Positions 1-64,000 of a DNA stretch of 64,000 nucleotides are shown here, one piece after another. The notes under the pieces are model-generated. The model was given only the letters and a program-made list of their open reading frames with translations. It was not told the DNA's origin and made no database searches. Origin of the DNA: Haliscomenobacter hydrossis DSM 1100 (GTDB lineage Bacteria > Bacteroidota > Bacteroidia > Chitinophagales > Saprospiraceae); assembly GCF_000212735.1 (NCBI RefSeq), contig NC_015510.1:5643001-5707000 (forward strand), in the 5' to 3' direction. The position numbers and the translations under genes were made by a program. Positions within the stretch are counted from its first letter, which is position 1. Each line of letters starts with the position of its first letter.

Positions 1-2494
1 CACTTTCGTTGCCCAATTGGTCTACTGAAGTCACCGCATAACAACCCGCGATACCCAACTCGGGCCGATGTTCAAACAACAGCGTATTCGGAGAACTGAT
101 GGTGCCCACCAGGGTATAAGTCCCCACCGTATCTCCGTTGTTGAAATACACCCGGTAGCCCGCCAAATCCGTAGCATCCGGGCAGGTTTCTGTGGGGCGA
201 TTCCAGGTGATGGTATTCACTTGTAAATCGGGGTTGGAGCAATCCGTCGGTTTGTCACAAATGGTCGCTACTTTGATCGTGGGCGGGCAAGGCGGTACAT
301 TGTCCTGGGGTCGGCCACAAGCTTCCTGCGAGTGGTTGAGCAAGGGGCTCGGCAAGTCTGCGATGCCATACGTGCCCAGTGCGCGAATTTTGTAACAGTA
401 TTCGTTGCCATTGACCAAATTGCGGTCGGTATAACTGTTGCCAGCTACCGTTGCCAATGAGTCAAAGCCGCCACTGGCGTTTTTGCGCAGGATAACGTAG
501 GCATAATTATCCCAGGGCGTACTCTCCTCCCAGGACAAGTTCAGTAGTTTATCCGATGAAGCGATGCGCAAAAATACCGTTGAAGCCATCGGGGTTACGC
601 CTAGTGGCATGGTAGTAGATCTCCCCACATAAAAACGTACCCGATAACTATAAGGTGTAGCCGCCGTGCGCAAATTTTGATCCAGGAAGCAAGTATCATT
701 GGCGCCTTTGAAGGTACTGCTGTTGAATCTGGCTATGGGAATGAAATCGGCATCCGCCGGATCTAAACCTTCCGCTCGAATCAACTCATAACTGTATGGC
801 CCCGGATTGACCAGGGTATCCAGGTCGTTGGCTTTGGGTTTGGTCCAACAAACTTGTACACTACCATTGGTAGCACCCGTCGTGATCACATCCGCCTTGA
901 TGATGAGCGGAAGATTGCGATTCAGTTGTACACAAGCCTCTTTGGAAGGCAGACTTTCCAAAAGATTATAAGCATAACGCCCTCCTGGGGTAGTTTTGGC
1001 AAATTCAGCCAAAATCCGGTAACAATACGTTTTACCCGGCTCTACATCATTGTCGCGGTAGTGGTAACGACCATTCAAACTGTCTCGAATTGAAAACTCC
1101 GTCAGCTTGACATACCCCCGTCCAGTCAGTCCTGGCTGACAAGTATCCGGCTCAAATGCATTGCTGCCTACCCGTCGCCAAACGGTGAAAGCCTGGAAGT
1201 AATTCTCAGCGGCTTTGTCACACACATAGGGCTTGTTCCAGGTAACGTCGATAAAGCCGTTGCCCGGAGCAGCACGAACCCCTTCCGGAGGTGGCCCCAC
1301 TACCCGGATGCGCACCGTTTTGAGGACAGATAAGCCGGTGGAGTCTCGCGGGTAAAAATCGTCGACGGCTCGGAAAACGACGGTGTAGAACTGATCCGAG
1401 ATGTGTTCGCAACGCGTTTCCCAACGGAAGGTTCTTACAAAGGGGTCGTTTTGATAGGTATTGATGTTGGGGGTAAACGTCGCTGGACTCAATTTTACCT
1501 CAAAAGGACCACCCAATGCGCCCAGTTTAACTCTTTGGCGGGTTTCTTCAATGGGTGCAGTAGCCGTTACTTTAAACTCGAGTACATCGCCGGCAACGAC
1601 ACATATTTCTTCGTAGGGTACTTCAATTTTGGGTGGCTGGTTGTCACAATTCTGGATCAAAATCTGAATGTCGCGCACAATGGTATCCAGCGGGTTCCCG
1701 TCGCGGTACTCGATGATGATCATGGCCAGGTTGTATTCCCCGGCGCGTTGGGGGGAATCCCACACAATTTCCCCGGTTTTTTCATTGATGCTGAGGTTGT
1801 TTTTGGGCCCGGGGCTGATCATATTGGGGAAAAGGTAGTTGGGCACCTGTATGCCGCGGTCAGAGAAAGGCACAATCAACTTGTAGGCCAGGCTATCTCC
1901 ATCGGCATCATAGGCATTGGGGTTGTGGATAAAAGGTTTTCCCACACAACCTATGTCGATGGGGGGCTGCAAAAGTATCGGGGTATTGTTACAACCATCT
2001 ACCTGGGGGTTGGGAAAGGTATAAGTGGTTTGTATGTGGAATTTGATCTGTTCCGAATTGGGGAAGTTGAGGTTCAAAATCCCGCCATTGCGATTGGGGT
2101 CATTCATGGAAATGACGTACGTGCCCCGCGAAGGAAAAGTATGAAAGGCTACGTAAATGTTCTTGCGGGTATCATTTTCGAGCAATTCCCCTTTGCCGAT
2201 GCCATTCGCCCCCATGGGACCATTGATCCTCAATACCTGCTGTCCGCGAGCTCCCGGTGATTCGTCACCCCAAAAAATGGTGAGCGAATCGCGGTCAACC
2301 ATGAAACTACTGGCCTTGGTATAGGTCACAATAGTGGCTTTGATGGTCAAACTGGTGACGCAGTTGCCCACTTGTTCTATGGTAATTTCACCAGCACGGT
2401 TGTGTGTAGCCATGGCCATAGGCAATGCTATCAGACTGAACAAGAGGCTGATGAAGTATATTTTTATTGAAAAAACCTTGGTAAAAACCTTCAT
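1..2494 (-). CDS. FN3-rich secreted surface protein, 5' part (3' end outside window)
   Basis: Open reading frame on the minus strand from ATG at 2494 that stays open for 831 codons to the left edge, so the protein is larger than seen. It begins with a signal peptide (MKVFTKVFSIKIYFISLLFS, ending near AMA). A mature N-terminus follows, starting ATHNRAGEITIEQ, which resembles the T-H-x-R-A-G-E-I start common in large Bacteroidota T9SS cargo proteins. Residues about 25-300 form a Cys-containing domain with a cadherin-like YDADGDSLAYKL stretch. From about 430 onward there are several fibronectin-III-like repeats (for example VQVCWTKPKANDLDT and LNLSWEESTPWDNYAYVILR). A C-terminal gliding-motility/T9SS sorting domain is expected but lies outside the window. 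Role: probably an exported adhesin or surface polymer. Plus-strand open frames across this region are shadows. Confidence 0.85.
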   Translation of the reverse strand, partial: MKVFTKVFSIKIYFISLLFSLIALPMAMATHNRAGEITIEQVGNCVTSLTIKATIVTYTKASSFMVDRDSLTIFWGDESPGARGQQVLRINGPMGANGIGKGELLENDTRKNIYVAFHTFPSRGTYVISMNDPNRNGGILNLNFPNSEQIKFHIQTTYTFPNPQVDGCNNTPILLQPPIDIGCVGKPFIHNPNAYDADGDSLAYKLIVPFSDRGIQVPNYLFPNMISPGPKNNLSINEKTGEIVWDSPQRAGEYNLAMIIIEYRDGNPLDTIVRDIQILIQNCDNQPPKIEVPYEEICVVAGDVLEFKVTATAPIEETRQRVKLGALGGPFEVKLSPATFTPNINTYQNDPFVRTFRWETRCEHISDQFYTVVFRAVDDFYPRDSTGLSVLKTVRIRVVGPPPEGVRAAPGNGFIDVTWNKPYVCDKAAENYFQAFTVWRRVGSNAFEPDTCQPGLTGRGYVKLTEFSIRDSLNGRYHYRDNDVEPGKTYCYRILAEFAKTTPGGRYAYNLLESLPSKEACVQLNRNLPLIIKADVITTGATNGSVQVCWTKPKANDLDTLVNPGPYSYELIRAEGLDPADADFIPIARFNSSTFKGANDTCFLDQNLRTAATPYSYRVRFYVGRSTTMPLGVTPMASTVFLRIASSDKLLNLSWEESTPWDNYAYVILRKNASGGFDSLATVAGNSYTDRNLVNGNEYCYKIRALGTYGIADLPSPLLNHSQEACGRPQDNVPPCPPTIKVATICDKPTDCSNPDLQVNTITWNRPTETCPDATDLAGYRVYFNNGDTVGTYTLVGTISSPNTLLFEHRPELGIAGCYAVTSVDQLGNES

Positions 2495-2557
2495 ATTCTG
2501 GTTGTTTAATACACCACGTGCTAATGTAACAAATTTTAGAGAAAAGGGATTGTCTTC

Positions 2558-2707
2558 AAGTTTACAAAGTTGGGTTCGGGGGTTCGAAAGTTCGAGGGTT
2601 CGACAAGGGTTCGAGGGTTCGAAAGTTCGAGGGTTCGGGGGTTGCACACAATCCTGGCCGAATGTCGAACCCCCGAACCCCCGAACCCCCAGACTGTTAA
2701 ACTTTTC
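2558..2707. repeat. Intergenic palindrome, GGTTCG-word family
   Basis: A long imperfect inverted repeat between divergently transcribed genes. The left arm is built of reiterated GGGTTCG/GTTCGAAAG words, and the right arm carries CGAACCCCCGAACCCCC. The outermost arms pair AAGTTTACA on the left with TGTTAAACTT on the right. A 22-bp segment is duplicated inside the left arm (2581-2602 and 2616-2637). The same word family recurs at 20294-20410 and 22857-22985. Confidence 0.85.
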
Positions 2708-2773
2708 ATAAACCTCTTTAACGGATGAGTGACTTACTTTAATTTCCGCATCAGAAATACAAAACACGTGAAG

Positions 2774-3310
2774 ATGAAAAATGCCCTAATGTTTTTGTTT
2801 TTGCTCGCGGCACTGAGCAGTTGTAGTCCTCGTCTGTCTTATTTTACGCAGGATTTGTACGAGCGCAACCGCTGGAGCGATTCAGAATTGAAAAAAATTC
2901 AGTTTTACCTTTCAGATGACGTGTACCTGCGCCGGAAATTGGGTGACAACTCTTCTGAAATTGTAGAAGGGAAAGTACGGGTGGTGAATGGACAAAAAAT
3001 TGAAGAAATTTATATTCCCCGCAGCACTCCGGGGGTATTTATGTTTAGCCCCAAAGCCAATCGGTTTGCGGTAGCTTTTGAAAATGGTTCCGATTCGCGT
3101 TTTTTGATGTTTGGCCCAAACCCCAAAGCTGGAGAACGATTCGTTTTGTTGGCCAAAGATTGGGAACGCAGCACTGGGACCGTGACCTACGACGGCAAAG
3201 AATACGAGGTCAATTATGGAGCCGCTTTTGCCGGACTGATGGTTGATTTGCGTCGCATTGACCGTCAGGATCGCAACAGCCGCACTGCTGAAGGGAGGAA
3301 AGTGGATTAA
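2774..3310 (+). CDS. Small putative lipoprotein of unknown function
   Basis: 178 residues from ATG 2774, chosen because it opens directly on a lipoprotein signal (MKNALMFLFLLAALSSC, lipobox LSSC, Cys about 17). An upstream in-frame start at 2729 would put 15 polar residues ahead of the signal. The mature part is mixed alpha/beta with no recognised catalytic motif. It contains a VFMFSPKANRFAVAFE segment that reads like a beta-rich core, and a basic C-terminus. The cell location is inferred to be lipid-anchored in the envelope. It stands alone between two repeat elements; the downstream heptamer repeat begins one base after the stop codon. Function unknown. Confidence 0.75.
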   Translation: MKNALMFLFLLAALSSCSPRLSYFTQDLYERNRWSDSELKKIQFYLSDDVYLRRKLGDNSSEIVEGKVRVVNGQKIEEIYIPRSTPGVFMFSPKANRFAVAFENGSDSRFLMFGPNPKAGERFVLLAKDWERSTGTVTYDGKEYEVNYGAAFAGLMVDLRRIDRQDRNSRTAEGRKVD

Positions 3311-3442
3311 GCGAAAAGCGAATAGCGAAAAGTAAGCACACCATTGATTTTTCACCGCGTACTATTTATTTTTCGCTATTCGCTATTCGCTATTCGCTAT
3401 TCGCTATTCGCTATTCGCTATTCGCTATTCGCTATTCGCTAT
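3311..3442. repeat. Heptamer tandem repeat (TCGCTAT)x10 with inverted partner
   Basis: Ten perfect copies of TCGCTAT run from 3373 to 3442. The complementary word (AGCGAAAAGCGAATAGCGAAAAG) lies at 3311-3333, so the whole can fold into a hairpin with many alternative registers. It begins one base after the lipoprotein stop. A perfect heptamer array is expected to vary in copy number between strains. The remainder of this gap (3443-3702) is AT-rich and must hold the promoter of the TetR gene, but I see no convincing -33/-7 pair or operator palindrome. Confidence 0.9.
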
Positions 3443-3702
3443 TCAATTTGTTTTTGCTGTTTCCATAATACAGCGCTGTTTAGGTGAATGATCAAAAAAA
3501 ATTGCGCTAAAATTAAAGTTTTTTTTGCTTTTAATTTTATTTTAAACAAAAAAATAATTTTCAATAAATGTATTTTTTAGCATCTATTCCCGAACTTGAG
3601 CGTTTCGTTTACTTTACCTTGTGATTAAGCTTCCAAAGCATTCCTGAATTCCCACTCTCCTCCTCTTACCCAAAACAAAATCTCCCTTTTTTAACAATAT
3701 TG

Positions 3703-4338
3703 ATGAATATGGCCCTCAAACCTACCAAGCAACGCATCATTGATGCTGCCATTACCCTGTACAATACCCAAGGAGTCAGCAATACGACCTTGAAACACAT
3801 CGCTGAAAGTGTAGGTATGAGCATCGGCAATTTGGCTTATCACTATCCCAATCACGACTACATCATTGAAGAAGTATACCGACAATTGGAAATTGACCGC
3901 TTACAGGTATTCAAGGACATGATGGAAGCACCTACATTCGAAAACATCAATGTACAGTTAGACTCCTTGATCGACTTGGCTCAGAAGTACCTTTTTATTC
4001 AATTGGATGGTCCATATATCATGCGCAACTATCCCGTACTCGCAGAATTGCAGCGCCAGTTTTATGAAAATTCGATGAATTTTGTAAAAATGGCCATTAA
4101 TATGGCCGTTGAGTTGGGTAATATTGTGCAGGAGCAATTGCCCGAACAATACCAAAGGTTATCCCATGTCATTTGGATGCTCGTTACTTTTTGGTGCGTG
4201 CAACACGCGCTGAGGGAACATAAGAAAGTGGATGTAGAAGAAGTAAGACAATGCATCTGGAGTTTAATTATGCCCATTTTAACCCCCAAAGGAAAACATT
4301 TGTTTAATAAAATATCCGAAGCCAATAAACTATCTTAG
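3703..4338 (+). CDS. TetR/AcrR family transcriptional regulator
   Basis: 211 residues from ATG 3703; an ATG six bases later is equally possible, and a TTG sits just upstream. The N-terminus holds a TetR-type helix-turn-helix (about residues 8-55): QRIIDAAITLYNTQGVSNTT, then HIAESVGMSIGNLAYHYPNH, where the Y-H-Y-P recognition-helix end is typical. The C-terminal part is helical and would be the ligand and dimer domain. The gene is 17 bp upstream of the flavin monooxygenase and heads the lipid-modification cluster. It is inferred to be the local repressor, responding to a fatty-acid-like or aldehyde ligand. The ligand cannot be read from sequence. Confidence 0.9.
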   Translation: MNMALKPTKQRIIDAAITLYNTQGVSNTTLKHIAESVGMSIGNLAYHYPNHDYIIEEVYRQLEIDRLQVFKDMMEAPTFENINVQLDSLIDLAQKYLFIQLDGPYIMRNYPVLAELQRQFYENSMNFVKMAINMAVELGNIVQEQLPEQYQRLSHVIWMLVTFWCVQHALREHKKVDVEEVRQCIWSLIMPILTPKGKHLFNKISEANKLS

Positions 4339-4355
4339 CTCGATAAAAAGCAAAA

Positions 4356-5636
4356 ATGAAACGGATTTGCGTAATCGGCGCGGGATGCTCTGGAATAACT
4401 ACCGTCAAGAATCTGCTCCAGGCTGGATTGATTAACTTGGTCTGTTACGAGCAGAACGATCAAATCGGTGGCAACTGGGTATACGCACCACATGAATCAC
4501 ATTCCAGCGTGTGTGAAACCACGCACATCATCAGCTCAAAAAAAATGTCGGAATTTGTGGATTTCCCCATGCCCGACGATTATCCCGATTATCCTTCCCA
4601 TGCGCAATTGCTTCGTTATTTTCAAGCCTACACCAAGCATTTTGGTTTATCCCCTTATATCCAGTTCAACACCAAAGTAGTTAAATCCGAAAAAACACCA
4701 GATGAGCGCTGGTTGATTACCCTTGGGGACGGGCAACAAGAACGCTTCGACTATTTGCTCATCGCCAATGGCCACCACAATGTGCCTCGTCACCCTGAAC
4801 ATTTGCCGGGCAACTTCAGCGGACGTTATCTGCATGCTCATCAGTACAAAACCGCTGCTCCTTTTCAGAACGAACGCGTGTTGGTCATCGGGGCAGGCAA
4901 TTCGGGCTGTGATTGCGCGGTGGAAATCAGTCGGGTAGCTGAATTTGTAGCGATTAGCACACGTGGAGCCCAGTACATCGTTCCCAAGTTTTTTATGGGA
5001 AAACCCACCGATACCTTCAACGGACAAATGCAATGGATACCCAAACCCATTGCAGCATTTTTGCGGCAGCTAAGTTTGCGCATTCAAGTGGGAAAATATT
5101 CAGATTATGGGCTGCCTGATCCCAATTTCCCAGTGCTCAAAGCCCATCCTACGGTAAATTCAGAACTCTTGTACAAAATTCGACACGGCAAAGTACACCC
5201 CCGACCCGCAGTGTCCAGCGTGGAAGGCAAACAGGTTCGATTTGTCAATGGAACGGAGGAAGAATACGATACCATTGTCGCGGCTACGGGGTACAAGATC
5301 AGCACGCCTTTTTTTGCGCCTGATTTCATCAATTATGAGGAAGCCGATCGGGTTCCGCTTTACCTGCGCATGTTCCATCCCGACCATCCGACGCTCGCAT
5401 TTATTGGCCTGTTTCAGCCTCAGGGTGCCATCTGGCCCAGCAGCGATTTACAGGCAAAATTAGTGGCAAATTACATCGCAGGTCGTTGGGAAATGCCCAC
5501 AAATGTTGCCGAACTGGCCGAACAGGATGCCGCCCACATTGACCGCGAATTCCTCAAGGCAAAACGCCATACCATCGAAGTTCATGCTCATGAATTTGAG
5601 CGGGCCTTAAAAAAACAAATCCTTAAGATAAGTTGA
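4356..5636 (+). CDS. Flavin-containing monooxygenase (FMO/Baeyer-Villiger type)
   Basis: 426 residues. It shows the FAD Rossmann motif GAGCSG (residues 8-13) and the GGNWVY segment after the second strand. The FMO fingerprint FxGxxxHxxxY is present as FSGRYLHAHQY (about 153-163), the NADPH Rossmann motif is GAGNSG (about 178-183), and ATGYK is near 309. The family uses NADPH and O2 to oxygenate soft nucleophiles or ketones; some members (AlmA, MymA) act on long-chain lipids. The start ATG follows the TetR gene by 17 bp, implying one transcript. The company of an acyl-CoA synthetase, SDRs and an aldehyde dehydrogenase points to a lipid-like substrate (inference). The stop codon lies inside the first bases of the following palindrome. 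Confidence 0.92.
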   Translation: MKRICVIGAGCSGITTVKNLLQAGLINLVCYEQNDQIGGNWVYAPHESHSSVCETTHIISSKKMSEFVDFPMPDDYPDYPSHAQLLRYFQAYTKHFGLSPYIQFNTKVVKSEKTPDERWLITLGDGQQERFDYLLIANGHHNVPRHPEHLPGNFSGRYLHAHQYKTAAPFQNERVLVIGAGNSGCDCAVEISRVAEFVAISTRGAQYIVPKFFMGKPTDTFNGQMQWIPKPIAAFLRQLSLRIQVGKYSDYGLPDPNFPVLKAHPTVNSELLYKIRHGKVHPRPAVSSVEGKQVRFVNGTEEEYDTIVAATGYKISTPFFAPDFINYEEADRVPLYLRMFHPDHPTLAFIGLFQPQGAIWPSSDLQAKLVANYIAGRWEMPTNVAELAEQDAAHIDREFLKAKRHTIEVHAHEFERALKKQILKIS

Positions 5637-5790
5637 AAAGTTTAGGGTTGAAGGGTTGAAAAGTAGTAAAAAGTTGATGAGACGATTCTCTTTTGTCTCG
5701 ATCAATTGAATAGAAACCAGGAAATGGTCTTTAAAACACTGAAACTTTTAAACTACTTTTCAACCCTAAACTTTTCAACTTTAAACTTTT
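5631..5790. repeat. Intergenic palindrome, GTTGAAAAG-word family
   Basis: The left arm (5631-5668) reads GTTGAAAAGTTTAGGG..., and the right arm (5750-5780) carries its reverse complement, ending CTAAACTTTTCAACT. About 80 bp of unrelated loop separates them. The TGA of the monooxygenase gene is part of the left arm, and the next gene starts 8 bp after the element. The same word family recurs at 43873-43963 and in weaker form at 38170-38275. In an mRNA it would form a strong stem. Confidence 0.85.
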
Positions 5791-5797
5791 GAAATTC

Positions 5798-6568
5798 ATG
5801 TTTCAAGCCAATGTATTTGATCAAAAAGTAGCCCTCGTCACCGGTGGTGGCAGTGGAATTGGATACGCCATTGCCGAACAATTGCTCCGGGCAGGTGCCC
5901 GGGTCTTCATTGCAGGCCGGAAAGAAGAAAAACTCAAAAAAGCCCAGGAAAGCCTTAGCCAATTGGGCCAATGCGCTTATCAGGTCTGTGACATCCGCGA
6001 CTCGGAACAAATTGGCCAGCTTGTCGCTTTTATCAAAGAAACAGCCGGACGACTGGATATACTGGTCAACAATGCCGGAGGACAGTTTCCTTCCCTGGCT
6101 GAAGACATGGCCGAAAAAGGTTGGAATGCCGTCATCAACAACAACCTCAATGGGACCTGGTACATGACCCAGGCGATGGCTAAAGCTTTTTTTATCCCGC
6201 AAAAACAAGGTACCATCCTCAATATCATTGTCAACATTTACCGGGGTGTGCCGGGCATGGCGCATACGGGTGCTGCCCGGGCCGGAGTTGACAACCTCAC
6301 CAAAACCCTGGCGGTAGAATGGAGCAAATACAACATTCGGGTGAACGCGGTAGCTCCGGGTATCATTCAATCTTCTGGTTTGGAAAATTACCCCCCAGAA
6401 ATGCTAGATGGTTTGGCCGAAACCATCCCGATGAAACGCTTGGGTACTACGGATGAAGTGGCCTGGTTGTGTGCGTTTTTAGTTTCACCATTCGCTGCTT
6501 ACATCACCGGAGAAACGATGTATGTAGATGGCGGGCAACGTTTGTTCGGGCAGCAGTTTCAACTTTAA
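5798..6568 (+). CDS. SDR-family oxidoreductase lacking the catalytic Tyr (enoyl/dienoyl-CoA reductase-like)
   Basis: 256 residues from ATG 5798; an upstream TTG would start inside the repeat. It has the classical Rossmann start VTGGGSGIG (about 14-22) and NNAGG (about 91). The C-terminal family pattern is VRVNAVAPG-like, and TGETMYVDGGQ lies near the end. The usual YxxxK is replaced by HTGAAR (about 154-159). The same region in mammalian 2,4-dienoyl-CoA reductase reads H-A-G-x-A-K, and citronellol-pathway AtuB-like SDRs read similarly from memory. That favours an enoyl/dienoyl-CoA or branched acyl substrate rather than a simple alcohol. Neighbours (acyl-CoA synthetase downstream, monooxygenase upstream) fit this. 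Cofactor preference is not certain. Confidence 0.88.
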   Translation: MFQANVFDQKVALVTGGGSGIGYAIAEQLLRAGARVFIAGRKEEKLKKAQESLSQLGQCAYQVCDIRDSEQIGQLVAFIKETAGRLDILVNNAGGQFPSLAEDMAEKGWNAVINNNLNGTWYMTQAMAKAFFIPQKQGTILNIIVNIYRGVPGMAHTGAARAGVDNLTKTLAVEWSKYNIRVNAVAPGIIQSSGLENYPPEMLDGLAETIPMKRLGTTDEVAWLCAFLVSPFAAYITGETMYVDGGQRLFGQQFQL

Positions 6569-6641
6569 AAAACTTTGAGACAGCCCCAATGTATTGCTCA
6601 AAAGTTTTATCTTAACAGGCCAAAATAACCTACAGCAGATC

Positions 6642-8393
6642 ATGGCCAATCGTGAAGACAATCTACCGGATTCTGACAAAGATTCAGGGTCAAGCCCACA
6701 AATCATCCAAGGATTTGTAGAGCAGGACCTGCGCAGCATCATTTCCTACTTCTACCAATGGGAACGGGAAAAAGGAGACACTCCTTTTTTGCGCCAACCC
6801 TACGGGAACACCTGGAAAACCATCACTTGGCGGGAAGCGGGAGACAAAGCCCGGCGCTTGGTCACTGCCTTGCAGCAAATGGGACTGCAACCCGGCGACA
6901 ATGTAGCGATGGTCTCCAAAAACTGCTACCACTGGATCATCACTGATTTGGCTTTGATGATGGGCGGCTTTGTTTCGGTTCCGTTTTATCCCAACCTGAC
7001 CGCCAAAGAGCTGAACCAGGTCCTTTTGGCCAGCGAGGCCAGGGTGTTGTTTGTAGGCAAACTGGACGATTGGGAAAACATGAAACCTGGCGTTCCTGAA
7101 GGCGTAACCCTAATCAAATTCCCGCATTACGAAGGCAATGCGCGGATCGAAGCGGGGCTTGAATGGGACAAGCTGGTTGCTAAAAATGAACCCATTCCTG
7201 GCAGCCCCGAGCCGGATTTGCACGATTTGTTTACCATCCTCTTCACATCGGGCACTACAGGCACGCCCAAAGGGGTCATGCTCAACCATTACCAACCGGC
7301 AGCCTTGATCCACAACGAAAAAGTCAATGGCAATTTGATCGATTTTAGTACCGATGATCACCGCTTTTTTTCTTTCCTTCCGCTCAACCACATTGCCGAA
7401 AGAGTTATTGTCGAAGGGGCTTCGATTGTGACTGGGGGGACGATATCCTTTGGCGAGGCGCTCCATACTTTTGTGCAAAACCTAAAAGATACCGAACCCA
7501 CGCTGTTGATGGCGGTGCCGCGCATTTGGGCAAAATTCCAGCTGGGTATATTGGGGCGTTTGCCAGAAAAAAGGCTCAATTTTTTGCTGCAAATTCCGCT
7601 GGTTGGTAACTTGTTGAAACGAAAAATCATTCAGGGCCTCGGTTTGAACAAAGCCAGGGTCATGCTGACGGGGGCTGCGCCTACGCCGGATTCGGTCAAG
7701 GTTTTTTTCCAAAAACTGGGCATTAACCTCCAGGAAGTATACGCCATGACCGAAAACACGGGAGGCTGCACCTTGATGCCCCTCCATGACATCCGCCCAG
7801 GCACGGTGGGTAAACCCATGCCCAATGTTGAAATCAAAATTGACTCCCAGAACCAGGAAGTGCTCATGCGGGCGCCCTGGGTGATGACAGGTTATTACAA
7901 GGACCCCGAACGTACCGCGCAAGTCGTCGAAAACGGCTGGCTGCATACCGGAGACCAGGGCGAAATGACCCCCGATGGCTACCTGAAACTGACCGGGCGG
8001 GTTTCCGATACCTTCAAGTCGACCAAAGGAAAATTCATCATACCCGCGCCCATCGAATGGGGTTTTGCCAAAAATAGTTACATTGAACAGCTTTGTGTGG
8101 TGGGTTTTTCTATCCCACAACCCCTCGCCCTGGCCGTTCTTTCAGAAATTGGGCAAAAAACGCCCCTTGAGATCGTCAAGGCTTCTCTGGCTCAAACTTT
8201 AAGTGAAGTAAATGCCGAATTGATGAACCATGAGCGGGTCAAGGCTGTAGTGATTACCAAAGAACCCTGGGCCGTAGAAAATGGAGTGTTGACACCGACC
8301 TTGAAAATTCGGCGGGAGGTGTTGAATCGGAAATATGCGGAGCGGTACGGGGTCTGGTTTGAGCGGTCAGAGCCAGTTATATGGGAAGATTAA
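6642..8393 (+). CDS. AMP-forming long-chain acyl-CoA synthetase
   Basis: 583 residues from ATG 6642; an in-frame TTG at 6594 is a weaker alternative. ANL-superfamily motifs are present: P-loop TSGTTGTPKGVML (about 202-214), the YAMTENTGGC adenine region, and LHTGDQGE followed by DGYLKLTGRVSDTFKSTKGK at the hinge. The hinge is followed by a shortened C-terminal domain of about 100 residues, as in FadD15-type long-chain ligases. It would activate a free fatty acid to acyl-AMP and then acyl-CoA, in the cytoplasm or at the inner membrane. It lies 73 bp after the SDR and is read as part of the same cluster. The C-terminal catalytic Lys of the family is not obvious to me, and the exact substrate is unknown. 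Confidence 0.92.
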   Translation: MANREDNLPDSDKDSGSSPQIIQGFVEQDLRSIISYFYQWEREKGDTPFLRQPYGNTWKTITWREAGDKARRLVTALQQMGLQPGDNVAMVSKNCYHWIITDLALMMGGFVSVPFYPNLTAKELNQVLLASEARVLFVGKLDDWENMKPGVPEGVTLIKFPHYEGNARIEAGLEWDKLVAKNEPIPGSPEPDLHDLFTILFTSGTTGTPKGVMLNHYQPAALIHNEKVNGNLIDFSTDDHRFFSFLPLNHIAERVIVEGASIVTGGTISFGEALHTFVQNLKDTEPTLLMAVPRIWAKFQLGILGRLPEKRLNFLLQIPLVGNLLKRKIIQGLGLNKARVMLTGAAPTPDSVKVFFQKLGINLQEVYAMTENTGGCTLMPLHDIRPGTVGKPMPNVEIKIDSQNQEVLMRAPWVMTGYYKDPERTAQVVENGWLHTGDQGEMTPDGYLKLTGRVSDTFKSTKGKFIIPAPIEWGFAKNSYIEQLCVVGFSIPQPLALAVLSEIGQKTPLEIVKASLAQTLSEVNAELMNHERVKAVVITKEPWAVENGVLTPTLKIRREVLNRKYAERYGVWFERSEPVIWED

Positions 8394-8412
8394 TTCAATG
8401 TTCTCGCACAAC

Positions 8413-8826
8413 TTAAAACAACAATTTCGCTAAATCCACCCCAGCAGCATCGCACCAGGAAGCGTTTTCTTTTTGCTCTCCGTTCGATAGATTGAATTTG
8501 TACCAGATTCCCAGTTTGTAATCGTAAACAAAGCCCTCAGGAATATCGTACACTTGCATGAGTTCCTGAAGCTTTTGCGCATCTTTTTTGACGCCTTGAG
8601 TATGGGTGATCTCAATGATCGCGCGAGTAAGATCCGTTTGAGTGTTTACCAACAATACATCGGGTGCAGGGCTGGTTTGACTTTCGTCAACCATGGTTTC
8701 AGGATAGGGAAACAGTTGGGTGTGTGCCTTTAGGTATAGATCAGTCAAGCCATAAATCAACTTGGCAATGATTGCCTGGTGAATACGCGGTGCGTTGACT
8801 CCCATGATGATTAAATTGTCGTTCAT
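8413..8826 (-). CDS. Uma2-like (DUF820-type) putative PD-(D/E)xK fold protein
   Basis: 137 residues on the opposite strand to the surrounding cluster, convergent with the acyl-CoA synthetase (19 bp between stops). The order PDVLLVN ... AIIEITHTQGVKKDAQKL ... FVYDYKLGIWYKF matches the P-D, E-x-T and K-D-x-x-K spacing of the Uma2 family. These proteins have a restriction-endonuclease-like fold and are mostly uncharacterised. The N-terminal half is helical and lacks the usual long Uma2 strand pattern, so the assignment is moderate. It has its own strong promoter (8844-8874). Its insertion inside an otherwise co-oriented metabolic cluster suggests a later arrival. Confidence 0.6.
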   Translation of the reverse strand: MNDNLIIMGVNAPRIHQAIIAKLIYGLTDLYLKAHTQLFPYPETMVDESQTSPAPDVLLVNTQTDLTRAIIEITHTQGVKKDAQKLQELMQVYDIPEGFVYDYKLGIWYKFNLSNGEQKENASWCDAAGVDLAKLLF

Positions 8827-8843
8827 TGTGGCACGTGTTTACA

Positions 8844-8874
8844 CAAAGATACAGGAAATAGGATATCACTCAAA
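8844..8874 (-). promoter_or_regulatory. Bacteroidota-type promoter for the Uma2-like gene
   Basis: On the minus strand TTTG (8871-8874) and TATCTTTG (8844-8851) are separated by 19 bp, a full match to the Bacteroidota -33 TTTG / -7 TAnnTTTG consensus. The predicted start of transcription lies only about 10 bp before the ATG at 8826, so the leader is very short. Confidence 0.65.
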
Positions 8875-8948
8875 AAAATTGTTGTAAATGCTAGCGAAGT
8901 TTTTCAGAAAAAACTAATATTGACAAGTCATGTAAAAAATCAGATCGT

Positions 8949-9767
8949 GTGAAAGACTTCAGTAAAAAAATAGCCGTGATCACGGGTGCAGGCTCTGGGA
9001 TGGGGCGTGAATTGGCCATCCAACTGGCTGCCGCGGGCGCCAAGGTAGTGCTCAATGATTGGAACGAAACCTCCCTGAATGAGACCATTCAACTTATTGA
9101 ACAAAATGGGGGAAGTGCTGGCGGGCGCGCCTTTAGCGTCGCCGATCGCTTGGAGGTGTACAACTTTGCCCAGGAAACGGTGAATCGTTTTGGCGGAGTA
9201 GACATCGTGGTGAACAACGCGGGAATTTCCCTTTTGCAGCAAAAAATTGAAAGCACGCCCTACGAGCTTTTTGAAAAAGTGATCAACATCAACATGTGGG
9301 GGGTGATTTATGGCTCAAAAGCCTTCATTCCTTTCCTGAAAGAACGGCCTGAAGCAGCGCTTGTCAACGTATCCAGCATTTTTGGCATTGCTGCCTATCC
9401 CGATCAGGGACCTTACGTGACCGCCAAATTTGCGGTGCGTGGATTTACCGAAACCCTCCGTCAGGAAATGGCCGGAACCAGTGTGACCGTGACTTGTGTA
9501 CACCCTGGAGGCATTAAAACCAATATTGTCCGCAACATCGATACTACCCAAAAGGCCCGCCTGGATAAGTTTTCGGATGTTTTTGACCGCATGGCCAAAA
9601 TGAGCGCAGCCGATGCAGCTACCCGCATCATCAAGGGTATTCAGCGCAAGGAAAAACGGGTGTTGGTGGGGAAAGATGCCCTGTTTATGGACAAAATAGC
9701 CCGGCTTTTTCCCAGCAATTACGAGGATACCATCATGAAGGGGTACGATATCAAAAAATTCCCGTAG
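8949..9767 (+). CDS. SDR-family NAD(P)-dependent oxidoreductase, SadH-like
   Basis: 272 residues with a GTG start at 8949; the nearest upstream ATG runs straight into TAA. It has the glycine motif TGAGSGMG (about 12-19), NNAG, catalytic Ser in NVSSIFG (about 141) and intact YVTAK (about 155-159). The stretch KFAVRGFTETLRQEM followed by VTCVHPGGIKT is what I recall for mycobacterial SadH (Rv3085) and related 'acetoin-dehydrogenase-like' SDRs. The extra C-terminal helix (about 215-272) is also typical. It likely oxidises or reduces a hydroxy/keto lipid. The stop codon TAG is formed by the first bases of the following hairpin element. Transcription may need its own promoter because an antisense gene sits upstream. 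Confidence 0.88.
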   Translation: MKDFSKKIAVITGAGSGMGRELAIQLAAAGAKVVLNDWNETSLNETIQLIEQNGGSAGGRAFSVADRLEVYNFAQETVNRFGGVDIVVNNAGISLLQQKIESTPYELFEKVININMWGVIYGSKAFIPFLKERPEAALVNVSSIFGIAAYPDQGPYVTAKFAVRGFTETLRQEMAGTSVTVTCVHPGGIKTNIVRNIDTTQKARLDKFSDVFDRMAKMSAADAATRIIKGIQRKEKRVLVGKDALFMDKIARLFPSNYEDTIMKGYDIKKFP

Positions 9768-9793
9768 GGGCAACCCTATGTGGTTGCCCCACG
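9764..9793. repeat. Short hairpin, GGGGCAACC family
   Basis: GTAGGGGCAACC and GGTTGCCCCAC are separated by a few bases, giving a strong 10-12 bp stem. The TAG of the preceding gene is the TAG in the left arm. Close relatives occur at 52820-52890 and 62885-62942. Confidence 0.85.
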
Positions 9794-9814
9794 GCCGCCC
9801 AATAAACCAAAACC

Positions 9815-11242
9815 ATGCAAACGATCACCACCAACGCAATAGACCTGGCTACCCTCTTCAAAAAACAACAGGACTTTGCCCCGCAAATGGCCAATACCAG
9901 CGCTAGTCAACGCATTGAGCGCCTGAATCGCCTCATCCGTTTCATGGATGACGAAGGGGAAATGCAAGGTTTAAAAGACGCCATGTACCAGGATTTTCGC
10001 AAGGCGGAAGTAGAGGTAATGCTCTCCGAAATTGCCGTGGTCAAAAGCCACGCCTTACATGCCCGCCGTGAACTAAGCCGTTGGATGCGACCGCATAAAG
10101 TAACTACGCCGATCACGCTAATTGGAACAACATCCTACATCCACTACGAAGCCAAGGGCGTATCTTTGATCATTTCGCCCTGGAATTACCCTTTTAACCT
10201 GACCTTTTCACCCTTGGTGTATGCCCTGGCAGCAGGCAATACGGCGATCATCAAACCTTCAGAGCTTACGCCGCATACTTCCGCCTTTATGGCCAAAGCG
10301 ATCAAAGCGCTTTTCCCATCCGAAGAGGTCGCGCTCATTGAAGGGGATGCCTCGGTCTCTACCGCATTGTTGGAATTACCTTTCGATCATATTTTTTTTA
10401 CGGGAAGTCCTCAGATTGGCAAAATCGTGATGGCAGCAGCGGCCAAACACCTGGCTTCAGTAACCCTCGAATTGGGTGGTAAATCCCCGGCGATCATTGA
10501 TGCTTCGGCAGCAATTGACAAATTGGCTTACCACCTGGCCTGGGGCAAATGCCTCAACAACGGCCAAACTTGTATTGCACCGGATTATGTGCTGGTAGAA
10601 GCCTCCAAGCGCGATGAATTTGTAGAAGCGTTCCGCAATGGCATCGAGCGGTTGTACCCGAACTCCGCAAAACTTGTCGACAACCCAGATTATTGCCGCA
10701 TCATCAACCCTCGCCATTACCAACGCCTGCGCCGCTTGTACGAGGACGCCCTGAGCAAAGGGGCGCAGGAATCGATGGGTGGAACCTGGAACGAAGCCGA
10801 GCGGTTTGTGCCACCTACCGTACTGGTCAACATGAGTGAAGACATGCTGATCATGGAAGAGGAAATTTTTGGGCCTATCCTCCCGGTTTTGACCTATTCC
10901 AGTCCAGCCGAAGCCGTAGCAATCATTCAGCGGCGCCCCAAACCATTGACCCTTTACATCGGTGCCAAAGATCAACGATTTATTCAATACATGTTGGACA
11001 ATACTTCGGCGGGGGGGGCCGTGATCAACGATTACATGCTTGGTTTTGGCAATCCGAACCTACCTTTTGGCGGAGTAAACAACAGCGGCATCGGCAAGTA
11101 CATGGGCTTTCATGGCTTTGTGGCTTTTTCCAATGAGAAAGCAATTGTGCGAAGGAATTTTGGGACGCTGAGTATGCTTTTCCCTCCTTATACCCAACGG
11201 GTGAAATCCATCATGGCGCTGGTACAAAAAAGACTCCTTTGA
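9815..11242 (+). CDS. Aldehyde dehydrogenase, class 3 / fatty-aldehyde type
   Basis: 475 residues. It has catalytic Glu in ELGGKSP (about 218) and catalytic Cys in NNGQTCIAPDY (about 251). ISPWNYPFNLTFSPL, the cofactor-contacting IIKPSE, and EEIFGPILPV all fit the class 3 (dimeric, about 450-480 residue) family. Class 3 enzymes oxidise medium- and long-chain aldehydes with NAD(P). A hydrophobic, basic C-terminal tail (about 455-475) resembles fatty-aldehyde dehydrogenases that sit on membranes. It closes the monooxygenase/SDR/ligase cluster, consistent with an alcohol-aldehyde-acid-CoA route (inference). A 48-bp gap with a hairpin separates it from the SDR. Confidence 0.93.
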   Translation: MQTITTNAIDLATLFKKQQDFAPQMANTSASQRIERLNRLIRFMDDEGEMQGLKDAMYQDFRKAEVEVMLSEIAVVKSHALHARRELSRWMRPHKVTTPITLIGTTSYIHYEAKGVSLIISPWNYPFNLTFSPLVYALAAGNTAIIKPSELTPHTSAFMAKAIKALFPSEEVALIEGDASVSTALLELPFDHIFFTGSPQIGKIVMAAAAKHLASVTLELGGKSPAIIDASAAIDKLAYHLAWGKCLNNGQTCIAPDYVLVEASKRDEFVEAFRNGIERLYPNSAKLVDNPDYCRIINPRHYQRLRRLYEDALSKGAQESMGGTWNEAERFVPPTVLVNMSEDMLIMEEEIFGPILPVLTYSSPAEAVAIIQRRPKPLTLYIGAKDQRFIQYMLDNTSAGGAVINDYMLGFGNPNLPFGGVNNSGIGKYMGFHGFVAFSNEKAIVRRNFGTLSMLFPPYTQRVKSIMALVQKRLL

Positions 11243-11292
11243 GCAAGGTAAGTCGATAATGCTGTACATGCATAACTAACTCACATTACTCA

Positions 11293-11542
11293 TTTTTCAC
11301 CGCAGAGTAAATGAGTACACGCGGAGTTTCGCGGAGTTTTAGTTTTAAGGAGTTTACCACCTGCGGTGGCTGGAGTTCGGGCTCTAAGAAGGTCTTACGT
11401 AAGATCAAGTCAAGAATAATGGGACTTGAGGGTAACGAACCAACTTTCAGCCATAGCGACCTCCGTGGCCTCTATGCACCGCAGGTGCCCCTAAAAAACT
11501 CCGCGGAACTCCGCGTGTACTCCTTTACTCTGCGGTGAAAAA
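11293..11542. repeat. 250-bp intergenic palindrome, CGCGGAGTT-word family
   Basis: The left arm begins TTTTTCACCGCAGAGTAAA, followed by ACGCGGAGTTTCGCGGAG. The right arm ends with the reverse complement (CCGCGGAACTCCGCGTG, then TTTACTCTGCGGTGAAAAA). Inner arms pair ACCACCTGCGGTG with CACCGCAGGTG. About 110 bp in the middle is not palindromic. It fills the gap between two convergent genes (11243-11565) and could terminate both. Small open frames inside it are not genes. Confidence 0.85.
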
Positions 11543-11565
11543 CATTGCGGTTACATTGAAATCGC

Positions 11566-12687
11566 TTAGCGCTGAATAATAATTGCGCCCGGTTCAAACT
11601 TCCTCCGCACCTGACTCAGCATCGCGTTGAGCTCGGCGGGGGTGCTGTAATTGAACTGAACCCCCACGCGGGTCAGATCACCCGTAGTGGCCTTATAAGG
11701 CGTCATACCTGCTGCGCTGATTTGTGCGACCAATTTGGCCACATTGGCCTGGTCTTTAAAGGAGCCGATGGCAATGATTCCGGTTTTATCGCCCACCGGA
11801 GTTGCGGGTGGGGTAACCACTGGTTTTTCTACCACCTTTGGTGGCGTAGTGGTACTGCTACTGTTCTCTTTGGCCGGAGTTGTTTTGGGGGTAGTAACCG
11901 GCTTTTTTTCCTCTTCGTAAGTCCCGTCTTCGTCCACAATTGCGCCCTGTTTGTCACTGGTCAAGGGCTGGCGCTGCTCTTTGGGAATTTCTTCGGCGGG
12001 GAAATCGTTTTTGTAATTTTCATCCGTGACGGATGGGGGCGGAACATTGACTTGTGTATCACTACTGGTCGATTCATCTAAAGGACCCCGGATGACGTTG
12101 AAAAACAAAAACACAATGACCAGCGTGGCCAAAATCCCCACCAATAAAACATTGTCTCTCAGCCAATGATTGATCAAACGCCCCAGGGGAACTGCGGCAG
12201 GCAGTGGCCCGCTGGAAGTTTGGTGTTCAACCACCACGGGTACAGGTTCGGGCTCCGGTTCGGGTTTGGCAATGGGGTAGGCTTTGATTTCGGGCAGCCC
12301 GTGTGACTCGGTATTGAAATTGGTCGCATCGGGTAAATACTGTAGGTTTTGTTCAAAATCGCGGTACAATCGCCCCAGGTTCGGAAAAGATACGATTTCC
12401 CGTCGATCCAGGACGGCTCGAATTTTATTTACATAGTCTTCCACCAAATTGGAGGCTGTATCAAAAGTGATGCCATAGGTTTTGCCAATGGTATCGATCA
12501 ACAGCCCGTCATCCATGCGGAGGTTGTCGTCAAAAGTGATGGTTTTTGCGGGAGGAGCCAGGGTGCCAGATACCTGGTCAACCACTGCCGATTTGTAACT
12601 ACCCACAAATGAACCCAACCCAGGTAAAGATACTACATCATGTTCATGCAGTAAATCCACGATATGTTTGCTAATATCGATTTCCAT
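11566..12687 (-). CDS. HU-domain / transmembrane / SPOR-domain protein
   Basis: 373 residues in three blocks. Residues 1-130 contain two small alpha/beta units (HIVDLLHEHDVVSLPGLGSF, then YVNKIRAVLDRREIVSFPNL) that match the CCDC81-like prokaryotic HU pair. Next comes a Pro/Glu linker and one membrane segment at about 178-200 (LLVGILATLVIVFLFFNVI). A long low-complexity Thr/Pro/Lys linker follows. Residues about 300-373 read as a SPOR peptidoglycan-binding domain (GIIAIGSFKDQANVAKLVAQ ... RVGVQF). The topology inferred is HU part in the cytoplasm and SPOR in the periplasm, tying a DNA- or polymer-binding head to septal or denuded glycan. Convergent with the aldehyde dehydrogenase and divergent from comEC. 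Confidence 0.85.
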   Translation of the reverse strand: MEIDISKHIVDLLHEHDVVSLPGLGSFVGSYKSAVVDQVSGTLAPPAKTITFDDNLRMDDGLLIDTIGKTYGITFDTASNLVEDYVNKIRAVLDRREIVSFPNLGRLYRDFEQNLQYLPDATNFNTESHGLPEIKAYPIAKPEPEPEPVPVVVEHQTSSGPLPAAVPLGRLINHWLRDNVLLVGILATLVIVFLFFNVIRGPLDESTSSDTQVNVPPPSVTDENYKNDFPAEEIPKEQRQPLTSDKQGAIVDEDGTYEEEKKPVTTPKTTPAKENSSSTTTPPKVVEKPVVTPPATPVGDKTGIIAIGSFKDQANVAKLVAQISAAGMTPYKATTGDLTRVGVQFNYSTPAELNAMLSQVRRKFEPGAIIIQR

Positions 12688-12861
12688 AATCGCATTTGGC
12701 TTTAATGGGGTAAAAGTAAAAAAAATCGTAGTAAGTTATGATTTTTCCCGTATACAGACTACTTTTGAAGTGCTTGCCTTTAAAATGTTTTTACATTTCC
12801 TTTTTTTTTCTCCATTTTCCTCTTTTGTTTCTTGCTGAGCACCCGCTAAAGCACCTGCTTT

Positions 12862-14934
12862 ATGAATTGGCGTATGTTGCCCATGCCCAGGCTATTGTTG
12901 CCGCTGGTTGTGGGGATTGGTGTTGGCGATGGGTACTCCATTTCCTGGGCTTATAAAGAAAAGTTTTACTGGATGATTGGTGGGGCTTTGCTCTTGCTCG
13001 GCACCGCTTTGCTCATTCGCCCCAACTTTCAGCACCGTGCCTGGTTTGGCACCTGCATTTTTTTGATCTTAATTGGCCTGGGTTTACTCAGGATGCAACA
13101 GAGTCATTTTTGGGAAAACCCTACCCACTTCTCCCTTCAACAAACCAATGATTCATTAGGTGTTTGGGGCAAAATCCTGGAAACTCGACCCAGCCCCAAC
13201 AGCTATCGGGTTTTGTTGCAGGTAAAAGCTACCCAGGTGTCCGATTCAGTCTGGCAAAGTGCAGAAGGAAAATTGCTGGCTTACCTTAAAGTTGCGGAGG
13301 GGCAAACCCTCCCTCAACTGGGCCAATGCCTGTATTTGAGCGGTGCCATCGAAAGGGTAAAACCGCCACTCAATCCCGATGCCTTTGACTTTAGGGCTTA
13401 TTTGCAACGACAAGGAATTTACCATCAGGTTTTTGCACCAGAGGGGGCATGGCGGCTGGATTCGGTACATTTTCAAATTCCGCTGACCTTGAGGCTGCAA
13501 AGATTTTGCATCAAAACCTTACGAAAATATCTTCCTGCGGGCGATACCTACGCCGTAGGGGCAGCGCTGATTGTGGGTGAGCGCAGCCAGTTGTCTCAAG
13601 AAATAAAACAAGCCTTCAGCAATAGTGGCGCGGTACATGTATTGTCGGTTTCGGGTTTGCATGTGGGCGTTCTGGCCATCGTTTTGCGCTGGATATTCAG
13701 TTGGGTTCAGTTGGGGAAAGGGGTACAAAAACTCAGTTTGGGCCTTGAACTGGGCAGCATTTGGTTGTTTACTTTACTCACTGGAGCTGCTCCGGCCACG
13801 CTCCGGGCGGCGGTCATGTTTTCGCTGATCATTGGTGCGCGGGCAGTGCTGCGGCAATACAACATCTGGAACATTTTAGCGGCTTCAGCTTTTGCGCTGT
13901 TGTGTTGGCAGCCCAATTTGTTGTGGGACATTGGTTTCCAGCTTTCCTTTTTGGCCATTGCGGGCATTGTGGCTTTCCAACCCTGGATCTACGCGCTTTG
14001 GTCGGCGCCCAATGTTGTGCTGGACTACGTCTGGAAATTGACCAGCGTGGGTATTGCGGCTCAGCTCAGTACAGGCCCGCTTAGTATTTTTTACTTTCAT
14101 CAATTTCCCGTTTTTTTTTGGCTTTCGGGTCTAGTGGCAGTGCCCTTATCGGGAGTCATTTTGGTGCTTGGCCTGCTTTTGTTTGTGCTGGAGGCCATGC
14201 ACATTCCGGCAATGTGGATTGGAAAATTGCTGGCATTTTCCATCCAATTGCTCAATCGATTGATTGAAGCCATCCATCAATTGCCCTATGCGGTAGCCAG
14301 CGGATTTTGGTGGGAGGCATGGGCTACCCTGGTAATGTACGGGGTGCTCTCCCTACTGTGCATTGCCCTCTACCGACGTAAGTTGGGTTGGTTAAACGCT
14401 GCATTGGCGCTGCTTCTGGTTTGGACTATGGCACATTGGCCCGGCATTTTTCAAGCTCAAGAACAAAATCAACTCATTTGTTACCATGTTCCCAAAACTT
14501 CGGTACTCGATTTGGTGCATGGCAACACTGTGCTCACTTTTTCCAGTGCGGACAGCATCCCTGAGTTCATGGCGGCGCAAAACCACCGCTATCATTTGCT
14601 GCTAAAAGCTTCCCGTAGGCTGGAGTGGGGGAGTAGGCTGCGCTGGGGCCATCAGGTTTTCGCTCAAGAAAATCTACTGATTTGGGGGAAATACCGCATT
14701 GGCATATGGGATGGGAATGTAGACATGCGCGTACCAGACAAGTGTGATTATCTCTTGTTGCGTAACAATCCCTGGGTACGCGCCGAAGACTTGCCATCAA
14801 ATCTCAAGCTGATCATTTTGGATGGCTCCAATCGATTTGGCACCCGGCGCTGGATGAAAAAACTCGCGCAGGAAAAAGGTATTCCCATCCACGATACGGG
14901 AGAACAAGGTGCCTGGGTTTTGCAAGGACGATAG
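12862..14934 (+). CDS. comEC: ComEC/Rec2-family competence membrane protein, without C-terminal metallo-beta-lactamase domain
   Basis: 690 residues. It has N-terminal membrane helices, a soluble OB-like segment (about 90-200), and a competence domain. The family hallmark VHVLSVSGLHVGVLAIVL (about 257-274) is followed by many membrane helices to about 520. The protein forms the inner-membrane channel for incoming single-stranded DNA in natural transformation. Many ComEC proteins end in a metallo-beta-lactamase domain with HxHxDH. Here the last about 170 residues form a compact domain without that motif, ending in LKLIILDGSNRFGTRRWMKK. ATG 12862 is chosen because the hydrophobic N-terminus follows directly. 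The neighbouring helix-hairpin-helix gene supports a DNA-uptake role. Confidence 0.9.
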   Translation: MNWRMLPMPRLLLPLVVGIGVGDGYSISWAYKEKFYWMIGGALLLLGTALLIRPNFQHRAWFGTCIFLILIGLGLLRMQQSHFWENPTHFSLQQTNDSLGVWGKILETRPSPNSYRVLLQVKATQVSDSVWQSAEGKLLAYLKVAEGQTLPQLGQCLYLSGAIERVKPPLNPDAFDFRAYLQRQGIYHQVFAPEGAWRLDSVHFQIPLTLRLQRFCIKTLRKYLPAGDTYAVGAALIVGERSQLSQEIKQAFSNSGAVHVLSVSGLHVGVLAIVLRWIFSWVQLGKGVQKLSLGLELGSIWLFTLLTGAAPATLRAAVMFSLIIGARAVLRQYNIWNILAASAFALLCWQPNLLWDIGFQLSFLAIAGIVAFQPWIYALWSAPNVVLDYVWKLTSVGIAAQLSTGPLSIFYFHQFPVFFWLSGLVAVPLSGVILVLGLLLFVLEAMHIPAMWIGKLLAFSIQLLNRLIEAIHQLPYAVASGFWWEAWATLVMYGVLSLLCIALYRRKLGWLNAALALLLVWTMAHWPGIFQAQEQNQLICYHVPKTSVLDLVHGNTVLTFSSADSIPEFMAAQNHRYHLLLKASRRLEWGSRLRWGHQVFAQENLLIWGKYRIGIWDGNVDMRVPDKCDYLLLRNNPWVRAEDLPSNLKLIILDGSNRFGTRRWMKKLAQEKGIPIHDTGEQGAWVLQGR

Positions 14935-14984
14935 ACAGTATCAGATGAAATAATTTTTTATTCAACAATCCAAAACCATCATCC

Positions 14985-15929
14985 ATGAAAAAGCTTCTTG
15001 ACTTTTTTTATTACACCAAAGCCGAACGCAGGGCTTGCGTGATGCTGCTCATTTTATGTACAACCGCATTTTTGTTGCCCGAATGGATCGACTTTGAAAC
15101 GCCTGAAGACCTGACGGTACTGGAGGCAGCCCCTCGGCCCATTCAGGCAAAAATGGCTCCTCGATACCATCAAAAAGAACCGCGTTATGGCAAATCCAGC
15201 TATCCCAAAAGATACCCGGTAAAGGTGGATAAAGCCATCAAATTTTTCCCCTTTGATCCGAATACAATTACAGCATCCGAACTACAGCAACTCGGTCTAT
15301 CCGCCCGCACGGCAGCCATTTGGGTGAAATACAGCGGTAAGGGAGGCCGATTTCGAAAACCGGAAGACGTGCAAAAAGTATATGGTTTGCCACCGGATTG
15401 GTACCCCAAGGCCTTGCCATTCATGCGGATCACCAGGGCTGAAGAAAGTGTATACGCCGCTTCTTCGACAGAAAATACACCTTTTCGATCTTACCCGGAT
15501 GATAAGCCTGGCAGAAAAGATTCCAAACCGTGTACCCCCATCGACGTCAACGCCTCCGACACCAGCGCCTGGCAATCCCTGCGCGGCATTGGCCCCGTGC
15601 TGGCCAGCCGCATCGTCAAGTTCAGGGATAAACTTGGTGGTTTTTATGCCCTGGAGCAAGTGCGGGAGACGTATGGCCTGGCAGATTCGGTCTTCCAAAA
15701 AATACTACCCTGTTTAACCCTGGGCAACCCTGGATTGAAACCTTTGCTGATCAATCAAGCTACTTTGAATGAACTGGCGACTCACCCGTATATTGGCTTT
15801 AAAGCAGCGCGAGGGATTTTGAATTGGAAGGACCAGCATGGTCCGTTTACCAAGCCTGAGCATTTGGAAGAAGTGGTGGCTTTGGAAAAACAAAAGTTGG
15901 AGAGACTGCGGCCTTATTTGCAGTTTTAG
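14985..15929 (+). CDS. Membrane-anchored helix-hairpin-helix protein (ComEA-like)
   Basis: 314 residues. A short basic N-terminus is followed by a membrane anchor (about 18-34, CVMLLILCTTAFLLPEW). Three related helix-hairpin-helix repeats then follow: about 82-145 (FDPNTITASELQQLGLSART), about 185-245 (IDVNASDTSAWQSLRGIGP) and about 250-314 (LINQATLNELATHPYIGFKA). Such repeats bind DNA backbone. ComEA is the periplasmic DNA receptor that works with ComEC, which is 50 bp upstream here, so a joint role in DNA uptake is likely. The domain order is that of the Bacteroidota 'ComEA/HhH' family rather than the Bacillus protein, which has only one HhH pair. Confidence 0.88.
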   Translation: MKKLLDFFYYTKAERRACVMLLILCTTAFLLPEWIDFETPEDLTVLEAAPRPIQAKMAPRYHQKEPRYGKSSYPKRYPVKVDKAIKFFPFDPNTITASELQQLGLSARTAAIWVKYSGKGGRFRKPEDVQKVYGLPPDWYPKALPFMRITRAEESVYAASSTENTPFRSYPDDKPGRKDSKPCTPIDVNASDTSAWQSLRGIGPVLASRIVKFRDKLGGFYALEQVRETYGLADSVFQKILPCLTLGNPGLKPLLINQATLNELATHPYIGFKAARGILNWKDQHGPFTKPEHLEEVVALEKQKLERLRPYLQF

Positions 15930-15939
15930 GATCGGCCTA

Positions 15940-16089
15940 GCACCCGCCTGCGGCGGCTGACGTGGGTTTAATTCGCCCGCAGATTGCGCAGATTTCCGCA
16001 GATAATTTCTCTCTGAGAAAAAAATCTGCGGAAATCTGCGCGATCTGCGGGCGAAAATTAATCGATTTTAGTCCGCCGCAGGCGGGCAT
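15940..16089. repeat. Intergenic palindrome, GCAGATTTCCGCAGAT-word family
   Basis: Nested arms. The outer pair is CGCCTGCGGCGG (15945-15956) with CCGCCGCAGGCG (16072-16083). The inner pair is CGCCCGCAGATTGCGCAG with its reverse complement at about 16036-16053, and the core is ATCTGCGGAAATCTGCG. The outer CCGCCGCAGGCG word is shared with the element at 33640-33793. Confidence 0.85.
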
Positions 16090-16118
16090 TAAATAATTCT
16101 CAAGAGCAGAAAATAAAT

Positions 16119-16126
16119 TAGCTTTG
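16119..16126 (+). promoter_or_regulatory. Candidate -7 element of the acyltransferase gene
   Basis: TAGCTTTG is a perfect TAnnTTTG -7 box, 27 bp before the ATG at 16154. No clear TTTG is found 19-21 bp upstream, so the call is tentative. Confidence 0.4.
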
Positions 16127-16153
16127 CTTATCCACACTTAAAATTCAACGCTA

Positions 16154-17263
16154 ATGACACCTCCCTCCACAGGGCAACGCTTGTACTCCCTCGATGCCCT
16201 GCGCGGCTTTGACATGTTTTGGATCATGGGTGCCGAAGCCGTAGTACACAGCCTCGCCACCGCAACGGGTTCTTCAGTTTGGGAAGCCGCCGCTCATCAA
16301 TTGTCCCATCCCGACTGGCATGGATTTCGACTGTATGATTTGATTTTTCCCCTGTTTTTATTTTTAGCGGGTGTAGCCACCCCTTATTCCGTTGGGCGAG
16401 ACCTGGAAAACGGGAAACCCAAACAACAATTGTTGCTACGGGTCATTCGCCGGGGACTGGTGTTGGTACTCCTGGGCATCATCTACAACAACGGACTGGT
16501 GCTGAAGCCCTTGGCCGAAATCCGTTTTCCCAGCGTACTGGGGCGGATTGGTTTGGCCTACATGTTTGCCAACATCATCTACTTGTACACCAAACAGCTG
16601 GGGCAAATCATCTGGTTTTGCGCCCTGCTCATTGGGTATTGGTTGCTGTTGAGATTCAATGCTGCTCCCGGGTTTCCGATGGGAGACCTGAGCATGGAAG
16701 GCAATTTTGCTTCTTATCTCGATCGCTTGATCATTCCGGGACATTTGTATCTGGACATTCACGATCCGGAAGGTTTGACGAGTTGTATTCCGGCCATTGG
16801 TACGGCTTTGTTGGGGATATACGCCGGGAATTTGCTCAAACACGGCACCATGACCCCACCAAAAAAGGCCCTGATCTTGGCCATTATGGGGGTAGTTGCC
16901 TTGGTTTTGGCGCAGCTCTGGAACCTGGTTTTTCCCATCAACAAAAACCTCTGGACCAGTTCATTTGTGTTACAAACGGGAGGCTGTAGCCTATTGCTGC
17001 TTTCCGCTTTTTATTACGTGATCGACGTTTTGGGCTACCGCCGTTGGGCTTTCTTTTTTGCCGTAATTGGGATGAACTCGATTTTGATTTACCTATCCGA
17101 TGGGTTCATCGACTGGTATTTTACCGCCGAGGCTTTGTTCAAATGGTTGATGCAGCTGTTTAGTGAGCCTTATGCTGCAGTCGTCCTCGCGCTGATGGTC
17201 TTGTTGGTTAAATGGGGATTTTTGTATTTTATGTATTTGAAGAAAGTGTTTTTACGGGTATAG
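16154..17263 (+). CDS. HGSNAT-like (DUF1624/DUF5009) membrane acyltransferase
   Basis: 369 residues with about ten hydrophobic helices. The N-terminus RLYSLDALRGFDMFWIMGAE, followed by a long loop with YDLIFPLFLFLAGVATPYSV and then RRGLVLVLLGIIYNNG, is the pattern of heparan-alpha-glucosaminide N-acetyltransferase relatives. In lysosomal HGSNAT these carry acetyl from cytosolic acetyl-CoA across a membrane to a sugar amine. Bacterial members are inferred to acetylate envelope sugars and are often found near glycan-degrading genes. Here the neighbours (HhH protein, metK) give no pathway. It is convergent with metK across a palindrome that starts one base after the stop. Confidence 0.82.
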   Translation: MTPPSTGQRLYSLDALRGFDMFWIMGAEAVVHSLATATGSSVWEAAAHQLSHPDWHGFRLYDLIFPLFLFLAGVATPYSVGRDLENGKPKQQLLLRVIRRGLVLVLLGIIYNNGLVLKPLAEIRFPSVLGRIGLAYMFANIIYLYTKQLGQIIWFCALLIGYWLLLRFNAAPGFPMGDLSMEGNFASYLDRLIIPGHLYLDIHDPEGLTSCIPAIGTALLGIYAGNLLKHGTMTPPKKALILAIMGVVALVLAQLWNLVFPINKNLWTSSFVLQTGGCSLLLLSAFYYVIDVLGYRRWAFFFAVIGMNSILIYLSDGFIDWYFTAEALFKWLMQLFSEPYAAVVLALMVLLVKWGFLYFMYLKKVFLRV

Positions 17264-17376
17264 ATAAGGTTGAGAAAGTTGAGGGAGGTTGAGAAGGTTG
17301 AGGCTACCGCGAACTACTTAGAAGTGTCCTTGTCTAAGTCGCTCGCGGTAGCCTCAACCTTCTCAACCTCTCTATC
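17264..17376. repeat. Intergenic palindrome, AAGGTTGAG-word family
   Basis: The left arm (17264-17310) is made of GATAAGGTTGAGAAAGTTGAG-type words ending GAGGCTACCGCGA, and the right arm reads TCGCGGTAGCCTCAACC followed by TTCTCAACCTCTCTATC. It exactly fills the gap between the stop codons of two convergent genes (17263 and 17379), so it is a likely bidirectional terminator. Confidence 0.85.
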
Positions 17377-17378
17377 GC

Positions 17379-18635
17379 TTACAGCCCAAAAGCCGCTTTC
17401 ACTTTATCCACGTAATCCAATTTTTCCCAGGTAAAGGTCTCTACTTCGTGTTCTACGAACTGACCAGTAGCATCGCGCAATTGGACTTTTTTGATTTCTG
17501 GTTTGCGCCCCATGTGGCCATAGGCTGCGGTTTCAGAATAAATCGGAGAACGCAGTTTCAAACGTTTTTCGATCGCGTATGGACGCAGGTCGAAAATTTC
17601 GTTCACTTTCAAGGCAATCTCGCCATCACTCAGCTTCACCTTGGAAGTGCCATAAGTATTGACGTAAATGTTGGTTGGTTTGGCTACCCCAATGGCGTAT
17701 GAAACCTGTACCAAAATCTCTTCACATACCCCCGCAGCAACCAGATTTTTGGCAATGTGGCGGGTAGCATAGGCCGCAGAGCGGTCAACTTTGGACGGGT
17801 CTTTTCCAGAGAAAGCACCACCACCGTGGGCTCCACGGCCACCGTAAGTATCCACGATGATTTTACGGCCAGTCAGCCCCGTATCACCGTGTGGGCCACC
17901 AATCACGAACTTACCCGTTGGGTTGATGTGATAAGTAATCTGATCGGTAAACAGGCGTTGCAGGCGCTCAGGCAATTGATCTTTTACCCGAGGAATCAGG
18001 ATGTGAATGATGTCTTCCCGAATGCGGTTGAGCATGGTTGCATCTTCAGCAAAATCATCGTGCTGGGTAGATACAACAATGGTATCGATGCGAATCGGTT
18101 GGTGATCGTCAGAGTATTCAATGGTTACCTGGCTTTTGGCATCGGGGCGCAGGTAAGGCATCAGATCAGCGTGGGTTTTGCGGATACTGGACAACTCCTG
18201 CAAAATGCGGTGCGACAAGTCCAATGGCAATGGCATATAGTTGTCGGTTTCGCTGGTCGCATACCCGAACATCATGCCTTGGTCTCCGGCACCCTGGTCT
18301 TCTGGATTGGCACGTTCTACACCCTGGTTAATATCGGGAGATTGCTCATGAATGGCGGATAAGATACCACAAGAATTGGCTTCGAACATGTACTCCGACT
18401 TGGTATAACCAATGCGGCGAATAACATCGCGAGCAATCTGCTGTACATCAAGGTAAACTTTTGATTTCACTTCGCCTGCAAGCACTACCTGACCCGTGGT
18501 TACCAGCGTTTCGCAAGCAACTTTAGAACTGGAGTCAAATGCCAGGAAATGATCAATCAATGCATCGGAAATTTGATCAGCGATCTTGTCCGGATGCCCT
18601 TCAGATACAGATTCAGATGTGAATAGATAAGGCAT
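17379..18635 (-). CDS. metK: S-adenosylmethionine synthetase
   Basis: 418 residues, close to the usual 380-420. It carries the signature [14 protein letters not shown] near the N-terminus, [16 protein letters not shown], and the phosphate-binding [19 protein letters not shown]. It makes SAM from methionine and ATP in the cytoplasm. ATG 18635 gives [17 protein letters not shown], the usual N-terminus. Its promoter is read from 18710-18717; no SAM riboswitch fold was found in the short leader. Divergent from tadA. Confidence 0.97.
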
Positions 18636-18709
18636 GGTCTTAATAATTATTGTTGTAGATGATACATGCGGAAAAAATCTTGCTGAGTCCCCTTTCCGCT
18701 AAAACGGTG

Positions 18710-18717
18710 CAAAAATA
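18710..18717 (-). promoter_or_regulatory. Candidate -7 element of metK
   Basis: On the minus strand TATTTTTG fits TAnnTTTG. It lies about 75 bp before the metK ATG. The -33 position is an A/T run without TTTG, so only the -7 part is supported. Confidence 0.4.
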
Positions 18718-18805
18718 GGAATTGTCTGGATAAAAAGAAAATAAGTACATTCGTTGAATGGATCCCTTGATACTTTCGGCATCAGGGAAAGCAAAAAATA
18801 CCGAT

Positions 18806-19252
18806 ATGTTGCATTTTCGCGGAGATGAATACTTTATGCAGGAAGCCCTTAAAGAAGCGCAACTTGCGTTTGAAGAGGGTGAAATACCAGTAGGCGCGGT
18901 GATCGCTTGTGAAAACCGCATCATTGCCCGCGGGCACAATACCACCGAAAAATTATTGGACGTAACGGCGCATGCCGAAATTTTGTCGATTACGGCCGCT
19001 TCAAATTATTTGAATAGCAAATACCTGCCGGATTGTACCTTGTACGTCACCCTGGAACCTTGTAACATGTGCGCCGGGGCGATTTTTTGGGCTCAAATGG
19101 GGCGTCTGGTGTATGGCGCAGGAGATGAAAAACGGGGCTTTATGCGGATTGGGAAAGAGTTGCTGCACCCGAAAACTACACTGGAGTACGGGGTGTTGCA
19201 CGAGGAGTGTAGCCAACTGTTGAAGGAGTTTTTTCAAAAAATCCGCAGTTGA
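18806..19252 (+). CDS. tadA: tRNA-specific adenosine deaminase
   Basis: 148 residues from ATG 18806; an in-frame ATG at 18758 would add 16 residues not typical of the family. It contains the zinc-deaminase motifs HAEI (the Glu is the proton shuttle) and PCNMCAGA (two zinc-binding Cys), with the GAVIACENRII strand before them. It deaminates A34 to inosine in the anticodon of tRNA-Arg. FxxDEYFMQEALKEA fits the usual N-terminal helix of TadA. A deaminase of the guanine or cytosine type is less likely given RLVYGAGDEKRG and the total length. Confidence 0.92.
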   Translation: MLHFRGDEYFMQEALKEAQLAFEEGEIPVGAVIACENRIIARGHNTTEKLLDVTAHAEILSITAASNYLNSKYLPDCTLYVTLEPCNMCAGAIFWAQMGRLVYGAGDEKRGFMRIGKELLHPKTTLEYGVLHEECSQLLKEFFQKIRS

Positions 19253-19341
19253 GTAAAATGCGCTTTTATTTCGGTTCCGTTCTTAAGAGAAGCCGAAAAA
19301 CCAAATATCTAATAACATCGTACAAACTTTCATTTGCCGCA

Positions 19342-19553
19342 AAACCAGTCGCGTAGCGACGACCCATTTTGTAGCGGCGGGTTTCAACCCGCCGATGGAA
19401 GGTTCAATGATCTTAATGGAGTGCTGTAGGCACGGCTTATTTTGACCTTGATTCGTCGTACCTACGGCACTCCATTGATAGGGTTATGGCCATTGACGGC
19501 GGGTTGAAACCCGCCGCTACAAAATGATTCATCGCTACGCGATTTGTCGGTTT
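19342..19553. repeat. 210-bp intergenic palindrome, GCGGCGGGTTTCAACCCGCC family
   Basis: The left arm starts AAACCAGTCGCGTAGCGAC and continues into CATTTTGTAGCGGCGGGTTT; the right arm is its near reverse complement ending CGCTACGCGATTTGTCGGTTT. An inner pair ATGGAGTGC(TGTAGGCAC) and GTACCTACGGCACTCCAT closes around a short loop. The GCGGGTTTCAACCCGC word is itself palindromic. The rest of the tadA-FAH gap (19253-19341 and 19554-19657) shows no gene or recognisable site. Confidence 0.85.
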
Positions 19554-19657
19554 AACTTAACTCATGATGAGTACCGATCGATCCTTTAGGCATCCGGGGA
19601 ACTCATGCCATAGCACAATGCTCATTAGCTCTGCACGAATGAAGCTCGACGATATCC

Positions 19658-20281
19658 TTATTTGATCTCACAAGTCAAAAACTGCTTATTACCATCCTTC
19701 AGTTCAATAAACCCCTCCAGCGTATCTCCAACCTGTACAGGGCCTACTCCAGCGGGAGTTCCCGTATAAATGATGTCCCCCATTTGCAGCTTAAAAAATT
19801 TGGACACATAAACGATGATGCTTTCAAAAGAAAAAATCACATCGGCAGTATCTCCTTGCTGCACGGTTTGGCCATTTTTTTTCAGTGAAAAATGGATGGA
19901 TTTAGAATCTTCTACCTGTTCCAAGGGCACAAAATCACTCAACACGGCAGAACCATCAAAACCTTTGGCAATCTCCCAGGGCAGTCCTTTGGCTTTGCAC
20001 TTGGCCTGGATGTCCCGCGCCGTAAAGTCAATCCCGAAGGCGATTTCATTGTAGTACTCGTGCGCAAACTCGGGCTGCACGTGGCGGCCATTTTTGCATA
20101 CTTTCAATACAATTTCCCCTTCGTAGTGTAAATCCTGAGTGAATTCAGGATAATAAAAAGGCTTGTCACCCACCAACAATGCAGAAGGCGGTTTCATGAA
20201 CACCACCGGATCTTCGGGTACGGCGTTGTTGAGTTCTTTGGCGTGTTCGGCGTAGTTGCGCCCGATGCAGATGATTTTCAT
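19658..20281 (-). CDS. Fumarylacetoacetate hydrolase (FAH) family protein
   Basis: 207 residues from ATG 20281. A longer in-frame start at 20338 would translate the GGTTCG repeat and is rejected. MKIICIGRNYAEHAKELNN at the N-terminus and HYEGEIVLKVCKNGRHV carry the metal-binding Glu pair of the family. FGIDFTARDIQAKCKAKGLP and IIYTGTPAGVGPV complete the single-domain FAHD1-like fold. Members act as acylpyruvate hydrolase, oxaloacetate decarboxylase/tautomerase or 2-oxo-acid hydratase with Mg or Mn. The substrate cannot be fixed from sequence. It is last in a minus-strand run after trpS, separated from it by a palindrome. Confidence 0.88.
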   Translation of the reverse strand: MKIICIGRNYAEHAKELNNAVPEDPVVFMKPPSALLVGDKPFYYPEFTQDLHYEGEIVLKVCKNGRHVQPEFAHEYYNEIAFGIDFTARDIQAKCKAKGLPWEIAKGFDGSAVLSDFVPLEQVEDSKSIHFSLKKNGQTVQQGDTADVIFSFESIIVYVSKFFKLQMGDIIYTGTPAGVGPVQVGDTLEGFIELKDGNKQFLTCEIK

Positions 20282-20293
20282 AAAAAGTATTTG

Positions 20294-20410
20294 GAGGGTT
20301 CGGGGGTTCGAAGGTTCGGGGGTTCGTGAACCGCGCACCTCGGCTTCACTTCGACTTCGCTCAGTGACCAGCTCGGCGACCGGTTCACGAACCCTCGAAC
20401 TCCCGAACCC
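20294..20410. repeat. Intergenic palindrome, GGTTCG-word family with shared loop
   Basis: The left arm is GGAGGGTTCGGGGGTTCG followed by AAGGTTCGGGGGTTCGTGAACC, and the right arm is GGTTCACGAACCCTCG then AACTCCCGAACCC. The asymmetric loop contains CACTTCGACTTCGCTCAGTG. The element stops one base before the trpS stop codon and starts 12 bp after the FAH-gene ATG. A near-identical element with the loop in the opposite orientation is at 22857-22985. Confidence 0.9.
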
Positions 20411-21421
20411 TTAATATTTTACATTCAATAGCCCCGCCAACTCCTTCACATTCCGCAAAGTTTGTTGAGCGCGTTCGCGAATTTGCGCCGAGGAAGCTTT
20501 GATTTCTTCTTTGACTTCTTTTTTCCGGGTATTGAGTTCGGCGCGTTTGCTGCGCACGGCTTCAGAAATTTCTACCAAAGCCTCGGCAACGGCTTCTTTG
20601 AGCGGGGCGTACTTCAAATTGCCCGCGTCGTAGTCTGCTTTAAGCGCAGTATAAGTCTCTATTTTTTCACAGGCTTTCAGTAACTCAAAGAGGTTTTTTA
20701 CACCTGGGCTCATTTCTCCTCCCGTATTTTCACCCGTGTCGGTCACCGCCGAGCGCACTTGTTTGCGAATTTTGTCGCTATCCGAAAAAAGGCTGATGTA
20801 GTGCTTTTCTCCCGCACTTTTGCTCATTTTGCGGGAAGGGTCGGCAGTAGAGGTAATTTTGGTGAATTCGGTATACAGTGGCTCGGGCATGATCAAATAT
20901 TCCTTGCCCACCTGGTTGTTGAAACGTTGAACGATGTTGCGGGCCAATTCGAGGTGCTGCTCCTGGTCTTTGCCGACGGGTACGTAATCGGCACGGTACA
21001 CGCAGATGTCGGCAGCTTGCAAAACCGGGTAATCAAACAAGCCAGCCGAAATAAATCCATCTTCACCTTCAGAAGCAGTGGCACTTTTGTCTTTAAACTG
21101 GGTCATGCGCGACAACTGGCCGTAAGAGGCAAAGCAATTGAAAATCCAGCAAAGCTCCGTATGCTCGGGTACGAGTGATTGAATGAAGAGATTTTGAGGC
21201 TCAATGCCCACAGCCATGAGGTTGAAAATCAATTCCCAGGTATTTTCCCGCAGTTTGATGGGGTTAAAAGGCATGGTCATGGCGTGGTAATCCACCACCC
21301 CGTACATGCATTCGTAGGTTGCTTGCAATTCTACCCAGTTCTTAACCGCGCCGAAGTAGTTGCCAAAATGCATATCACCAGTAGGCTGGATGCAGGAGAG
21401 TACACGTTTTTTATCACTCAT
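20411..21421 (-). CDS. trpS: Tryptophanyl-tRNA synthetase
   Basis: 336 residues, a normal length. The class I signatures are present: HFGNY (HIGH-like, in PTGDMHFGNYFGAV, residues about 13-26) and RKMSKS near residue 195. QSLVPEHTELCWIFNCFASYGQLSRMTQFKDK and DYPVLQAADICVYRADYVPVGKDQ... regions are characteristic of TrpRS. It charges tRNA-Trp in the cytoplasm. The C-terminal half is helical and Lys/Glu-rich. Its start is 18 bp downstream of the ridA stop, so the two are probably co-transcribed. Confidence 0.96.
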   Translation of the reverse strand: MSDKKRVLSCIQPTGDMHFGNYFGAVKNWVELQATYECMYGVVDYHAMTMPFNPIKLRENTWELIFNLMAVGIEPQNLFIQSLVPEHTELCWIFNCFASYGQLSRMTQFKDKSATASEGEDGFISAGLFDYPVLQAADICVYRADYVPVGKDQEQHLELARNIVQRFNNQVGKEYLIMPEPLYTEFTKITSTADPSRKMSKSAGEKHYISLFSDSDKIRKQVRSAVTDTGENTGGEMSPGVKNLFELLKACEKIETYTALKADYDAGNLKYAPLKEAVAEALVEISEAVRSKRAELNTRKKEVKEEIKASSAQIRERAQQTLRNVKELAGLLNVKY

Positions 21422-21439
21422 GGTTGCTGGAATATTGGA

Positions 21440-21823
21440 CTAATCGAAAGCTGCAATGACAGATATTTCTATGTTGCCCCCTCTGGGAAGGGCGCTTACT
21501 TGCACCAATTCACGCGCAGGAGCAGTGGCTTCGTCAAAATAGGTGGCGTATACCGCGTTGATGCGGGAAAAATTGTTGATGTCGGTCACAAAAACCGATG
21601 CTTTGACCACGTCCTTGAAGGAAAGACCCGCTTCTTCCAGGATGGCACTGATGTTGGCCATCACCTGGGTGGTTTCCGCTTCGATGGTATCGGTGATCAG
21701 CACTCCAGTTGCAGGGTCTAGCGCGATCTGGCCCGAGGCATACAAGGTATCATTGTGGATGATGGCCTGGTTGTAAGGGCCTACGGGATCGGGAGCTTTA
21801 TCGGTTTTGATGATTTTTTTCAT
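21440..21823 (-). CDS. ridA: RidA-family reactive enamine/imine deaminase
   Basis: 127 residues, the family's standard size. The YjgF/RidA marks are visible: DPVGPYNQAI, YASGQIALDPATG, FKDVVKASVFVTDINNF, and the C-terminal APARELVQVSALPRGGNIEI with the catalytic Arg (in APAR). It hydrolyses 2-aminoacrylate and related imines released by PLP enzymes. It sits 18 bp upstream of trpS on the same strand; RidA and an aminoacyl-tRNA synthetase sharing a transcript is not an obvious functional link. Confidence 0.95.
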   Translation of the reverse strand: MKKIIKTDKAPDPVGPYNQAIIHNDTLYASGQIALDPATGVLITDTIEAETTQVMANISAILEEAGLSFKDVVKASVFVTDINNFSRINAVYATYFDEATAPARELVQVSALPRGGNIEISVIAAFD

Positions 21824-21853
21824 GAAAATAAGTTGAAGCGTTTAAACTTTTCA

Positions 21854-21905
21854 ACAAGAAAAGCTCCACATCAATTCGAGCTGATGGGAGCTATTTTCTT
21901 ATAGT
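21854..21905 (-). terminator. Intrinsic terminator downstream of rpmF
   Basis: On the minus strand GCTCCCATCAG and TTGATGTGGAGC form a stem around a CTCGAA loop, followed by TTTTCTTGTT. It lies 31 bp after the rpmF stop and separates yceD-rpmF from ridA-trpS. Confidence 0.6.
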
Positions 21906-21935
21906 CTTCATAGACCTTACAGTTTAAAGCGCAGC

Positions 21936-22148
21936 TTATTGCTGCTCTTCTTCCTGTTCTTGTTCTTTCGACTGAATAAACATCTTGCCGCGGTAGAACA
22001 TGTTACCTTCCGCGTCGAAATATGCGCGGTGCATCAGGTGTTTTTCACCTGTAGTTTTACAAGTAGCCACGTTCGGCGCAACCGTTTTGAAGTGCGTTCT
22101 GCGCTTATGCTTTCTCTGCTTCGAACCTCTACTCTTGGGATGTGCCAT
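21936..22148 (-). CDS. rpmF: 50S ribosomal protein bL32
   Basis: 70 residues beginning MAHPKSRGSKQRKHKRRTH, the conserved bL32 N-terminus (usually MAVPK). Only one Cys (residue 30) is present, so this is the zinc-free form; zinc-binding bL32 carries two CxxC pairs. A Glu/Gln-rich tail (KEQEQEEEQQ) extends the C-terminus. It follows yceD by 21 bp, the same gene order as in many bacteria. Confidence 0.95.
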   Translation of the reverse strand: MAHPKSRGSKQRKHKRRTHFKTVAPNVATCKTTGEKHLMHRAYFDAEGNMFYRGKMFIQSKEQEQEEEQQ

Positions 22149-22169
22149 CGTTCCAAAATTTATCGGGAA

Positions 22170-22733
22170 TCAATCCCGTTCGTTAGTGTTGTTAATATTC
22201 AAATCCTTGAGGGCGCTCCAAATCGGATTTTCTCCGGTTTCTGGATTGTCCTGGGCATCGGGAGCGGCAACTAGTTTTTTGCTCAATAAATCGAGCATTT
22301 CCATGTTGCACTGCCGGTAATTATCCGCTACACAATCGTAAGTTCGGGTCAGGGGTATCGCCAGAATAATAAATTCGTAGGCGAAAGTACCCACATTCAA
22401 TTCCGAAGATTCGGGGTGAATGTAGATAACCTCGGCGTCTTCAACTTCATTCTCTTCACTCAATTTGACAATCAACTGCTGCTGATCGGCAATGGGAAGA
22501 TCGATTTCGGCAAGGCAGCGGTCACAATCAGTGCGAACTGTTCCGGCAAAATCGAAAAAAAGAACAAAGAGCGTAGGTTGTTTATCCAGTATAACTTTTA
22601 AAGAAAGTTTTCCATCTTGCACCGGTGATTCCGGAAACTCGGCAAAAAACGCTGCTCCTAGCTCATACTGGAACTCGTGTACCCCGTTGCGCAAACCCTT
22701 GATTGGTAAGGAAAAAGGTATGAGCCCGTTCAT
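22170..22733 (-). CDS. yceD: YceD/DUF177 family protein
   Basis: 187 residues with the DUF177 core: RTDCDRCLAEIDLPI (a CxxC pair), acidic middle, and C-terminal NPIWSALKDL, which is the typical family ending. The family is linked to 23S rRNA accumulation and almost always precedes rpmF, as here. The gene has its own promoter (22763-22793). Confidence 0.88.
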   Translation of the reverse strand: MNGLIPFSLPIKGLRNGVHEFQYELGAAFFAEFPESPVQDGKLSLKVILDKQPTLFVLFFDFAGTVRTDCDRCLAEIDLPIADQQQLIVKLSEENEVEDAEVIYIHPESSELNVGTFAYEFIILAIPLTRTYDCVADNYRQCNMEMLDLLSKKLVAAPDAQDNPETGENPIWSALKDLNINNTNERD

Positions 22734-22762
22734 TGTTAAAGAACTTTTGTCAAAAGTGTCCG

Positions 22763-22793
22763 CAAAGATAAGTCTTTTTAGAAAAAAAACAAC
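22763..22793 (-). promoter_or_regulatory. Bacteroidota-type promoter for yceD-rpmF
   Basis: On the minus strand GTTG (22790-22793) and TATCTTTG (22763-22770) are 19 bp apart, matching the -33 TTG / -7 TAnnTTTG consensus. The ATG of yceD is 30 bp downstream of the -7 box. Confidence 0.6.
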
Positions 22794-22856
22794 TGAAAAT
22801 AAACTTAATCTCGGGTTAACACTTTGAAACAGACCTTGGGCGTTTTCAGGAAGGAA

Positions 22857-22985
22857 TTAGGGTTCGGGGGTTCGAAGGTTCGGGGGTTCGTGAACCGGTC
22901 GCCGAGCTGGTCACTGAGCGAAGTCGAAGTAAAGCCGAGTTGCGCAGTTCACGAACCCCCGAACCCCCGAACCCCCGAACCCAAC
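22857..22985. repeat. Intergenic palindrome, GGTTCG-word family with shared loop (inverted)
   Basis: The left arm is TAGGGTTCGGGGGTTCG plus AAGGTTCGGGGGTTCGTGAACC, and the right arm contains ACGAACCCCCGAACCCCCG. The loop is CGCCGAGCTGGTCACTGAGC then GAAGTCGAAG, the reverse complement of the loop at 20294-20410. The element ends 13 bp before the ATG of the T9SS cargo gene. Confidence 0.9.
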
Positions 22986-22998
22986 TAACTTTTTTTTC

Positions 22999-25900
22999 AT
23001 GAAGCCAACTGCCTTGAGGCCACTCCTAGTAAGTGTTTTATTTTTTGTACAACTGGTTTGGATCAATGCCCAAACCCGCCTAGAACCGGGCGACCTCGCC
23101 ATTATTCAGGTGAATGCCAACAATAACCTTTGTGGAAACGCCACAGCCGACCGGGTCAGTTTTATTTGTTTCAAAGACATTACTGCAGGTACCACGATCG
23201 ACATTACCGACAATGGCTGGGAACGCAGCATAACCGGGCGTTGGGGCAATTCGGAAGGATTTGTACGGGCTACCCGTAATGGAACAACGATTCCGGCAGG
23301 TACCGTCATTACATTTGAATTTCCTCCGGTTGGCAACAACCCTTATCAGGCAATATTACCCGATGCAAACTGGAACTTTACCACTCACGGCAGCATTAAT
23401 GTGGTCAACCTCAATTCTGGCGGTGATCAGTTTTATTTTATGCAAGGTGGCGTGTGGAATCAGGGAACCAGTGCAGTAGGCAGCTTTAATCATGATGCAG
23501 CTTATGTTGGTGGAAGAATACTTTTTGGGTTCAATACCAAAACCCAATGGTTCAATGATGATTCCCCGCAGGAATCCAAACTTCACCCGGATGTAGCCAA
23601 TTGTTTCAAGATGGCGCCAACGCGCAATGCAACAGATTATATTGCCTATACTGGCCCCATGGGTAGCACGACGCAGTTGGAATGGATCTCACGCATTGCT
23701 GATCCTAACAATTGGCTCACTTTTGGAGGTTGCGCTGCTTTGCCTGCCTTACCTGCCCGCATTACGATCGCCACCAGTGGTATAGGGATGAGCTGTACCA
23801 CTTGCCAGGGCTGTGATACGGTCAGTGAAGTATTGACCTTGCGTTTGCCCGCTACCGGTGGCCCATTTGTATTCGAATACAGCGATGGGCTGGATACTTT
23901 TCGCATTGATTCGGCCCGAAACAATGATTCCATCCGCTTGAAAATAGGGGAGACTACGGTCTTTTTTATCGTTTCGGTATCCGATAAAAATGGTTGCCCG
24001 GTTTATTCCAATTTTGATCGCCCGGTCACCATAACTGTTACGCCAGGGGTGAGCATTCAACCCATTGTTGACCCGGTAACCGCTTGTACCGGAGGTAATC
24101 AACAGGCAACCTTTGCACTTACGGCATTGGATGGTCAAATTCGGGGCAATACGGCATTGGTTGTCCAGTGGTACCGCGACGCTGCACTCCAAAATTCCAT
24201 TGTTGACCCAGACCAGTTTGTTTCGGGGGCTACTACGGTTTATGCCATTACCACCGATGGCGTTTGCCGCAGCCAGGGAACACCAATTGTACTTCAGTTG
24301 GCCAACCCGCCAAGCATCACGGTACCTGCTGGTGACACGATCTGCGGGGGTAGCTGCACCACACTGCCCTTGACTTTTCAGGGAAAAGCCCCTTTTATCC
24401 TGGGTTACATCGTCAATGAAGATGGAAATATCCGACCGGAAGGCCTGGTTGCCAATACGGCTCAGGATAGTCTGGTTTTTTGTTCTACTCGTCCGGGAAG
24501 GGCGAATATTCTTTTTTCCTCCATCATTGATGGCAATGGTTGTCCGGGATTGATCAACCAAAGTGTAGCTATTTTTAGTCAAAGTGGAGACACGACCCGA
24601 ATTTTCAGGAATTTGTGCCAGGGCGACCAGGTGATTGTCAATGGTACGGTATACGACCAAAATCGCCCGAGTGGCACGGAGTTGTTGCGCACGACCTTGG
24701 GGTGCGATAGCATCGTTATCGTGAGTTTGCGTTTTACACCACGCCCCAGCGGAAGCATCAGTGGAGATACCACCATTTGCGGCGACGGGGTGGGCAATTT
24801 GCGTTTCCAACTCAGTGGTGCCAGGACTTTTAACCTGATCATCAGCAACGGAAATGATACCATTCCTTTCCTCAATGTAACCAATGGTACCGTATTGCCC
24901 GTAATCATAGCGCAGACTTCCACTTTTACCCTGCTGTCAGTACAATCTACTGCGGGGGGCTGTCAGGTGAATCCCAATAGCCAGGTAACGATTACCATCA
25001 GTAAGCCAGTAGCCACGGCACGAGCAACCAGTAATTTTGGGCGGTTTAACATCAGTTGTTTTGGGCTCAGCGATGGCAGTGCCACGGTGGACGTGCAAGG
25101 AGGGAAAGCACCTTTCCGCTATGCCTGGAACAACAATGCCAATACCCAAAACATCAATAATTTGGGACCAGGGACTTATCAGGTTGTTGCAACCGACAGT
25201 GCGGGTTGTCGGGCACTACCTGTAGAGGTCACCCTGACCGAGCCGGATTCCCTGCGTTTTCAATTTGCACTGGATACCGCAGTTTGTCCGGGGCAAAAAA
25301 ACGAGTTGAGTATTCTGGGGATAACCGGAGCCGGAGGGCCTTATGCCTATGCTTTGGATGGCGCAGCTTTTACGCCATTCAGTGGCGCTTTGACCATATC
25401 CGATCTGACCTCGGGAATCCGCAGACTACGTTTAAGAGATGGCAACAACTGTATTGCCGAACGCAGCATCCGGGTACCTGCTTCATCGGCATTGACCATG
25501 GAACTGGGGCCAAATCGCAGCATCTTTGCTGGCGACAGTGTATTGATCAAACCCCAACTTAATTTTAATCCTGCTTCCATCACCTGGCTACCTGGCTCAG
25601 GGTTTGAAAGCCTGGATTCTGCGGGCATCATTGCTCGGCCAACGACCACTACGGTATTTCAACTTACGGTAAGAAGCGCCAATGGTTGTGTGTTGCGGGA
25701 CAACCTCACCGTGTTGGTGGAAAAACGGCTGCGCATTTTTGCGCCCAACGTATTCAGTCCCAATGGTGACAACCAAAACGATCGATTTACACTTTACTAC
25801 GGGCCTGAAGTTGAACGCATCAAAACATTGCACATTTTTGACCGCTGGGGAGGGATGGTGTTTACCGCCGAAAACCTGGGCAACGATGAAAGCAGTGGTT

Positions 25901-26019
25901 GGGATGGATCATTCAAAGGGCAAAAAGCGCCGATAGGCGCTTACGTATTTGTGGCGGAGGCGCTGCTGCGTACCGGGAAAACGGAAATTTTGCGCGGTTC
26001 GTTGACATTGGTGCGTTAA
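22999..26019 (+). CDS. T9SS cargo protein with SprB-like repeat and type B C-terminal sorting domain
   Basis: 1006 residues. It has a signal peptide (RPLLVSVLFFVQLVWINAQ) and a lamin-tail/'GDLAIIQVNANN' N-terminal domain of about 220 residues. Several Cys-rich immunoglobulin-like segments follow. A SprB-type repeat lies at about 680-740 (CFGLSDGSATVDVQGGKAPF ... YQVVATDSAGC). The gliding-motility-associated C-terminal domain (about 910-1006) contains FAPNVFSPNGDNQNDRF, IFDRWGGMVF and APIGAYVFVAEA. That domain is the address for the type IX secretion system and surface attachment. Role: exported surface or adhesion protein. The frame is intact from ATG 22999 to the TAA. Confidence 0.93.
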   Translation: MKPTALRPLLVSVLFFVQLVWINAQTRLEPGDLAIIQVNANNNLCGNATADRVSFICFKDITAGTTIDITDNGWERSITGRWGNSEGFVRATRNGTTIPAGTVITFEFPPVGNNPYQAILPDANWNFTTHGSINVVNLNSGGDQFYFMQGGVWNQGTSAVGSFNHDAAYVGGRILFGFNTKTQWFNDDSPQESKLHPDVANCFKMAPTRNATDYIAYTGPMGSTTQLEWISRIADPNNWLTFGGCAALPALPARITIATSGIGMSCTTCQGCDTVSEVLTLRLPATGGPFVFEYSDGLDTFRIDSARNNDSIRLKIGETTVFFIVSVSDKNGCPVYSNFDRPVTITVTPGVSIQPIVDPVTACTGGNQQATFALTALDGQIRGNTALVVQWYRDAALQNSIVDPDQFVSGATTVYAITTDGVCRSQGTPIVLQLANPPSITVPAGDTICGGSCTTLPLTFQGKAPFILGYIVNEDGNIRPEGLVANTAQDSLVFCSTRPGRANILFSSIIDGNGCPGLINQSVAIFSQSGDTTRIFRNLCQGDQVIVNGTVYDQNRPSGTELLRTTLGCDSIVIVSLRFTPRPSGSISGDTTICGDGVGNLRFQLSGARTFNLIISNGNDTIPFLNVTNGTVLPVIIAQTSTFTLLSVQSTAGGCQVNPNSQVTITISKPVATARATSNFGRFNISCFGLSDGSATVDVQGGKAPFRYAWNNNANTQNINNLGPGTYQVVATDSAGCRALPVEVTLTEPDSLRFQFALDTAVCPGQKNELSILGITGAGGPYAYALDGAAFTPFSGALTISDLTSGIRRLRLRDGNNCIAERSIRVPASSALTMELGPNRSIFAGDSVLIKPQLNFNPASITWLPGSGFESLDSAGIIARPTTTTVFQLTVRSANGCVLRDNLTVLVEKRLRIFAPNVFSPNGDNQNDRFTLYYGPEVERIKTLHIFDRWGGMVFTAENLGNDESSGWDGSFKGQKAPIGAYVFVAEALLRTGKTEILRGSLTLVR

Positions 26020-26031
26020 CTTTTACCTTTG
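26001..26031 (+). promoter_or_regulatory. Bacteroidota-type promoter for the methyltransferase gene
   Basis: GTTG (26001-26004) and TACCTTTG (26024-26031) are 19 bp apart, overlapping the end of the preceding gene. The ATG at 26056 lies 25 bp downstream. Confidence 0.55.
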
Positions 26032-26055
26032 GGCGTTCAGGACTAAATTTTTACC

Positions 26056-26910
26056 ATGGCCAAATCATTTTTCCCCACTGTACAATCTTATTACGAAGGA
26101 ACCCGCTGGGACTACCGCTGGGTATGGGGTGTACGCAACACGTATGCCCTGCATTTTGGCTACTACGACGAGCAGGCCACCCACCACCGGGCGGCAGTTG
26201 CCAATATGAACAAAGTGATGGCCGATTTGGTGAACATCCAACCGGGGGAAAGGGTGCTCGATGCGGGTTGTGGCGTAGGAGGATCCAGCATTTGGCTGGC
26301 GCAGCACGGCAATTGTGAAGTGGTAGGCATTACCCCCGTGGAAAGCCAGGTGAAAGACGCGCTCCGCAATGCCCGCAAAAAAAAGGTGCACGCACAAACC
26401 TCTTTCATCTTGGCTGATTACCGCAAAACGCCTTTTGAGGATGCCAGTTTTGATGTGGTTTGGGCTTTGGAAAGTGTATGCCATGCGGAGCAAAAACTGG
26501 ATTTTTACCGTGAAGCAGCACGTTTGTTGCGCCCCGGCGGCCGCCTGGTCATGGCGGACACCTTTAGAAAAGGAAGGCCATATGCTGAAGAAAATGAGTT
26601 TCAGTTGCGGCGTTGGCTCAATTGTTGGGCGATTCCGGATTTGGATAGCGCTGCTGAACATGAGGCCCATGCCCAGAAAGTGGGGCTGGTCGATTTTACT
26701 TTTCGCGACATTACCCCGCACACCATGCGCTCCATCCTCAACATCAAGGAACACGGCGACAAATGGCTCTGGGCTGCACTGGAGTTGAATAAACTTGGGA
26801 TTGTATCGGATGTGCAGGTGAGCAACATCTGGGGTACGATTCACCAGTTCAATGCCTTGCAGCAAGACTTATGGTGTTATGGCTTGTTGAGTGCGCGCAA
26901 GCCGGAGTAA
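26056..26910 (+). CDS. SAM-dependent methyltransferase, tocopherol/sterol-methyltransferase-like
   Basis: 284 residues. Class I motifs are present: motif I VLDAGCGVGGSSIWLA (about 73-88), then VVGITPVESQV (motif II area), FDVVWALESVCHA, and AARLLRPGGRLVMAD (motif III). The first 45 residues (SYYEGTRWDYRWVW, ALHFGYYDE) match the lid of gamma-tocopherol and sterol C-methyltransferases, which use SAM on amphipathic lipids. So a lipid-soluble small-molecule acceptor is likely, but none is identified. It has its own promoter. Confidence 0.87.
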   Translation: MAKSFFPTVQSYYEGTRWDYRWVWGVRNTYALHFGYYDEQATHHRAAVANMNKVMADLVNIQPGERVLDAGCGVGGSSIWLAQHGNCEVVGITPVESQVKDALRNARKKKVHAQTSFILADYRKTPFEDASFDVVWALESVCHAEQKLDFYREAARLLRPGGRLVMADTFRKGRPYAEENEFQLRRWLNCWAIPDLDSAAEHEAHAQKVGLVDFTFRDITPHTMRSILNIKEHGDKWLWAALELNKLGIVSDVQVSNIWGTIHQFNALQQDLWCYGLLSARKPE

Positions 26911-26956
26911 TCCATTAGACTTGAGGCGAGTTGCTTATCAAGCAATTGGTGATTTT

Positions 26957-27106
26957 CTTTTTTTGAGTTGAGCGTTCCGAATACATGACTTACGATTTTT
27001 GAAGTGAGCTACCGCAGCGACTTAGGCCAAGGTTGTGTCCAATTCGCTGCGGTAGCTCACTTCAAAACTCGGGTACTCATGTATTCGAAACTCGTAACTC
27101 AAAAAA
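26957..27106. repeat. 150-bp intergenic palindrome, GAAGTGAGCTACCGCAGCGA family
   Basis: The left arm starts TTTTTTGAGTTGAGCGTTCC, continues through GAATACATGACTTACGATTT and reaches GAAGTGAGCTACCGCAGCGA. The right arm is the reverse complement, TCGCTGCGGTAGCTCACTTC ... ACTCATGTATTCGAAACTCG. It lies between convergent genes (stops at 26910 and 27197). The remaining 27107-27196 is AT-rich with no gene. Confidence 0.85.
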
Positions 27107-27196
27107 GCCTTAAGCCAAAATTATCAGATATTGTATCAATTTATTGATAATCGAATTGCCTCGAGTCTTTTATACTTTATGAATACTATTGTTCTT

Positions 27197-29194
27197 TTAC
27201 CTCTGCCCCCCCACCAGCCGCAATACCGGAATATCAATCGCCAGCGTCGCTCCAATCCGGTATCCCCGCTGGTCATCCAGGGAAACCCCCAGGGTATTGA
27301 CTTTGCGCAAATTTGGCCCCAATTGCCCACCAATGCTAAAGCTAAGTGGCGCAGCCTTTGAAAAACCAAAAACCAGGTAAGCCCCCGGCGCGATGATGTT
27401 GCTCCATTTGAGCTGCGGCACATCGGCAGCCTGGGTATCTCCCAGGCGGAAGGCCGCCAAAGCACCCACGTCCAGCAGCGGAAAAAAGAACCCCGTACTG
27501 GCATTGCCTTTTTTGTTGCCAAAACTCAGGTCAAAACCCAGTGGTGCCCAGGGTGCCAACAAACCTTTGGCTTCGCGTTGTTCACCAATGCCCTGGCCCA
27601 AGAACTCCACCCCCGAGCTGATGCCACCGTAGGCATTGATCATCAGGGAAAAGGAACTACTTTTTTTCATGGCCGCGCTGCCGGGAGGCAAGGCGATGCG
27701 CTCGATGGCATAGGCCACTTCATCGGAGTTTTGGGCTTCGGCCACGGCGGCCATAAAACTCCCATAGCGCCAAAAATAGGAAGAAAAGGATACCGTTTCG
27801 GCGACGGGTTTACCTGCTTTGAGGCTCTTGCGTTTGTTGGTCAACAACTTCCAGGACAAGGTATCCACCACGTTGCCCACATTGATCACCGCCGAACCAT
27901 AGGCTTTGCTGCGCAAATGCATGTTGAGTTCGGTAAGCTGGCGGATGACGAAAAAAAGCTTGTTTTCCTCGTTCATTTTGGGGCCGGCAATCAGGTTTTT
28001 GATTTTCATGCCCGCCTGAAAAGCGCCAAAAGCAGCGTCGAACAAGCGGTAATAAGTCGCCATTTTGCTCTGATCCTGAGGGTTCAGCGCATTCACTTCC
28101 TTCATGCTGAATTGGGTTTGGCGCAGGTCCGATACCAGGTCATTGAGGGCGGTTTTGAATTGCTCCAGTTTTGGTGCTTCGGATTTAACCTCGTTCAGGA
28201 TTTCGCGAAAAGGAACAGGTTGTGCGTTGTTGCGCGCAAAATTGATGTGGATGCCTTGCTGGTACAACAGGCCCAAAATCAAATCTCTAGCGACAGGATC
28301 ATTGAGGGCGCGGTACAATTTAGCGGGCGCGATCCAAATGTTTTCAGGTGAATCATCCTCCGAGCGCAGGGTATTGGCATCTGGTGCGACCTGCACCGCT
28401 TGTACCAAGAGTTGGGTGGTACGAAAGGCCGCCGAAAGATTGGCCACTTTGCGGTATTCAAGGGTATCTCCACTGATTTCACGGAGTTTACTGAACATCT
28501 GGGTTTGGTCGGAAGCCAGATAATCCAGTGATTCTTTGACGCCAAAACCATCCAGAAACATTTGCGAAACCTGTAAAAGATCGGCCATCCACAATCTTTC
28601 GCCAGCACGCAATCGCGAGCGGTCGGCTACGACCAATTCGCGCAACCCCGTGGGCATGCGCTCCAGGTCTTTGATGAAATGTACCCGCAGGTCATCGATG
28701 TATTTGTCAAAAAAGTAAATATCGGTGTCGATGCGCCGCAGCAAAAGGCCAGTGGCGGGGAAAAGGGTATCCAGTACCGGGAGATTGTCGAGGTCGGATT
28801 TGAAACGCCGAAAAAAGGCATTGGTCAATTCCTGCTTGGTCCGGGTAGCGATGAATTTGGCCAAACCATCGGCAAAATAAGTGACGAACGAAGAGGGTGC
28901 ACCAGCCGCACCAGCGGCAGCGTCACCCAAAACGCGGATGTCGGCATTGGGTACCCGTTCGGTAGAGAAGAAAATATTGTCTTCGTAAGCCAACTCCATA
29001 TTGGGTTCAGTGGTATAACGGGCCAGAATATTGGCTACCTTTTGGGCATCTTCCGGAGGGATATTCAATAAAGAAAGCCGATTGCCACTGGGTGCAAAAT
29101 AGGGTTTGAGGGCCAGTGCATCGTCAATCAACGATTGCGCAGCGGCAAAATAAAGGGAAAGGCATCCTAAAAGAACTAAGCTTAGTTGTTTCAT
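27197..29194 (-). CDS. Secreted/outer-membrane protein of unknown function, partner of the subtilase
   Basis: 665 residues. A signal peptide (MKQLSLVLLGCLSLYFAAAQ) is followed by a long, mostly alpha-helical part (about 25-500). The last about 140 residues alternate polar and hydrophobic residues in strand-like runs (SFSLMINAYGGISSGVEF, GFFFPLLDVGALAAF, PLSFSIGGQLGPNLRK, GYRIGATLAIDIPVLRLV), suggesting a small outer-membrane barrel or beta domain. I recognise no family. It starts 12 bp after the stop of the signal-less subtilase, so the two are one operon. The protease may process, or be guarded by, this protein, but that is speculation. Confidence 0.75.
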   Translation of the reverse strand: MKQLSLVLLGCLSLYFAAAQSLIDDALALKPYFAPSGNRLSLLNIPPEDAQKVANILARYTTEPNMELAYEDNIFFSTERVPNADIRVLGDAAAGAAGAPSSFVTYFADGLAKFIATRTKQELTNAFFRRFKSDLDNLPVLDTLFPATGLLLRRIDTDIYFFDKYIDDLRVHFIKDLERMPTGLRELVVADRSRLRAGERLWMADLLQVSQMFLDGFGVKESLDYLASDQTQMFSKLREISGDTLEYRKVANLSAAFRTTQLLVQAVQVAPDANTLRSEDDSPENIWIAPAKLYRALNDPVARDLILGLLYQQGIHINFARNNAQPVPFREILNEVKSEAPKLEQFKTALNDLVSDLRQTQFSMKEVNALNPQDQSKMATYYRLFDAAFGAFQAGMKIKNLIAGPKMNEENKLFFVIRQLTELNMHLRSKAYGSAVINVGNVVDTLSWKLLTNKRKSLKAGKPVAETVSFSSYFWRYGSFMAAVAEAQNSDEVAYAIERIALPPGSAAMKKSSSFSLMINAYGGISSGVEFLGQGIGEQREAKGLLAPWAPLGFDLSFGNKKGNASTGFFFPLLDVGALAAFRLGDTQAADVPQLKWSNIIAPGAYLVFGFSKAAPLSFSIGGQLGPNLRKVNTLGVSLDDQRGYRIGATLAIDIPVLRLVGGQR

Positions 29195-29206
29195 CGGTTT
29201 AGATTT

Positions 29207-30148
29207 TTAGGAAAGCTGGTTGTGTAACAAGTTCAGGTTGGGCTGAGCGCCTACGGAGTCAACGGGTTTGCTAACCGTTTTGAGCAAGTCCAACATTTCG
29301 CTGCGACTGCGTGGCTTGTAGTTTTCCTTTTCCGTTGCTTTGAGCTGAGCCAATGCCAATGCCGCCACTCCGGCGGTGGCATAAGTGGCAAAACTGGTGG
29401 ACACATCCACGGTTTCAGGTTCACCCGCTTCATTGCAGATGACGGGTTTAAAACTGTCCCAAAAGAACTGGATGCCCGTGTCCTTGATGAGCTTGTCAAA
29501 TATATCAACTTCTGGTACATAGCCGCAGTTGATGCTTTGGGGGTTCCAGGTCGGGAAATATTTTGCCGATAAAGCCTCTCCCTCTACAAACACGTGGTAG
29601 TTTTTTATCGAAGAAAACAGTAGTGCCTTACTGCCAGAAAGCGTATTGATGGTCTGGTCTGCTAGGTCTTTGCTGATGTTAAAATCTTTCAGTTTCATGC
29701 GGCTATAGGTCAGTGCCGCCACGGCTAAATCGACATTTAAGCCCTTGGCAATTTTTAACCCATTCAAAAAGTCCGGTGCCTGGAACAGTTCAAACGGAGT
29801 TCCGGGGGCTTTGCGGGAGATTTTGATGACAAAAATTTCAGCCAAAGGGGCGATGCCTTTGAATACCCCGTCTTTTACCCCACTGATGATGCTCAAACAA
29901 GGAGTACCATGGTCGGTATTCTCGGTCTTTTGTTCCGAAACGTCATCATTGCCGCCAAAAAGCAAACGGTCGCCCGGCAAAGTGGCATTGTATCGGTGCC
30001 CCACTGCGGTACCAAAATGTTTAAAAGCGGGATGGCTGAGGTTGAGTCCGCTGTCGAGTACGGCAATTTTCACACCTTTGCCCTGGGTAGCGAGCCATTC
30101 TGGGGGGAGGGTAGACTTGAGTTGTTCCTGCCAATCGAATTGAGCCAT
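29207..30148 (-). CDS. S8 subtilisin-like serine peptidase without signal peptide
   Basis: 313 residues. The triad is readable: Asp32 in IAVLDSGLNLSHP, His80 in NTDHGTPCLSIISG, and Ser252 in VSTSFATYATAGVAAL (the family consensus is GTSxATP). There is no signal peptide and no propeptide; the protein starts about 25 residues before the first strand, which suggests cytoplasmic action. The segment between His and Ser is divergent, and the usual oxyanion Asn context is absent, with Asn183 (SSIKNYH) the best candidate. It overlaps no other gene and is followed after 12 bp by the 665-residue secreted protein. TTTTAGG heptamers lie just upstream. Confidence 0.88.
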   Translation of the reverse strand: MAQFDWQEQLKSTLPPEWLATQGKGVKIAVLDSGLNLSHPAFKHFGTAVGHRYNATLPGDRLLFGGNDDVSEQKTENTDHGTPCLSIISGVKDGVFKGIAPLAEIFVIKISRKAPGTPFELFQAPDFLNGLKIAKGLNVDLAVAALTYSRMKLKDFNISKDLADQTINTLSGSKALLFSSIKNYHVFVEGEALSAKYFPTWNPQSINCGYVPEVDIFDKLIKDTGIQFFWDSFKPVICNEAGEPETVDVSTSFATYATAGVAALALAQLKATEKENYKPRSRSEMLDLLKTVSKPVDSVGAQPNLNLLHNQLS

Positions 30149-30161
30149 GTTCTTGTTAAGG

Positions 30162-30196
30162 TTTTAAGTTTTAGGTTTTAGGTTTTAGGTTTTAGG
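30162..30196. repeat. Heptamer tandem repeat (TTTTAGG), five units
   Basis: TTTTAAG followed by four perfect TTTTAGG copies and GGTTGAA, 14 bp upstream of the subtilase ATG. There is no palindromic partner, unlike the other repeat elements. Copy-number change would alter the leader of the protease operon. Confidence 0.85.
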
Positions 30197-30301
30197 GTTG
30201 AATCACCCTATGTTCATTACGTTATACGCCTAATTTGGTTGCAGATATAATGCGATTTTACGACAAAAGCAAGGTTAATCTAACGCTTTTGTGGCTATTC
30301 T

Positions 30302-30309
30302 TAACTTTG
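30302..30309 (+). promoter_or_regulatory. Candidate -7 element of the TauE/SafE gene
   Basis: TAACTTTG fits TAnnTTTG, 24 bp before the ATG at 30333. No TTTG is seen at -33, so the call is tentative. Confidence 0.4.
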
Positions 30310-30332
30310 CAGCCTAAAATGGACAAGAAAGG

Positions 30333-31094
30333 ATGATTTATGCCTGTTTAGCAGCCTTGATGGCGGGTTTTGTGGATGCCATTGTTGGGGGTGGCGGCTT
30401 GATTCAGGCTCCTGCGATGTTCATTCTATTTCCTCAGTTTTCGGTACCCCGCATCATTGGAACCAATCGGTTTGCTTCGTTTATGGGTACTGCGGTTGCA
30501 GCCTGGCAATATTCCCGCAAAGTGGAGATTCCCTGGCGGACGGTATTGTACGGTGGGGTAGGAGCAGGAGCCATGTCGTTTTTGGGTGCCCGTTTTTCCA
30601 GCCTGATCAGCCCGGAGGTATTGAAACCGATCATTTTGGTGCTGATGGTGGCCATTGCGGTGTACACCTACCTCAAGAAGAATTTGGGGCACGAGGAGCA
30701 GTTTCGGGTTGCGGTACATTTGATTCCCTGGGTTGGCTTGCTGGTGGGTATGATTTGTGGTTTTTACAATGGTTTTGTTGGGCCAGGTACGGGAAGTTTG
30801 TTGGTCTTTGGTTTCGTCAGTTTAATTGGGTACAATTTTTTGATGGGCTCGGCCATTTCCAAGTTCATCAATGTGGTTGCCGATGTTTTTTCTTTGATTT
30901 TCTTCCTGGCTCAAGGTTACGTCAGTTTTGAAATTGCCATTCCCATGATGATTTGTAACATGATTGGTTCCTATCTAGGCAGCCGGACGGCAATTTTGCG
31001 GGGCAATGGCTTTGTGCGGCTGTTTTTTCTGTGTGTGATCGGCTCTTTGCTGCTGCGCTTTGGCTGGGATGTGTATTGGGAGTTGCAGCAATAA
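30333..31094 (+). CDS. TauE/SafE family sulfite-exporter-like permease
   Basis: 253 residues with about eight membrane helices in two related halves. AGFVDAIVGGGGLIQAPAMF (about 10-29) and its second-half counterpart GMICGFYNGFVGPGTGSLLV carry the family's Gly-rich re-entrant motif. The family moves sulfite, sulfoacetate or similar organosulfur anions across the inner membrane. There is no sulfur gene next door, so the substrate is open. The start ATG 30333 is preceded by AAGAAAGG, a fair ribosome site. The palindrome begins right after the stop. Confidence 0.9.
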   Translation: MIYACLAALMAGFVDAIVGGGGLIQAPAMFILFPQFSVPRIIGTNRFASFMGTAVAAWQYSRKVEIPWRTVLYGGVGAGAMSFLGARFSSLISPEVLKPIILVLMVAIAVYTYLKKNLGHEEQFRVAVHLIPWVGLLVGMICGFYNGFVGPGTGSLLVFGFVSLIGYNFLMGSAISKFINVVADVFSLIFFLAQGYVSFEIAIPMMICNMIGSYLGSRTAILRGNGFVRLFFLCVIGSLLLRFGWDVYWELQQ

Positions 31095-31188
31095 ATCGAA
31101 TGACGAGTTTTTCGAATGACGAGTGACGAATAATCGCCAGCGTGTGGCCTGATTCGTCATTCGTCATTCGAAATATTCGTCATTCATC
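31095..31188. repeat. Intergenic palindrome, GAATGACGA-word family
   Basis: The left arm is ATCGAATGACGAGTTTTTCG with GAATGACGAGTGACGAAT, and the right arm is ATTCGTCATTCGTCATTCG followed by AATATTCGTCATTC. It fills precisely the gap between the stops of two convergent genes (31094, 31189). The same words occur at 50037-50146 and 50651-50758. Confidence 0.9.
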
Positions 31189-33603
31189 CTACCACTCCAG
31201 CGCCTTCACGCCCAGGTATTTCCCCAATTTGGTCCACTCCGACCACCAAATGACCGAATAGTGCATGCGTTTCATTTGTCGGGAAGCGGAAAAATACAGG
31301 TTTTGGCTTTTCCAAGTATTCAATTCGATTTCAAGTTCTTTCAGGCATTCCATGGCCTGGTTCAGGACCCGCAAACGCTCCAATGCCTTTTCCTTTTCCT
31401 GCAAAACGAGTTGCAACTCGTGGTACACCCTTTCGCTGATGGTGAGCCGCAAGCTGGACTTATTCGTGAATTTGACCCCCCATTTTTTAAACTCCCGAAT
31501 CAGGCGTTTCAAGGTGCGGATGTTAATGGTGTTGCCATTGAAAAACATATCAGACAGGTCGTGGTTGAGGATAAACTTGACCGCGCTCAGGTACGTTTCG
31601 GGCACAGGAATATTGCTCAATTGAATGCCCGTCATCAATTGGTAGTTGTCGTTGTAAATTTCGCGGAACACCGTTTCCGTGGCGTGGAGACTGCGCTCAG
31701 ATATTTCACCCAAAATCTTGCGCTTTTCATCGTTGAACAAGTGCCAGTAGGTAAAACGATCGGAACCAAAATAGTCCTGCATGACGCCCACTACCGCCCC
31801 CAGATCGGTTTGGTTAAAAGCGGGTAACAATTTTTCGCCCATGGCATCAAAATCTGCTTTGGGCATATCCACCGAAATGTGTCCAATGATGTTTTGTTGC
31901 CCCAGGTAAAGCACCGCAAAACTGAAAGGTTTTTCGGATAAGGTCACTTTTGAACGCACGGTGGTCCGCCCAAAAGCAATCTTCTGGTTGCCTCCCTCAA
32001 AGCGTTGAAACTCTTCACTGGTCATCAGGTAGTTGAAAATTTCCAGCTTTTCCGGATACTCTTCAAAGAGGGAGGACGCCGCATAGTGCATGCCTACCCG
32101 CGCCAGATCGACCCGCGCCGGAATCACGTTTTTTCGGTAACTGCTGGCACCGTTTTCATAAAAATTGCTAGGGGCTTTTTCCAGGCGAATTAAAAATTCC
32201 TCATGCAATTCTATACCCGCAACTTGTTCGGCGTAATGAATGGCGCGATTGGCGTACTGCAAAATCTGATCGGTTTCCAATCCCGAAATTTCATCAAAAA
32301 ACCAGCCACAACTGGTGAACATCTGCATGGCCTGGCGCTGCATTTCCATCAGGCGCAACAGCAAAATTTCTTCACTTTCGCTCAGGTTTTTGCTGGCATG
32401 CCCTTTAAAGAATTTTTGCAATACCTCCTCATTGCCGCGCTGTAGCACCACCTGCACATAATCATTGCGGGCAGCCCAGGGATCTTTCAGCAAGCTGGCG
32501 GCTTTACTTTCATAAATGGGGATCAGCTTGTCGCGCAACCAGTTCAAGGTATCGCGCAAGGGGCCACGCCAATTTTGGTTCCAATCGGGACGCCCGCCAG
32601 TATTGCAGCCACAATTGCTGCGCCAGCGCTCAATGCCGTGTACACAACTCCAGGAACTGTTTTCGTGGATTTGTGCTTCCCATTGGGGCGGGTATTTGGC
32701 CAGGAAGGCGCTGTAATTGGTGACCTGGATATCGGTATTTTTGTCCAAGTGGTCGAGGCAGGCCGCCAGGGCCATCTCGCCATAACGGTGGTGGTGTCCG
32801 TAGCTCTCTCCATCGGTGGCCACGTGGATGAGTTGGGGTGTTTCGATGTTTTCAAACGAGCCCGACAGGGAGTTGGCAAAGTTGATGCCATCGTTGAGTA
32901 AACCTTTGAACGCCACATCCTGGGCAACGCCCCCGTGGTAAAAAAACAAATTGATGCTTTTGCCAGAGGGCAGTTTGCACAAATAAGCCCGCCGGGGGTC
33001 AATGCTGTCGGAGGGGATATTTTCCCAGACTTCGGCCCCTAACTTGCGGATGGCCTTACCTTGGCGGGGAGCCAGTACCGTAAATTTGATGTCATTTTCG
33101 GCCAATACTTCCAGCGTTTCCGTATCCGCAGCCGTTTCGGCCAGCCACATGCCTTCGGGTTTGCGGCCAAAACGGTATTCAAAATCGCGGATACCCCAGA
33201 TGACCTGGGTTTCTTTGTCGCGGCGATTGGCCAGGGGCAAAATCAGGTGTCCATACGCTTGCGCCATCGCCGAGCCTCGGCCTCCCAACAACAACCTGCT
33301 CTCTTTATCCGCATTGATGATGGCCTGGTACGTGGCGGGATCGGCTTTTTCCATCCAGGAGAGTAGGGTAGGGCCAAAATTGAAGCTGATCCGGGAATAA
33401 TTGTTGATGATGTTGATGATCTGATGCTCGTTGTCCATCAAACGAGCCGAAGTGTTTGGCGCGTAGCACTCAAAATTGATCCGCTCGTTCCAATCGTGAA
33501 AAGGCGCAGCGGAGTCTTGTGATTCCACACTTTCCAACCAGGCATTTTCACGCGGTGGCTGGTAAAAATGGCCGTGGATGCACACGTATTTTTCTTTTTT
33601 CAT
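31189..33603 (-). CDS. Glycoside hydrolase family 57-like protein with DUF3536
   Basis: 804 residues without a signal peptide. The N-terminus (YVCIHGHFYQPPRENAWLE) with HFYQPPRE is the GH57 first motif. GIRDFEYRFGRKPEGMWLAETA carries the likely catalytic Glu region (MWLAE), and HVATDGESYGHHHRYGEMAL holds the acid/base Asp-Gly-Glu-Ser stretch. The remaining about 450 residues are helical and match the DUF3536 extension as I recall it. GH57 enzymes are alpha-glucan amylases or branching enzymes. The role here is probably intracellular glycogen or maltodextrin processing, with low certainty about the reaction. Confidence 0.85.
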   Translation of the reverse strand: MKKEKYVCIHGHFYQPPRENAWLESVESQDSAAPFHDWNERINFECYAPNTSARLMDNEHQIINIINNYSRISFNFGPTLLSWMEKADPATYQAIINADKESRLLLGGRGSAMAQAYGHLILPLANRRDKETQVIWGIRDFEYRFGRKPEGMWLAETAADTETLEVLAENDIKFTVLAPRQGKAIRKLGAEVWENIPSDSIDPRRAYLCKLPSGKSINLFFYHGGVAQDVAFKGLLNDGINFANSLSGSFENIETPQLIHVATDGESYGHHHRYGEMALAACLDHLDKNTDIQVTNYSAFLAKYPPQWEAQIHENSSWSCVHGIERWRSNCGCNTGGRPDWNQNWRGPLRDTLNWLRDKLIPIYESKAASLLKDPWAARNDYVQVVLQRGNEEVLQKFFKGHASKNLSESEEILLLRLMEMQRQAMQMFTSCGWFFDEISGLETDQILQYANRAIHYAEQVAGIELHEEFLIRLEKAPSNFYENGASSYRKNVIPARVDLARVGMHYAASSLFEEYPEKLEIFNYLMTSEEFQRFEGGNQKIAFGRTTVRSKVTLSEKPFSFAVLYLGQQNIIGHISVDMPKADFDAMGEKLLPAFNQTDLGAVVGVMQDYFGSDRFTYWHLFNDEKRKILGEISERSLHATETVFREIYNDNYQLMTGIQLSNIPVPETYLSAVKFILNHDLSDMFFNGNTINIRTLKRLIREFKKWGVKFTNKSSLRLTISERVYHELQLVLQEKEKALERLRVLNQAMECLKELEIELNTWKSQNLYFSASRQMKRMHYSVIWWSEWTKLGKYLGVKALEW

Positions 33604-33639
33604 CGCTTTGTTTGGGTCGAATACAAGGCAAATTGTAAA

Positions 33640-33793
33640 AGTTTAGCACCCCGCCTACTGCGGATTTTTTTTCACCACAGATTCCACAGATTTTCACAGA
33701 TTTTATGAATATGACAAGAAATCTGTGAAAATCTGTGGAATCCGTGGTGAAATCATCTTTATCAATTTCCGCCGCAGGCGGGGTGCTAAAGTT
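33640..33793. repeat. Intergenic palindrome, CACAGATTCCACAGATTTTC family
   Basis: Outer arms pair GTTTAGCACCCCGCC with GGCGGGGTGCTAAAGT. Inner arms pair TTTCACCACAGATTCCACAG with CTGTGGAATCCGTGGTGAAA, and the core pairs TTTCACAGATTT with AAATCTGTGAAA. The outer CCGCCGCAGGCG word is shared with 15940-16089. Confidence 0.9.
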
Positions 33794-33835
33794 ATACGGC
33801 AAGTTTACGGAAAGATTGGGAGAAAAAGGAGAAAG

Positions 33836-33978
33836 GGGCGACTTAGGAATGATGAAAAAATAACTACCACCTTTTCACTTTGCTCTTTTGTGTTTATTCA
33901 TCCTATCTTTTCCGTCCCTAAGCACAAAATAGCTGCGTCTAAAGGTGTCATTTATTTTTTCATCGTTCCTAAGTCGCC
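33836..33978. repeat. Inverted repeat overlapping the 3' end of the AraC-type gene
   Basis: The 27-bp arm at 33836-33862 (GCGACTTAGGAATGATGAAA...) pairs with 33952-33978, differing at one position. The right arm contains the last codons and the stop of the regulator gene. The stretch between them (33863-33951) and the rest of the gap hold no other gene. Confidence 0.8.
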
Positions 33979-35040
33979 CATCCTCCTGAACGCCGAAGGC
34001 GTAACCCCCATTACCTTCTTAAAAGCAACATTAAACACCGACAAGGTATTGAAGCCACTATCAAACGCCACCGCAGCAATTTTCAAGTGCGTGCATTGCG
34101 GGTCGAGCAACAAGTAACAAGCATATTCCACCCGGTGCCGGTTCAGCCAATCGGAAAAATTGCTGCCCTCATAAGTGTTGATGTAATGCGAAAGGGCATG
34201 GGGGCTGATGTCCAGTTGTTGCGCCAGCTTGTCCAAGGTCAATTCGGGATTCAGAAAAACACCTTTCTCCGCTAGCAGTTTTTGTAGATTCTCCCGAATT
34301 TGCGGGATCTTTTCTGATTTTAGTACACTCACTTTGTTCCCTTCCAAGCCGTATCCTTTTTGGAGCAGGGCACTGTTTTTGATAAAAAAAGCCAAAATCG
34401 CATACACAATGATGGTGTAAAACAGCGGGCAAAAAATGACACAAAGCAGCTTGGCGTTGTTGAAACTGTAGCCCAGAATCAACACGCTCAAAAAGAACAA
34501 CAACCCGAACATCCACTGCTGTACTTTGCGGGTATCGATTCCTTCCGCACGCTTTTTGGCAAGCTCGGACAGAAATAGCCGATAACCGTACACCAGGTAC
34601 AGGATCCAATGCAGCAAAGTCAATTGATTGATCAGGAACCAGCCATCGTTAAACGGCTCAAAAAAGGGGGCGGGTGAAAAAACACGGCGGCCAAGCAGAC
34701 TCAAACCCAGCAAAACCAGCGCGGGAATCAGGTGCAAACGAAAAAAAGCCCGAGCTGGGGGCGTTTTGAACACCGAAAGCACATACACGACAAAAGATGG
34801 CCCCAAGCACAAGTTGAGCACCAAACCCCAATCCGCCCAATCCGCCAGAGGGCTCCGGTAAAAATAATGAACGGTGGTAATGGCAAAACGCAAGCTGAGC
34901 AGGAAAATAAACCAGCCCAGGTAACGATTGGAATCTTGGGGCACACTGCGTGCTTGACGCAGCAAATATCCGCCAAATAAAAGCCCGTTGGCGATGCCCA
35001 AACTTGCAAATGCGGCGAATAAACTGTCGAATTGATACAT
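33952..35040 (-). CDS. Membrane-bound AraC-family transcriptional regulator
   Basis: 362 residues. About seven membrane helices (1-235, starting ASLGIANGLLFGGYLL) are followed by an AraC-type DNA-binding domain with two helix-turn-helix units (about 262-355): LTLDKLAQQLDISPHALSHY, then LKIAAVAFDSGFNTLSVFNV with FKKVMGVTPSAFRR. This layout is frequent in Bacteroidota and senses membrane or extracellular cues. No target is obvious; the divergent beta-propeller gene 35118 could be controlled by it. The last nine or so codons lie in an inverted-repeat arm, so the extreme C-terminus (DLGTMKK) may be repeat-derived. Confidence 0.88.
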   Translation of the reverse strand: MYQFDSLFAAFASLGIANGLLFGGYLLRQARSVPQDSNRYLGWFIFLLSLRFAITTVHYFYRSPLADWADWGLVLNLCLGPSFVVYVLSVFKTPPARAFFRLHLIPALVLLGLSLLGRRVFSPAPFFEPFNDGWFLINQLTLLHWILYLVYGYRLFLSELAKKRAEGIDTRKVQQWMFGLLFFLSVLILGYSFNNAKLLCVIFCPLFYTIIVYAILAFFIKNSALLQKGYGLEGNKVSVLKSEKIPQIRENLQKLLAEKGVFLNPELTLDKLAQQLDISPHALSHYINTYEGSNFSDWLNRHRVEYACYLLLDPQCTHLKIAAVAFDSGFNTLSVFNVAFKKVMGVTPSAFRRMGDLGTMKK

Positions 35041-35117
35041 GTTTACTGATGGATTTATAAATCAGGTAGACCGATTGGCGGCCAAGTGTCATTTTTGCAA
35101 AAAATCAATCAACGACC

Positions 35118-36023
35118 ATGCAAAAGTACATGCTTTCTTCCATTGGAGCTTTCTCCTTATGCTTGCTCTTTTCATTTTTTACTACGACTAATGTCTCGGC
35201 ACAAATCGCCGAACTGTTTGCGCCTGGCGTCATTTCTGATGGGGGTGTTTTTGGGCTGACGCTTTCCCCTGATGGTAAAACGGCGGTTTTTGTGCGTGCT
35301 TATGGAGGGCGGGATAGTTTACACCTGTTTATTTCCAGGCTTGAAAATGGCAACTGGTCAACCCCGGTTCGGGCACCCTTTTCTACACTCGGAAAAAACT
35401 GGAATGACATCGATCCGGCTTTTTCACCCGATGGAAAATTCTTGCTTTTTAATTCTAACCGGCCTTTGGCGGGGCGACCTAAAGCAGACTTTGACATTTG
35501 GGGCGTGAAACGAACCCAAACGGGTTGGGGCGAAGCCTATCACCTCGGGGACGTAATCAATACCGATAGTTCGGACATTTACGCCACCGTGGCCAATTCG
35601 GGGAACATCTATTTTTCCTCCAACCGTGCCGGAGGTCTTGGAAAACTTGACCTTTACATGAGTGTGTACCGCAATGGCGCCTATCAAAGCCCCCAAAATC
35701 TGGGCGCAGAGATCAATACCCAAAACCACGACAGCAACCCGTTCATTTCCCCCAAAGAGGATTACCTGATTTTTTGGCGGCAAGACCCCGATGGATATGG
35801 AGCGTCCGACCTCTATATTAGTTTCAGAAAGAAAAACACCTGGACTAAAGCGCTCAATTTGGGCCCAGCGATCAACACGGAAATCGGAGAGTTTTGCCCC
35901 TTCATCCAACCCAAAGGCAAAAAATTGTTTTTCTCCAGAACCCGGGTGAATGGTGCCGTACGCGTAGAGAACATTTATTCCATCGATTTTTCGGCAAAGC
36001 AATTTAGAAGTGTACAGAAATAG
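35118..36023 (+). CDS. Secreted TolB/PD40-type beta-propeller protein
   Basis: 301 residues. A signal peptide (YMLSSIGAFSLCLLFSFF, ending near VSA) is followed by a run of PD40/WD40-like blades. Each has the S-P-D-G-K-x-x-x-F pattern (LTLSPDGKTAVFVRAYGG, DPAFSPDGKFLLFNSNRP, FISPKEDYLIFWRQ, IQPKGKKLFFSRTR). The protein is probably periplasmic or surface exposed and is a complete short propeller without other domains. It is divergent from the 7TM-AraC regulator, 77 bp apart, so co-regulation is plausible. Confidence 0.85.
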   Translation: MQKYMLSSIGAFSLCLLFSFFTTTNVSAQIAELFAPGVISDGGVFGLTLSPDGKTAVFVRAYGGRDSLHLFISRLENGNWSTPVRAPFSTLGKNWNDIDPAFSPDGKFLLFNSNRPLAGRPKADFDIWGVKRTQTGWGEAYHLGDVINTDSSDIYATVANSGNIYFSSNRAGGLGKLDLYMSVYRNGAYQSPQNLGAEINTQNHDSNPFISPKEDYLIFWRQDPDGYGASDLYISFRKKNTWTKALNLGPAINTEIGEFCPFIQPKGKKLFFSRTRVNGAVRVENIYSIDFSAKQFRSVQK

Positions 36024-36062
36024 ATGTAACCTTTATACCCCACGCAGGATGATCAGGTGATT

Positions 36063-36094
36063 TTTGTCGGATGAACTTTTTGGTCTTACTTTTG
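36063..36094 (+). promoter_or_regulatory. Bacteroidota-type promoter for the HupE/UreJ-like gene
   Basis: TTTG (36063-36066) and TACTTTTG (36087-36094) are 20 bp apart, a full consensus match. It overlaps an in-frame ATG at 36071, which argues that translation really starts at 36122. Confidence 0.65.
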
Positions 36095-36121
36095 CGTTTG
36101 ATCAACAAGTACAACATCCTT

Positions 36122-36739
36122 ATGCAATCAATTTTTCAAACCTACCTGGAGCTTGGATTTGCGCACATTGCCGACTTGGCGGGGTACGACCACATCCTGT
36201 TCATCGTCGTATTGTGTGCCATTTACCGGTTACAAGAGTGGCGAAAAGTCGCCATTTTGGTTACCGCCTTTACCATTGGGCATTCACTTACATTGGGTAT
36301 GGCGGCGATGAACATCATTCCCGTCAATACCAAAATGGTGGAGTTTTTGATCCCCTTGACCATCTTTTTGACCGCCATTTACAATGTAGTCTACCACCGA
36401 TTTGACCAGCGTGAAATCCAGTCCAGAACATTTAATCGTAATATCAATGTAAATTATGTGTTTGCCCTTGTATTTGGGTTGATCCATGGTTTGGGCTTTT
36501 CCAATTTTTTCCGATCTTTGACAATGCCAGGCAATGAAAGCGACTTAATTGTACAGCTATTGGCCTTCAATATCGGGGTTGAAATTGGTCAATTGACCAT
36601 TGTTGCGGTCATTCTGATTTTTTCCCTCTTGGCATTCAGCGTGTTACGAATCAAACAACGCGAGTACAATCTGTTTGTATCCGGCGCTGCTGCGGGTTTG
36701 TCCCTGGTGATGATGTTGGAAAGGAACCCGTTCACATAG
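36122..36739 (+). CDS. HupE/UreJ-like membrane protein
   Basis: 205 residues from ATG 36122. A longer start at 36071 is contradicted by the promoter overlap and by the usual family N-terminus (FQTYLELGFAHIADLAGYDH). GYDHILFIVVL and FTIGHSLTLGMA give the two His-containing helices conserved in HupE/UreJ proteins, and LVFGLIHGLGFSNFF is the third. The family is thought to import nickel or another metal in some species. No hydrogenase or urease genes are present here, so the substrate is unknown. Confidence 0.85.
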   Translation: MQSIFQTYLELGFAHIADLAGYDHILFIVVLCAIYRLQEWRKVAILVTAFTIGHSLTLGMAAMNIIPVNTKMVEFLIPLTIFLTAIYNVVYHRFDQREIQSRTFNRNINVNYVFALVFGLIHGLGFSNFFRSLTMPGNESDLIVQLLAFNIGVEIGQLTIVAVILIFSLLAFSVLRIKQREYNLFVSGAAAGLSLVMMLERNPFT

Positions 36740-36825
36740 TGAATTTGCTAAATTAAAGTCATTTTTCGATGAATGGTTTGATTTTATCGGAGTTTGGTAT
36801 TATATTGCATTTAATTGGTAAAAAC

Positions 36826-37086
36826 ATGAGTTTAAGCCAAAGTTGGAAACGCGCAATCAAGTACATTCTTATTCTTCCTATTCGATTCTACAAGGTAGCA
36901 ATCTGGCCTGTGTTAAAACCGCATTGTGCTTACAATCCAAGTTGTTCCGCTTATATGGTAGACGCCATTGAGCAATGGGGCATTCGGGGCGTATGGATGG
37001 GGTTGAAACGCATTGGCCGCTGTCATCCTTGGGGAGGCTTCGGACCAGATCCGGTGCCAAAAGGACGTAGTTCCCAAAACCATTAG
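36826..37086 (+). CDS. yidD: Membrane protein insertion efficiency factor YidD
   Basis: 86 residues from ATG 36826; an upstream in-frame ATG at 36769 would add 19 uncharacteristic residues. The family core is complete: IRFYKVAIWPVLKPHCAYNP, CSAYMVDAIEQWG, and RIGRCHPWGGFGPDPVP with three Cys. YidD helps YidC insert inner-membrane proteins. It is 24 bp upstream of hemB and likely shares its transcript. Confidence 0.93.
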   Translation: MSLSQSWKRAIKYILILPIRFYKVAIWPVLKPHCAYNPSCSAYMVDAIEQWGIRGVWMGLKRIGRCHPWGGFGPDPVPKGRSSQNH

Positions 37087-37109
37087 TTGTTTTTTTTAAT
37101 AGGACACTT

Positions 37110-38171
37110 ATGCTTAAAAGACCTAGACGTAATCGAAAAACTGCTGCAATTAGAGGCATGGTACGTGAAACACAGCTTTCCGTAGAAAACCTCGTGCAGC
37201 CCCTCTTCCTGGTTAGCAAAGAGACCTCACGTGAACCGGTCAAATCTTTGCCTAACACCTACCGCCTTGGCATTCGTGAAACCTTGAAAGAAGTGGAAGA
37301 TTCCCTGAACCTGGGCATCACCAATTTCATTCTGTTTCCCGTCGTGCCAGACCAGTACAAAGACAAGTTTGCTACTTACGGTCATCATGAGGACAATTTT
37401 TACCTCAAGATTACTGCGGAGATCAAACGCCGTTTTCCCGAAACCTGTTTGATCAGCGATGTTGCCATGGATCCTTACAGCACGGACGGCCACGACGGCC
37501 TGGTGCGCGATGGCAAAATCATCAATGATGAAACGCTCCCAATCCTGGCCAAAATGGCGGTAGCCCAGGCTGCTGCCGGATTCGATTTGCTGGGCCCATC
37601 CGACATGATGGACGGCAGAGTAGGGTACATGCGCCAAGCCTTGGATGCCGCAGGCTATACCGACACGGGGATTATGGCCTACACGGCCAAGTACGCCAGT
37701 GCGTTTTATGGCCCCTTCCGCCAGGCGCTGGATTCAGCCCCCAAGGCAGGAGACAAGAAGACTTACCAAATGGATCCGGCCAACCAAAGAGAAGCCCTGA
37801 TTGAGGCGGCTTTGGACATCGAAGAAGGAGCGGACTTCATTATGGTAAAACCGGCCTTGAACTACCTGGATGTCATCAGTTTGTTGAAAAACAATACCGA
37901 AACTCCCGTATCAGCGTACCACGTGAGTGGGGAATGCGCGATGCTCATTGCCGCTGCCGAGAAAGGTTGGATTGATCTGGATCAAGCTGTACAAGAAACG
38001 CTGATGTGTTTGCGTCGTGCGGGTTCAGATGTAATCATTACTTACTTCACCAAGCACTACGCGCGGATGATGAAGCAAGGTTACATGCCAGAAGAACGCA
38101 AAGAACCGAAAACTCATGCGCGCAAGCATTCTACCAAAATGCCTGCGTTTATAACGAACTACAAGATTTGA
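37110..38171 (+). CDS. hemB: Porphobilinogen synthase (delta-aminolevulinic acid dehydratase)
   Basis: 353 residues, slightly long because of a 23-residue C-terminal tail. It joins two 5-aminolevulinate molecules into porphobilinogen for heme. The Schiff-base lysines are in YTAKYASAFYGPFR and IMVKPALNYLD. The metal site reads DVAMDPYSTDGHDG, with Asp in place of the Cys triad of zinc enzymes, so this is the Mg/alkali-activated form. MDGRVGYMRQALD is a further family mark. A terminator-like stem follows at 38203-38242. Confidence 0.96.
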   Translation: MLKRPRRNRKTAAIRGMVRETQLSVENLVQPLFLVSKETSREPVKSLPNTYRLGIRETLKEVEDSLNLGITNFILFPVVPDQYKDKFATYGHHEDNFYLKITAEIKRRFPETCLISDVAMDPYSTDGHDGLVRDGKIINDETLPILAKMAVAQAAAGFDLLGPSDMMDGRVGYMRQALDAAGYTDTGIMAYTAKYASAFYGPFRQALDSAPKAGDKKTYQMDPANQREALIEAALDIEEGADFIMVKPALNYLDVISLLKNNTETPVSAYHVSGECAMLIAAAEKGWIDLDQAVQETLMCLRRAGSDVIITYFTKHYARMMKQGYMPEERKEPKTHARKHSTKMPAFITNYKI

Positions 38172-38202
38172 GTTGAAGTGTTTGTAGTTTATGGTTGAAA
38201 AG

Positions 38203-38242
38203 AAAAGGGGGCAGTTATCAGAAATGATGATTGCCCCTTTTT
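38203..38242 (+). terminator. Intrinsic terminator after hemB
   Basis: AAAAGGGGGCA and TGATTGCCCCTTTTT form an 11-bp stem with a T tail, 32 bp after the hemB stop. Flanking GTTGAAAAG words (38170-38202 and 38245-38275) belong to the same family as 5631-5790. Confidence 0.7.
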
Positions 38243-38290
38243 AAGTTGAAAATTTTAGGGTTTAAAAGTTGAAAATGCACCTTAAACGCA

Positions 38291-39052
38291 ATGAGTAAAA
38301 AAATCTATTACAAGGGATTCGAGGCTTATATCTGGAACTTTAAGCAAAAGTTTGGAGATGACTCTATTTCACATTCATTTACAGAAGCGATGATTGGTCA
38401 ACTTTGCAAATACTTTTTAGAAAAAACAGGAATAGATATGGGTAAAAGCAAAGGAAAAATTGGTTTCGCCCCTGGTACTATTTCAAGTTTAGGGTATAGT
38501 ATCGACGGGAATATTGGTAAGTTAGAAGGTCATCTTATATGCTTTTATATGGAAGTAGGGGGAGCGATAAATTGGAAGACTTACGATGGCTCAATAATTC
38601 ATCCTAAAGATCAAGTTGATGAAAAAAATATTGAATTTTGGTTTGAGGATTTAAATGTTGAATGGGCTAAACGAGAATGGAAGCTTTATTCTGCTCTACC
38701 TAAACTTGGCTTTACCTTACCGTCACTCCATTACAAAGTGCTTGTTGACCACTTCAACGAGCATTTCTATGTCCTCGTTGCTTTCAAAAGTAAAGATCAA
38801 AGCATAGTAGAATCTGTAGCTAACCTTCTCTATCACACTTGCAATACCTGGAATGATCATAGCTTGACTAAAAGTCGTAAACTGGGAATTGTGCACAATT
38901 GTAGTACACAAATTTTAGAAGATAATTATCTACGATTCTATATTGACTTTGGCAGCGCCCACGAAAAGCTCCTCAAACAAATACTGGAGGCACTAAACGA
39001 TATCCCACAAATAGAAAAAGTAACCATCACTTCGTACCCCGATGAAGAATAA
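38291..39052 (+). CDS. Unrecognised protein, AT-rich accessory gene
   Basis: 253 residues with no signal peptide or membrane segment; the protein reads as soluble and mixed alpha/beta. It is visibly richer in A and T than its neighbours, with rare-for-the-region codons (ATA, TTA, AGT), suggesting acquisition by transfer. Two related halves seem possible: the C-terminal LRFYIDFGSAHEKLLKQILE and LHYKVLVDHFNEHFYVLVAF both have strand-then-helix order. I do not recognise a family; immunity proteins of polymorphic toxins often look like this, but no toxin gene is next to it. Confidence 0.65.
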   Translation: MSKKIYYKGFEAYIWNFKQKFGDDSISHSFTEAMIGQLCKYFLEKTGIDMGKSKGKIGFAPGTISSLGYSIDGNIGKLEGHLICFYMEVGGAINWKTYDGSIIHPKDQVDEKNIEFWFEDLNVEWAKREWKLYSALPKLGFTLPSLHYKVLVDHFNEHFYVLVAFKSKDQSIVESVANLLYHTCNTWNDHSLTKSRKLGIVHNCSTQILEDNYLRFYIDFGSAHEKLLKQILEALNDIPQIEKVTITSYPDEE

Positions 39053-39190
39053 TCAAAAGACAATGTTCAAATCTCCTAATGCGTACGCAGTAGCGGAGCC
39101 CAGATCATACCCTACCTTAGCTGCCTTAGCAGTTCGACCTTCCACAACTATAGTATTTCGCCGTATTTCGAAAATAGCATAAGCGAAAGC

Positions 39191-39649
39191 CTATTTTTTA
39201 TCTTTTAACTTGGAAAGTTGAGCGGCATCTGCCAAATCTTGTGGACGACCAGCACTAATTTTAACCTTGATTAAATCCTCAATACCCATAAAATTGATGG
39301 TGGTATCTTCTACTTGTATTTGATTTTTCCTTGTGAAACAGTCTTCAAATCTTGCACCCTCTACTTCTGAAAGGATATCAATGCGAAAAGGTTCCTGACC
39401 CAGTTGTACCACATTAGTCGGATTTAAAAAATCTTTTGCGGACAAGCCCAATGATCCGAAACCAAAAGCCTCAAGCGAATGGAGCAAATTTTTAATATTG
39501 GCAGCATCGAGCCAAATCCAAAAGTCTATATCTTTGGTATATCGTGGATAGCCGTGGAAATTGACGGCATACCCTCCAATAACCAGGTATTTAACACTGT
39601 TCGCGTTTAACAACTCGATAAACTCTTTGAAATCCTTGTTGATTACCAT
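39191..39649 (-). CDS. MNT-like nucleotidyltransferase (DUF6036-type)
   Basis: 152 residues. YLVIGGYAVNFHGYPRYTKD followed by IDFWIW gives the G-G/x-A and D-I-D motifs of minimal nucleotidyltransferases, with the two Asp (TKDID) the likely catalytic metal ligands. FRIDILSEVEGARFEDCF supplies the third acidic residue. Its ATG lies inside the 3' end of the 62-residue gene upstream (59 bp overlap, different frame). Pairs of this kind occur widely in accessory DNA and may be toxin/antitoxin-like, but the direction of that role is unproven. The stop TAG is followed in frame by about 45 more sense codons (see findings). Confidence 0.8.
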   Translation of the reverse strand: MVINKDFKEFIELLNANSVKYLVIGGYAVNFHGYPRYTKDIDFWIWLDAANIKNLLHSLEAFGFGSLGLSAKDFLNPTNVVQLGQEPFRIDILSEVEGARFEDCFTRKNQIQVEDTTINFMGIEDLIKVKISAGRPQDLADAAQLSKLKDKK

Positions 39650-39779
39650 ACATGCGTTGGTTTACTTCATTACGAAGTTTTTCAAGTTCTTCCAGGCGTT
39701 GTATAAAGGAGCGGCTAAGCCAATAGATCAGGTTGCTGTCGTCGTGACCGAGTTTGACTATTTTGACTATTTTTTCCAT
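39591..39779 (-). CDS. Small partner protein of the nucleotidyltransferase
   Basis: 62 residues: MEKIVKIVKLGHDDSNLIYW, then LSRSFIQRLEELEKLRNEVN and the ending QGFQRVYRVVKRE. The order 'I-x-Y-W-L-S ... R-L-x-x-L-E-x-L-R ... L/F-Q-R-V-Y-R-V-V-K-R' is one I recall for short proteins encoded immediately upstream of this nucleotidyltransferase type. The last 59 bases are shared in another frame with the downstream gene, so both reading frames are probably genuine. Cytoplasmic, helical, basic. Confidence 0.7.
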   Translation of the reverse strand: MEKIVKIVKLGHDDSNLIYWLSRSFIQRLEELEKLRNEVNQRMYGNQQGFQRVYRVVKREQC

Positions 39780-39929
39780 GGCTTACCCCTTGTGGGTTTA
39801 ACAATTTTATAAACTTTTCTTTTGCAAAGATACAGCATGTTTTACTTCCAAACAAATCCAAATCAGCAACCAAACCTTGATCTTCAAGCGAGAGATAAAA
39901 AGCTTAACCATCATTCCATTCCACTGCAC

Positions 39930-42641
39930 CTATTCCAACTTTGAGGTAATCCATTTTTCAATCCCAACAATAACCAGAATAGAAGCCGCAACCGCTGCCG
40001 AAAATGACCAGGCTTCCAGATTTAAAGGCAAAGAAGAAAACCAACGATTCATGATGGGTGCATAAACAAAGAAAAGTTGGGCAAGTAACACGACAAAGAT
40101 TCCCAAATAGATAAATGGATTGGAAAAGTAGCCTATTGCACCTACATTGTACTTGAGCGATCGACAATTGAGTAGATAAAAAATCTGGAAAAAGACCATG
40201 GCAGTCACGGCCATCGTTTGAGCCTCCGCCAAAGCTTTTGTCGCGTCGATGCCTTTTTCCAACTCAATATTGTACTCCCAGAGAAACAGCCCAACGGTAC
40301 CTCCCGCCATCACCAGTGCGACAATAATCATCCGTAAGGCAAGGACTGCACTGAGAAATGGCTTCTGCTGATCGCGGGGAGGTCGATTCATCACATCGGG
40401 TTCCATTGCTTCCAGTGCCAGCGGCAAGGTGAGGGCCACTGCGGTGATCAAGTTGACCCACAATACTTGTACCGGGAGCATCGGGCGAATCAGTACCCCC
40501 TCAACGGTTGGAAAAAACGATACCGCAAAAAGAGTAACCAATCCCAAACCGATACTCGTTGGCAAAATGAACACAATACCCTTTAGCAAATTGTCAAATA
40601 CATGCCGGCCTTCTTCTACTGCGGCTTCAATACTTTCAAAATTGTCATTAACGAGGATCATATCGGAAGCTTCCCGCGCCACTGCCGTTCCGCTCACACC
40701 CATTGATATTCCGATATCCGCGCGCTTTAGTGCTGGAGCATCATTTACCCCGTCACCGGTCATGGCCACTATTTCGCCGTTTGCTTGTAACGCTTTAACC
40801 AACCTCAGCTTGTCTTCGGGAGATACCCGTGCATAAATATCGGTGGTCTTGACGGTTTCTTGGAGCGCAGCATCGTCCATTTGTTGAAGTTCCTGACCGG
40901 TCACGACCAGTTCATTTTTACTCAATGCCAATTCTTTGGCAATTGCGAGTGCGGTAGCTGGATGGTCACCAGTAATCATTTTGACCACTATGCCTGCATC
41001 ATGGCATTTTTTGATCGCTGTCTTTACTTCTTCGCGAGGCGGGTCTTTCATGGCCATGAGACCTAGGAAGGTGAAATCCTCGAGCATTCGGCTTTCAAGG
41101 CTGTTGATTCGGTCATCGGGGGCCAGCCTTTTTACAGCAAAGGCCAGAATGCGCAAGCCACTGGCGGCAAGATCCAAAGCTTCTTTTTTGATCTTTTCAG
41201 GGTGAATTGCATCGGTTTTTTGCAAAAGCGGGATTACCGTTTCTGGTGCCCCCTTTAAATAAATGACTTTTTCATCGCCAGGTGATTGGTGCAGGGTAAT
41301 CATCCTTTTTGTGACCGAATCAAAGGGCTTTACATCCAGGCGGGGCCATTCCTCCCGAATGCTGCTTTCGTTGATACCAAATTTTCGGCTGGCGAAGATC
41401 AGGGCCAATTCGGTGGGGTCTCCTACCATTTTCCAGGTACCATCCTCAGCAACATGTAGGGTAGCATCATTGCACAAAGCCCCAGCTCGCATCAGTTCAC
41501 CAATATCTTCTTCTTTAGCTTCAGTTGCCGTAGACTCCAGGAGGGTTCTGCCTTGTACTTCGGTGCCTAATCCGGTTACAGTGTACCGATTTTCGCCATC
41601 CCAAATGATTTGGACGGTCATTTCATTCCGGGTAAGGGTGCCAGTTTTGTCAGAACAAATCACGGTAGTGCTACCCAGGGTTTCTACCGAAGATAAATGT
41701 CGCATGACTGCCTTGCGTTTGGCCAAACGAATAATGCCGATGGCTGCAGAGATGGTGATGACCGCAGGTAAGCCTTCGGGAATGGCGGCTACCGCAAGTG
41801 TAATGGCCGAAAGCATAGATTCGACCAAGGTGTAATGGCGAAACAACCCAATGATGAATACCAAAAGGCCAACAATCAGAATAGCCAAAGTGATTGTTTT
41901 TCCGATTTTTTCAATGGACTTTGTCAGCGGCGATTTGACTTCACCAGTGGATTGCATCAATTCAGAGATTTGGCCGATTTCGGTTTTCTTCCCAGTAGCT
42001 ACCACTACCCCTTCGGCTGTGCCCTCCGTAACAAAGGTTCCACTGAATACCATCGATTTCCGATCAGCGACTACCGCATTGACCTCTACTGCTGCTGTAC
42101 TTTTTTCGGAGGGTAAAGACTCTCCGGTTAAAATGGATTCATTGCAACTCAAGCTTTTGGCAAAGGTAAGTCGAATATCCGCCGAAATGCGATCACCAGC
42201 TTGCAGCAACACGTAATCGCCAGGAACCAGGTCTTCTGATTCAATATGCTTCTGCAAGCCTTCGCGTACTACTGTCGTATACTCAGGAACGAGTTGGAGC
42301 AAATTTCGAATGGCGTTGTTTGCCTGGAATTCCTGAACAAAACCAATGATTGCATTGATAAAGATAACTCCGAAAATAACCGCAGCATCAGTGGTTTTTC
42401 CCATCAACACGGCAATAACGCTCGACGCCAACAGGATGTAAATCAAGGGATCCATGAACTGGCTAAAAAATAGCCCCAAGGCCCCAGGGCCTTTCCGCTG
42501 GGTTATTTTGTTTGGGCCATAATTTTTGATGCGTTGCGCCACCTCAGTGGAAGAAAGCCCTTTGGGTGATGTACGGAGTTGTTCAATCACGGCGTCAAAT
42601 GACATCGAATGCCATGTATTGGGATGAGGCGTAGGATTCAT
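39930..42641 (-). CDS. Cation-transporting P-type ATPase (P2, Ca2+/Mn2+-type)
   Basis: 903 residues. It has an N-terminal cation-ATPase domain (WHSMSFDAVIEQLRTSPKGL), TGES (actuator domain), phosphorylation site CSDKTGTLTRNEM, MITGDHPATALAIA and GDGVNDAPALKRADIGISMG (hinge). Ten membrane segments are expected. The VAAIPEGLPAVITI membrane motif (E-G-L-P) is that of P2A calcium pumps. Members export Ca2+ or Mn2+ or take part in Na/K transport. Its ATG overlaps the stop of the upstream outer-membrane-protein gene by 4 bp (ATGA), so translation is coupled. Confidence 0.95.
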   Translation of the reverse strand: MNPTPHPNTWHSMSFDAVIEQLRTSPKGLSSTEVAQRIKNYGPNKITQRKGPGALGLFFSQFMDPLIYILLASSVIAVLMGKTTDAAVIFGVIFINAIIGFVQEFQANNAIRNLLQLVPEYTTVVREGLQKHIESEDLVPGDYVLLQAGDRISADIRLTFAKSLSCNESILTGESLPSEKSTAAVEVNAVVADRKSMVFSGTFVTEGTAEGVVVATGKKTEIGQISELMQSTGEVKSPLTKSIEKIGKTITLAILIVGLLVFIIGLFRHYTLVESMLSAITLAVAAIPEGLPAVITISAAIGIIRLAKRKAVMRHLSSVETLGSTTVICSDKTGTLTRNEMTVQIIWDGENRYTVTGLGTEVQGRTLLESTATEAKEEDIGELMRAGALCNDATLHVAEDGTWKMVGDPTELALIFASRKFGINESSIREEWPRLDVKPFDSVTKRMITLHQSPGDEKVIYLKGAPETVIPLLQKTDAIHPEKIKKEALDLAASGLRILAFAVKRLAPDDRINSLESRMLEDFTFLGLMAMKDPPREEVKTAIKKCHDAGIVVKMITGDHPATALAIAKELALSKNELVVTGQELQQMDDAALQETVKTTDIYARVSPEDKLRLVKALQANGEIVAMTGDGVNDAPALKRADIGISMGVSGTAVAREASDMILVNDNFESIEAAVEEGRHVFDNLLKGIVFILPTSIGLGLVTLFAVSFFPTVEGVLIRPMLPVQVLWVNLITAVALTLPLALEAMEPDVMNRPPRDQQKPFLSAVLALRMIIVALVMAGGTVGLFLWEYNIELEKGIDATKALAEAQTMAVTAMVFFQIFYLLNCRSLKYNVGAIGYFSNPFIYLGIFVVLLAQLFFVYAPIMNRWFSSLPLNLEAWSFSAAVAASILVIVGIEKWITSKLE

Positions 42642-43696
42642 AATGACTTCGGATGTAAAAAAAACTGAACGCCTAAATCTATACCAATGCGGGTAGTATT
42701 GCGCTCAAAATTGTGGTTTAAATTTGGTGCCAATTCCAGGGCTAGATGAGGGGTCAAAAAACTGTTGAGCCCACCACCAAAGCTTAAACTTGTACTATTG
42801 ACTTCAAAGTCTTGCTCGGCTAGTTTCCCGGTGGATCGAGCAAATTCATAGGTGCTACCGATGAACCATAACCGATGTTGTGCCTTCGAAAAATAGTATC
42901 GTACTTGAGGTGCGAGGCCAAAAGTGGTAATGTTGAAGTTGTCATTTCCATTAATGGCCAGGTTCAAACGGGTTCCTACAGCCAGGTGATCGGTAAAAAA
43001 GTAGAGTAAATTAGGCGCAACATCAAAAATCGAGATATTTGAAGTCCCTTCTCGGGCAGATTGGATGCCGAATGAAAAGCCGCCATTGGTTCCACCAATC
43101 ATTACACTTCCACGTTGGATACCTGACAAGGCTTCGCGGCGATTGGTTCGTAGGTCTTTATTGAGGTAAATGTTTAGCCGGCTAGACAAACCCACACGTA
43201 GGTTTTTATTGATTTCAAAATCCGATTGCTGCAAGGCCAAATAAGTATCCCAACCCAGCCCTGGCGCTAGAAAGTGCGTCATACCCAAGCCCAAATTGGC
43301 CCCCACAGTACCAGGTGAGAGACTCAAATCGAACTGGGCATTGGCAAAAAAATGATTGTTGCTTGCCTGCGGATTGAAATAATACCGGGCAAAAGGTGAC
43401 AATGAAAAACCGCCGACACCTGTCACTCCGGCGAGTGCGAAAGAGCCTATCGTCAGTCTGCTCCCCAGCAACCATCGATCTGAAACAAAAAGGCCAAGTT
43501 CAGGCGCAATGGCTAGCCCCAATAAGTCATTGTCGTCACCGACTTCTATCGATAACTCGGCTAAGCCATTAGCAAAGCCTGGAATACTGTTGATGCCATA
43601 GCCACTGGAATAAAAAGTGCCACGCGTGAGTTGTGCCTGTACCAGCATTGGCCAAATCAACATGAACATGAAACAAAGGCGAGGAATTGTGTTCAT
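42638..43696 (-). CDS. Outer-membrane beta-barrel protein coupled to the P-type ATPase
   Basis: 352 residues. A signal peptide (LCFMFMLIWPMLVQA) is followed by a strand-rich sequence. It appears to be built from two related halves, each with a 'G-F-S/L-x-x-F-A-R-Y-Y-F' strand (SLSPFARYYFNPQ and GLAPQVRYYFSKA) and ending VQFFLHPKSL. The family is unassigned. The ATGA overlap with the ATPase start makes the pair translationally coupled, implying equal amounts of an inner-membrane pump and an outer-membrane barrel. Confidence 0.8.
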   Translation of the reverse strand: MNTIPRLCFMFMLIWPMLVQAQLTRGTFYSSGYGINSIPGFANGLAELSIEVGDDNDLLGLAIAPELGLFVSDRWLLGSRLTIGSFALAGVTGVGGFSLSPFARYYFNPQASNNHFFANAQFDLSLSPGTVGANLGLGMTHFLAPGLGWDTYLALQQSDFEINKNLRVGLSSRLNIYLNKDLRTNRREALSGIQRGSVMIGGTNGGFSFGIQSAREGTSNISIFDVAPNLLYFFTDHLAVGTRLNLAINGNDNFNITTFGLAPQVRYYFSKAQHRLWFIGSTYEFARSTGKLAEQDFEVNSTSLSFGGGLNSFLTPHLALELAPNLNHNFERNTTRIGIDLGVQFFLHPKSL

Positions 43697-43816
43697 AGCA
43701 GCATTTATTATTTAAAGCAGCTACGAGAAAAATTAGTTCGTTTCTTTGTTGGAAAAAAATTGTAATCAAAAATAAGCTATTGATGCAAATTGACTGCCTC
43801 GTTCCAGCAGACAATT

Positions 43817-43870
43817 AAAAACACAAAGGGTCGGCTACCACTAATTTCAATGGTAACCGACCCCTCTATT
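43817..43870 (-). terminator. Intrinsic terminator of the sigma-factor transcript
   Basis: On the minus strand GGGTCGGTTACCA and TGGTAGCCGACCC form a 13-bp stem with one mismatch, followed by TTTGTGTTTTTA. It lies after the GTTGAAAAG palindrome downstream of the sigma gene. Confidence 0.65.
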
Positions 43871-43872
43871 TT

Positions 43873-43963
43873 TAGTTGAAAAGTTTAGGGTTGAAGAGTT
43901 GAAAAGACCGCACTTCGCTCAGTGATCAGTCTTTTCAACTCTTCAACCCTAAACTTTTCAACT
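43873..43963. repeat. Intergenic palindrome, GTTGAAAAG-word family with shared loop
   Basis: Arms of about 35 bp are almost perfectly complementary (left starts AGTTGAAAAGTTTAGGGTTG, right ends AACCCTAAACTTTTCAACT). The loop CGCACTTCGCTCAGTGATCA contains part of the shared loop core. It ends two bases before the sigma-factor stop codon. Confidence 0.9.
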
Positions 43964-43964
43964 C

Positions 43965-44546
43965 TTATTGCAGAATCACCTCTTTCTCCTCCACCATCTT
44001 CCGGATGTTGATCAGCGCATAACGCATCCGGCCCAAAGCGGTATTGATGCTTACCCGCGTCAACTTGGCAATTTCCTTGAAACTCATATCCGCGTAGTGG
44101 CGTAGGATGACCACTTCGCGTTGCTCCGGTGGAAGCATGTCTACCAGGTGGCGCACTTTGTCGTGCGTTTGGCTGCGGATAATGGTTTGTTCGGAATTGA
44201 AATCCGGTGTTTGTAACACGTCGAAAATATCGAAGGTATCGGTAGGAGATACTTTTGGACGGCGTTTGGTGCGGCGGAAATAATCTACGCACATGTTGTA
44301 CGAGATGCGCATGGCCCACTGCAGGAACTTTCCTTCGTGGTTGTACTTACCGCGGCGCAGGGTATCAATGATCTTGATGAAAACTTCTTGAAAGATGTCT
44401 TCAGCAAGGCTTTGATCCTTGACGAACAGGTAAATAGAGGTGTAAATTTTTTGTTGATGGCGATTGAGCAATTCTTCGAACGCTCTTTCGTTTCCTTCCA
44501 AATAGCAGGCGATAAGCTGCTGATCGTTTAGCTGTGTAACTTGCAT
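43965..44546 (-). CDS. ECF-type RNA polymerase sigma-70 factor
   Basis: 193 residues. The sigma2 region (about 20-90) includes LAEDIFQEVFIKII and the -10-binding WAMRISYNMCVDYFRR. Sigma4 (about 125-185) includes LPPEQREVVILRHYADMSFK and EIAKLTRVSINTALGRMRYA. There is no anti-sigma or FecR gene beside it, unlike many Bacteroidota ECF genes. Transcribed alone, divergently from uvrA. The likely -7 box is at 44670-44677. Confidence 0.94.
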   Translation of the reverse strand: MQVTQLNDQQLIACYLEGNERAFEELLNRHQQKIYTSIYLFVKDQSLAEDIFQEVFIKIIDTLRRGKYNHEGKFLQWAMRISYNMCVDYFRRTKRRPKVSPTDTFDIFDVLQTPDFNSEQTIIRSQTHDKVRHLVDMLPPEQREVVILRHYADMSFKEIAKLTRVSINTALGRMRYALINIRKMVEEKEVILQ

Positions 44547-44669
44547 AACTAAATAGTTTGAAGCAATGGGATCAATAATCCGTTAAAACTTTTTAGTGTA
44601 GAAGTTTCAGCCGATAAGCCTGCGTTTTAGTGAAGTAATAAAATTTTGGAAGAAAAACTAGTAATGACT

Positions 44670-44677
44670 CAAAGATA
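44670..44677 (-). promoter_or_regulatory. Candidate -7 element of the ECF sigma gene
   Basis: TATCTTTG on the minus strand fits TAnnTTTG, about 124 bp before the ATG. The -33 region lacks TTTG, so the call is tentative. The remaining part of the 44547-44873 divergent gap is AT-rich, must also carry the uvrA promoter, and shows no gene. Confidence 0.4.
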
Positions 44678-44873
44678 AACGCAATAATTTAATGAAAAAA
44701 CAGTTTAGTCGATTTTTTTTAAAATTAACCAAACATTAAGGTTTTTCTAGGGTTTCCCCTAATGCCTGAGGATACACAGATTTGATGTGTAAAACTTTTT
44801 GTACGCATCTTTTGCGGAGATGGGTGCTCTGTTAAACTTTTTGTATCTTGCATGCTCTAACTGCCGTTACATT

Positions 44874-47723
44874 ATGAAACAAAAGGCTACCATCGAAGCG
44901 CCTACTCCGACAACAGGCACTGACCATTGGATTCAGATCCGGGGTGCCCGCGGGAACAACCTTAAAAACATCAATTTAGACATTCCCAAGAACCAGTTGG
45001 TAGTGGTTACGGGTGTTTCGGGTTCGGGTAAATCCACGATCACGATGGATACCCTCTATGCTGAAGGCCAGCGGCGCTACGTAGAAAGCCTCTCTTCTTA
45101 TGCCCGGCAGTTTTTGGGGCGGATGAAAAAACCGGAGGTCGACTACATCAAGGGCATTTGTCCGGCCATCGCCATTGAGCAAAAAGTTAGCACCAGCAAT
45201 GCGCGCTCCACCGTGGGAACGCTGACCGAAATATACGATTACCTGCGCCTGCTGTACGCACGAGTAGGCAGAACGTATTCGCCCATCTCGGGGGCTCAGG
45301 TGAAAAAGCACGAGGTCAAAGACGTCAACGACTACATCCATACTTTTCCAGCGGGCGCTCGGGTACAATTGTTCATCCCCCTACCTTATAAATACAAAGA
45401 CCGCTTGCTGGATCGAGAGTTGAGTCTTTTGTTGCAAAAAGGCTACAGCCGCTTGCGCAAAGAAGGGGAATTGATGGACATCCAGGATTTCCTCACTAGC
45501 AATGATACCATCCTGAAATTGAAAATTGAGGACATCCCCACGGATACCTTATACATTTTGATCGACCGCTTTGCCGTAAGTGAAGAAGAAGACAACATTC
45601 GCCGGATTGCCGACTCTATCCAGACCGCTTTTTACGAAAGTGAAGGCGAATGTTGGGTAGATGTAGTCGGCAGCGAGGCCATGAAGGGCTTCAACAACCG
45701 TTTTGAACTGGATGGTCTACTTTTCATCGAACCCAATCCTCAACTTTTCAACTTCAACAATCCCTTTGGCGCGTGTCCAAGTTGTGAAGGATTCAGCATG
45801 GTGATGGGGATTGATGAAGACAAAGTGGTGCCCGACAAATCCTTGTCCTTATACGAAGGTGCCATTGCTTGTTGGAAAGGGGAAAAATTGGGCCTTTGGT
45901 TGGAAGAAGTGCTGGCGCATGCCCACAAGTACAATTTCCCGGTGCATCTGCCTTACCGAGACTTAAGCAAAGAACAGCGCAATATGCTTTGGAAAGGCAC
46001 CAGTTCTTTTGGGGGCATCCGTGCGTTTTTTAAAGAATTGGAAGAAAAAGCCTACAAGGTTCAAAACCGGGTGATGCTGGCCCGTTACCGTGGCCGCACG
46101 CTTTGCCCAACCTGCGAAGGTGCCCGCCTGCGCGTAGAAGCCACTTACGTAAAAGTTGGTGGCAGAGGCATCCATGAACTGATTGATGAACCAATTGACG
46201 AACTCTATCAATTTTTTAAAAGTATCGATCTGGGTGATTTTGATAAAAAAGTAGGCAATCGCCTCTTGCAGGAAATCAGCTCCCGGCTGCAATACATGTG
46301 TGATTTGGGACTGGGTTACCTGACACTCAATCGGGTTTCGGCCACGTTGAGCGGCGGCGAAACCCAGCGCATCAACCTCACCCGTTTGTTGGGCAGCAAC
46401 CTCACCAGCTCGATGTACATCCTGGATGAACCCAGTGTTGGGCTACATCCCCGCGATACCGAACGTTTGGTAAAAGTGCTCCGCACGCTGCGCGATTTGG
46501 GCAATACCGTCATCGTGGTAGAACACGAAGAAGACCTGATCAAAAATGCCGATTACCTGATTGATATTGGCCCGGCTGCCGGGATACACGGCGGCGAGGT
46601 GGTTTTTGCCGGCCCTTATGCCGACATCTACACCGATGCTGCCAATAGTTTGACCACTCTATACATGAGTGGGCGCATGGAAATTCCAGTGCCCGGTTTC
46701 CGCCGTAAAACCAGTGATTTTATCTGGGTAAAAGGCGCGCAACAAAACAATCTCCAGAACATTGATGTGGCATTTCCGCTGCATACGATGATTGCGGTGA
46801 GTGGGGTTTCTGGTTCGGGCAAAACCACCCTGGTAAAACAGATCCTGTACCCGGCTCTCAAAAGAGAACTGGGTGAAGCCACGCCCAAGGCTCCCGGTTT
46901 ACACCGGGGAATCGAAGGGCCGTTTAAAAAAATCAAAGCGGTTGAAATGGTCAACCAAAGTCCGATCGGCAAGTCCTCGCGCTCCAATCCGGTGACTTAC
47001 GTGAAGGCGTATGATGCCATCCGCGACTTGTTTACCAATCAACAACTGGCCAAAATCCGGGGCTTCAAACCTAAACACTTTTCCTTCAATGTAGACGGTG
47101 GCCGTTGTGATGCCTGTAAGGGAGAAGGAGAACAAATCATCGAAATGCAATTCCTGGCCGATGTGCGCCTGGAATGTGAGGTCTGCCAGGGCAAACGTTT
47201 CAAAACCGAAGTACTCGATGTAGTATACAAAGGCAAAAACATCCACGAGGTATTGGAAATGAGCATCGATGAGGCCATGGAATTTTTTGCTGAGCACAAG
47301 GATATCATTTCCAAAATCAAACCTTTGCAAGACGTTGGTCTGGGTTATGTACACATGGGGCAGTCTTCCAGCACTTTGTCGGGTGGCGAAGCCCAACGGG
47401 TAAAGTTGGCCTCTTTCCTGAACCAGGAACATGCCAATCAACACGTGCTGTTCATCTTCGACGAACCCACTACGGGGCTGCACTTTCACGACATCCGCAA
47501 GCTGTTGGATGCCCTCAATGCCCTGGTGGAAAAAGGACATACGGTCATTGTAGTAGAACACAACCTGGAAGTGATCAAATCCGCCGACTGGGTGATTGAC
47601 CTGGGGCCCGACGGGGGCAAAGGCGGCGGAGAATTGGTTTATCAAGGGACTCCAGAGGGTTTGCTGAAAGTGGAAGGGTCGATTACAGGAAAATATTTGC
47701 AAACAAAATTGAACCAGATCTAG
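44874..47723 (+). CDS. uvrA: UvrABC excinuclease subunit A
   Basis: 949 residues from ATG 44874; an in-frame TTG at 44799 is a weaker choice. It has two ABC ATPase modules. Walker [10 protein letters not shown] is near residue 50 and again near 645 ([10 protein letters not shown]). Signature LSGGE occurs twice ([26 protein letters not shown]), and Walker B reads [13 protein letters not shown] and [13 protein letters not shown]. Zinc modules include CPTCEGARL and [11 protein letters not shown] ... CEVCQGKRF. It recognises DNA damage in nucleotide excision repair. Full length and intact. Confidence 0.97.
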
Positions 47724-47966
47724 GTTTTTTTCATTAAAGCCTAGTCAACTTATCTTGTTTTTTTAATTTAGCGCCATCTTCAAGAGGTGCTCAAGCCTAT
47801 TGTTATTAAACTTGTCTTGTTGTTGAAAATCTAAAAAATTGATGAGCAACCAAATACATAAACATTGATTGTTTTTAATTATAGACGTCAGTGGAGTCCA
47901 GAAACCACTAAAAAACGGGGCGAGACCGAAAAGCCTTACGAGTAGGAAAAAAAAAACTGTATTTCG

Positions 47967-48260
47967 ATGAAAAAATTAACTTCCAATCTAATTTTGGTCT
48001 GTGGATTGTCATTGTTTATGACTTCATGTTACACCTATACTCATGTTGTAGGTAAAGGAGCTCAAACTGGGGTAGAAGTCAAAAAAATGAACCACTATTT
48101 AATTTATGGGTTGGCCCCCCTAAATATATCTAATCCCAAGGAAATGGCTGGTGGGGTAGAGGATTATGAAGTAACCATTACTCATACTTTTATTGATGGG
48201 TTGATCAATGCAATTACTTTTGGGATATACACCCCAACAACCACAATTGTGAAGAAATAG
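47967..48260 (+). CDS. Bor/Iss-like small lipoprotein
   Basis: 97 residues. The lipoprotein signal is LILVCGLSLFMTSC (Cys about 21). The mature part ends THTFIDGLINAITFGIYTPT, which closely resembles the ending I recall for phage lambda Bor (TFVNGLLGFITLGIYTP). The middle HYLIYGLAPLN matches HHFFVSGI in the same place. Bor/Iss give serum resistance in E. coli; Bacteroidota relatives have no known role. Followed by a terminator at 48271-48300 and then a tiny membrane-protein gene. Confidence 0.7.
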   Translation: MKKLTSNLILVCGLSLFMTSCYTYTHVVGKGAQTGVEVKKMNHYLIYGLAPLNISNPKEMAGGVEDYEVTITHTFIDGLINAITFGIYTPTTTIVKK

Positions 48261-48270
48261 CCAAATTTAG

Positions 48271-48300
48271 AGGGGGAGTCTGGGATTACTCCCCCTTTAA
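48271..48300 (+). terminator. Intrinsic terminator after the Bor-like gene
   Basis: GGGGGAGT and ACTCCCCC form an 8-bp GC-rich stem around CTGGGATT, followed by TTTAATCGATTCTTT. It lies 11 bp after the stop. Confidence 0.65.
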
Positions 48301-48332
48301 TCGATTCTTTGATAAACTCGATAAGCAATAAG

Positions 48333-48521
48333 ATGAAATATATTTTATTGATTACTGGCGCAATTTTAGTGATCGCCACATTGGTTTCATTCGTACAATA
48401 CTTACCGGATTATTTCGAGTTATCCAACTATGGGAGAGGATATATATGGGGAAAGTTGTTAGTATTAGGTATAGGATTGGCAATCATTTATGCCGGACTA
48501 AAAGTAAAAAAAGCCTCCTAA
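48333..48521 (+). CDS. Small two-helix membrane protein
   Basis: 62 residues from ATG 48333; an in-frame TTG upstream is less likely. Two hydrophobic helices (YILLITGAILVIATLVSF and LLVLGIGLAIIYAGL) flank a polar loop with RGYIWGK. No family recognised. The gene follows the Bor-like terminator closely, and its short length leaves some doubt. Confidence 0.55.
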   Translation: MKYILLITGAILVIATLVSFVQYLPDYFELSNYGRGYIWGKLLVLGIGLAIIYAGLKVKKAS

Positions 48522-48716
48522 GCTGGATTTTAACCCTTTATAGGGTGATAAAGAAATTCAAGCCCCTTGTTTTCATTGGGGGGCCAATTTTGAGCTAGTC
48601 AAAAAAAGATTAAAGTCCAACTTGGATAGTCGTGCCTTTTTGAAAAAAGGTAAAACTTGGTTTTTAGTTTATTAATGCCTACATTGATTCATCAATCTTT
48701 TGATTTTTAAAACCAA

Positions 48717-49160
48717 ATGAATTCTACAATGAAAAAATTTTTCACTTCCCTATTCCTCTGCCTGGGACTTTTACTGGCAACCAACAGTTATGCCATGTTC
48801 TCGAAAGCGCCGGCAGCTAATGATCCAGTGGCCACTAATGTCAACCCGGAGGCTAAACTGGGCATCGATGACCTGAAAAACATGACGGTCAAAGAAATTG
48901 AAGCAAAAATTGGCCACGAACTGACCTGGAAACAGAAATTGGGCATCAAAATGCTCAAAAATAAAGCGGCCAAGGCAGAAAGACATCCTGAAAAACCCGC
49001 TGCTAGCGGTAGTACTTTGATTGGACTTTTGCTGGGTTTAGTTTTGTTCCTCATCGGAGTATTGATCGCTTATATCGCTTTTGCCGATGATAGGAATGTC
49101 ATCAAAGGAGCCTGGATCGGAGCCGCAGTTGTGTTGGTATTGTATTTGGTAGTATTGTAA
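48717..49160 (+). CDS. Small envelope protein with signal peptide and two C-terminal helices
   Basis: 147 residues from ATG 48717; ATG 48729 (MKKFFTSLF) is equally good. A signal peptide (FLCLGLLLATNSYA) is followed by a charged stretch, DDLKNMTVKEIEAKIGHELT then WKQKLGIKMLKNKAAKAER, and two helices LIGLLLGLVLFLIGVLIAY and IGAAVVLVLYLVVL. The charged-helix plus two-TM layout is one I associate with short uncharacterised Bacteroidota proteins. Function unknown. Confidence 0.7.
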   Translation: MNSTMKKFFTSLFLCLGLLLATNSYAMFSKAPAANDPVATNVNPEAKLGIDDLKNMTVKEIEAKIGHELTWKQKLGIKMLKNKAAKAERHPEKPAASGSTLIGLLLGLVLFLIGVLIAYIAFADDRNVIKGAWIGAAVVLVLYLVVL

Positions 49161-49197
49161 AAAAGACTTCAATAAACCAGGAATTCCGTTGGAAGAA

Positions 49198-49230
49198 GGG
49201 ATGCAAGATCAATTGCATCCCTTTTTCATT
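49198..49230 (+). terminator. Intrinsic terminator before fabG
   Basis: GGGATGCA and TGCATCCC form an 8-bp perfect stem around AGATCAAT, followed by TTTTTCATTT. It terminates the small envelope gene and abuts the fabG promoter. Confidence 0.65.
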
Positions 49231-49261
49231 TGGGCAAATTCCCCCTCCTTTCTTACCTTTA
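49229..49261 (+). promoter_or_regulatory. Bacteroidota-type promoter for fabG
   Basis: TTTG (49229-49232) and TACCTTTA (49254-49261) are 21 bp apart; one base of the -7 box deviates. The ATG at 49290 is 28 bp downstream. Confidence 0.5.
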
Positions 49262-49289
49262 TCCCCACAAAACAAAAAACCAAGGCCTG

Positions 49290-50036
49290 ATGAAACTATT
49301 GCAGGACAAAGTGGCGCTCGTAACCGGTGGTTCACGGGGAATTGGAGCGGCCATTGTAAAAAGATTTGCGGAACAAGGTGCCCATGTTGCCTTTACGTAT
49401 CGGTCTTCGGCAGCTCAAGCTGAAGCCATTGTTGCTGAACTGGAAGCTCTAGGGGTAAAAGCCAAAGCTTATGCCTCGGATGCGGGTAATTTTGCGGAAG
49501 CAGAAGCCTTGATCAATGCGGTGGTTGCCGACTTTGGCAAACTTGACATTTTGGTCAACAATGCCGGGATTACACAGGATACCCTGATGCTGCGCATGAG
49601 TGAGGAACAGTGGGACAAAGTGATCACCACCAACCTCAAATCGGTGTTCAACTTATCCAAATTCGCGCTACGTCCCCTGATGAAAGCAGGCGGCGGCTCG
49701 ATCATCAACATGAGTTCGATAGTGGGCATTACGGGCAATGCGGGGCAGGCCAACTACGCGGCCTCTAAGGCGGGCATCATTGGCTTCAGCAAGTCACTGG
49801 CCAAAGAAATGGGTTCACGTGCCATTCGTTGCAATGTGATTGCACCGGGTTTCATCGAAACGGACATGACTGAGGCATTGGATGAAAAAACCCGTGATGC
49901 TTATTTGGCCAATATTCCGCTCAAACGTTTTGGCAAGGCCAATGAAGTCGCCGACCTCTGCGTTTTTCTGGGCTCGGATTTGTCGACTTATGTGTCTGGG
50001 CAGACCATTTCGGTTTGTGGGGCGCTACATACCTAA
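49290..50036 (+). CDS. fabG: 3-oxoacyl-[ACP] reductase
   Basis: 248 residues from ATG 49290 (MKLLQDKVALVTGGSRGIGA); a longer in-frame start at 49230 falls in the terminator/promoter. It has the Rossmann TGGSRGIG, NNAGITQD, catalytic Ser in NMSSIVGITG, YAASK (Tyr/Lys), and a C-terminus ending TISVCGALHT. FabG-type residues (ITQDTLMLRM) mark it as the fatty-acid-synthesis reductase rather than a generic SDR. It reduces 3-oxoacyl-ACP with NADPH. It stands alone, not in a fab cluster. Confidence 0.9.
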   Translation: MKLLQDKVALVTGGSRGIGAAIVKRFAEQGAHVAFTYRSSAAQAEAIVAELEALGVKAKAYASDAGNFAEAEALINAVVADFGKLDILVNNAGITQDTLMLRMSEEQWDKVITTNLKSVFNLSKFALRPLMKAGGGSIINMSSIVGITGNAGQANYAASKAGIIGFSKSLAKEMGSRAIRCNVIAPGFIETDMTEALDEKTRDAYLANIPLKRFGKANEVADLCVFLGSDLSTYVSGQTISVCGALHT

Positions 50037-50146
50037 GATGGAATGACGAATTTTTTTTGAATAACGAGTGACGAATACTCGGTCACTGAGCGAAGCCGAA
50101 GTGCCGAGTATTCGTCATTCGTCACTCGAAGAATTCGCCATTCATA
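50037..50146. repeat. Intergenic palindrome, GAATGACGA-word family with shared loop
   Basis: The left arm carries GAATGACGAATTTTTTTTG and AATAACGAGTGACGAATACT. The core is CTCGGTCACTGAGCGAAGCC with GAAGTGCCGAG, and the right arm is AGTATTCGTCATTCGTCACT. It starts 2 bp after the fabG stop. Near-copy at 50651-50758 on the other side of the next gene. Confidence 0.9.
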
Positions 50147-50156
50147 ATTCTCCTCC

Positions 50157-50666
50157 ATGCTCGATCAATCCTTCCTCCAACTGTTCACTACGGAAATCAA
50201 ACGCCGCCTGTTTGAAGAATCACAGGTGCGTCTCGAACGTTGTTTGAACGAACTTAGCGAAGCCGACATTTGGTGGCGACCCAACGAAAACTCCAATAGT
50301 GTAGGCAACCTGGTTTTGCATCTCTGTGGAAATGCCCGGCAGTGGATTTTGGCGGGTTTGGGTGGTGCTGCCGACCAACGCAAGCGTCAAGCTGAATTTG
50401 ATGAACGTGGTCCGGTATCAAGAGCAGAACTGATCAAAAAAGTACAACAACTCATGTCTGAAATCGATGCCACACTTGATCAATTGACGCCAGCAGACAT
50501 CGAACGGCCCATCGTTGTACAGGGGTTCAACGAAACAGGCATGAGTATCCTCATTCACGTCGTAGAACACTTCTCCTACCACGTGGGACAAATGGCCTAT
50601 ATTGTCAAGGCCAGACTGGATAAACAAACGAACTTTTACGGAGGAATCAATTTGAATAACGAATGA
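50157..50666 (+). CDS. DinB-superfamily (DUF1572-like) protein
   Basis: 169 residues. Four-helix-bundle pattern with the metal-binding His triad of the DinB/YfiT superfamily: His in GNLVLHLCGN (about 57) and HVVEHFSYHVGQ (about 138-147). ADIWWRPNENSNSVGNLVLH is typical of the DUF1572 subgroup. Members include metal-dependent thiol (bacillithiol-type) transferases, but most are uncharacterised. The gene is bracketed by two nearly identical palindromes, and the second overlaps its last codons. Confidence 0.82.
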   Translation: MLDQSFLQLFTTEIKRRLFEESQVRLERCLNELSEADIWWRPNENSNSVGNLVLHLCGNARQWILAGLGGAADQRKRQAEFDERGPVSRAELIKKVQQLMSEIDATLDQLTPADIERPIVVQGFNETGMSILIHVVEHFSYHVGQMAYIVKARLDKQTNFYGGINLNNE

Positions 50667-50758
50667 GAGAATGACGATACTCGGTCACTGAGCGAAGCCG
50701 AAGTGCCGAGTATCGTCATTCGTCATTCGTCATTCGTCATTCGAATTATTCGTCATTT
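50651..50758. repeat. Intergenic palindrome, GAATGACGA-word family with shared loop
   Basis: The core CTCGGTCACTGAGCGAAGCC with GAAGTGCCGAG is identical to that at 50037-50146, and the outer arms are GAATAACGAATGAGAGAATG and the reverse words ATTCGTCATTCGTCATTCG. CGTCATT is repeated five times in the right arm. It overlaps the DinB-like stop codon and ends 3 bp before the stop of the minus-strand gene at 50762. Confidence 0.9.
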
Positions 50759-50761
50759 CCT

Positions 50762-51061
50762 CTAGCGTACCAGCGCCGAAACTTTCCTGAGTTTCGATTG
50801 GCTGATGCTAAAGGATGGACTGTACTCTTTTCCTTCCTTATTGATCAATCCGGCTTGTTCCATCATCTCCAGTCGATGTTGGAGTAAGTCTGCATCCAAC
50901 CTGGTGTGGATGAGCAAATCAACCCAGGCCGCTTCTGGCCATTCGCGCAAACAACGCAAAACAGCGGAGGTTTCCGGGTGACACAGTAGTTCCAAAATGC
51001 CAATGGCTTTACTTACTTTTTCACCCTCGGTGAAAAAGCGGTTCTGTTTGCTAGTGTTCAT
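50762..51061 (-). CDS. Small winged-helix (ArsR-like) DNA-binding protein
   Basis: 99 residues from ATG 51061; an in-frame start at 51097 adds 12 residues ahead of the conserved part. ILELLCHPETSAVLRCLREW is the first helix pair, LLIHTRLDADLLQHRLEMME the recognition helix region, and QAGLINKEGKEYSPS the wing, in ArsR-like order. There is no metal-binding Cys pair (CxC) typical of ArsR itself. It probably regulates something not nearby. Convergent with the DinB-like gene. Confidence 0.75.
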   Translation of the reverse strand: MNTSKQNRFFTEGEKVSKAIGILELLCHPETSAVLRCLREWPEAAWVDLLIHTRLDADLLQHRLEMMEQAGLINKEGKEYSPSFSISQSKLRKVSALVR

Positions 51062-51221
51062 GGTGTGTTTCAGTGTTTCATAAGCAAAGACAATCATTGA
51101 TGATCACATCAACATGCTTTTACGAATCCTTGGACAAAAGGTTACAGCAGCGGGGAATTTTTTTTAATTTTCACCCGTAGAATTTTTTTATTCTCCTTTT
51201 TTAACCAAAAACCATTGAACC

Positions 51222-52823
51222 ATGCCAATCAGAATGGAAGAAGATGACCCCCAGGGAGGGGGTAAACGCCCGAATGCTCCAGATAACAACCGTGGAGGAG
51301 GAGGAATGGGTTGGTTGATCCAACTTTTGCCGCTGGCGATCCTTTTTTTGATCAAGCGCCCTAAACTGCTTTTTCCCATCCTGATTGTAGGTGGAATCTG
51401 GTACTTTTTCCTGGGTGGGCAGGAAATGCTCAGTGGTGGTGAACCTACGGAATACGTAGACAACCAAAATGAAGACTCACCCGTGCAATTTTCATTGGGT
51501 GCTTCCTTGAGTGAAGAACGATTTGATAAAGCCCAGGTTTTTGAACCCCTGGCTTATAGTCAATCCGGCAGTTTGAATCGCCTGCCCCGCAAAATGAGCC
51601 TGAAGCAATATGCCCCTCGCCCCATGCACCAGGGCGGGCAAGGCTCTTGTGTAGGCTGGGCCAGTGCCTATGCTGCCCGCACCATCCTGCAAGCACGCGC
51701 TACGGGGCAAAACCCGAATCAGGTCGTTTTTAGTCCGGCGTTTTTGTACAATCAAATTCACCTCGACAATTGCCAGGGTGCTTACATGATTGAGGCCATG
51801 AAAAACATGTCCCAAAATGGAGCAATGCCCTTTCAGTCTTTTGGATACGATGAGTCAACGTGTGAAAACTATCCCTCTAAAACGGAAATCCGGCAGGCAC
51901 AACAATACCGCATCAAGGGCTATAACCGCTTGACCGTGGGGGCTGACGAATACACTCCAGACGTTGAAGCCATCAAACAAAACCTGGCGCAAGGTGCTCC
52001 GGTGGTCATTGGCATGATGGTGGGTGGATCTTTTATGAACAACATGATTGGCCGCAAAGTGTGGCAACCCACCCGCAGTGACTACAATATGGGCGGATTT
52101 GGGGGGCACGCCATGTGTGTAATCGGCTACGATGACGACTACGAGGGTGGGGCTTTACAAATCATGAATTCCTGGGGTGAAGACTGGGGTGATCGGGGTA
52201 TCTTCTGGATGAGTTACGAAGATTTTGAATACTTCACCAAGGAAGCATATGGCCTGTACCCGATGGGTTCAGCGCAAGACAAGCAGGTGAATCCCGGCAA
52301 GATGGCCATTGAGTTTGGGCTTTACGACAACGAGCAAAAAGCGGTGATTCCCGTAAAACAAGCAGGGGATATAGTGTTCCGTACTGCTCAACCTTTGGCC
52401 AAAGGGCGAAAATTTAAAGCCCTGATTGCCAATTCGGTGGATTGTTACGTCTACATTTTTGGCCAGGAAACCGATGGATCCAGTTATGTGTTGTTTCCGT
52501 ATACCGAAAAGCACGATCCCTATTGTGGCATCGTGGGAACGCGCCTTTTCCCCAAAGATCATTCGATGGTTCCGGATGCTACCGGGCAACGCGACTATAT
52601 GGCCATCGTTGTCAGCAAAGCAGAGCTGGATTATAAAGCCATGAATGGGAAGATCAACCAGGCACCAGGTGCCAACTACGCGGAAAAATTAAAAGCTGCC
52701 CTGGGCAACCAGCGTATGCGCACCGCCACCTTTAAAGCAGGCAACAATACGATTGCCTTTGAAGCCGATGTTAAAGAAAGTGCGGCATTGGTAGGTGTAG
52801 TCATTGAAGTAGACAAAAAGTAG
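51222..52823 (+). CDS. Membrane-anchored C1 papain-family peptidase with DUF4384-like C-terminus
   Basis: 533 residues. A Gly/Pro-rich cytoplasmic N-terminus is followed by one or two membrane segments (about 30-65: LIQLLPLAILFLIKRPKLLF, PILIVGGIWYFFLGG). The catalytic domain follows at about 115-345: Gln and Cys in GGQGSCVGWASAYAA, His in GGHAMCVIGYDDD and Asn in MNSWGEDWGDRGIFW. Then comes a beta domain (about 360-533) with KFKALIANSVDCYVYIFGQE, as in DUF4384 regulatory domains. All catalytic residues are present. A propeptide is not obvious. The peptidase probably faces the periplasm. The TAG stop is provided by the following repeat. Confidence 0.88.
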   Translation: MPIRMEEDDPQGGGKRPNAPDNNRGGGGMGWLIQLLPLAILFLIKRPKLLFPILIVGGIWYFFLGGQEMLSGGEPTEYVDNQNEDSPVQFSLGASLSEERFDKAQVFEPLAYSQSGSLNRLPRKMSLKQYAPRPMHQGGQGSCVGWASAYAARTILQARATGQNPNQVVFSPAFLYNQIHLDNCQGAYMIEAMKNMSQNGAMPFQSFGYDESTCENYPSKTEIRQAQQYRIKGYNRLTVGADEYTPDVEAIKQNLAQGAPVVIGMMVGGSFMNNMIGRKVWQPTRSDYNMGGFGGHAMCVIGYDDDYEGGALQIMNSWGEDWGDRGIFWMSYEDFEYFTKEAYGLYPMGSAQDKQVNPGKMAIEFGLYDNEQKAVIPVKQAGDIVFRTAQPLAKGRKFKALIANSVDCYVYIFGQETDGSSYVLFPYTEKHDPYCGIVGTRLFPKDHSMVPDATGQRDYMAIVVSKAELDYKAMNGKINQAPGANYAEKLKAALGNQRMRTATFKAGNNTIAFEADVKESAALVGVVIEVDKK

Positions 52824-52890
52824 GGGCAACCCTGGGTGGTTGCCCCTACTGGTTGCCGAATGCAGGGGGGCAACCACACAGGGTTGCCCG
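52820..52890. repeat. Double hairpin, GGGGCAACC family
   Basis: GTAGGGGCAACC with GGTTGCCCCTAC, then a second inverted pair GGGCAACCACAC and GTGTGGTTGCCC-like words around 52866-52890. The TAG of the peptidase gene is in the first arm. Relatives at 9764-9793 and 62885-62942. Confidence 0.85.
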
Positions 52891-52896
52891 TACGCC

Positions 52897-52942
52897 GTAA
52901 AAAAAAAGCCACCTGGCGAATGCCGCCAGGTGGTCCCATTTT
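52897..52942. terminator. Likely bidirectional terminator
   Basis: CCACCTGGCG and CGCCAGGTGG form a 10-bp stem around AATGC, preceded by an A-run and followed by TCCCATTTTCG. It lies between two convergent genes (stops at 52823 and 53039). Confidence 0.65.
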
Positions 52943-53038
52943 CGCACACTGATTATTGCCATGATAAAAAATATCGGAAAGAAAAGAGCAGACAAAAGAT
53001 TTTTGGGATTACATAGTCTGCCTTTCAGTAAGTTCTAG

Positions 53039-53632
53039 TTAGAAGCGGATACCCGCACTCAGGGTCAACACATTGTTTCGTCCCGTCGTATTGGCAAAAT
53101 AATCCGACATTCCAATTTCGTAGTTCAGGTCAACGGTAAGGATGGTGATGTCCATGCCCAGGCCAACGTTGGCACCCCAGGTGAAGGTCTTCAAGTCGTC
53201 TTTGCTAAAGGGGATTCCGGGTTTTTCGTTGACCGCCAGAATCATCGTTGGGGTCACCCCACCTTTCAGGAAGAGGTTGAGCAATTGTTTTTTGCCCGTA
53301 ATGTCGAAGCCGATGTTCACTGGAGCTTTGATGGCCTGGATGGTGGTTTCTTCTTTAAATTTTACCTGTGTATCGGTGCTGAGGTCGTTTACCAGGCGAG
53401 CGGTATAGTTGTTGAAGTGCAGACCGGGGCTGAGGAACAGTTTTTTTCCGCCAACACGCAAATCTACACCCGCGTTCCAACCCACCCTTGCGGATGCCTG
53501 CAAATCATTCAGATTGCCATTAACAGCCGAGAGGTTTACTCCAAATTTGGGATTGATTACGGTTTGGGCTTGGGTGTTGTATGCTGAAAAAGTGATCAAA
53601 GCCACTGCTACAATTGCCTGCAAAGTTCTCAT
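53039..53632 (-). CDS. PorT-type outer-membrane beta-barrel protein
   Basis: 197 residues with a signal peptide (VAVALITFSAYNTQAQ). The strand pattern is GVNLSAVNG ... LFLSPGLHFNN ... GFDITGKKQLLNLFLKGG ... GANVGLGMDITILTVDLNYE, ending LTLSAGIRF with the terminal Phe required for BamA recognition. The family (OMP_b-brl_2) is general in Bacteroidota; a specific role is unknown. Confidence 0.82.
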   Translation of the reverse strand: MRTLQAIVAVALITFSAYNTQAQTVINPKFGVNLSAVNGNLNDLQASARVGWNAGVDLRVGGKKLFLSPGLHFNNYTARLVNDLSTDTQVKFKEETTIQAIKAPVNIGFDITGKKQLLNLFLKGGVTPTMILAVNEKPGIPFSKDDLKTFTWGANVGLGMDITILTVDLNYEIGMSDYFANTTGRNNVLTLSAGIRF

Positions 53633-53761
53633 CGTTATCTTGTTTTTTTGGTGTTGAAATCGAATATGACCCTAAAACGTTTGAAGGAATTTATTTTAGC
53701 ACATTAAAAAGGCACTTAAACATAACTTTAAAGTTTCCTTCAGAAAGTGTTAACACTTGGA

Positions 53762-54607
53762 CTACTGGCAGGTAGTGACTCGCGGTCCTTTGAAGGGATA
53801 CATCCGGCCAATAAAGTTTTTGTCTTCCACCGAGAGCTGTAAATTCCAGCGTACCTCGAATCCATCCAGGGTCAATTGTTTGGGAACGGAATAGTGCATG
53901 ATCGAAATTGGATCGTATTTGCAAAACTGGGTTTGCAGGCTGCTGTATTTGCGGAACAAATTTTGGTCAACATCCTGGCGATCCCAACCCTGGGTTTGAG
54001 CATAATAGGTGTATACTTTTTCCAGGTTCCACTGGATGTTTTGCAGGGGGTGTTGGTGTTCGTGGATCAAACCGAGGGCATGACCAAATTCATGGAGGGT
54101 AGTGCGACGGATCTCATAGTCGGGTGTACGGTCGGTAAACCAGCCAAAATTCATGGTTTTAGACAAAGAGTCGAGGTAGAGGGCATCCCGGCCCATGTAT
54201 GACCACGAACCTTCTTTGGGATTCAAGCCGATGCGGATTTCGGCTTTGCCCCGGCGAACAAACTGAAAGCGGACATTGCCGTACAGTTCCCATTCACGGG
54301 CGGCTTTTTCGATGCGCAGCCGCAAGGTATTGCTGAGGCTATCCATAAATTTTACCCGGATGACCTGGCCTATGGTCCAAAGTTTGTTGCGGATCACCGC
54401 CGAACGGAGGTTTTCATCCTCCTCGCCTTCGAGGTGTTTATCGATGCAGGTATAGATGGCATGGGGATCTTCGTTCAGGGTTTCGATTTGTTGTTCCAAT
54501 AAATCACCGAGGTCGGTGTCCTGGTCGGCCACCATTTCGCAAGCAGAGCTGGACAGACTGACCAGGATTAAAAACCAAAACGAGGTTGAAAAATGGCGCT
54601 TTTTCAT
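53762..54607 (-). CDS. Astacin-like metalloprotease lipoprotein
   Basis: 281 residues from ATG 54607; an in-frame start at 54751 adds 48 residues ahead of the signal and is rejected. A signal with lipobox LSSSAC is followed by the protease domain. The zinc motif HEFGHALGLIHEHQHP is the metzincin HExxHxxGxxHE of the astacin family, and YDPISIMHYSV is the Met-turn. An N-terminal pre-region (about 25-85) could be a propeptide, but no Cys-switch is obvious. The protein would be an envelope-bound endopeptidase. Confidence 0.85.
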   Translation of the reverse strand: MKKRHFSTSFWFLILVSLSSSACEMVADQDTDLGDLLEQQIETLNEDPHAIYTCIDKHLEGEEDENLRSAVIRNKLWTIGQVIRVKFMDSLSNTLRLRIEKAAREWELYGNVRFQFVRRGKAEIRIGLNPKEGSWSYMGRDALYLDSLSKTMNFGWFTDRTPDYEIRRTTLHEFGHALGLIHEHQHPLQNIQWNLEKVYTYYAQTQGWDRQDVDQNLFRKYSSLQTQFCKYDPISIMHYSVPKQLTLDGFEVRWNLQLSVEDKNFIGRMYPFKGPRVTTCQ

Positions 54608-54783
54608 GGCGGTATATTTTAAGTGATGAACGACCAATTGATTTACCTTACAAAGGTCGTTCATCGACTTCCGCCAAACATCACCGCAAAAAGGGGTGGA
54701 GGAAAAATCCCCATTTATGAGGGGGAAGGGTAGATGCGTTTGACATCCCAAAATGCAGTACCCTCAATTCGTATTTCTGGTAC

Positions 54784-57660
54784 TTATTGTAATTGCTTCA
54801 TCACTACTCTACGATTTTTTGCACGACCTTCCTCCGTAGCATTACTGGCTTCAGGTTTGCTTTCTCCAAAACCTCGGGTACTCAGATTTTCGGCAATGCA
54901 ATTGTTTTCGATCAAAAATTGGCGAACGGCTTGTGCTCGGTTTTCGGACAGGACCTGATTAAATTCGGTAGAACTGGTATTGTCGGTATGGCCCTGGATC
55001 TCGATTTTAAGTTTGTTTCTTTGGATAAATTTTGCCCATTGAATAAGGTAGGTATGGGCTTCAGGTAAAATTTCGTAAGACCCTGTTGCAAACAACACGT
55101 CTCGTATGGATGCATCTGGATTTTCATCAATTTTAAATTGCTTGATATTCTTGGTTGGAATATCGTCTTCACTGCCAGCGACGGTCAATACTGGCTGGAT
55201 GGTGGAGGGTGGACTTTTGTCTGGTACAATAATGAATTTCACTTGATCCGTTGGTAGGGCGAATACCACTTTCCCATCAACAGGATCGGGCCTACTTCTT
55301 TGGAGGACTTTGCCCGTTTTTTTATCAATGGCTTGAAGTTCTCCAACAATTGGTGCTCCATCTTCGCCAACAATTTTTGCTTCAAGGCTATATATGGTAT
55401 CGGGCCGTAGCCATTCAGGCAGGTCAATGAAATGGATTTTGTCAATTCCATCAATACCAATGGACATATATCCTTTCTTTCCACCCAGCATTACCTTGAA
55501 ATCCCAATCATTTGCGGAAGAATTGAACAAGACTCCTAAATTTTTAGGCTCACTCCAATTGGTCCAGGATGAATCCAAACGAGTACTAACAAATAGATCT
55601 AAATTTCCAAACCCGGTATGGCCATTGGAACTGAAGTATAAAGTTTTCATATCTGGATGCAAAAATGGGGTTCGTTCAAACTTCGACGTGTTGATGGTAG
55701 GCCCCAAGTTGATGGGAGGCATCCATTTGCCTTCGGGATCTTGTAGGGCAACGTAAATATCACGATTGATGATATTGCCTGCGGAATAGATCATCCCATT
55801 GGAAATATAACGGCCATCGCCTTGCCATTCAGTGAAGTTAATGGTGGAAGGAAACTCAAGCGGAGCACTCCATCCCGTCGCGTTTTTTTGGCTGGTACAG
55901 AGGATTCCAGACCGAAAAATCAACATCTCGGTGGCACTGTGGCTTACACATTCGGGGGCTTCGTTGGTATCTGGAGCACATATTTCTGCAATGAGTTTGG
56001 GTATAGACCATCCCGTATTTATTTTTTTGGCTACATAAATATCTTCTGCTTGGAGGCTAGTCCCCACTTTTCTGCAAAAAAATAGTTGTTGCCCGTCTGC
56101 GGAGAGAAAAGGGCTGTATTCGGAATAGTTGCCATCATCCGGGAAACTGACCTTTTTTTTGAGCACTAAATTTCCCTTTTCCCTGATCATTTTATAGATG
56201 TAGTCGAACTGCCCATTTTTTTCTTTAAAAAATTCCGCATACCGGCTTATGGTATCCTTGACGGCTGACCATTTTTCTGTGTTTACTTCTTCTGCCATTA
56301 TTCTTTGTAGTGCAAAAAAGCTTGGATCAGAAGGAGCCCACTTTTTTATAAAGCGGTGGTACGCTGGCCATTTTGTTTTGTCGTACGGCGTGGCAAACAA
56401 TGCCTTTGATTCCGGTTTTGCAAGTTTATCCAAGATGGTGTTTCGGGATGATTTACACTGATCAACCAGGTATTTCGGGCAATTTGGGTCGTAAATGAGG
56501 GAGTCCACTTCCGCAAGTGTTTTGGCCTTGGCCAGGGTATTGTCAACGTATTTTTGCCAAACTGAATCAATTTTGGGGTATTTGGGATATGTTTTGATGA
56601 AGTGTTTCATGCGCGAAAGGCTATCATTATTCATGGTGGCCCGAAAGTAAAAGTCTACGGCAAGCGCCTCGTCTTTTTTGAGCAAATCTGGAAAAGGAAA
56701 ACCTGGGTTTTGACTGGTAAAGACCCTTAGTTGTTGGGGGGAAGGGTTGGACAAGCGGTAATTGTGGTAGGCACGCATCCAAATGCTGTCTTTTCTGGGC
56801 ATTTCTGGCCAGGTTTTTAAGTATTGAATACAGGCGGCCCAATTTCCCCGACGCAAGAGACGAGAAGACAAGGTGTCTAGTGCCATTTGAGCAAAACTGG
56901 TAACGGCAGTTTTTTTGATAAAAACCTCCAAGCCATTTGTTCTTGATTTCCTTGCATTTTCAAATGCCAATACGGTGCTATCTCTGGCCCAGGCGGCTAA
57001 TGGATATTTTTCTTTGAAACGAGAATTGGCGCTCCATCCGTTGGCTTGAGTATACAAATCAAAAAGTTTAAAACTGGCAGCGCGATAAATGGGTGCTGAT
57101 TTTTGCTTGATGCTGTTGCCATATTGATCGAACAAATTGGCAAATGCTTCCAGGCTTCCAATTGTAGAGGCTTCCTCAAAGGCCAATTTATTCCGGTTCT
57201 CTTCGATTGTTTTTGCTTCCGGAGTATTTGATTTTTTTATCAGGTCTAGGTAATGAATGTAGCCCTTAAGCGTATTTTCTTTAAGGGCCTTTTCGGAGCA
57301 AAGTTTCTCAATGGTTCGTCGGTTTTTAATGGGGGAGCCATCAGGCAAGTCCTTCTCAAGTTTACTTTTTTCTTTTTCAGTTAACCTTTTGAACAGAGTC
57401 TCAGCTCGGACTGCAATGACATAGGCTGAATCCAAATGGAAAGCAGGATTGTCAGCATGACTGTAATATTTGGACATCCCCAACAAGCCAAACATGGGGT
57501 CTTCCTGCATCGCATTGTCAAATGCAGTTTTGGCTTCGGTAAATTTTTTGTCTTGGAGTTGTTGGAGGCCATCTTTGTATTGAGCCAGCAGACCCGAAGA
57601 AAAAAAGCAACATACAGTTATACAAACTGCTGTAAAATGGATGTGAAAACTGAGGTACAT
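54784..57660 (-). CDS. OmpA-family protein with PD40 propeller (PorE-like architecture)
   Basis: 958 residues from ATG 57660. A signal peptide is followed by a long helical, TPR-like part (about 30-440, starting GLQQLQDKKFTEAKTAFDNA). Next come PD40 blades (YSEYSPFLSADGQQLFFCRK, TPFLHPDMKTLYFSSNGHTG), a small carboxypeptidase-regulatory-like segment (IVGEDGAPIVGELQAIDKKT), and a C-terminal OmpA domain (IEIQGHTDNTSSTEFNQVLS, then RAKNRRVVMKQ). This order matches PorE, which anchors the type IX secretion system to peptidoglycan. Many paralogs of this design occur in Bacteroidota, so the role is inferred. Confidence 0.88.
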   Translation of the reverse strand: MYLSFHIHFTAVCITVCCFFSSGLLAQYKDGLQQLQDKKFTEAKTAFDNAMQEDPMFGLLGMSKYYSHADNPAFHLDSAYVIAVRAETLFKRLTEKEKSKLEKDLPDGSPIKNRRTIEKLCSEKALKENTLKGYIHYLDLIKKSNTPEAKTIEENRNKLAFEEASTIGSLEAFANLFDQYGNSIKQKSAPIYRAASFKLFDLYTQANGWSANSRFKEKYPLAAWARDSTVLAFENARKSRTNGLEVFIKKTAVTSFAQMALDTLSSRLLRRGNWAACIQYLKTWPEMPRKDSIWMRAYHNYRLSNPSPQQLRVFTSQNPGFPFPDLLKKDEALAVDFYFRATMNNDSLSRMKHFIKTYPKYPKIDSVWQKYVDNTLAKAKTLAEVDSLIYDPNCPKYLVDQCKSSRNTILDKLAKPESKALFATPYDKTKWPAYHRFIKKWAPSDPSFFALQRIMAEEVNTEKWSAVKDTISRYAEFFKEKNGQFDYIYKMIREKGNLVLKKKVSFPDDGNYSEYSPFLSADGQQLFFCRKVGTSLQAEDIYVAKKINTGWSIPKLIAEICAPDTNEAPECVSHSATEMLIFRSGILCTSQKNATGWSAPLEFPSTINFTEWQGDGRYISNGMIYSAGNIINRDIYVALQDPEGKWMPPINLGPTINTSKFERTPFLHPDMKTLYFSSNGHTGFGNLDLFVSTRLDSSWTNWSEPKNLGVLFNSSANDWDFKVMLGGKKGYMSIGIDGIDKIHFIDLPEWLRPDTIYSLEAKIVGEDGAPIVGELQAIDKKTGKVLQRSRPDPVDGKVVFALPTDQVKFIIVPDKSPPSTIQPVLTVAGSEDDIPTKNIKQFKIDENPDASIRDVLFATGSYEILPEAHTYLIQWAKFIQRNKLKIEIQGHTDNTSSTEFNQVLSENRAQAVRQFLIENNCIAENLSTRGFGESKPEASNATEEGRAKNRRVVMKQLQ

Positions 57661-57779
57661 AGGCAAGCAAAAGTTTTGAGGTTAACAGAGGTTGTTCTGA
57701 TAGCAAGTTACAAAAAAAATTATTTTCGTATAAATTAAAAATCAATGTTAACCTCAAAAATGTTAAATTCCAACTGAGA

Positions 57780-58259
57780 CTAGTGCTCGGCAATCGTCTT
57801 AATCTTGCCCATAACTCCGGGTAAAATCTTGCGGTAGTTTTTCCCCAAAGCATTTCCAAAAATCCCTTTGCTGACGCCCGTAAACCAAACCTCGTGGGTG
57901 AAAAATGTACGTCCCTGTTTTACTTCCAGAAAGCGTTTGACATGCAAAGCCCCCAGCGGTAGTTTGGTTTTGAAGGTGTAAGAATGGCCTGCCTTCAGGT
58001 TGGTTATCCTGAATTTTGATTTTGGCCCTTTGTCTGGAATCAGGACACCGGCGGCATTCAGTGCAAACGCCCCCTTGAGTTCGGCACTTTTTAGTCCTTC
58101 ATCCCATTGATTCCAATTGGGCACATCGCTCCAGATTTGCCAGATTTTTTCTGGCGATGCCGCAGTTTCAAGGGTGTGGCTAAAATGAGTATTGGATTGT
58201 GCGCTACCGAAAGAAGACATAAGCATAAGTGTTAGGAGTAAAACAATGCTGTTTTGCAT
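57780..58259 (-). CDS. Secreted SRPBCC-fold lipid/ligand-binding protein
   Basis: 159 residues from ATG 58259. A signal peptide (IVLLLTLMLMSSFGSAQ) is followed by the SRPBCC/Bet v1-like start HTLETAASPEKIWQIWSDVP, then NWNQWDEGLKSAEL. The protein ends in a helix (YRKILPGVMGKIKTIAE). Most such proteins are cytoplasmic; the signal peptide here makes it exported. It lies 65 bp downstream of the Crp/Fnr gene on the same strand. Confidence 0.75.
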   Translation of the reverse strand: MQNSIVLLLTLMLMSSFGSAQSNTHFSHTLETAASPEKIWQIWSDVPNWNQWDEGLKSAELKGAFALNAAGVLIPDKGPKSKFRITNLKAGHSYTFKTKLPLGALHVKRFLEVKQGRTFFTHEVWFTGVSKGIFGNALGKNYRKILPGVMGKIKTIAEH

Positions 58260-58324
58260 GACTGAAATTTTTCTGCAAAGTTCAGCGACTGCGCATTTCA
58301 TACACTGCACCTAGGTTAACTTCG

Positions 58325-58894
58325 TCAAGACTTACGAATATTTTTACGGATGCGGCTCAACGATTGGGGGGCAATACCCAGGTAAGAGGCCAGGTGTTTG
58401 AGGGGAACCCGTTGCAGCAGATCGGCATCGGCATGCAACATCATTCGATAGCGGTTTTCTGCGGTTTCGGTTTGTAGTGCTTCCAGAATTTCCTCAGTAT
58501 AAGTTTGCACCTCTTGCACCAATAACCGGATGAAGGTGCTCCAGGAATTGAGTGTCAACAAACGTTGGGCGTCTTCGTAACTCATTTGCCAAATGATGCT
58601 GTCTTCGAGCGTTTCGATATTTTCCTGTGCGGGTGTTTGTTTGGCAAAACTTTTTTGAGAGGTAAAAACATAGGGCACATCGGTGAAGTATTTGGTGATG
58701 TCGTTGCCGTCTTTCCATACAAAGAAGCGGAGTAGTCCGGTTTCCAGGAAATACAAGTGCTTGCAGGTTTTACCTTCTTCGAGGAGGATGCTTTCTTTGG
58801 CAATTTCCCGACGGGAGATACAAGCTTCGATAGTATTCCAATCCGCATCAGAAAGGGGAATGTAGCGCTGGATGAATTGTCTGAATGGGTGCAT
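58325..58894 (-). CDS. Crp/Fnr family transcriptional regulator
   Basis: 189 residues. The cyclic-nucleotide-binding jelly roll spans residues about 15-125 (EESILLEEGKTC-like, LYFLETGLLRFFVW, DITKYFTDVPYVFTSQKSFA). The C-terminal helix-turn-helix is short (LASYLGIAPQSLSRIRKNI). No PRxxDR cAMP-binding signature is seen. A GTG three codons upstream is a weaker start. It probably controls the SRPBCC gene behind it and others. Confidence 0.88.
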   Translation of the reverse strand: MHPFRQFIQRYIPLSDADWNTIEACISRREIAKESILLEEGKTCKHLYFLETGLLRFFVWKDGNDITKYFTDVPYVFTSQKSFAKQTPAQENIETLEDSIIWQMSYEDAQRLLTLNSWSTFIRLLVQEVQTYTEEILEALQTETAENRYRMMLHADADLLQRVPLKHLASYLGIAPQSLSRIRKNIRKS

Positions 58895-59048
58895 ATTGGG
58901 CACTTAGTTGGAGGTTAATTGTTGATCATTCCAATGCCGCAAAATTGCATCGGCTAAAAAATTAACATTAAATATTCGGAGACGTAAAAAACAAAATTCT
59001 ATTGGAATCGTTCATCTGGTTTCATAAATGCCGATTAAAATTTCAGTT

Positions 59049-60317
59049 ATGCAAAAAATGTACACATTCATAATTTTATGTTTATTATTTGTAAAACTGG
59101 GTGCACAAAAAATAAGTGAAAATGATTTTATCATCAACCTCAACGGTGAAAAGATTGAAGGGGAAATAAAGTTACAGACTCTTCCTCAGAATTACCTGCT
59201 GTGTTACTTCAAAGCACCCAATCAAAAGGAATATCAAGCTTTCAATCCCACTCAAATCAAAGGTTTTTTCACCCATAAAACGTACTTCGAAAGCAAATTT
59301 TCACCAGATACAACCCAAACGGAACGCTCATTTTTTGAGTGTTACTTTCAGGGAAAGTACAGCCTTTTTGGAAAAGGAAATAAACTGTACATCGAATACG
59401 ACGATGGACTATTGAGGCCGTTTGAGATCAACGGCGGGATCGTGTCAAAAGATGGTGCGTTGATCAAACGGCCGAATAAGGAATTCATTGATTTTTTGCA
59501 AAAACTAGGCCATGAATGCCCTGGTTTGGGCATACAAATTCAGGCCAATGTGCAGAATTATGACTTAAAATCCTGCCTGGATTTATTCGAAGATTACCAC
59601 AATTGCCTTAAAATTCCCTTCAAACGGTACGGTATTTCCAAAGAAAAATTTCGACTCCAATGGGAAGTAGGAGCCTTGGCAAGTGCCGCACAAATGCCCT
59701 TAAAAAGCTCGTTTTTAGGATTGGATTATTACAATTTCATTCTGCATCAAGGCGTAGGCATTTGGATCAACGCCGCGCTTGTTGTAAGTCCACAGCGTTA
59801 TGTTTTTTTCCCTTCCCTGTTGATTGCTCCCGAACTGGGAGTGTTTCACTTTCAGCAGAACGATGCTCGATTTACCGATGGTACTACCAATAAGAGTACC
59901 TACATTGAAAGCCAGTATCAGGCGTCGATCTTTGGGTTGCCGATTTATTTGCGTCAACCCGTTGCGCGGGTGGGTCATGGCTTTTTTTCTTTCGAAGTGG
60001 GTGTCAGATTTGAATCTATCCTCAGGTTTTCAAATGCCAAATACCTGATCGAAACCGAGGGACTCGTAGATCGGCAATATTCTTTCGTAGAAACCGAGTT
60101 ATTTGATGCTTTTCAGGAAGTGGCGAAAGGTACCGGTATGGGGATCATGACCGGTGCTCGACTAAGCTTTGGGGATGAAAACAATGCGGCGGGCAATTTT
60201 GCGCTGGGTTTTCGGTACAGCCGGATCAAGAAAGACGACCCCAATGCTGGCTCTTTTGATCAACCCATTCTTTTGCGCAATACCCTTTTTAGCATATACC
60301 TCTCCAAAAGACTCTAA
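59049..60317 (+). CDS. Secreted outer-membrane protein of unknown family
   Basis: 422 residues from ATG 59049; ATG 59028 and 59058 are alternatives. A signal peptide (MYTFIILCLLFVKLGAQ) is followed by an N-terminal beta part (FIINLNGEKIEGEIKLQTLP) and then a C-terminal half rich in strand patterns (RYVFFPSLLIAPELGVFHFQ, GFRYSRIKKDDP, FSIYLSKRL) that suggests a membrane barrel. The first 120 residues resemble a soluble domain seen in several Bacteroidota OMPs. It starts an operon with the IPT lipoprotein, 11 bp downstream. Confidence 0.75.
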   Translation: MQKMYTFIILCLLFVKLGAQKISENDFIINLNGEKIEGEIKLQTLPQNYLLCYFKAPNQKEYQAFNPTQIKGFFTHKTYFESKFSPDTTQTERSFFECYFQGKYSLFGKGNKLYIEYDDGLLRPFEINGGIVSKDGALIKRPNKEFIDFLQKLGHECPGLGIQIQANVQNYDLKSCLDLFEDYHNCLKIPFKRYGISKEKFRLQWEVGALASAAQMPLKSSFLGLDYYNFILHQGVGIWINAALVVSPQRYVFFPSLLIAPELGVFHFQQNDARFTDGTTNKSTYIESQYQASIFGLPIYLRQPVARVGHGFFSFEVGVRFESILRFSNAKYLIETEGLVDRQYSFVETELFDAFQEVAKGTGMGIMTGARLSFGDENNAAGNFALGFRYSRIKKDDPNAGSFDQPILLRNTLFSIYLSKRL

Positions 60318-60328
60318 AACTTCAAATC

Positions 60329-62380
60329 ATGAAAAAGCTATTTACCCGACCCATCCCTGTGTTGCTGCTTTTGTTTGTGTTGTTGTTTTGTGAAAAAGAG
60401 TTTAATGGCGAGCGCCCATTTGTACGCCTGGTTACCCTTCCGCCAACTGAGTTGAACGAGGAGGGGGTCACGCTGAATGGGGAATTTCTGGATTTGAGCG
60501 GCGGAGAGATGAGTGATTATGGTTTTTTGATAGATGCTGAAAACATTAAACCGGATGTAGTAAAAAACCCTGATGTTTTGAAATTTTCGTTAAAAACAGA
60601 GACACCAAAATTGGGCAGATTCAGTTTTCGGGCAGAATATAGCCTGAGCGTCGGGCAGACTTATTATATAAGGGCTTATGCTATACAGGGGAATAATTTC
60701 ATATTCGGAGAAGAGTTTTCTTTTGTAAGTAAGGGAGGGGCAGCAAATCCAAGCATCACAGATTTTTCACCTGTTCATATAGTGCCTGGAGATACCTTAA
60801 CCCTTGTAGGGCAAAACTTTACACTTGGCCTCCCCAGACTTAGTGCCTATCTTGCTGGCAAGGAGGCGGAAATTGTTGGTTCTCCTTCCAATACTCAATT
60901 GAAAATCCGTGTGCCGTTGGGTATCCCCTTATCTGGTAAAATTCAGTTGACGGTTGGTTTTATTAGCATCACACTTGATAAAAATTATCAACGCCTCAAA
61001 CCGGAAATGTTGAAAGTTCCAGGCATAGTTAAATATGGAGCATCATTTTTGGTAGAATGTAAAAATCTGAGTAAAATCTTCGGAAGTAACGAAGTATTGA
61101 TTGGCAAAAATGGCGACTATCAGAGCTGCTTAGTGCTTCAGGAACAAAAAGACGCCCTGCTGGTTAAATTGGACGACGGTAATGCTTACGACCCCGAACG
61201 TGGAGATAGTTTGTTTGTATTTGCTGCGGCCTTGCCGATAAGCACTAAGGTCAATATCGCAAATCCGGAAATTTCGGGCATCTCGCCAGCAGTTGTATTT
61301 CCGGATGATGAAGTTACGCTGGTTTGCGATGGCATTTCCACCAATAAGAATGTTACTAAAATTAGCTGGAATGGTGCCGAGATTCCTTCAGCAAATTATT
61401 CGATTGGGGCTGCCGGTAAACAGGTTACGCTGAAAGTGCCTTATTGGGGAAATATACCTGGTACAATCAAAGTGATGGTAAGATCTGGTCAAAGAGTTTC
61501 CAACGAAATGACAACAAGGGTAGCCGTGGATTTGCTAACCTTGAACGAGGAACAGAAGGCCTGGAAGTATGCTTTTAACTTGAATGATAAGTTGTTTATT
61601 GGTTTGCCCTCTGGCGAATTTCCTTTCGAATACATCGATCCTTCCAAAAAAGCACCTGCGTTACAACGGATTTCAAGTTCATCCAGGCAAATTTTTGAAC
61701 ATGCTTTTCCTACTCAAAACGATCAACTATTGGCATTATCAATTGAGAACTCCAGCGCGGTGGAGGGACAACTATTGGGAATTCTTGCCAACAATACGGC
61801 CCAGCTTATAGCCAAAAGTGCCAATAAAATACCCTTGTCTACCAGTTCCACGGCGCCTTTAAAAATCAGGGGTATTGCTACAAAAAACAATGCTTTAAGT
61901 TATTTATTTGTGTCAAACAGCCCCAATAATTTTTGGCAATTTAATGCGAGTACCCGGCAGTTTCGGTCCTTGCTAGACCTGCCTTTGAGGAGTGATCAAG
62001 AAGTTCGGGAGTTGATATTATTTGATCAGGGAACAAAAATCATTGCCCTGGTATTCTATCGGGATGATTCCTTTATTGAGATTAAAGAGTACAATCCAGC
62101 CCAAAACACCTGGCAAGAAAACTATTCTTTTCTTGATCCCTTCATCAGCTACAATGATGCATTTATTTATCCACTGGAAAATTCATTCTATTTTTTAATG
62201 TCATCCAATAAAGCAGATCAGTTCGCTTTATGCAATGAGAATTTGGTCATCAATTACCGAATGCCAGTACTTTTTGATAAAGGCAAATTCAGCGCAAAAA
62301 AGAAAGCATTTTTTATGGGCAATCGAGTGGTAATCATTGACAATGAAAGCATTTACCGAACGCATTTGGCCACTGAGTAA
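60329..62380 (+). CDS. IPT/TIG-domain lipoprotein, possibly Kelch-like
   Basis: 683 residues. A lipoprotein signal (PVLLLLFVLLFC, Cys about 21) is followed by a FN3-like segment (about 30-130). Then come IPT/TIG immunoglobulin-like repeats (PSITDFSPVHIVPGDTLTLV and PEISGISPAVVFPDDEVTLV). The C-terminal region (about 410-683) has beta-propeller-type repeats with Kelch-like strands. Probably a surface-exposed lipoprotein. It follows the outer-membrane protein by 11 bp; the pair resembles lipoprotein/barrel partner systems but lacks SusC/SusD features. Confidence 0.78.
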   Translation: MKKLFTRPIPVLLLLFVLLFCEKEFNGERPFVRLVTLPPTELNEEGVTLNGEFLDLSGGEMSDYGFLIDAENIKPDVVKNPDVLKFSLKTETPKLGRFSFRAEYSLSVGQTYYIRAYAIQGNNFIFGEEFSFVSKGGAANPSITDFSPVHIVPGDTLTLVGQNFTLGLPRLSAYLAGKEAEIVGSPSNTQLKIRVPLGIPLSGKIQLTVGFISITLDKNYQRLKPEMLKVPGIVKYGASFLVECKNLSKIFGSNEVLIGKNGDYQSCLVLQEQKDALLVKLDDGNAYDPERGDSLFVFAAALPISTKVNIANPEISGISPAVVFPDDEVTLVCDGISTNKNVTKISWNGAEIPSANYSIGAAGKQVTLKVPYWGNIPGTIKVMVRSGQRVSNEMTTRVAVDLLTLNEEQKAWKYAFNLNDKLFIGLPSGEFPFEYIDPSKKAPALQRISSSSRQIFEHAFPTQNDQLLALSIENSSAVEGQLLGILANNTAQLIAKSANKIPLSTSSTAPLKIRGIATKNNALSYLFVSNSPNNFWQFNASTRQFRSLLDLPLRSDQEVRELILFDQGTKIIALVFYRDDSFIEIKEYNPAQNTWQENYSFLDPFISYNDAFIYPLENSFYFLMSSNKADQFALCNENLVINYRMPVLFDKGKFSAKKKAFFMGNRVVIIDNESIYRTHLATE

Positions 62381-62387
62381 TCAGGGC

Positions 62388-62873
62388 CTACTCCTGCTTC
62401 ACCGCCTCGTACATCTTCTTCACCTCCTCCAACGAAAACCGTTGGTTCAGCGCCGTAGTAAACACCACTTCGGTATCACGTACCAGGTGTACATAGCGGA
62501 AACTGTAGCGATTTTCTCCTTGTCCTTTCACTTCGTAAATGAAACCATCGGTGTGTTGCTCGACAATTTTGCCAAAATCGGGATTGCTGTATACTTCGCG
62601 GATTTGGCGGAAAGTTTGTTCCACTAATTTTTGGCCTCGGGCTTTACCCGAATAGATTTGAATGGCATAGGGCGTCGAACCCGTTGACGTAATGGAGACA
62701 TCTTTGACTCCGGCCAGCTCAAAGTTTTCAACACTGGTGCTGTCCGGAGGGGTCAAAACAACCGCAGGAATACCATATGCCTTGAGGTCAATGGACTTCC
62801 AAGGTTTGGATGTAGGGCCAATACAGGTACTCAGTACCGAGGCCAGCAGTAGGAAGATTGAAAATTGTTTCAT
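62388..62873 (-). CDS. Small lipoprotein of unknown function
   Basis: 161 residues from ATG 62873; an in-frame GTG/ATG further upstream would enter the repeat. Lipoprotein signal FLLLASVLSTC. The rest is alpha/beta, with GKARGQKLVEQTFRQIREV and IYEVKGQGENRYSFRYVHLV. No family recognised. It is convergent with the IPT lipoprotein gene, with only 7 bp between stops. Confidence 0.7.
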   Translation of the reverse strand: MKQFSIFLLLASVLSTCIGPTSKPWKSIDLKAYGIPAVVLTPPDSTSVENFELAGVKDVSITSTGSTPYAIQIYSGKARGQKLVEQTFRQIREVYSNPDFGKIVEQHTDGFIYEVKGQGENRYSFRYVHLVRDTEVVFTTALNQRFSLEEVKKMYEAVKQE

Positions 62874-62884
62874 GTGGTTACTCT

Positions 62885-62942
62885 GTAGGGACAACCCTTT
62901 GTGGTTGTCCCTACAATGGGCAACCACAAAGGGTTGCCCTTA
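62885..62942. repeat. Double hairpin, GGGGCAACC family
   Basis: TGTAGGGACAACCC with GGTTGTCCCTACA, then GGGCAACCACAAAGGGTTGCCC. It lies 11 bp upstream of the minus-strand lipoprotein ATG. Related elements at 9764-9793 and 52820-52890, here with GGGACAACC in place of GGGGCAACC in the first hairpin. Confidence 0.85.
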
Positions 62943-63033
62943 CTTTTTTTTCTGCAAATTTACAGCTTTGTGCAAGAAGTCCAATTATTTCAAACAAAAC
63001 CTTTATTTTTACGCGCAGTATTTTATAAGCACT

Positions 63034-64000
63034 ATGATAAAAAGGCTTCACATCCGCAATTATGCCATCATTGAGCACTTGGACATTGATTTTGCCAAGG
63101 GCTTGACCATCATCACTGGTGAAACAGGGGCGGGGAAATCCATCCTGCTCGGCGCATTGGGCTTGATCATGGGGGATCGAGCGGACACCAAATCATTGTA
63201 CAACCAGGAAGAAAAATGCGTCATCGAGGGCATTTTCGATTTAAATGGGCAAGACCTCAGTGAATTTTTTGCTGAAAACGACCTCGACAACGAAACCGAG
63301 GTCGTGGTTCGGCGCGAGCTTACCCCTTCCGGGAAATCCCGGGCTTTTGTCAACGATAGCCCGGTAACCCTCAAGGTATTGCAAGACCTGAGCGCGGAAT
63401 TGATCGACTTACATCAACAATTCGATACCCTCGACATCCACAATTTATCTTTCCAGTTGCGCATGATCGACGCGCTGGCGGGCAACAAAGAACGCCTCCT
63501 GCAATACCGCAACGTATACAAAGAGTTCAGCGCCAATCAACGCCGTTTGGATGAATTGTTGCGCCGTAACGAGCAGTCCACCAAGGAGATGGATTTCATC
63601 CAGTTTCAGTTGGAGGAATTCAATAAGGCCGAATTGGTCGCCGGAGAACTGGAAGCCCTGGAAGAAGAACATACCCGCCTCACCCATGCTGAAGACATCA
63701 AACGCACCTTGGGCCTCGCGTTTGATGCCTTGACCGAAAATGAGCAATCCATTGTGGGGCAAATGCAAAGTTTGGGGAATGCCTTGATCACCATCGGCAA
63801 ATATGCCCCCAAACTCGCCGAATATTCAGATCGTTTCGCCAATATGATTTTTGAGTTGCGCGAAATGAGCAATGAGTTTGAAAAAGTAGCCGAGCATACC
63901 GAATACGATCCGGAACGTATCCAGGAAGTACAACAGCGCCTGGATTTAATTTATCGACTGCTGAAAAAGCATACGGTCGTTACGGTTGAAGATCTTTTGG
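63034..64000 (+). CDS. recN: DNA repair protein RecN, N-terminal part (3' end outside window)
   Basis: 322 codons seen to the right edge; the frame is open. Walker A GETGAGKSILLGALGLIMGD (about 30-49), MIKRLHIRNYAIIEHLDIDF at the start, RRELTPSGKSRAFVNDSPVT and LIDLHQQFDTLDIHNLSFQL are RecN marks. The coiled-coil begins about residue 165. RecN is an SMC-like ATPase that tethers broken DNA ends for recombination. Start ATG 63034. Confidence 0.95.
   Translation, partial: MIKRLHIRNYAIIEHLDIDFAKGLTIITGETGAGKSILLGALGLIMGDRADTKSLYNQEEKCVIEGIFDLNGQDLSEFFAENDLDNETEVVVRRELTPSGKSRAFVNDSPVTLKVLQDLSAELIDLHQQFDTLDIHNLSFQLRMIDALAGNKERLLQYRNVYKEFSANQRRLDELLRRNEQSTKEMDFIQFQLEEFNKAELVAGELEALEEEHTRLTHAEDIKRTLGLAFDALTENEQSIVGQMQSLGNALITIGKYAPKLAEYSDRFANMIFELREMSNEFEKVAEHTEYDPERIQEVQQRLDLIYRLLKKHTVVTVEDLL

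Follow-up and report, generated by a model that had tools for sequence, protein, structure and literature searches.

The window analysed here is a 64,000-nucleotide stretch of the genome of Haliscomenobacter hydrossis O^T, a sheath-forming bacterium from water. Its intergenic gaps contain the elements listed below, with the strand in brackets where one applies and, for several, the content of the same gap in two sister genomes, G002 and G004.

2572-2690: GGTTCG-word palindrome; G004 has a short core hairpin in the gap, G002 neither
3310-3444: GCGAA/GCTATTC-word palindrome, its right side a 7-base array of 10 copies
5630-5796: GTTGAAAAGTTTAGGG-word palindrome in a tandem gap; the gap holds a GGTTCCA palindrome in G004 and a ACTTCTCCGAAGTCG palindrome in G002
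9764-9790 (+): single REP-like hairpin, 5' GTAG with GGGGCAACCC; absent from G002 and G004
11293-11542: CGCAGAG/CGCGGAGTT-word palindrome in a convergent gap
15972-16055: GCAGATTT-word palindrome enclosed by a CCGCCTGCGGCGG palindrome
17267-17373: AAGGTTGAG-word palindrome in a convergent gap, its inner module being GGCTACCGCG...; same family in other spelling in G002 and G004
19344-19547: composite TCGCGTAGCGACGA / GTAGCGGCGGGTTTCAACCCGCCG / GCCGTAGGTACG element, of the family flanking a Y1 transposase gene (L009)
20295-20411: GGTTCG-word palindrome with core inside; gap of just 4 bp in G002 and G004
20350-20363 (-): core TGAGCGAAGTCGAA
22851-22991: GGTTCG-word palindrome in a divergent gap, containing the core; absent from G002 and G004
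22915-22928 (+): core TGAGCGAAGTCGAA
26959-27106: nested palindrome, outer GAGTTGAG, inner GAAGTGAGCTACCGCAGCGACTT; among the matches listed, many in G004 and a few in G002
31098-31185: GAATGACGA-word palindrome spanning a convergent gap; ATGATAAG words in G004, CTTAGGTGT words in G002
33635-33797: CACAGATTTTC-word palindrome (33670-33752) enclosed by outer arms 33635-33664 and 33768-33797
33836-33979: inverted repeat with 61-base arms, the right arm overlapping the final 28 nt of the gene at 33952-35040
43874-43963: GTTGAAAAG-word palindrome with perfect 35-base arms
50041-50143: GAATGACGA-word palindrome with core at its tip; same family without core in G002, CGGATTTCGG words in G004
50087-50100 (+): core TGAGCGAAGCCGAA
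50669-50757: GAATGACGA-word palindrome with core at its tip; ordinary terminator-like hairpin in G002 and G004
50689-50702 (+): core TGAGCGAAGCCGAA
52820-52893: two REP-like GTAGGGGCAACCC hairpins in inverted order
62885-62943: two REP-like GTAGGG(A/G)CAACCC hairpins in inverted order; equally long gap with no palindrome in G002 and G004

Palindromes were detected by an inverted-repeat scan with an exact 9-base seed, ungapped extension, a score of at least 16 and a loop of at most 250, the score cut-off being 14, 15 or 16 depending on the script; gene ends were taken from a home-made codon-usage caller, and family labels were assigned by regular expressions. The window yielded 18 palindromes, while 20 dinucleotide shuffles gave 0.05 on average and never more than 1, confirming that the structures first noticed by a sequence-only reading are real, and twenty 20-kb stretches spaced 400 kb apart yielded 93 against 0 in one shuffle each, a 400-kb sample that takes them far beyond the gaps noted initially. 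Extrapolating from 111 palindromes in 464 kb, the genome would hold about 2,100. Two structures proved to be of another kind: the 7-base array at 30159-30196 is a one-sided tandem array, and the element at 9764-9790 is a single short hairpin. No Rfam family reached a gathering-score match at the palindromes, the window's only match being a DUF805 RNA elsewhere. The palindromes lie mostly downstream of genes, being present in 23/49 convergent, 64/228 tandem and 9/51 divergent gaps, and a gene end lies within 25 bp of the element in 58/118 cases for facing 3' ends compared to 21/92 for facing 5' ends.

Homologous gaps were compared with the draft genomes G002, G003 and G004; for H. hydrossis, 74 gaps tried gave 67 pairs, only 4 of them from G003. 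The idea that homologous gaps in relatives hold such structures stood in part: when 12 convergent or tandem H. hydrossis palindrome gaps were each set against G002 and G004, palindromes were present in 13/24 comparisons, but mostly of another family. Within the G004 stretches compared, a usable orthologue was obtained for 99/275 G002 gaps tried, and at a flank identity of 91% the presence of palindromes in convergent and tandem gaps was strongly concordant (23 in both, 5 and 6 one-sided, 46 in neither; Fisher p 3.9e-10). Taking one best palindrome per gap, and calling palindromes unlike when local similarity was under 0.45, the two were unlike in 15/23 shared gaps, and when each was compared with the entire other gap they were wholly unrelated in 13/23, a relative of one palindrome persisting elsewhere in the other gap in 2/15 different-family gaps. 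Presence and near-absence also alternate between relatives, as in a gap of 116 versus 4 bp and a 104-bp gap with a 93-bp palindrome versus 12 bp. A tidy cassette exchange at exact shared junctions is not supported, because both junctions fall within 12 bp of the aligned flank in both genomes in only 1/15 different-family gaps.

Concordant presence with changing family, together with the downstream location, is what would be expected if selection kept a hairpin of free sequence as a two-way transcription terminator or mRNA 3' protector. The six palindromes folded as RNA are indeed very stable (-37 to -87 kcal/mol, z -5 to -14), and the gap at 50669 holds an ordinary terminator-like hairpin in the relatives. 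This explanation is nevertheless unlikely, as a few palindromes do occupy divergent gaps, sister gaps of 4-25 bp exist with no palindrome at all, and terminator-like hairpins are no scarcer where palindromes occur (7/20 with versus 2/7 without in convergent gaps of at least 60 bp; 6/37 versus 7/47 in tandem gaps of that size). Furthermore, arm mismatches on the transcribed strand of tandem gaps comprise 121 G-U and 111 A-C (p 0.56), and since G-U is not favoured there is no sign of RNA-level selection pairing the arms.

The arms are built from short reiterated words. All eight word families described at the outset are present in the gaps read, and the full number is higher, with about 15-20 discernible by eye. 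Across ten families in 464 kb, 117/135 word arrays have an inverted partner at most 260 bp away, the arrays having been picked by word only, not as palindromes, with both arms of a pair possibly counted, and word polarity is the same in all 117 that have such a partner. GGTTCGGGGGTTCG alone gives 461 matches in the genome, and CACAGATT pairs occur in 57 of 395 genomes searched from the same phylum, being palindromic at several of 12 loci inspected. An element's own arm is the nearest copy of its other arm in 90/140 cases over all groups but in 9/24 for GGTTCG words (arms under 24 bases excluded), whose nearest other copy is as close as their own arm, so low complexity inflates counts of this kind. 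As letter strings, the words and the core described below were matched in the literature just in papers on other subjects.

One core sequence is central to palindromes whose word arms are of at least five kinds, is present in 180 copies compared to 0 for a reversed control, lies within longer palindromes in 51 of 88 copies read, and is found across phyla. The module GGCTACCGCGAGCGACT occurs inside two outer families, and word palindromes are nested in other palindromes at about 15939-16088 and 33635-33797, which together with the shared core upholds the earlier suggestion of a modular element. For some core palindromes the outer arms had no second copy among the matches listed in their own genome, where 40 of 137 and 40 of 138 candidates were scored. 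The centre of the core resembles the d(GCGNAGC) mini-hairpin, and as DNA the three core strings examined do not fold unusually stably (z only -0.1 to -0.9). Nor does the core fit, by eye, a CGTC-type REP, which is described in PMC3733652 as having a CGTC end, a stem of 8-9 bp and a CCA tail.

Some palindrome families do belong to Y1/RAYT transposases, judged by the genes they flank: the genome has seven Y1 matches, six of them flanked by palindromes, of five families, and the window element at 19344-19547 matches by eye the family flanking one such gene elsewhere in the genome. Three other window elements look REP-like, the GTAGGGGCAACCC family showing a 5' GTAG adjoining a short stem, as expected of a REP, with no cognate gene among the Y1 flanks inspected; the GGGGCAACC family carries GTAG as well. 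The initial claim of one window-wide system is therefore too strong, abundant as the palindromes are genome-wide, since they are of mixed kinds and a Y1-transposase family accounts for one or more of the window elements.

It is conceivable that every palindrome here is an ordinary REP/TIR-type miniature element mobilised in one piece and in trans by the genome's Y1 (RAYT/TIRYT) transposases, the word arms being degenerate stems, and the Y1 flanks, the GTAG-tagged hairpins and a site downstream of genes, as for REPs in PMC3733652, all favour it. This remains a tentative alternative, given that no reiterated-word family was seen by eye in the 350-470 bp read to either side of all seven Y1 matches, that no GTAG or CGTC tetranucleotide or other common end was seen at one end of the word families in the elements inspected, and that some outer arms around the core lack a second copy among the matches listed. 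Compensated differences between copies also speak against it: paralogue pairs differing at no more than 15% of columns show 183 compensated versus 306 one-sided columns, these columns not being independent and the elements having been found as palindromes. Arms under 24 bases were again left out, as were an 'other' group and some Y1-linked elements that had been labelled 'GTTGAAA'.

Orthologous copies behave differently, with 33 one-sided versus 5 compensated of 305 columns, which argues against continuous in-place repair between the arms; as orthologues mostly decay one-sidedly, arm agreement seems to be fixed when a copy is made. How this may happen is hinted at by the palindrome at G000:C1:2589661-2589751, whose left arm begins with the last 11 nt of the upstream gene, a segment that is identical at the same gene end in G004 and has one difference in G002, and of which an inverted copy with one change lies beyond the core. 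Its outer arms had no covering match among the matches listed, their own inverse apart, and it is the one case in which an arm is the reverse complement of adjoining sequence judged ancestral against G002 and G004. Such a gene-end copy hints that fold-back copying could be a route by which these repeats arise and spread. The inverted repeat at 33836-33979 is a second candidate, but similarity to the G002 protein ends near the start of the arm, so that copying could have run in either direction.

The inverted gene-end copy would also suit palindromes that never move but originate and grow where they lie, through slippage and template switching, in which case shared words would reflect shared composition. 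Growth by slippage inside a hairpin had been proposed from the outset, and while unit number and spelling do vary between arms that agree, no growth step was seen. One gap with AGTGAAA words in G002 and AGTGATGA words in G004 has nearly identical flanks and the same outer letters, as in-place change would leave. Purely local origin is nonetheless improbable in view of the 461 genome matches for GGTTCGGGGGTTCG, the uniform word polarity, the recurrence of CACAGATT pairs in the phylum and of the core across phyla, and the short sister gaps with no palindrome.

The best explanation, at a probability of roughly one half, is that the genome carries, throughout its length, many families of short palindromes that are mobile but non-autonomous, among which the reiterated-word and core palindromes most likely spread as hairpins. 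The second arm would be a fold-back copy of the first, made by template switching at the hairpin during copying or insertion, and this step could also copy host sequence adjoining the insertion. Once born, the arms would decay through ordinary mutation, and copies would last mainly downstream of genes, in tolerant gaps. Fast turnover there would account for unrelated palindromes often sitting in the same gap of sister species, and an exchangeable tip for the nested, modular look. A bolder version, in which just a single arm or core hairpin moves and its partner is made anew with every insertion, is speculative: it would make these a new class of mobile repeat, born perfect, whose arms could be recruited from host sequence or from other palindromes, with occupied gene 3' ends as exchange points at which an unrelated palindrome takes over from the resident one.

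If correct, this would provide a worked example of the birth, pairing and replacement of intergenic palindromes in a free-living bacterium with sequenced sisters, and it suggests that searches using one consensus per family miss much of a large intergenic repeat population. A simple mismatch count also separates two easily confused causes of paired arms, RNA selection and DNA copying.

Among known systems, Rho-independent terminators are likewise hairpins downstream of genes, whereas the present palindromes have much longer arms and no RNA-pairing bias. MITEs are non-autonomous inverted-repeat elements that are present or absent between relatives, as here, but in this genome the entire element is stem, and no parent transposon or gene-bearing copy between long word arms was found for ten word families in 464 kb. 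The edges of the gaps have mostly diverged too far for a target-site duplication to be read. Cyanobacterial STRR (short tandemly repeated repetitive sequences) and small dispersed repeats also consist of short, intergenic, dispersed words, which here are paired into palindromes of fixed polarity. Also comparable are REP/BIME/REPIN sequences with RAYT (TnpA-REP), including GTAG-tagged REPs and TIR-associated tyrosine transposases, which in Di Nocera 2013 (PMC3733652) are short multicopy intergenic palindromes mostly downstream of genes, with REPs inserted inside other palindromes in A. variabilis, T. roseum and H. neapolitanus. Several families here likewise flank Y1 genes, but the word families were seen with no Y1 gene, tag or single consensus, and have 25-60-base arms composed of 7-10-base words, with site-specific arms around a common core. 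Quasipalindrome or template-switch mutation makes one stem arm from the other by reverse-complement copying (Monttinen and Loytynoja 2022, PMC8794818), and is treated in that paper as a mutation process in RNA genes rather than the builder of a dispersed repeat population. Mobile palindromes whose arms consist of repeated units, and which may be present or absent among close species, are described in PMC7218506 as palindromic microsatellites of Fusarium mitochondria, with the double-hairpin elements of Allomyces mitochondria cited there as further examples; by comparison, the present elements occupy a bacterial chromosome and have longer words, many families and a modular core.

The genome that holds the window comprises 8,771,651 bases in four contigs, the window being G000:C1:5643001-5707000 (G000, the H. 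hydrossis genome; C1, one of its contigs). H. hydrossis O^T, a member of the Saprospiraceae, is described as a freshwater bacterium with a sheath, and the word start 'palindrom' is absent from the main text of its genome paper (PMC3156403). The intergenic palindromes described in the sequence-only reading proved to be real and far above chance, as 18 were found in the window versus 0.05 expected and 93 in a spaced 400-kb sample of the genome versus 0 expected. Among printed copies, about 15-20 word families, whose arms are built of one short reiterated word, were recognized by eye, including the following.

Word families recognized by eye
GGTTCGG; GTTGAAAAG/GTTTAGGG; AAGGTTGAG; CACAGATT/GCAGATT; GCACAAAGGACACAAAGG; GAATGACGA
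ACGACGACACGACG; ACGCGGATGACGCGGATT; CGCGGAGTT; GCGAATAGC; AGTGAAAAG; GTTTTAGGG

Arrays of at least two words were also collected by word alone, to escape the circularity of palindrome-based finding; 117/135 have an inverted partner no more than 260 bp away, and the polarity of the partners is equal in 117/117. GGTTCGGGGGTTCG is matched exactly at 461 genomic sites, 228 on one strand and 233 on the other, and its reversed control at 0.

A short module at the palindrome center, the core (consensus CGGTCRCYGAGCGRAGYCGARGTGCCG), is found within differing palindromes, and exact genomic matches to its inner 14 bases number 180 (control 0). Of the 88 distinct cores read, 51 have arms scoring at least 12 when the count starts at the edge of the inner 14 bases and runs outward, the core's own outer bases supplying a few points; at least five word families are represented among these arms, others fitting no recognized family. 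Beyond the host, the matches listed for the 25-base core lie on contigs, many being MAGs, whose titles include Bacteroidota groups, Spirochaetes, Cyanobacteria, Ignavibacteriota and Pseudoxanthomonas, and arms scoring at least 8 outside the 25-base core occur at 15/86 cores in 80 listed loci versus 0/430 random positions. The core is thus present across phyla while its arms differ by site, so the core is either ancient or widely exchanged and the arms are local. Another module, GGCTACCGCGAGCGACT, lies within two different outer arms and at times encloses the core. Same-family palindromes with a tip core in one genome only are seen at window 50041-50143 versus its orthologue in the sister draft genome G002, and in gap 7152 of locus L357 between G002 and a second sister draft, G004. 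Eleven cores are listed within 1.5 kb at G000:C1:354193-355687 (L121-L131), packed far more densely than the palindromes that stand singly, with arms short or absent in those read. The whole gap between two genes, putatively cas1 and cas2, is occupied at L017:11124-11183 by a core palindrome whose arms are not reiterated.

The word and core palindromes are putative short mobile hairpins, in which the second arm would be made by copying the first in a proposed fold-back step; template switching is known to be able to create and fix hairpin arms (PMC8794818). At L034:7809-7901, a 93-bp core palindrome occupies a gap that measures 12 bp in G002 and G004; of the 44 matches listed for it in its own genome (40/137 candidates scored), the palindrome itself and its inverse are the only ones that cover the outer arms, the remaining listed matches falling on the core and up to about 25 bases beside it. 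The outer arms of the palindrome at G000:C1:2589661-2589751 are likewise covered only by themselves and their own inverse among the matches listed. Its left arm opens with the upstream gene's final 11 bases. That gene end has identical bases in G004 and one difference in G002, and in both genomes another palindrome, of GATTTCGG words, follows it; in H. hydrossis an inverted copy of the 11 bases, with one change, lies beyond the core. Gene-end sequence that the relatives share thus turns up in H. hydrossis as an inverted copy. The longest inverted repeat of the window, 33836-33979, has one arm formed by the last 28 nt of gene 33952-35040; similarity of this gene to the G002 protein stops about where the arm starts, and its C-terminus may therefore be a new one supplied by the repeat.

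Using home-made gene calls, palindromes were located in 23/49 convergent, 64/228 tandem and 9/51 divergent gaps, and 11/111 elements lie within called coding sequence or at edges. The palindromes sit close against stop codons: 58/118 of the 3' ends facing an element are within 25 bp of it, versus 21/92 of the 5' ends. The flanking stop codon is inside the arm in 15 instances among 111 sampled palindromes, 3/15 of them with at least 8 coding bases. The hairpins would persist at gene 3' ends that tolerate them, with fast turnover; the palindromes may instead be transcription terminators. Under RNA selection, G-U is expected to exceed A-C among unpaired positions on the transcribed strand; the tandem-gap set, 177 palindromes with 5,659 pairs, gives 121 versus 111 (p 0.56), with 42 versus 37 in convergent and 5 versus 11 in divergent gaps. 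Since G-U is about equal to A-C, arm pairing more likely stems from the DNA level or from the youth of the copies; a weak RNA effect may act on very long stems. Downstream of gene 44799-47723, the stretch 47886-47952 matches the Rfam DUF805 RNA (RF03081), annotated as cis-regulatory, at 81 bits (cut-off 51.1).

Arm differences between same-family copies are compensated at a fraction of 0.29-0.69, depending on family. In orthologous same-family palindromes, 267 of 305 register pairs are unchanged, 33 one-sided and 5 compensated; paralogue pairs differing by no more than 15% hold 183 compensated and 306 one-sided columns (Fisher 0.0024 for paralogues versus orthologues, the columns not being independent). 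As orthologues are mostly one-sided and paralogues more compensated, the arms therefore seem to be matched at the birth of a copy and to decay afterwards.

Matched genes of H. hydrossis have about 70-90% DNA identity with those of G002 and G004, and each genome can hold another word palindrome in the same window gap: GAATGACGA, ATGATAAG and CTTAGGTGT across the three genomes at 31098, and GTTGAAAAG, GGTTCCA and ACTTCTCCGAAGTCG across H. hydrossis, G004 and G002 at 5630. G002 and G004 are closer to each other, with a mean flank identity of 91%, and this pair yielded 99 orthologous gaps from 275 tried.

Gaps with palindromes in both genomes, in one only (two counts), or in neither
H. hydrossis/G002, convergent and tandem: 6; 6 and 2; 8
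H. hydrossis/G004, convergent and tandem: 7; 5 and 2; 8
G002/G004, convergent and tandem: 23; 5 and 6; 46 (Fisher p 3.9e-10)
G002/G004, the same, gaps of at least 60 bp in either: 23; 5 and 6; 26 (p 1.4e-6)
G002/G004, divergent: 0; 2 and 2; 15 (p 1)

The best palindromes are unlike in 15/23 shared G002/G004 gaps, and when each palindrome is compared with the whole other gap 13/23 are unrelated, 2 having a relative elsewhere in the gap. The changed palindromes fit either replacement or rapid gain and loss within a fixed set of tolerant gaps. In one G002 gap the remnant of a GACGAAT palindrome adjoins an ACAAAGG palindrome, and G004 holds the whole GACGAAT palindrome there. Tidy replacement of one palindrome by another is not favored by a junction test (1/15). 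A separate MITE-like family, AAAAATAAATGTTCATTTT..., differs in presence between the two drafts G002 and G004 (L364 gap 1577, L369 gap 2733).

Outside the genus, CACAGATT pairs occur in 57/395 genomes searched in the phylum, with 191 matches in H. hydrossis; the reversed pair control has matches in two of the rows listed. Twelve loci were opened, one from H. hydrossis itself. By eye, an inverted counterpart of equal polarity is seen in five others (L201, L205, L206, L209, L212) and is absent in L203, L204 and L207; in L208, L210 and L211 the word was not found by script on the strand read. L203 (G181:C30), from a same-family genome, carries its CACAGATT words in a regular array on one strand, and no inverted partner lies within 300 bases of the site inspected.

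Seven matches to the Y1/RAYT transposase domain (Y1_Tnp) are present in the genome (L009-L015). Judged by eye, 6/7 have palindromes at their flanks, of five families in all, and no reiterated-word family appears in the 350-470 bp printed beside the matches; the seventh, L015, has an internal stop and no palindrome seen at its flanks. The window also contains an element of one of these flank families and, at three places, hairpins of REP type.

Transposase-linked and REP-type repeats in the window
19344-19547: same family as one set of Y1_Tnp flank palindromes (by eye)
9764: GTAG-tagged hairpin, REP type
52820: GTAG-tagged hairpins, REP type
62885: GTAG-tagged hairpins, REP type

We take the palindrome population to be of mixed kinds, in which ordinary RAYT-linked families stand beside the word and core palindromes.
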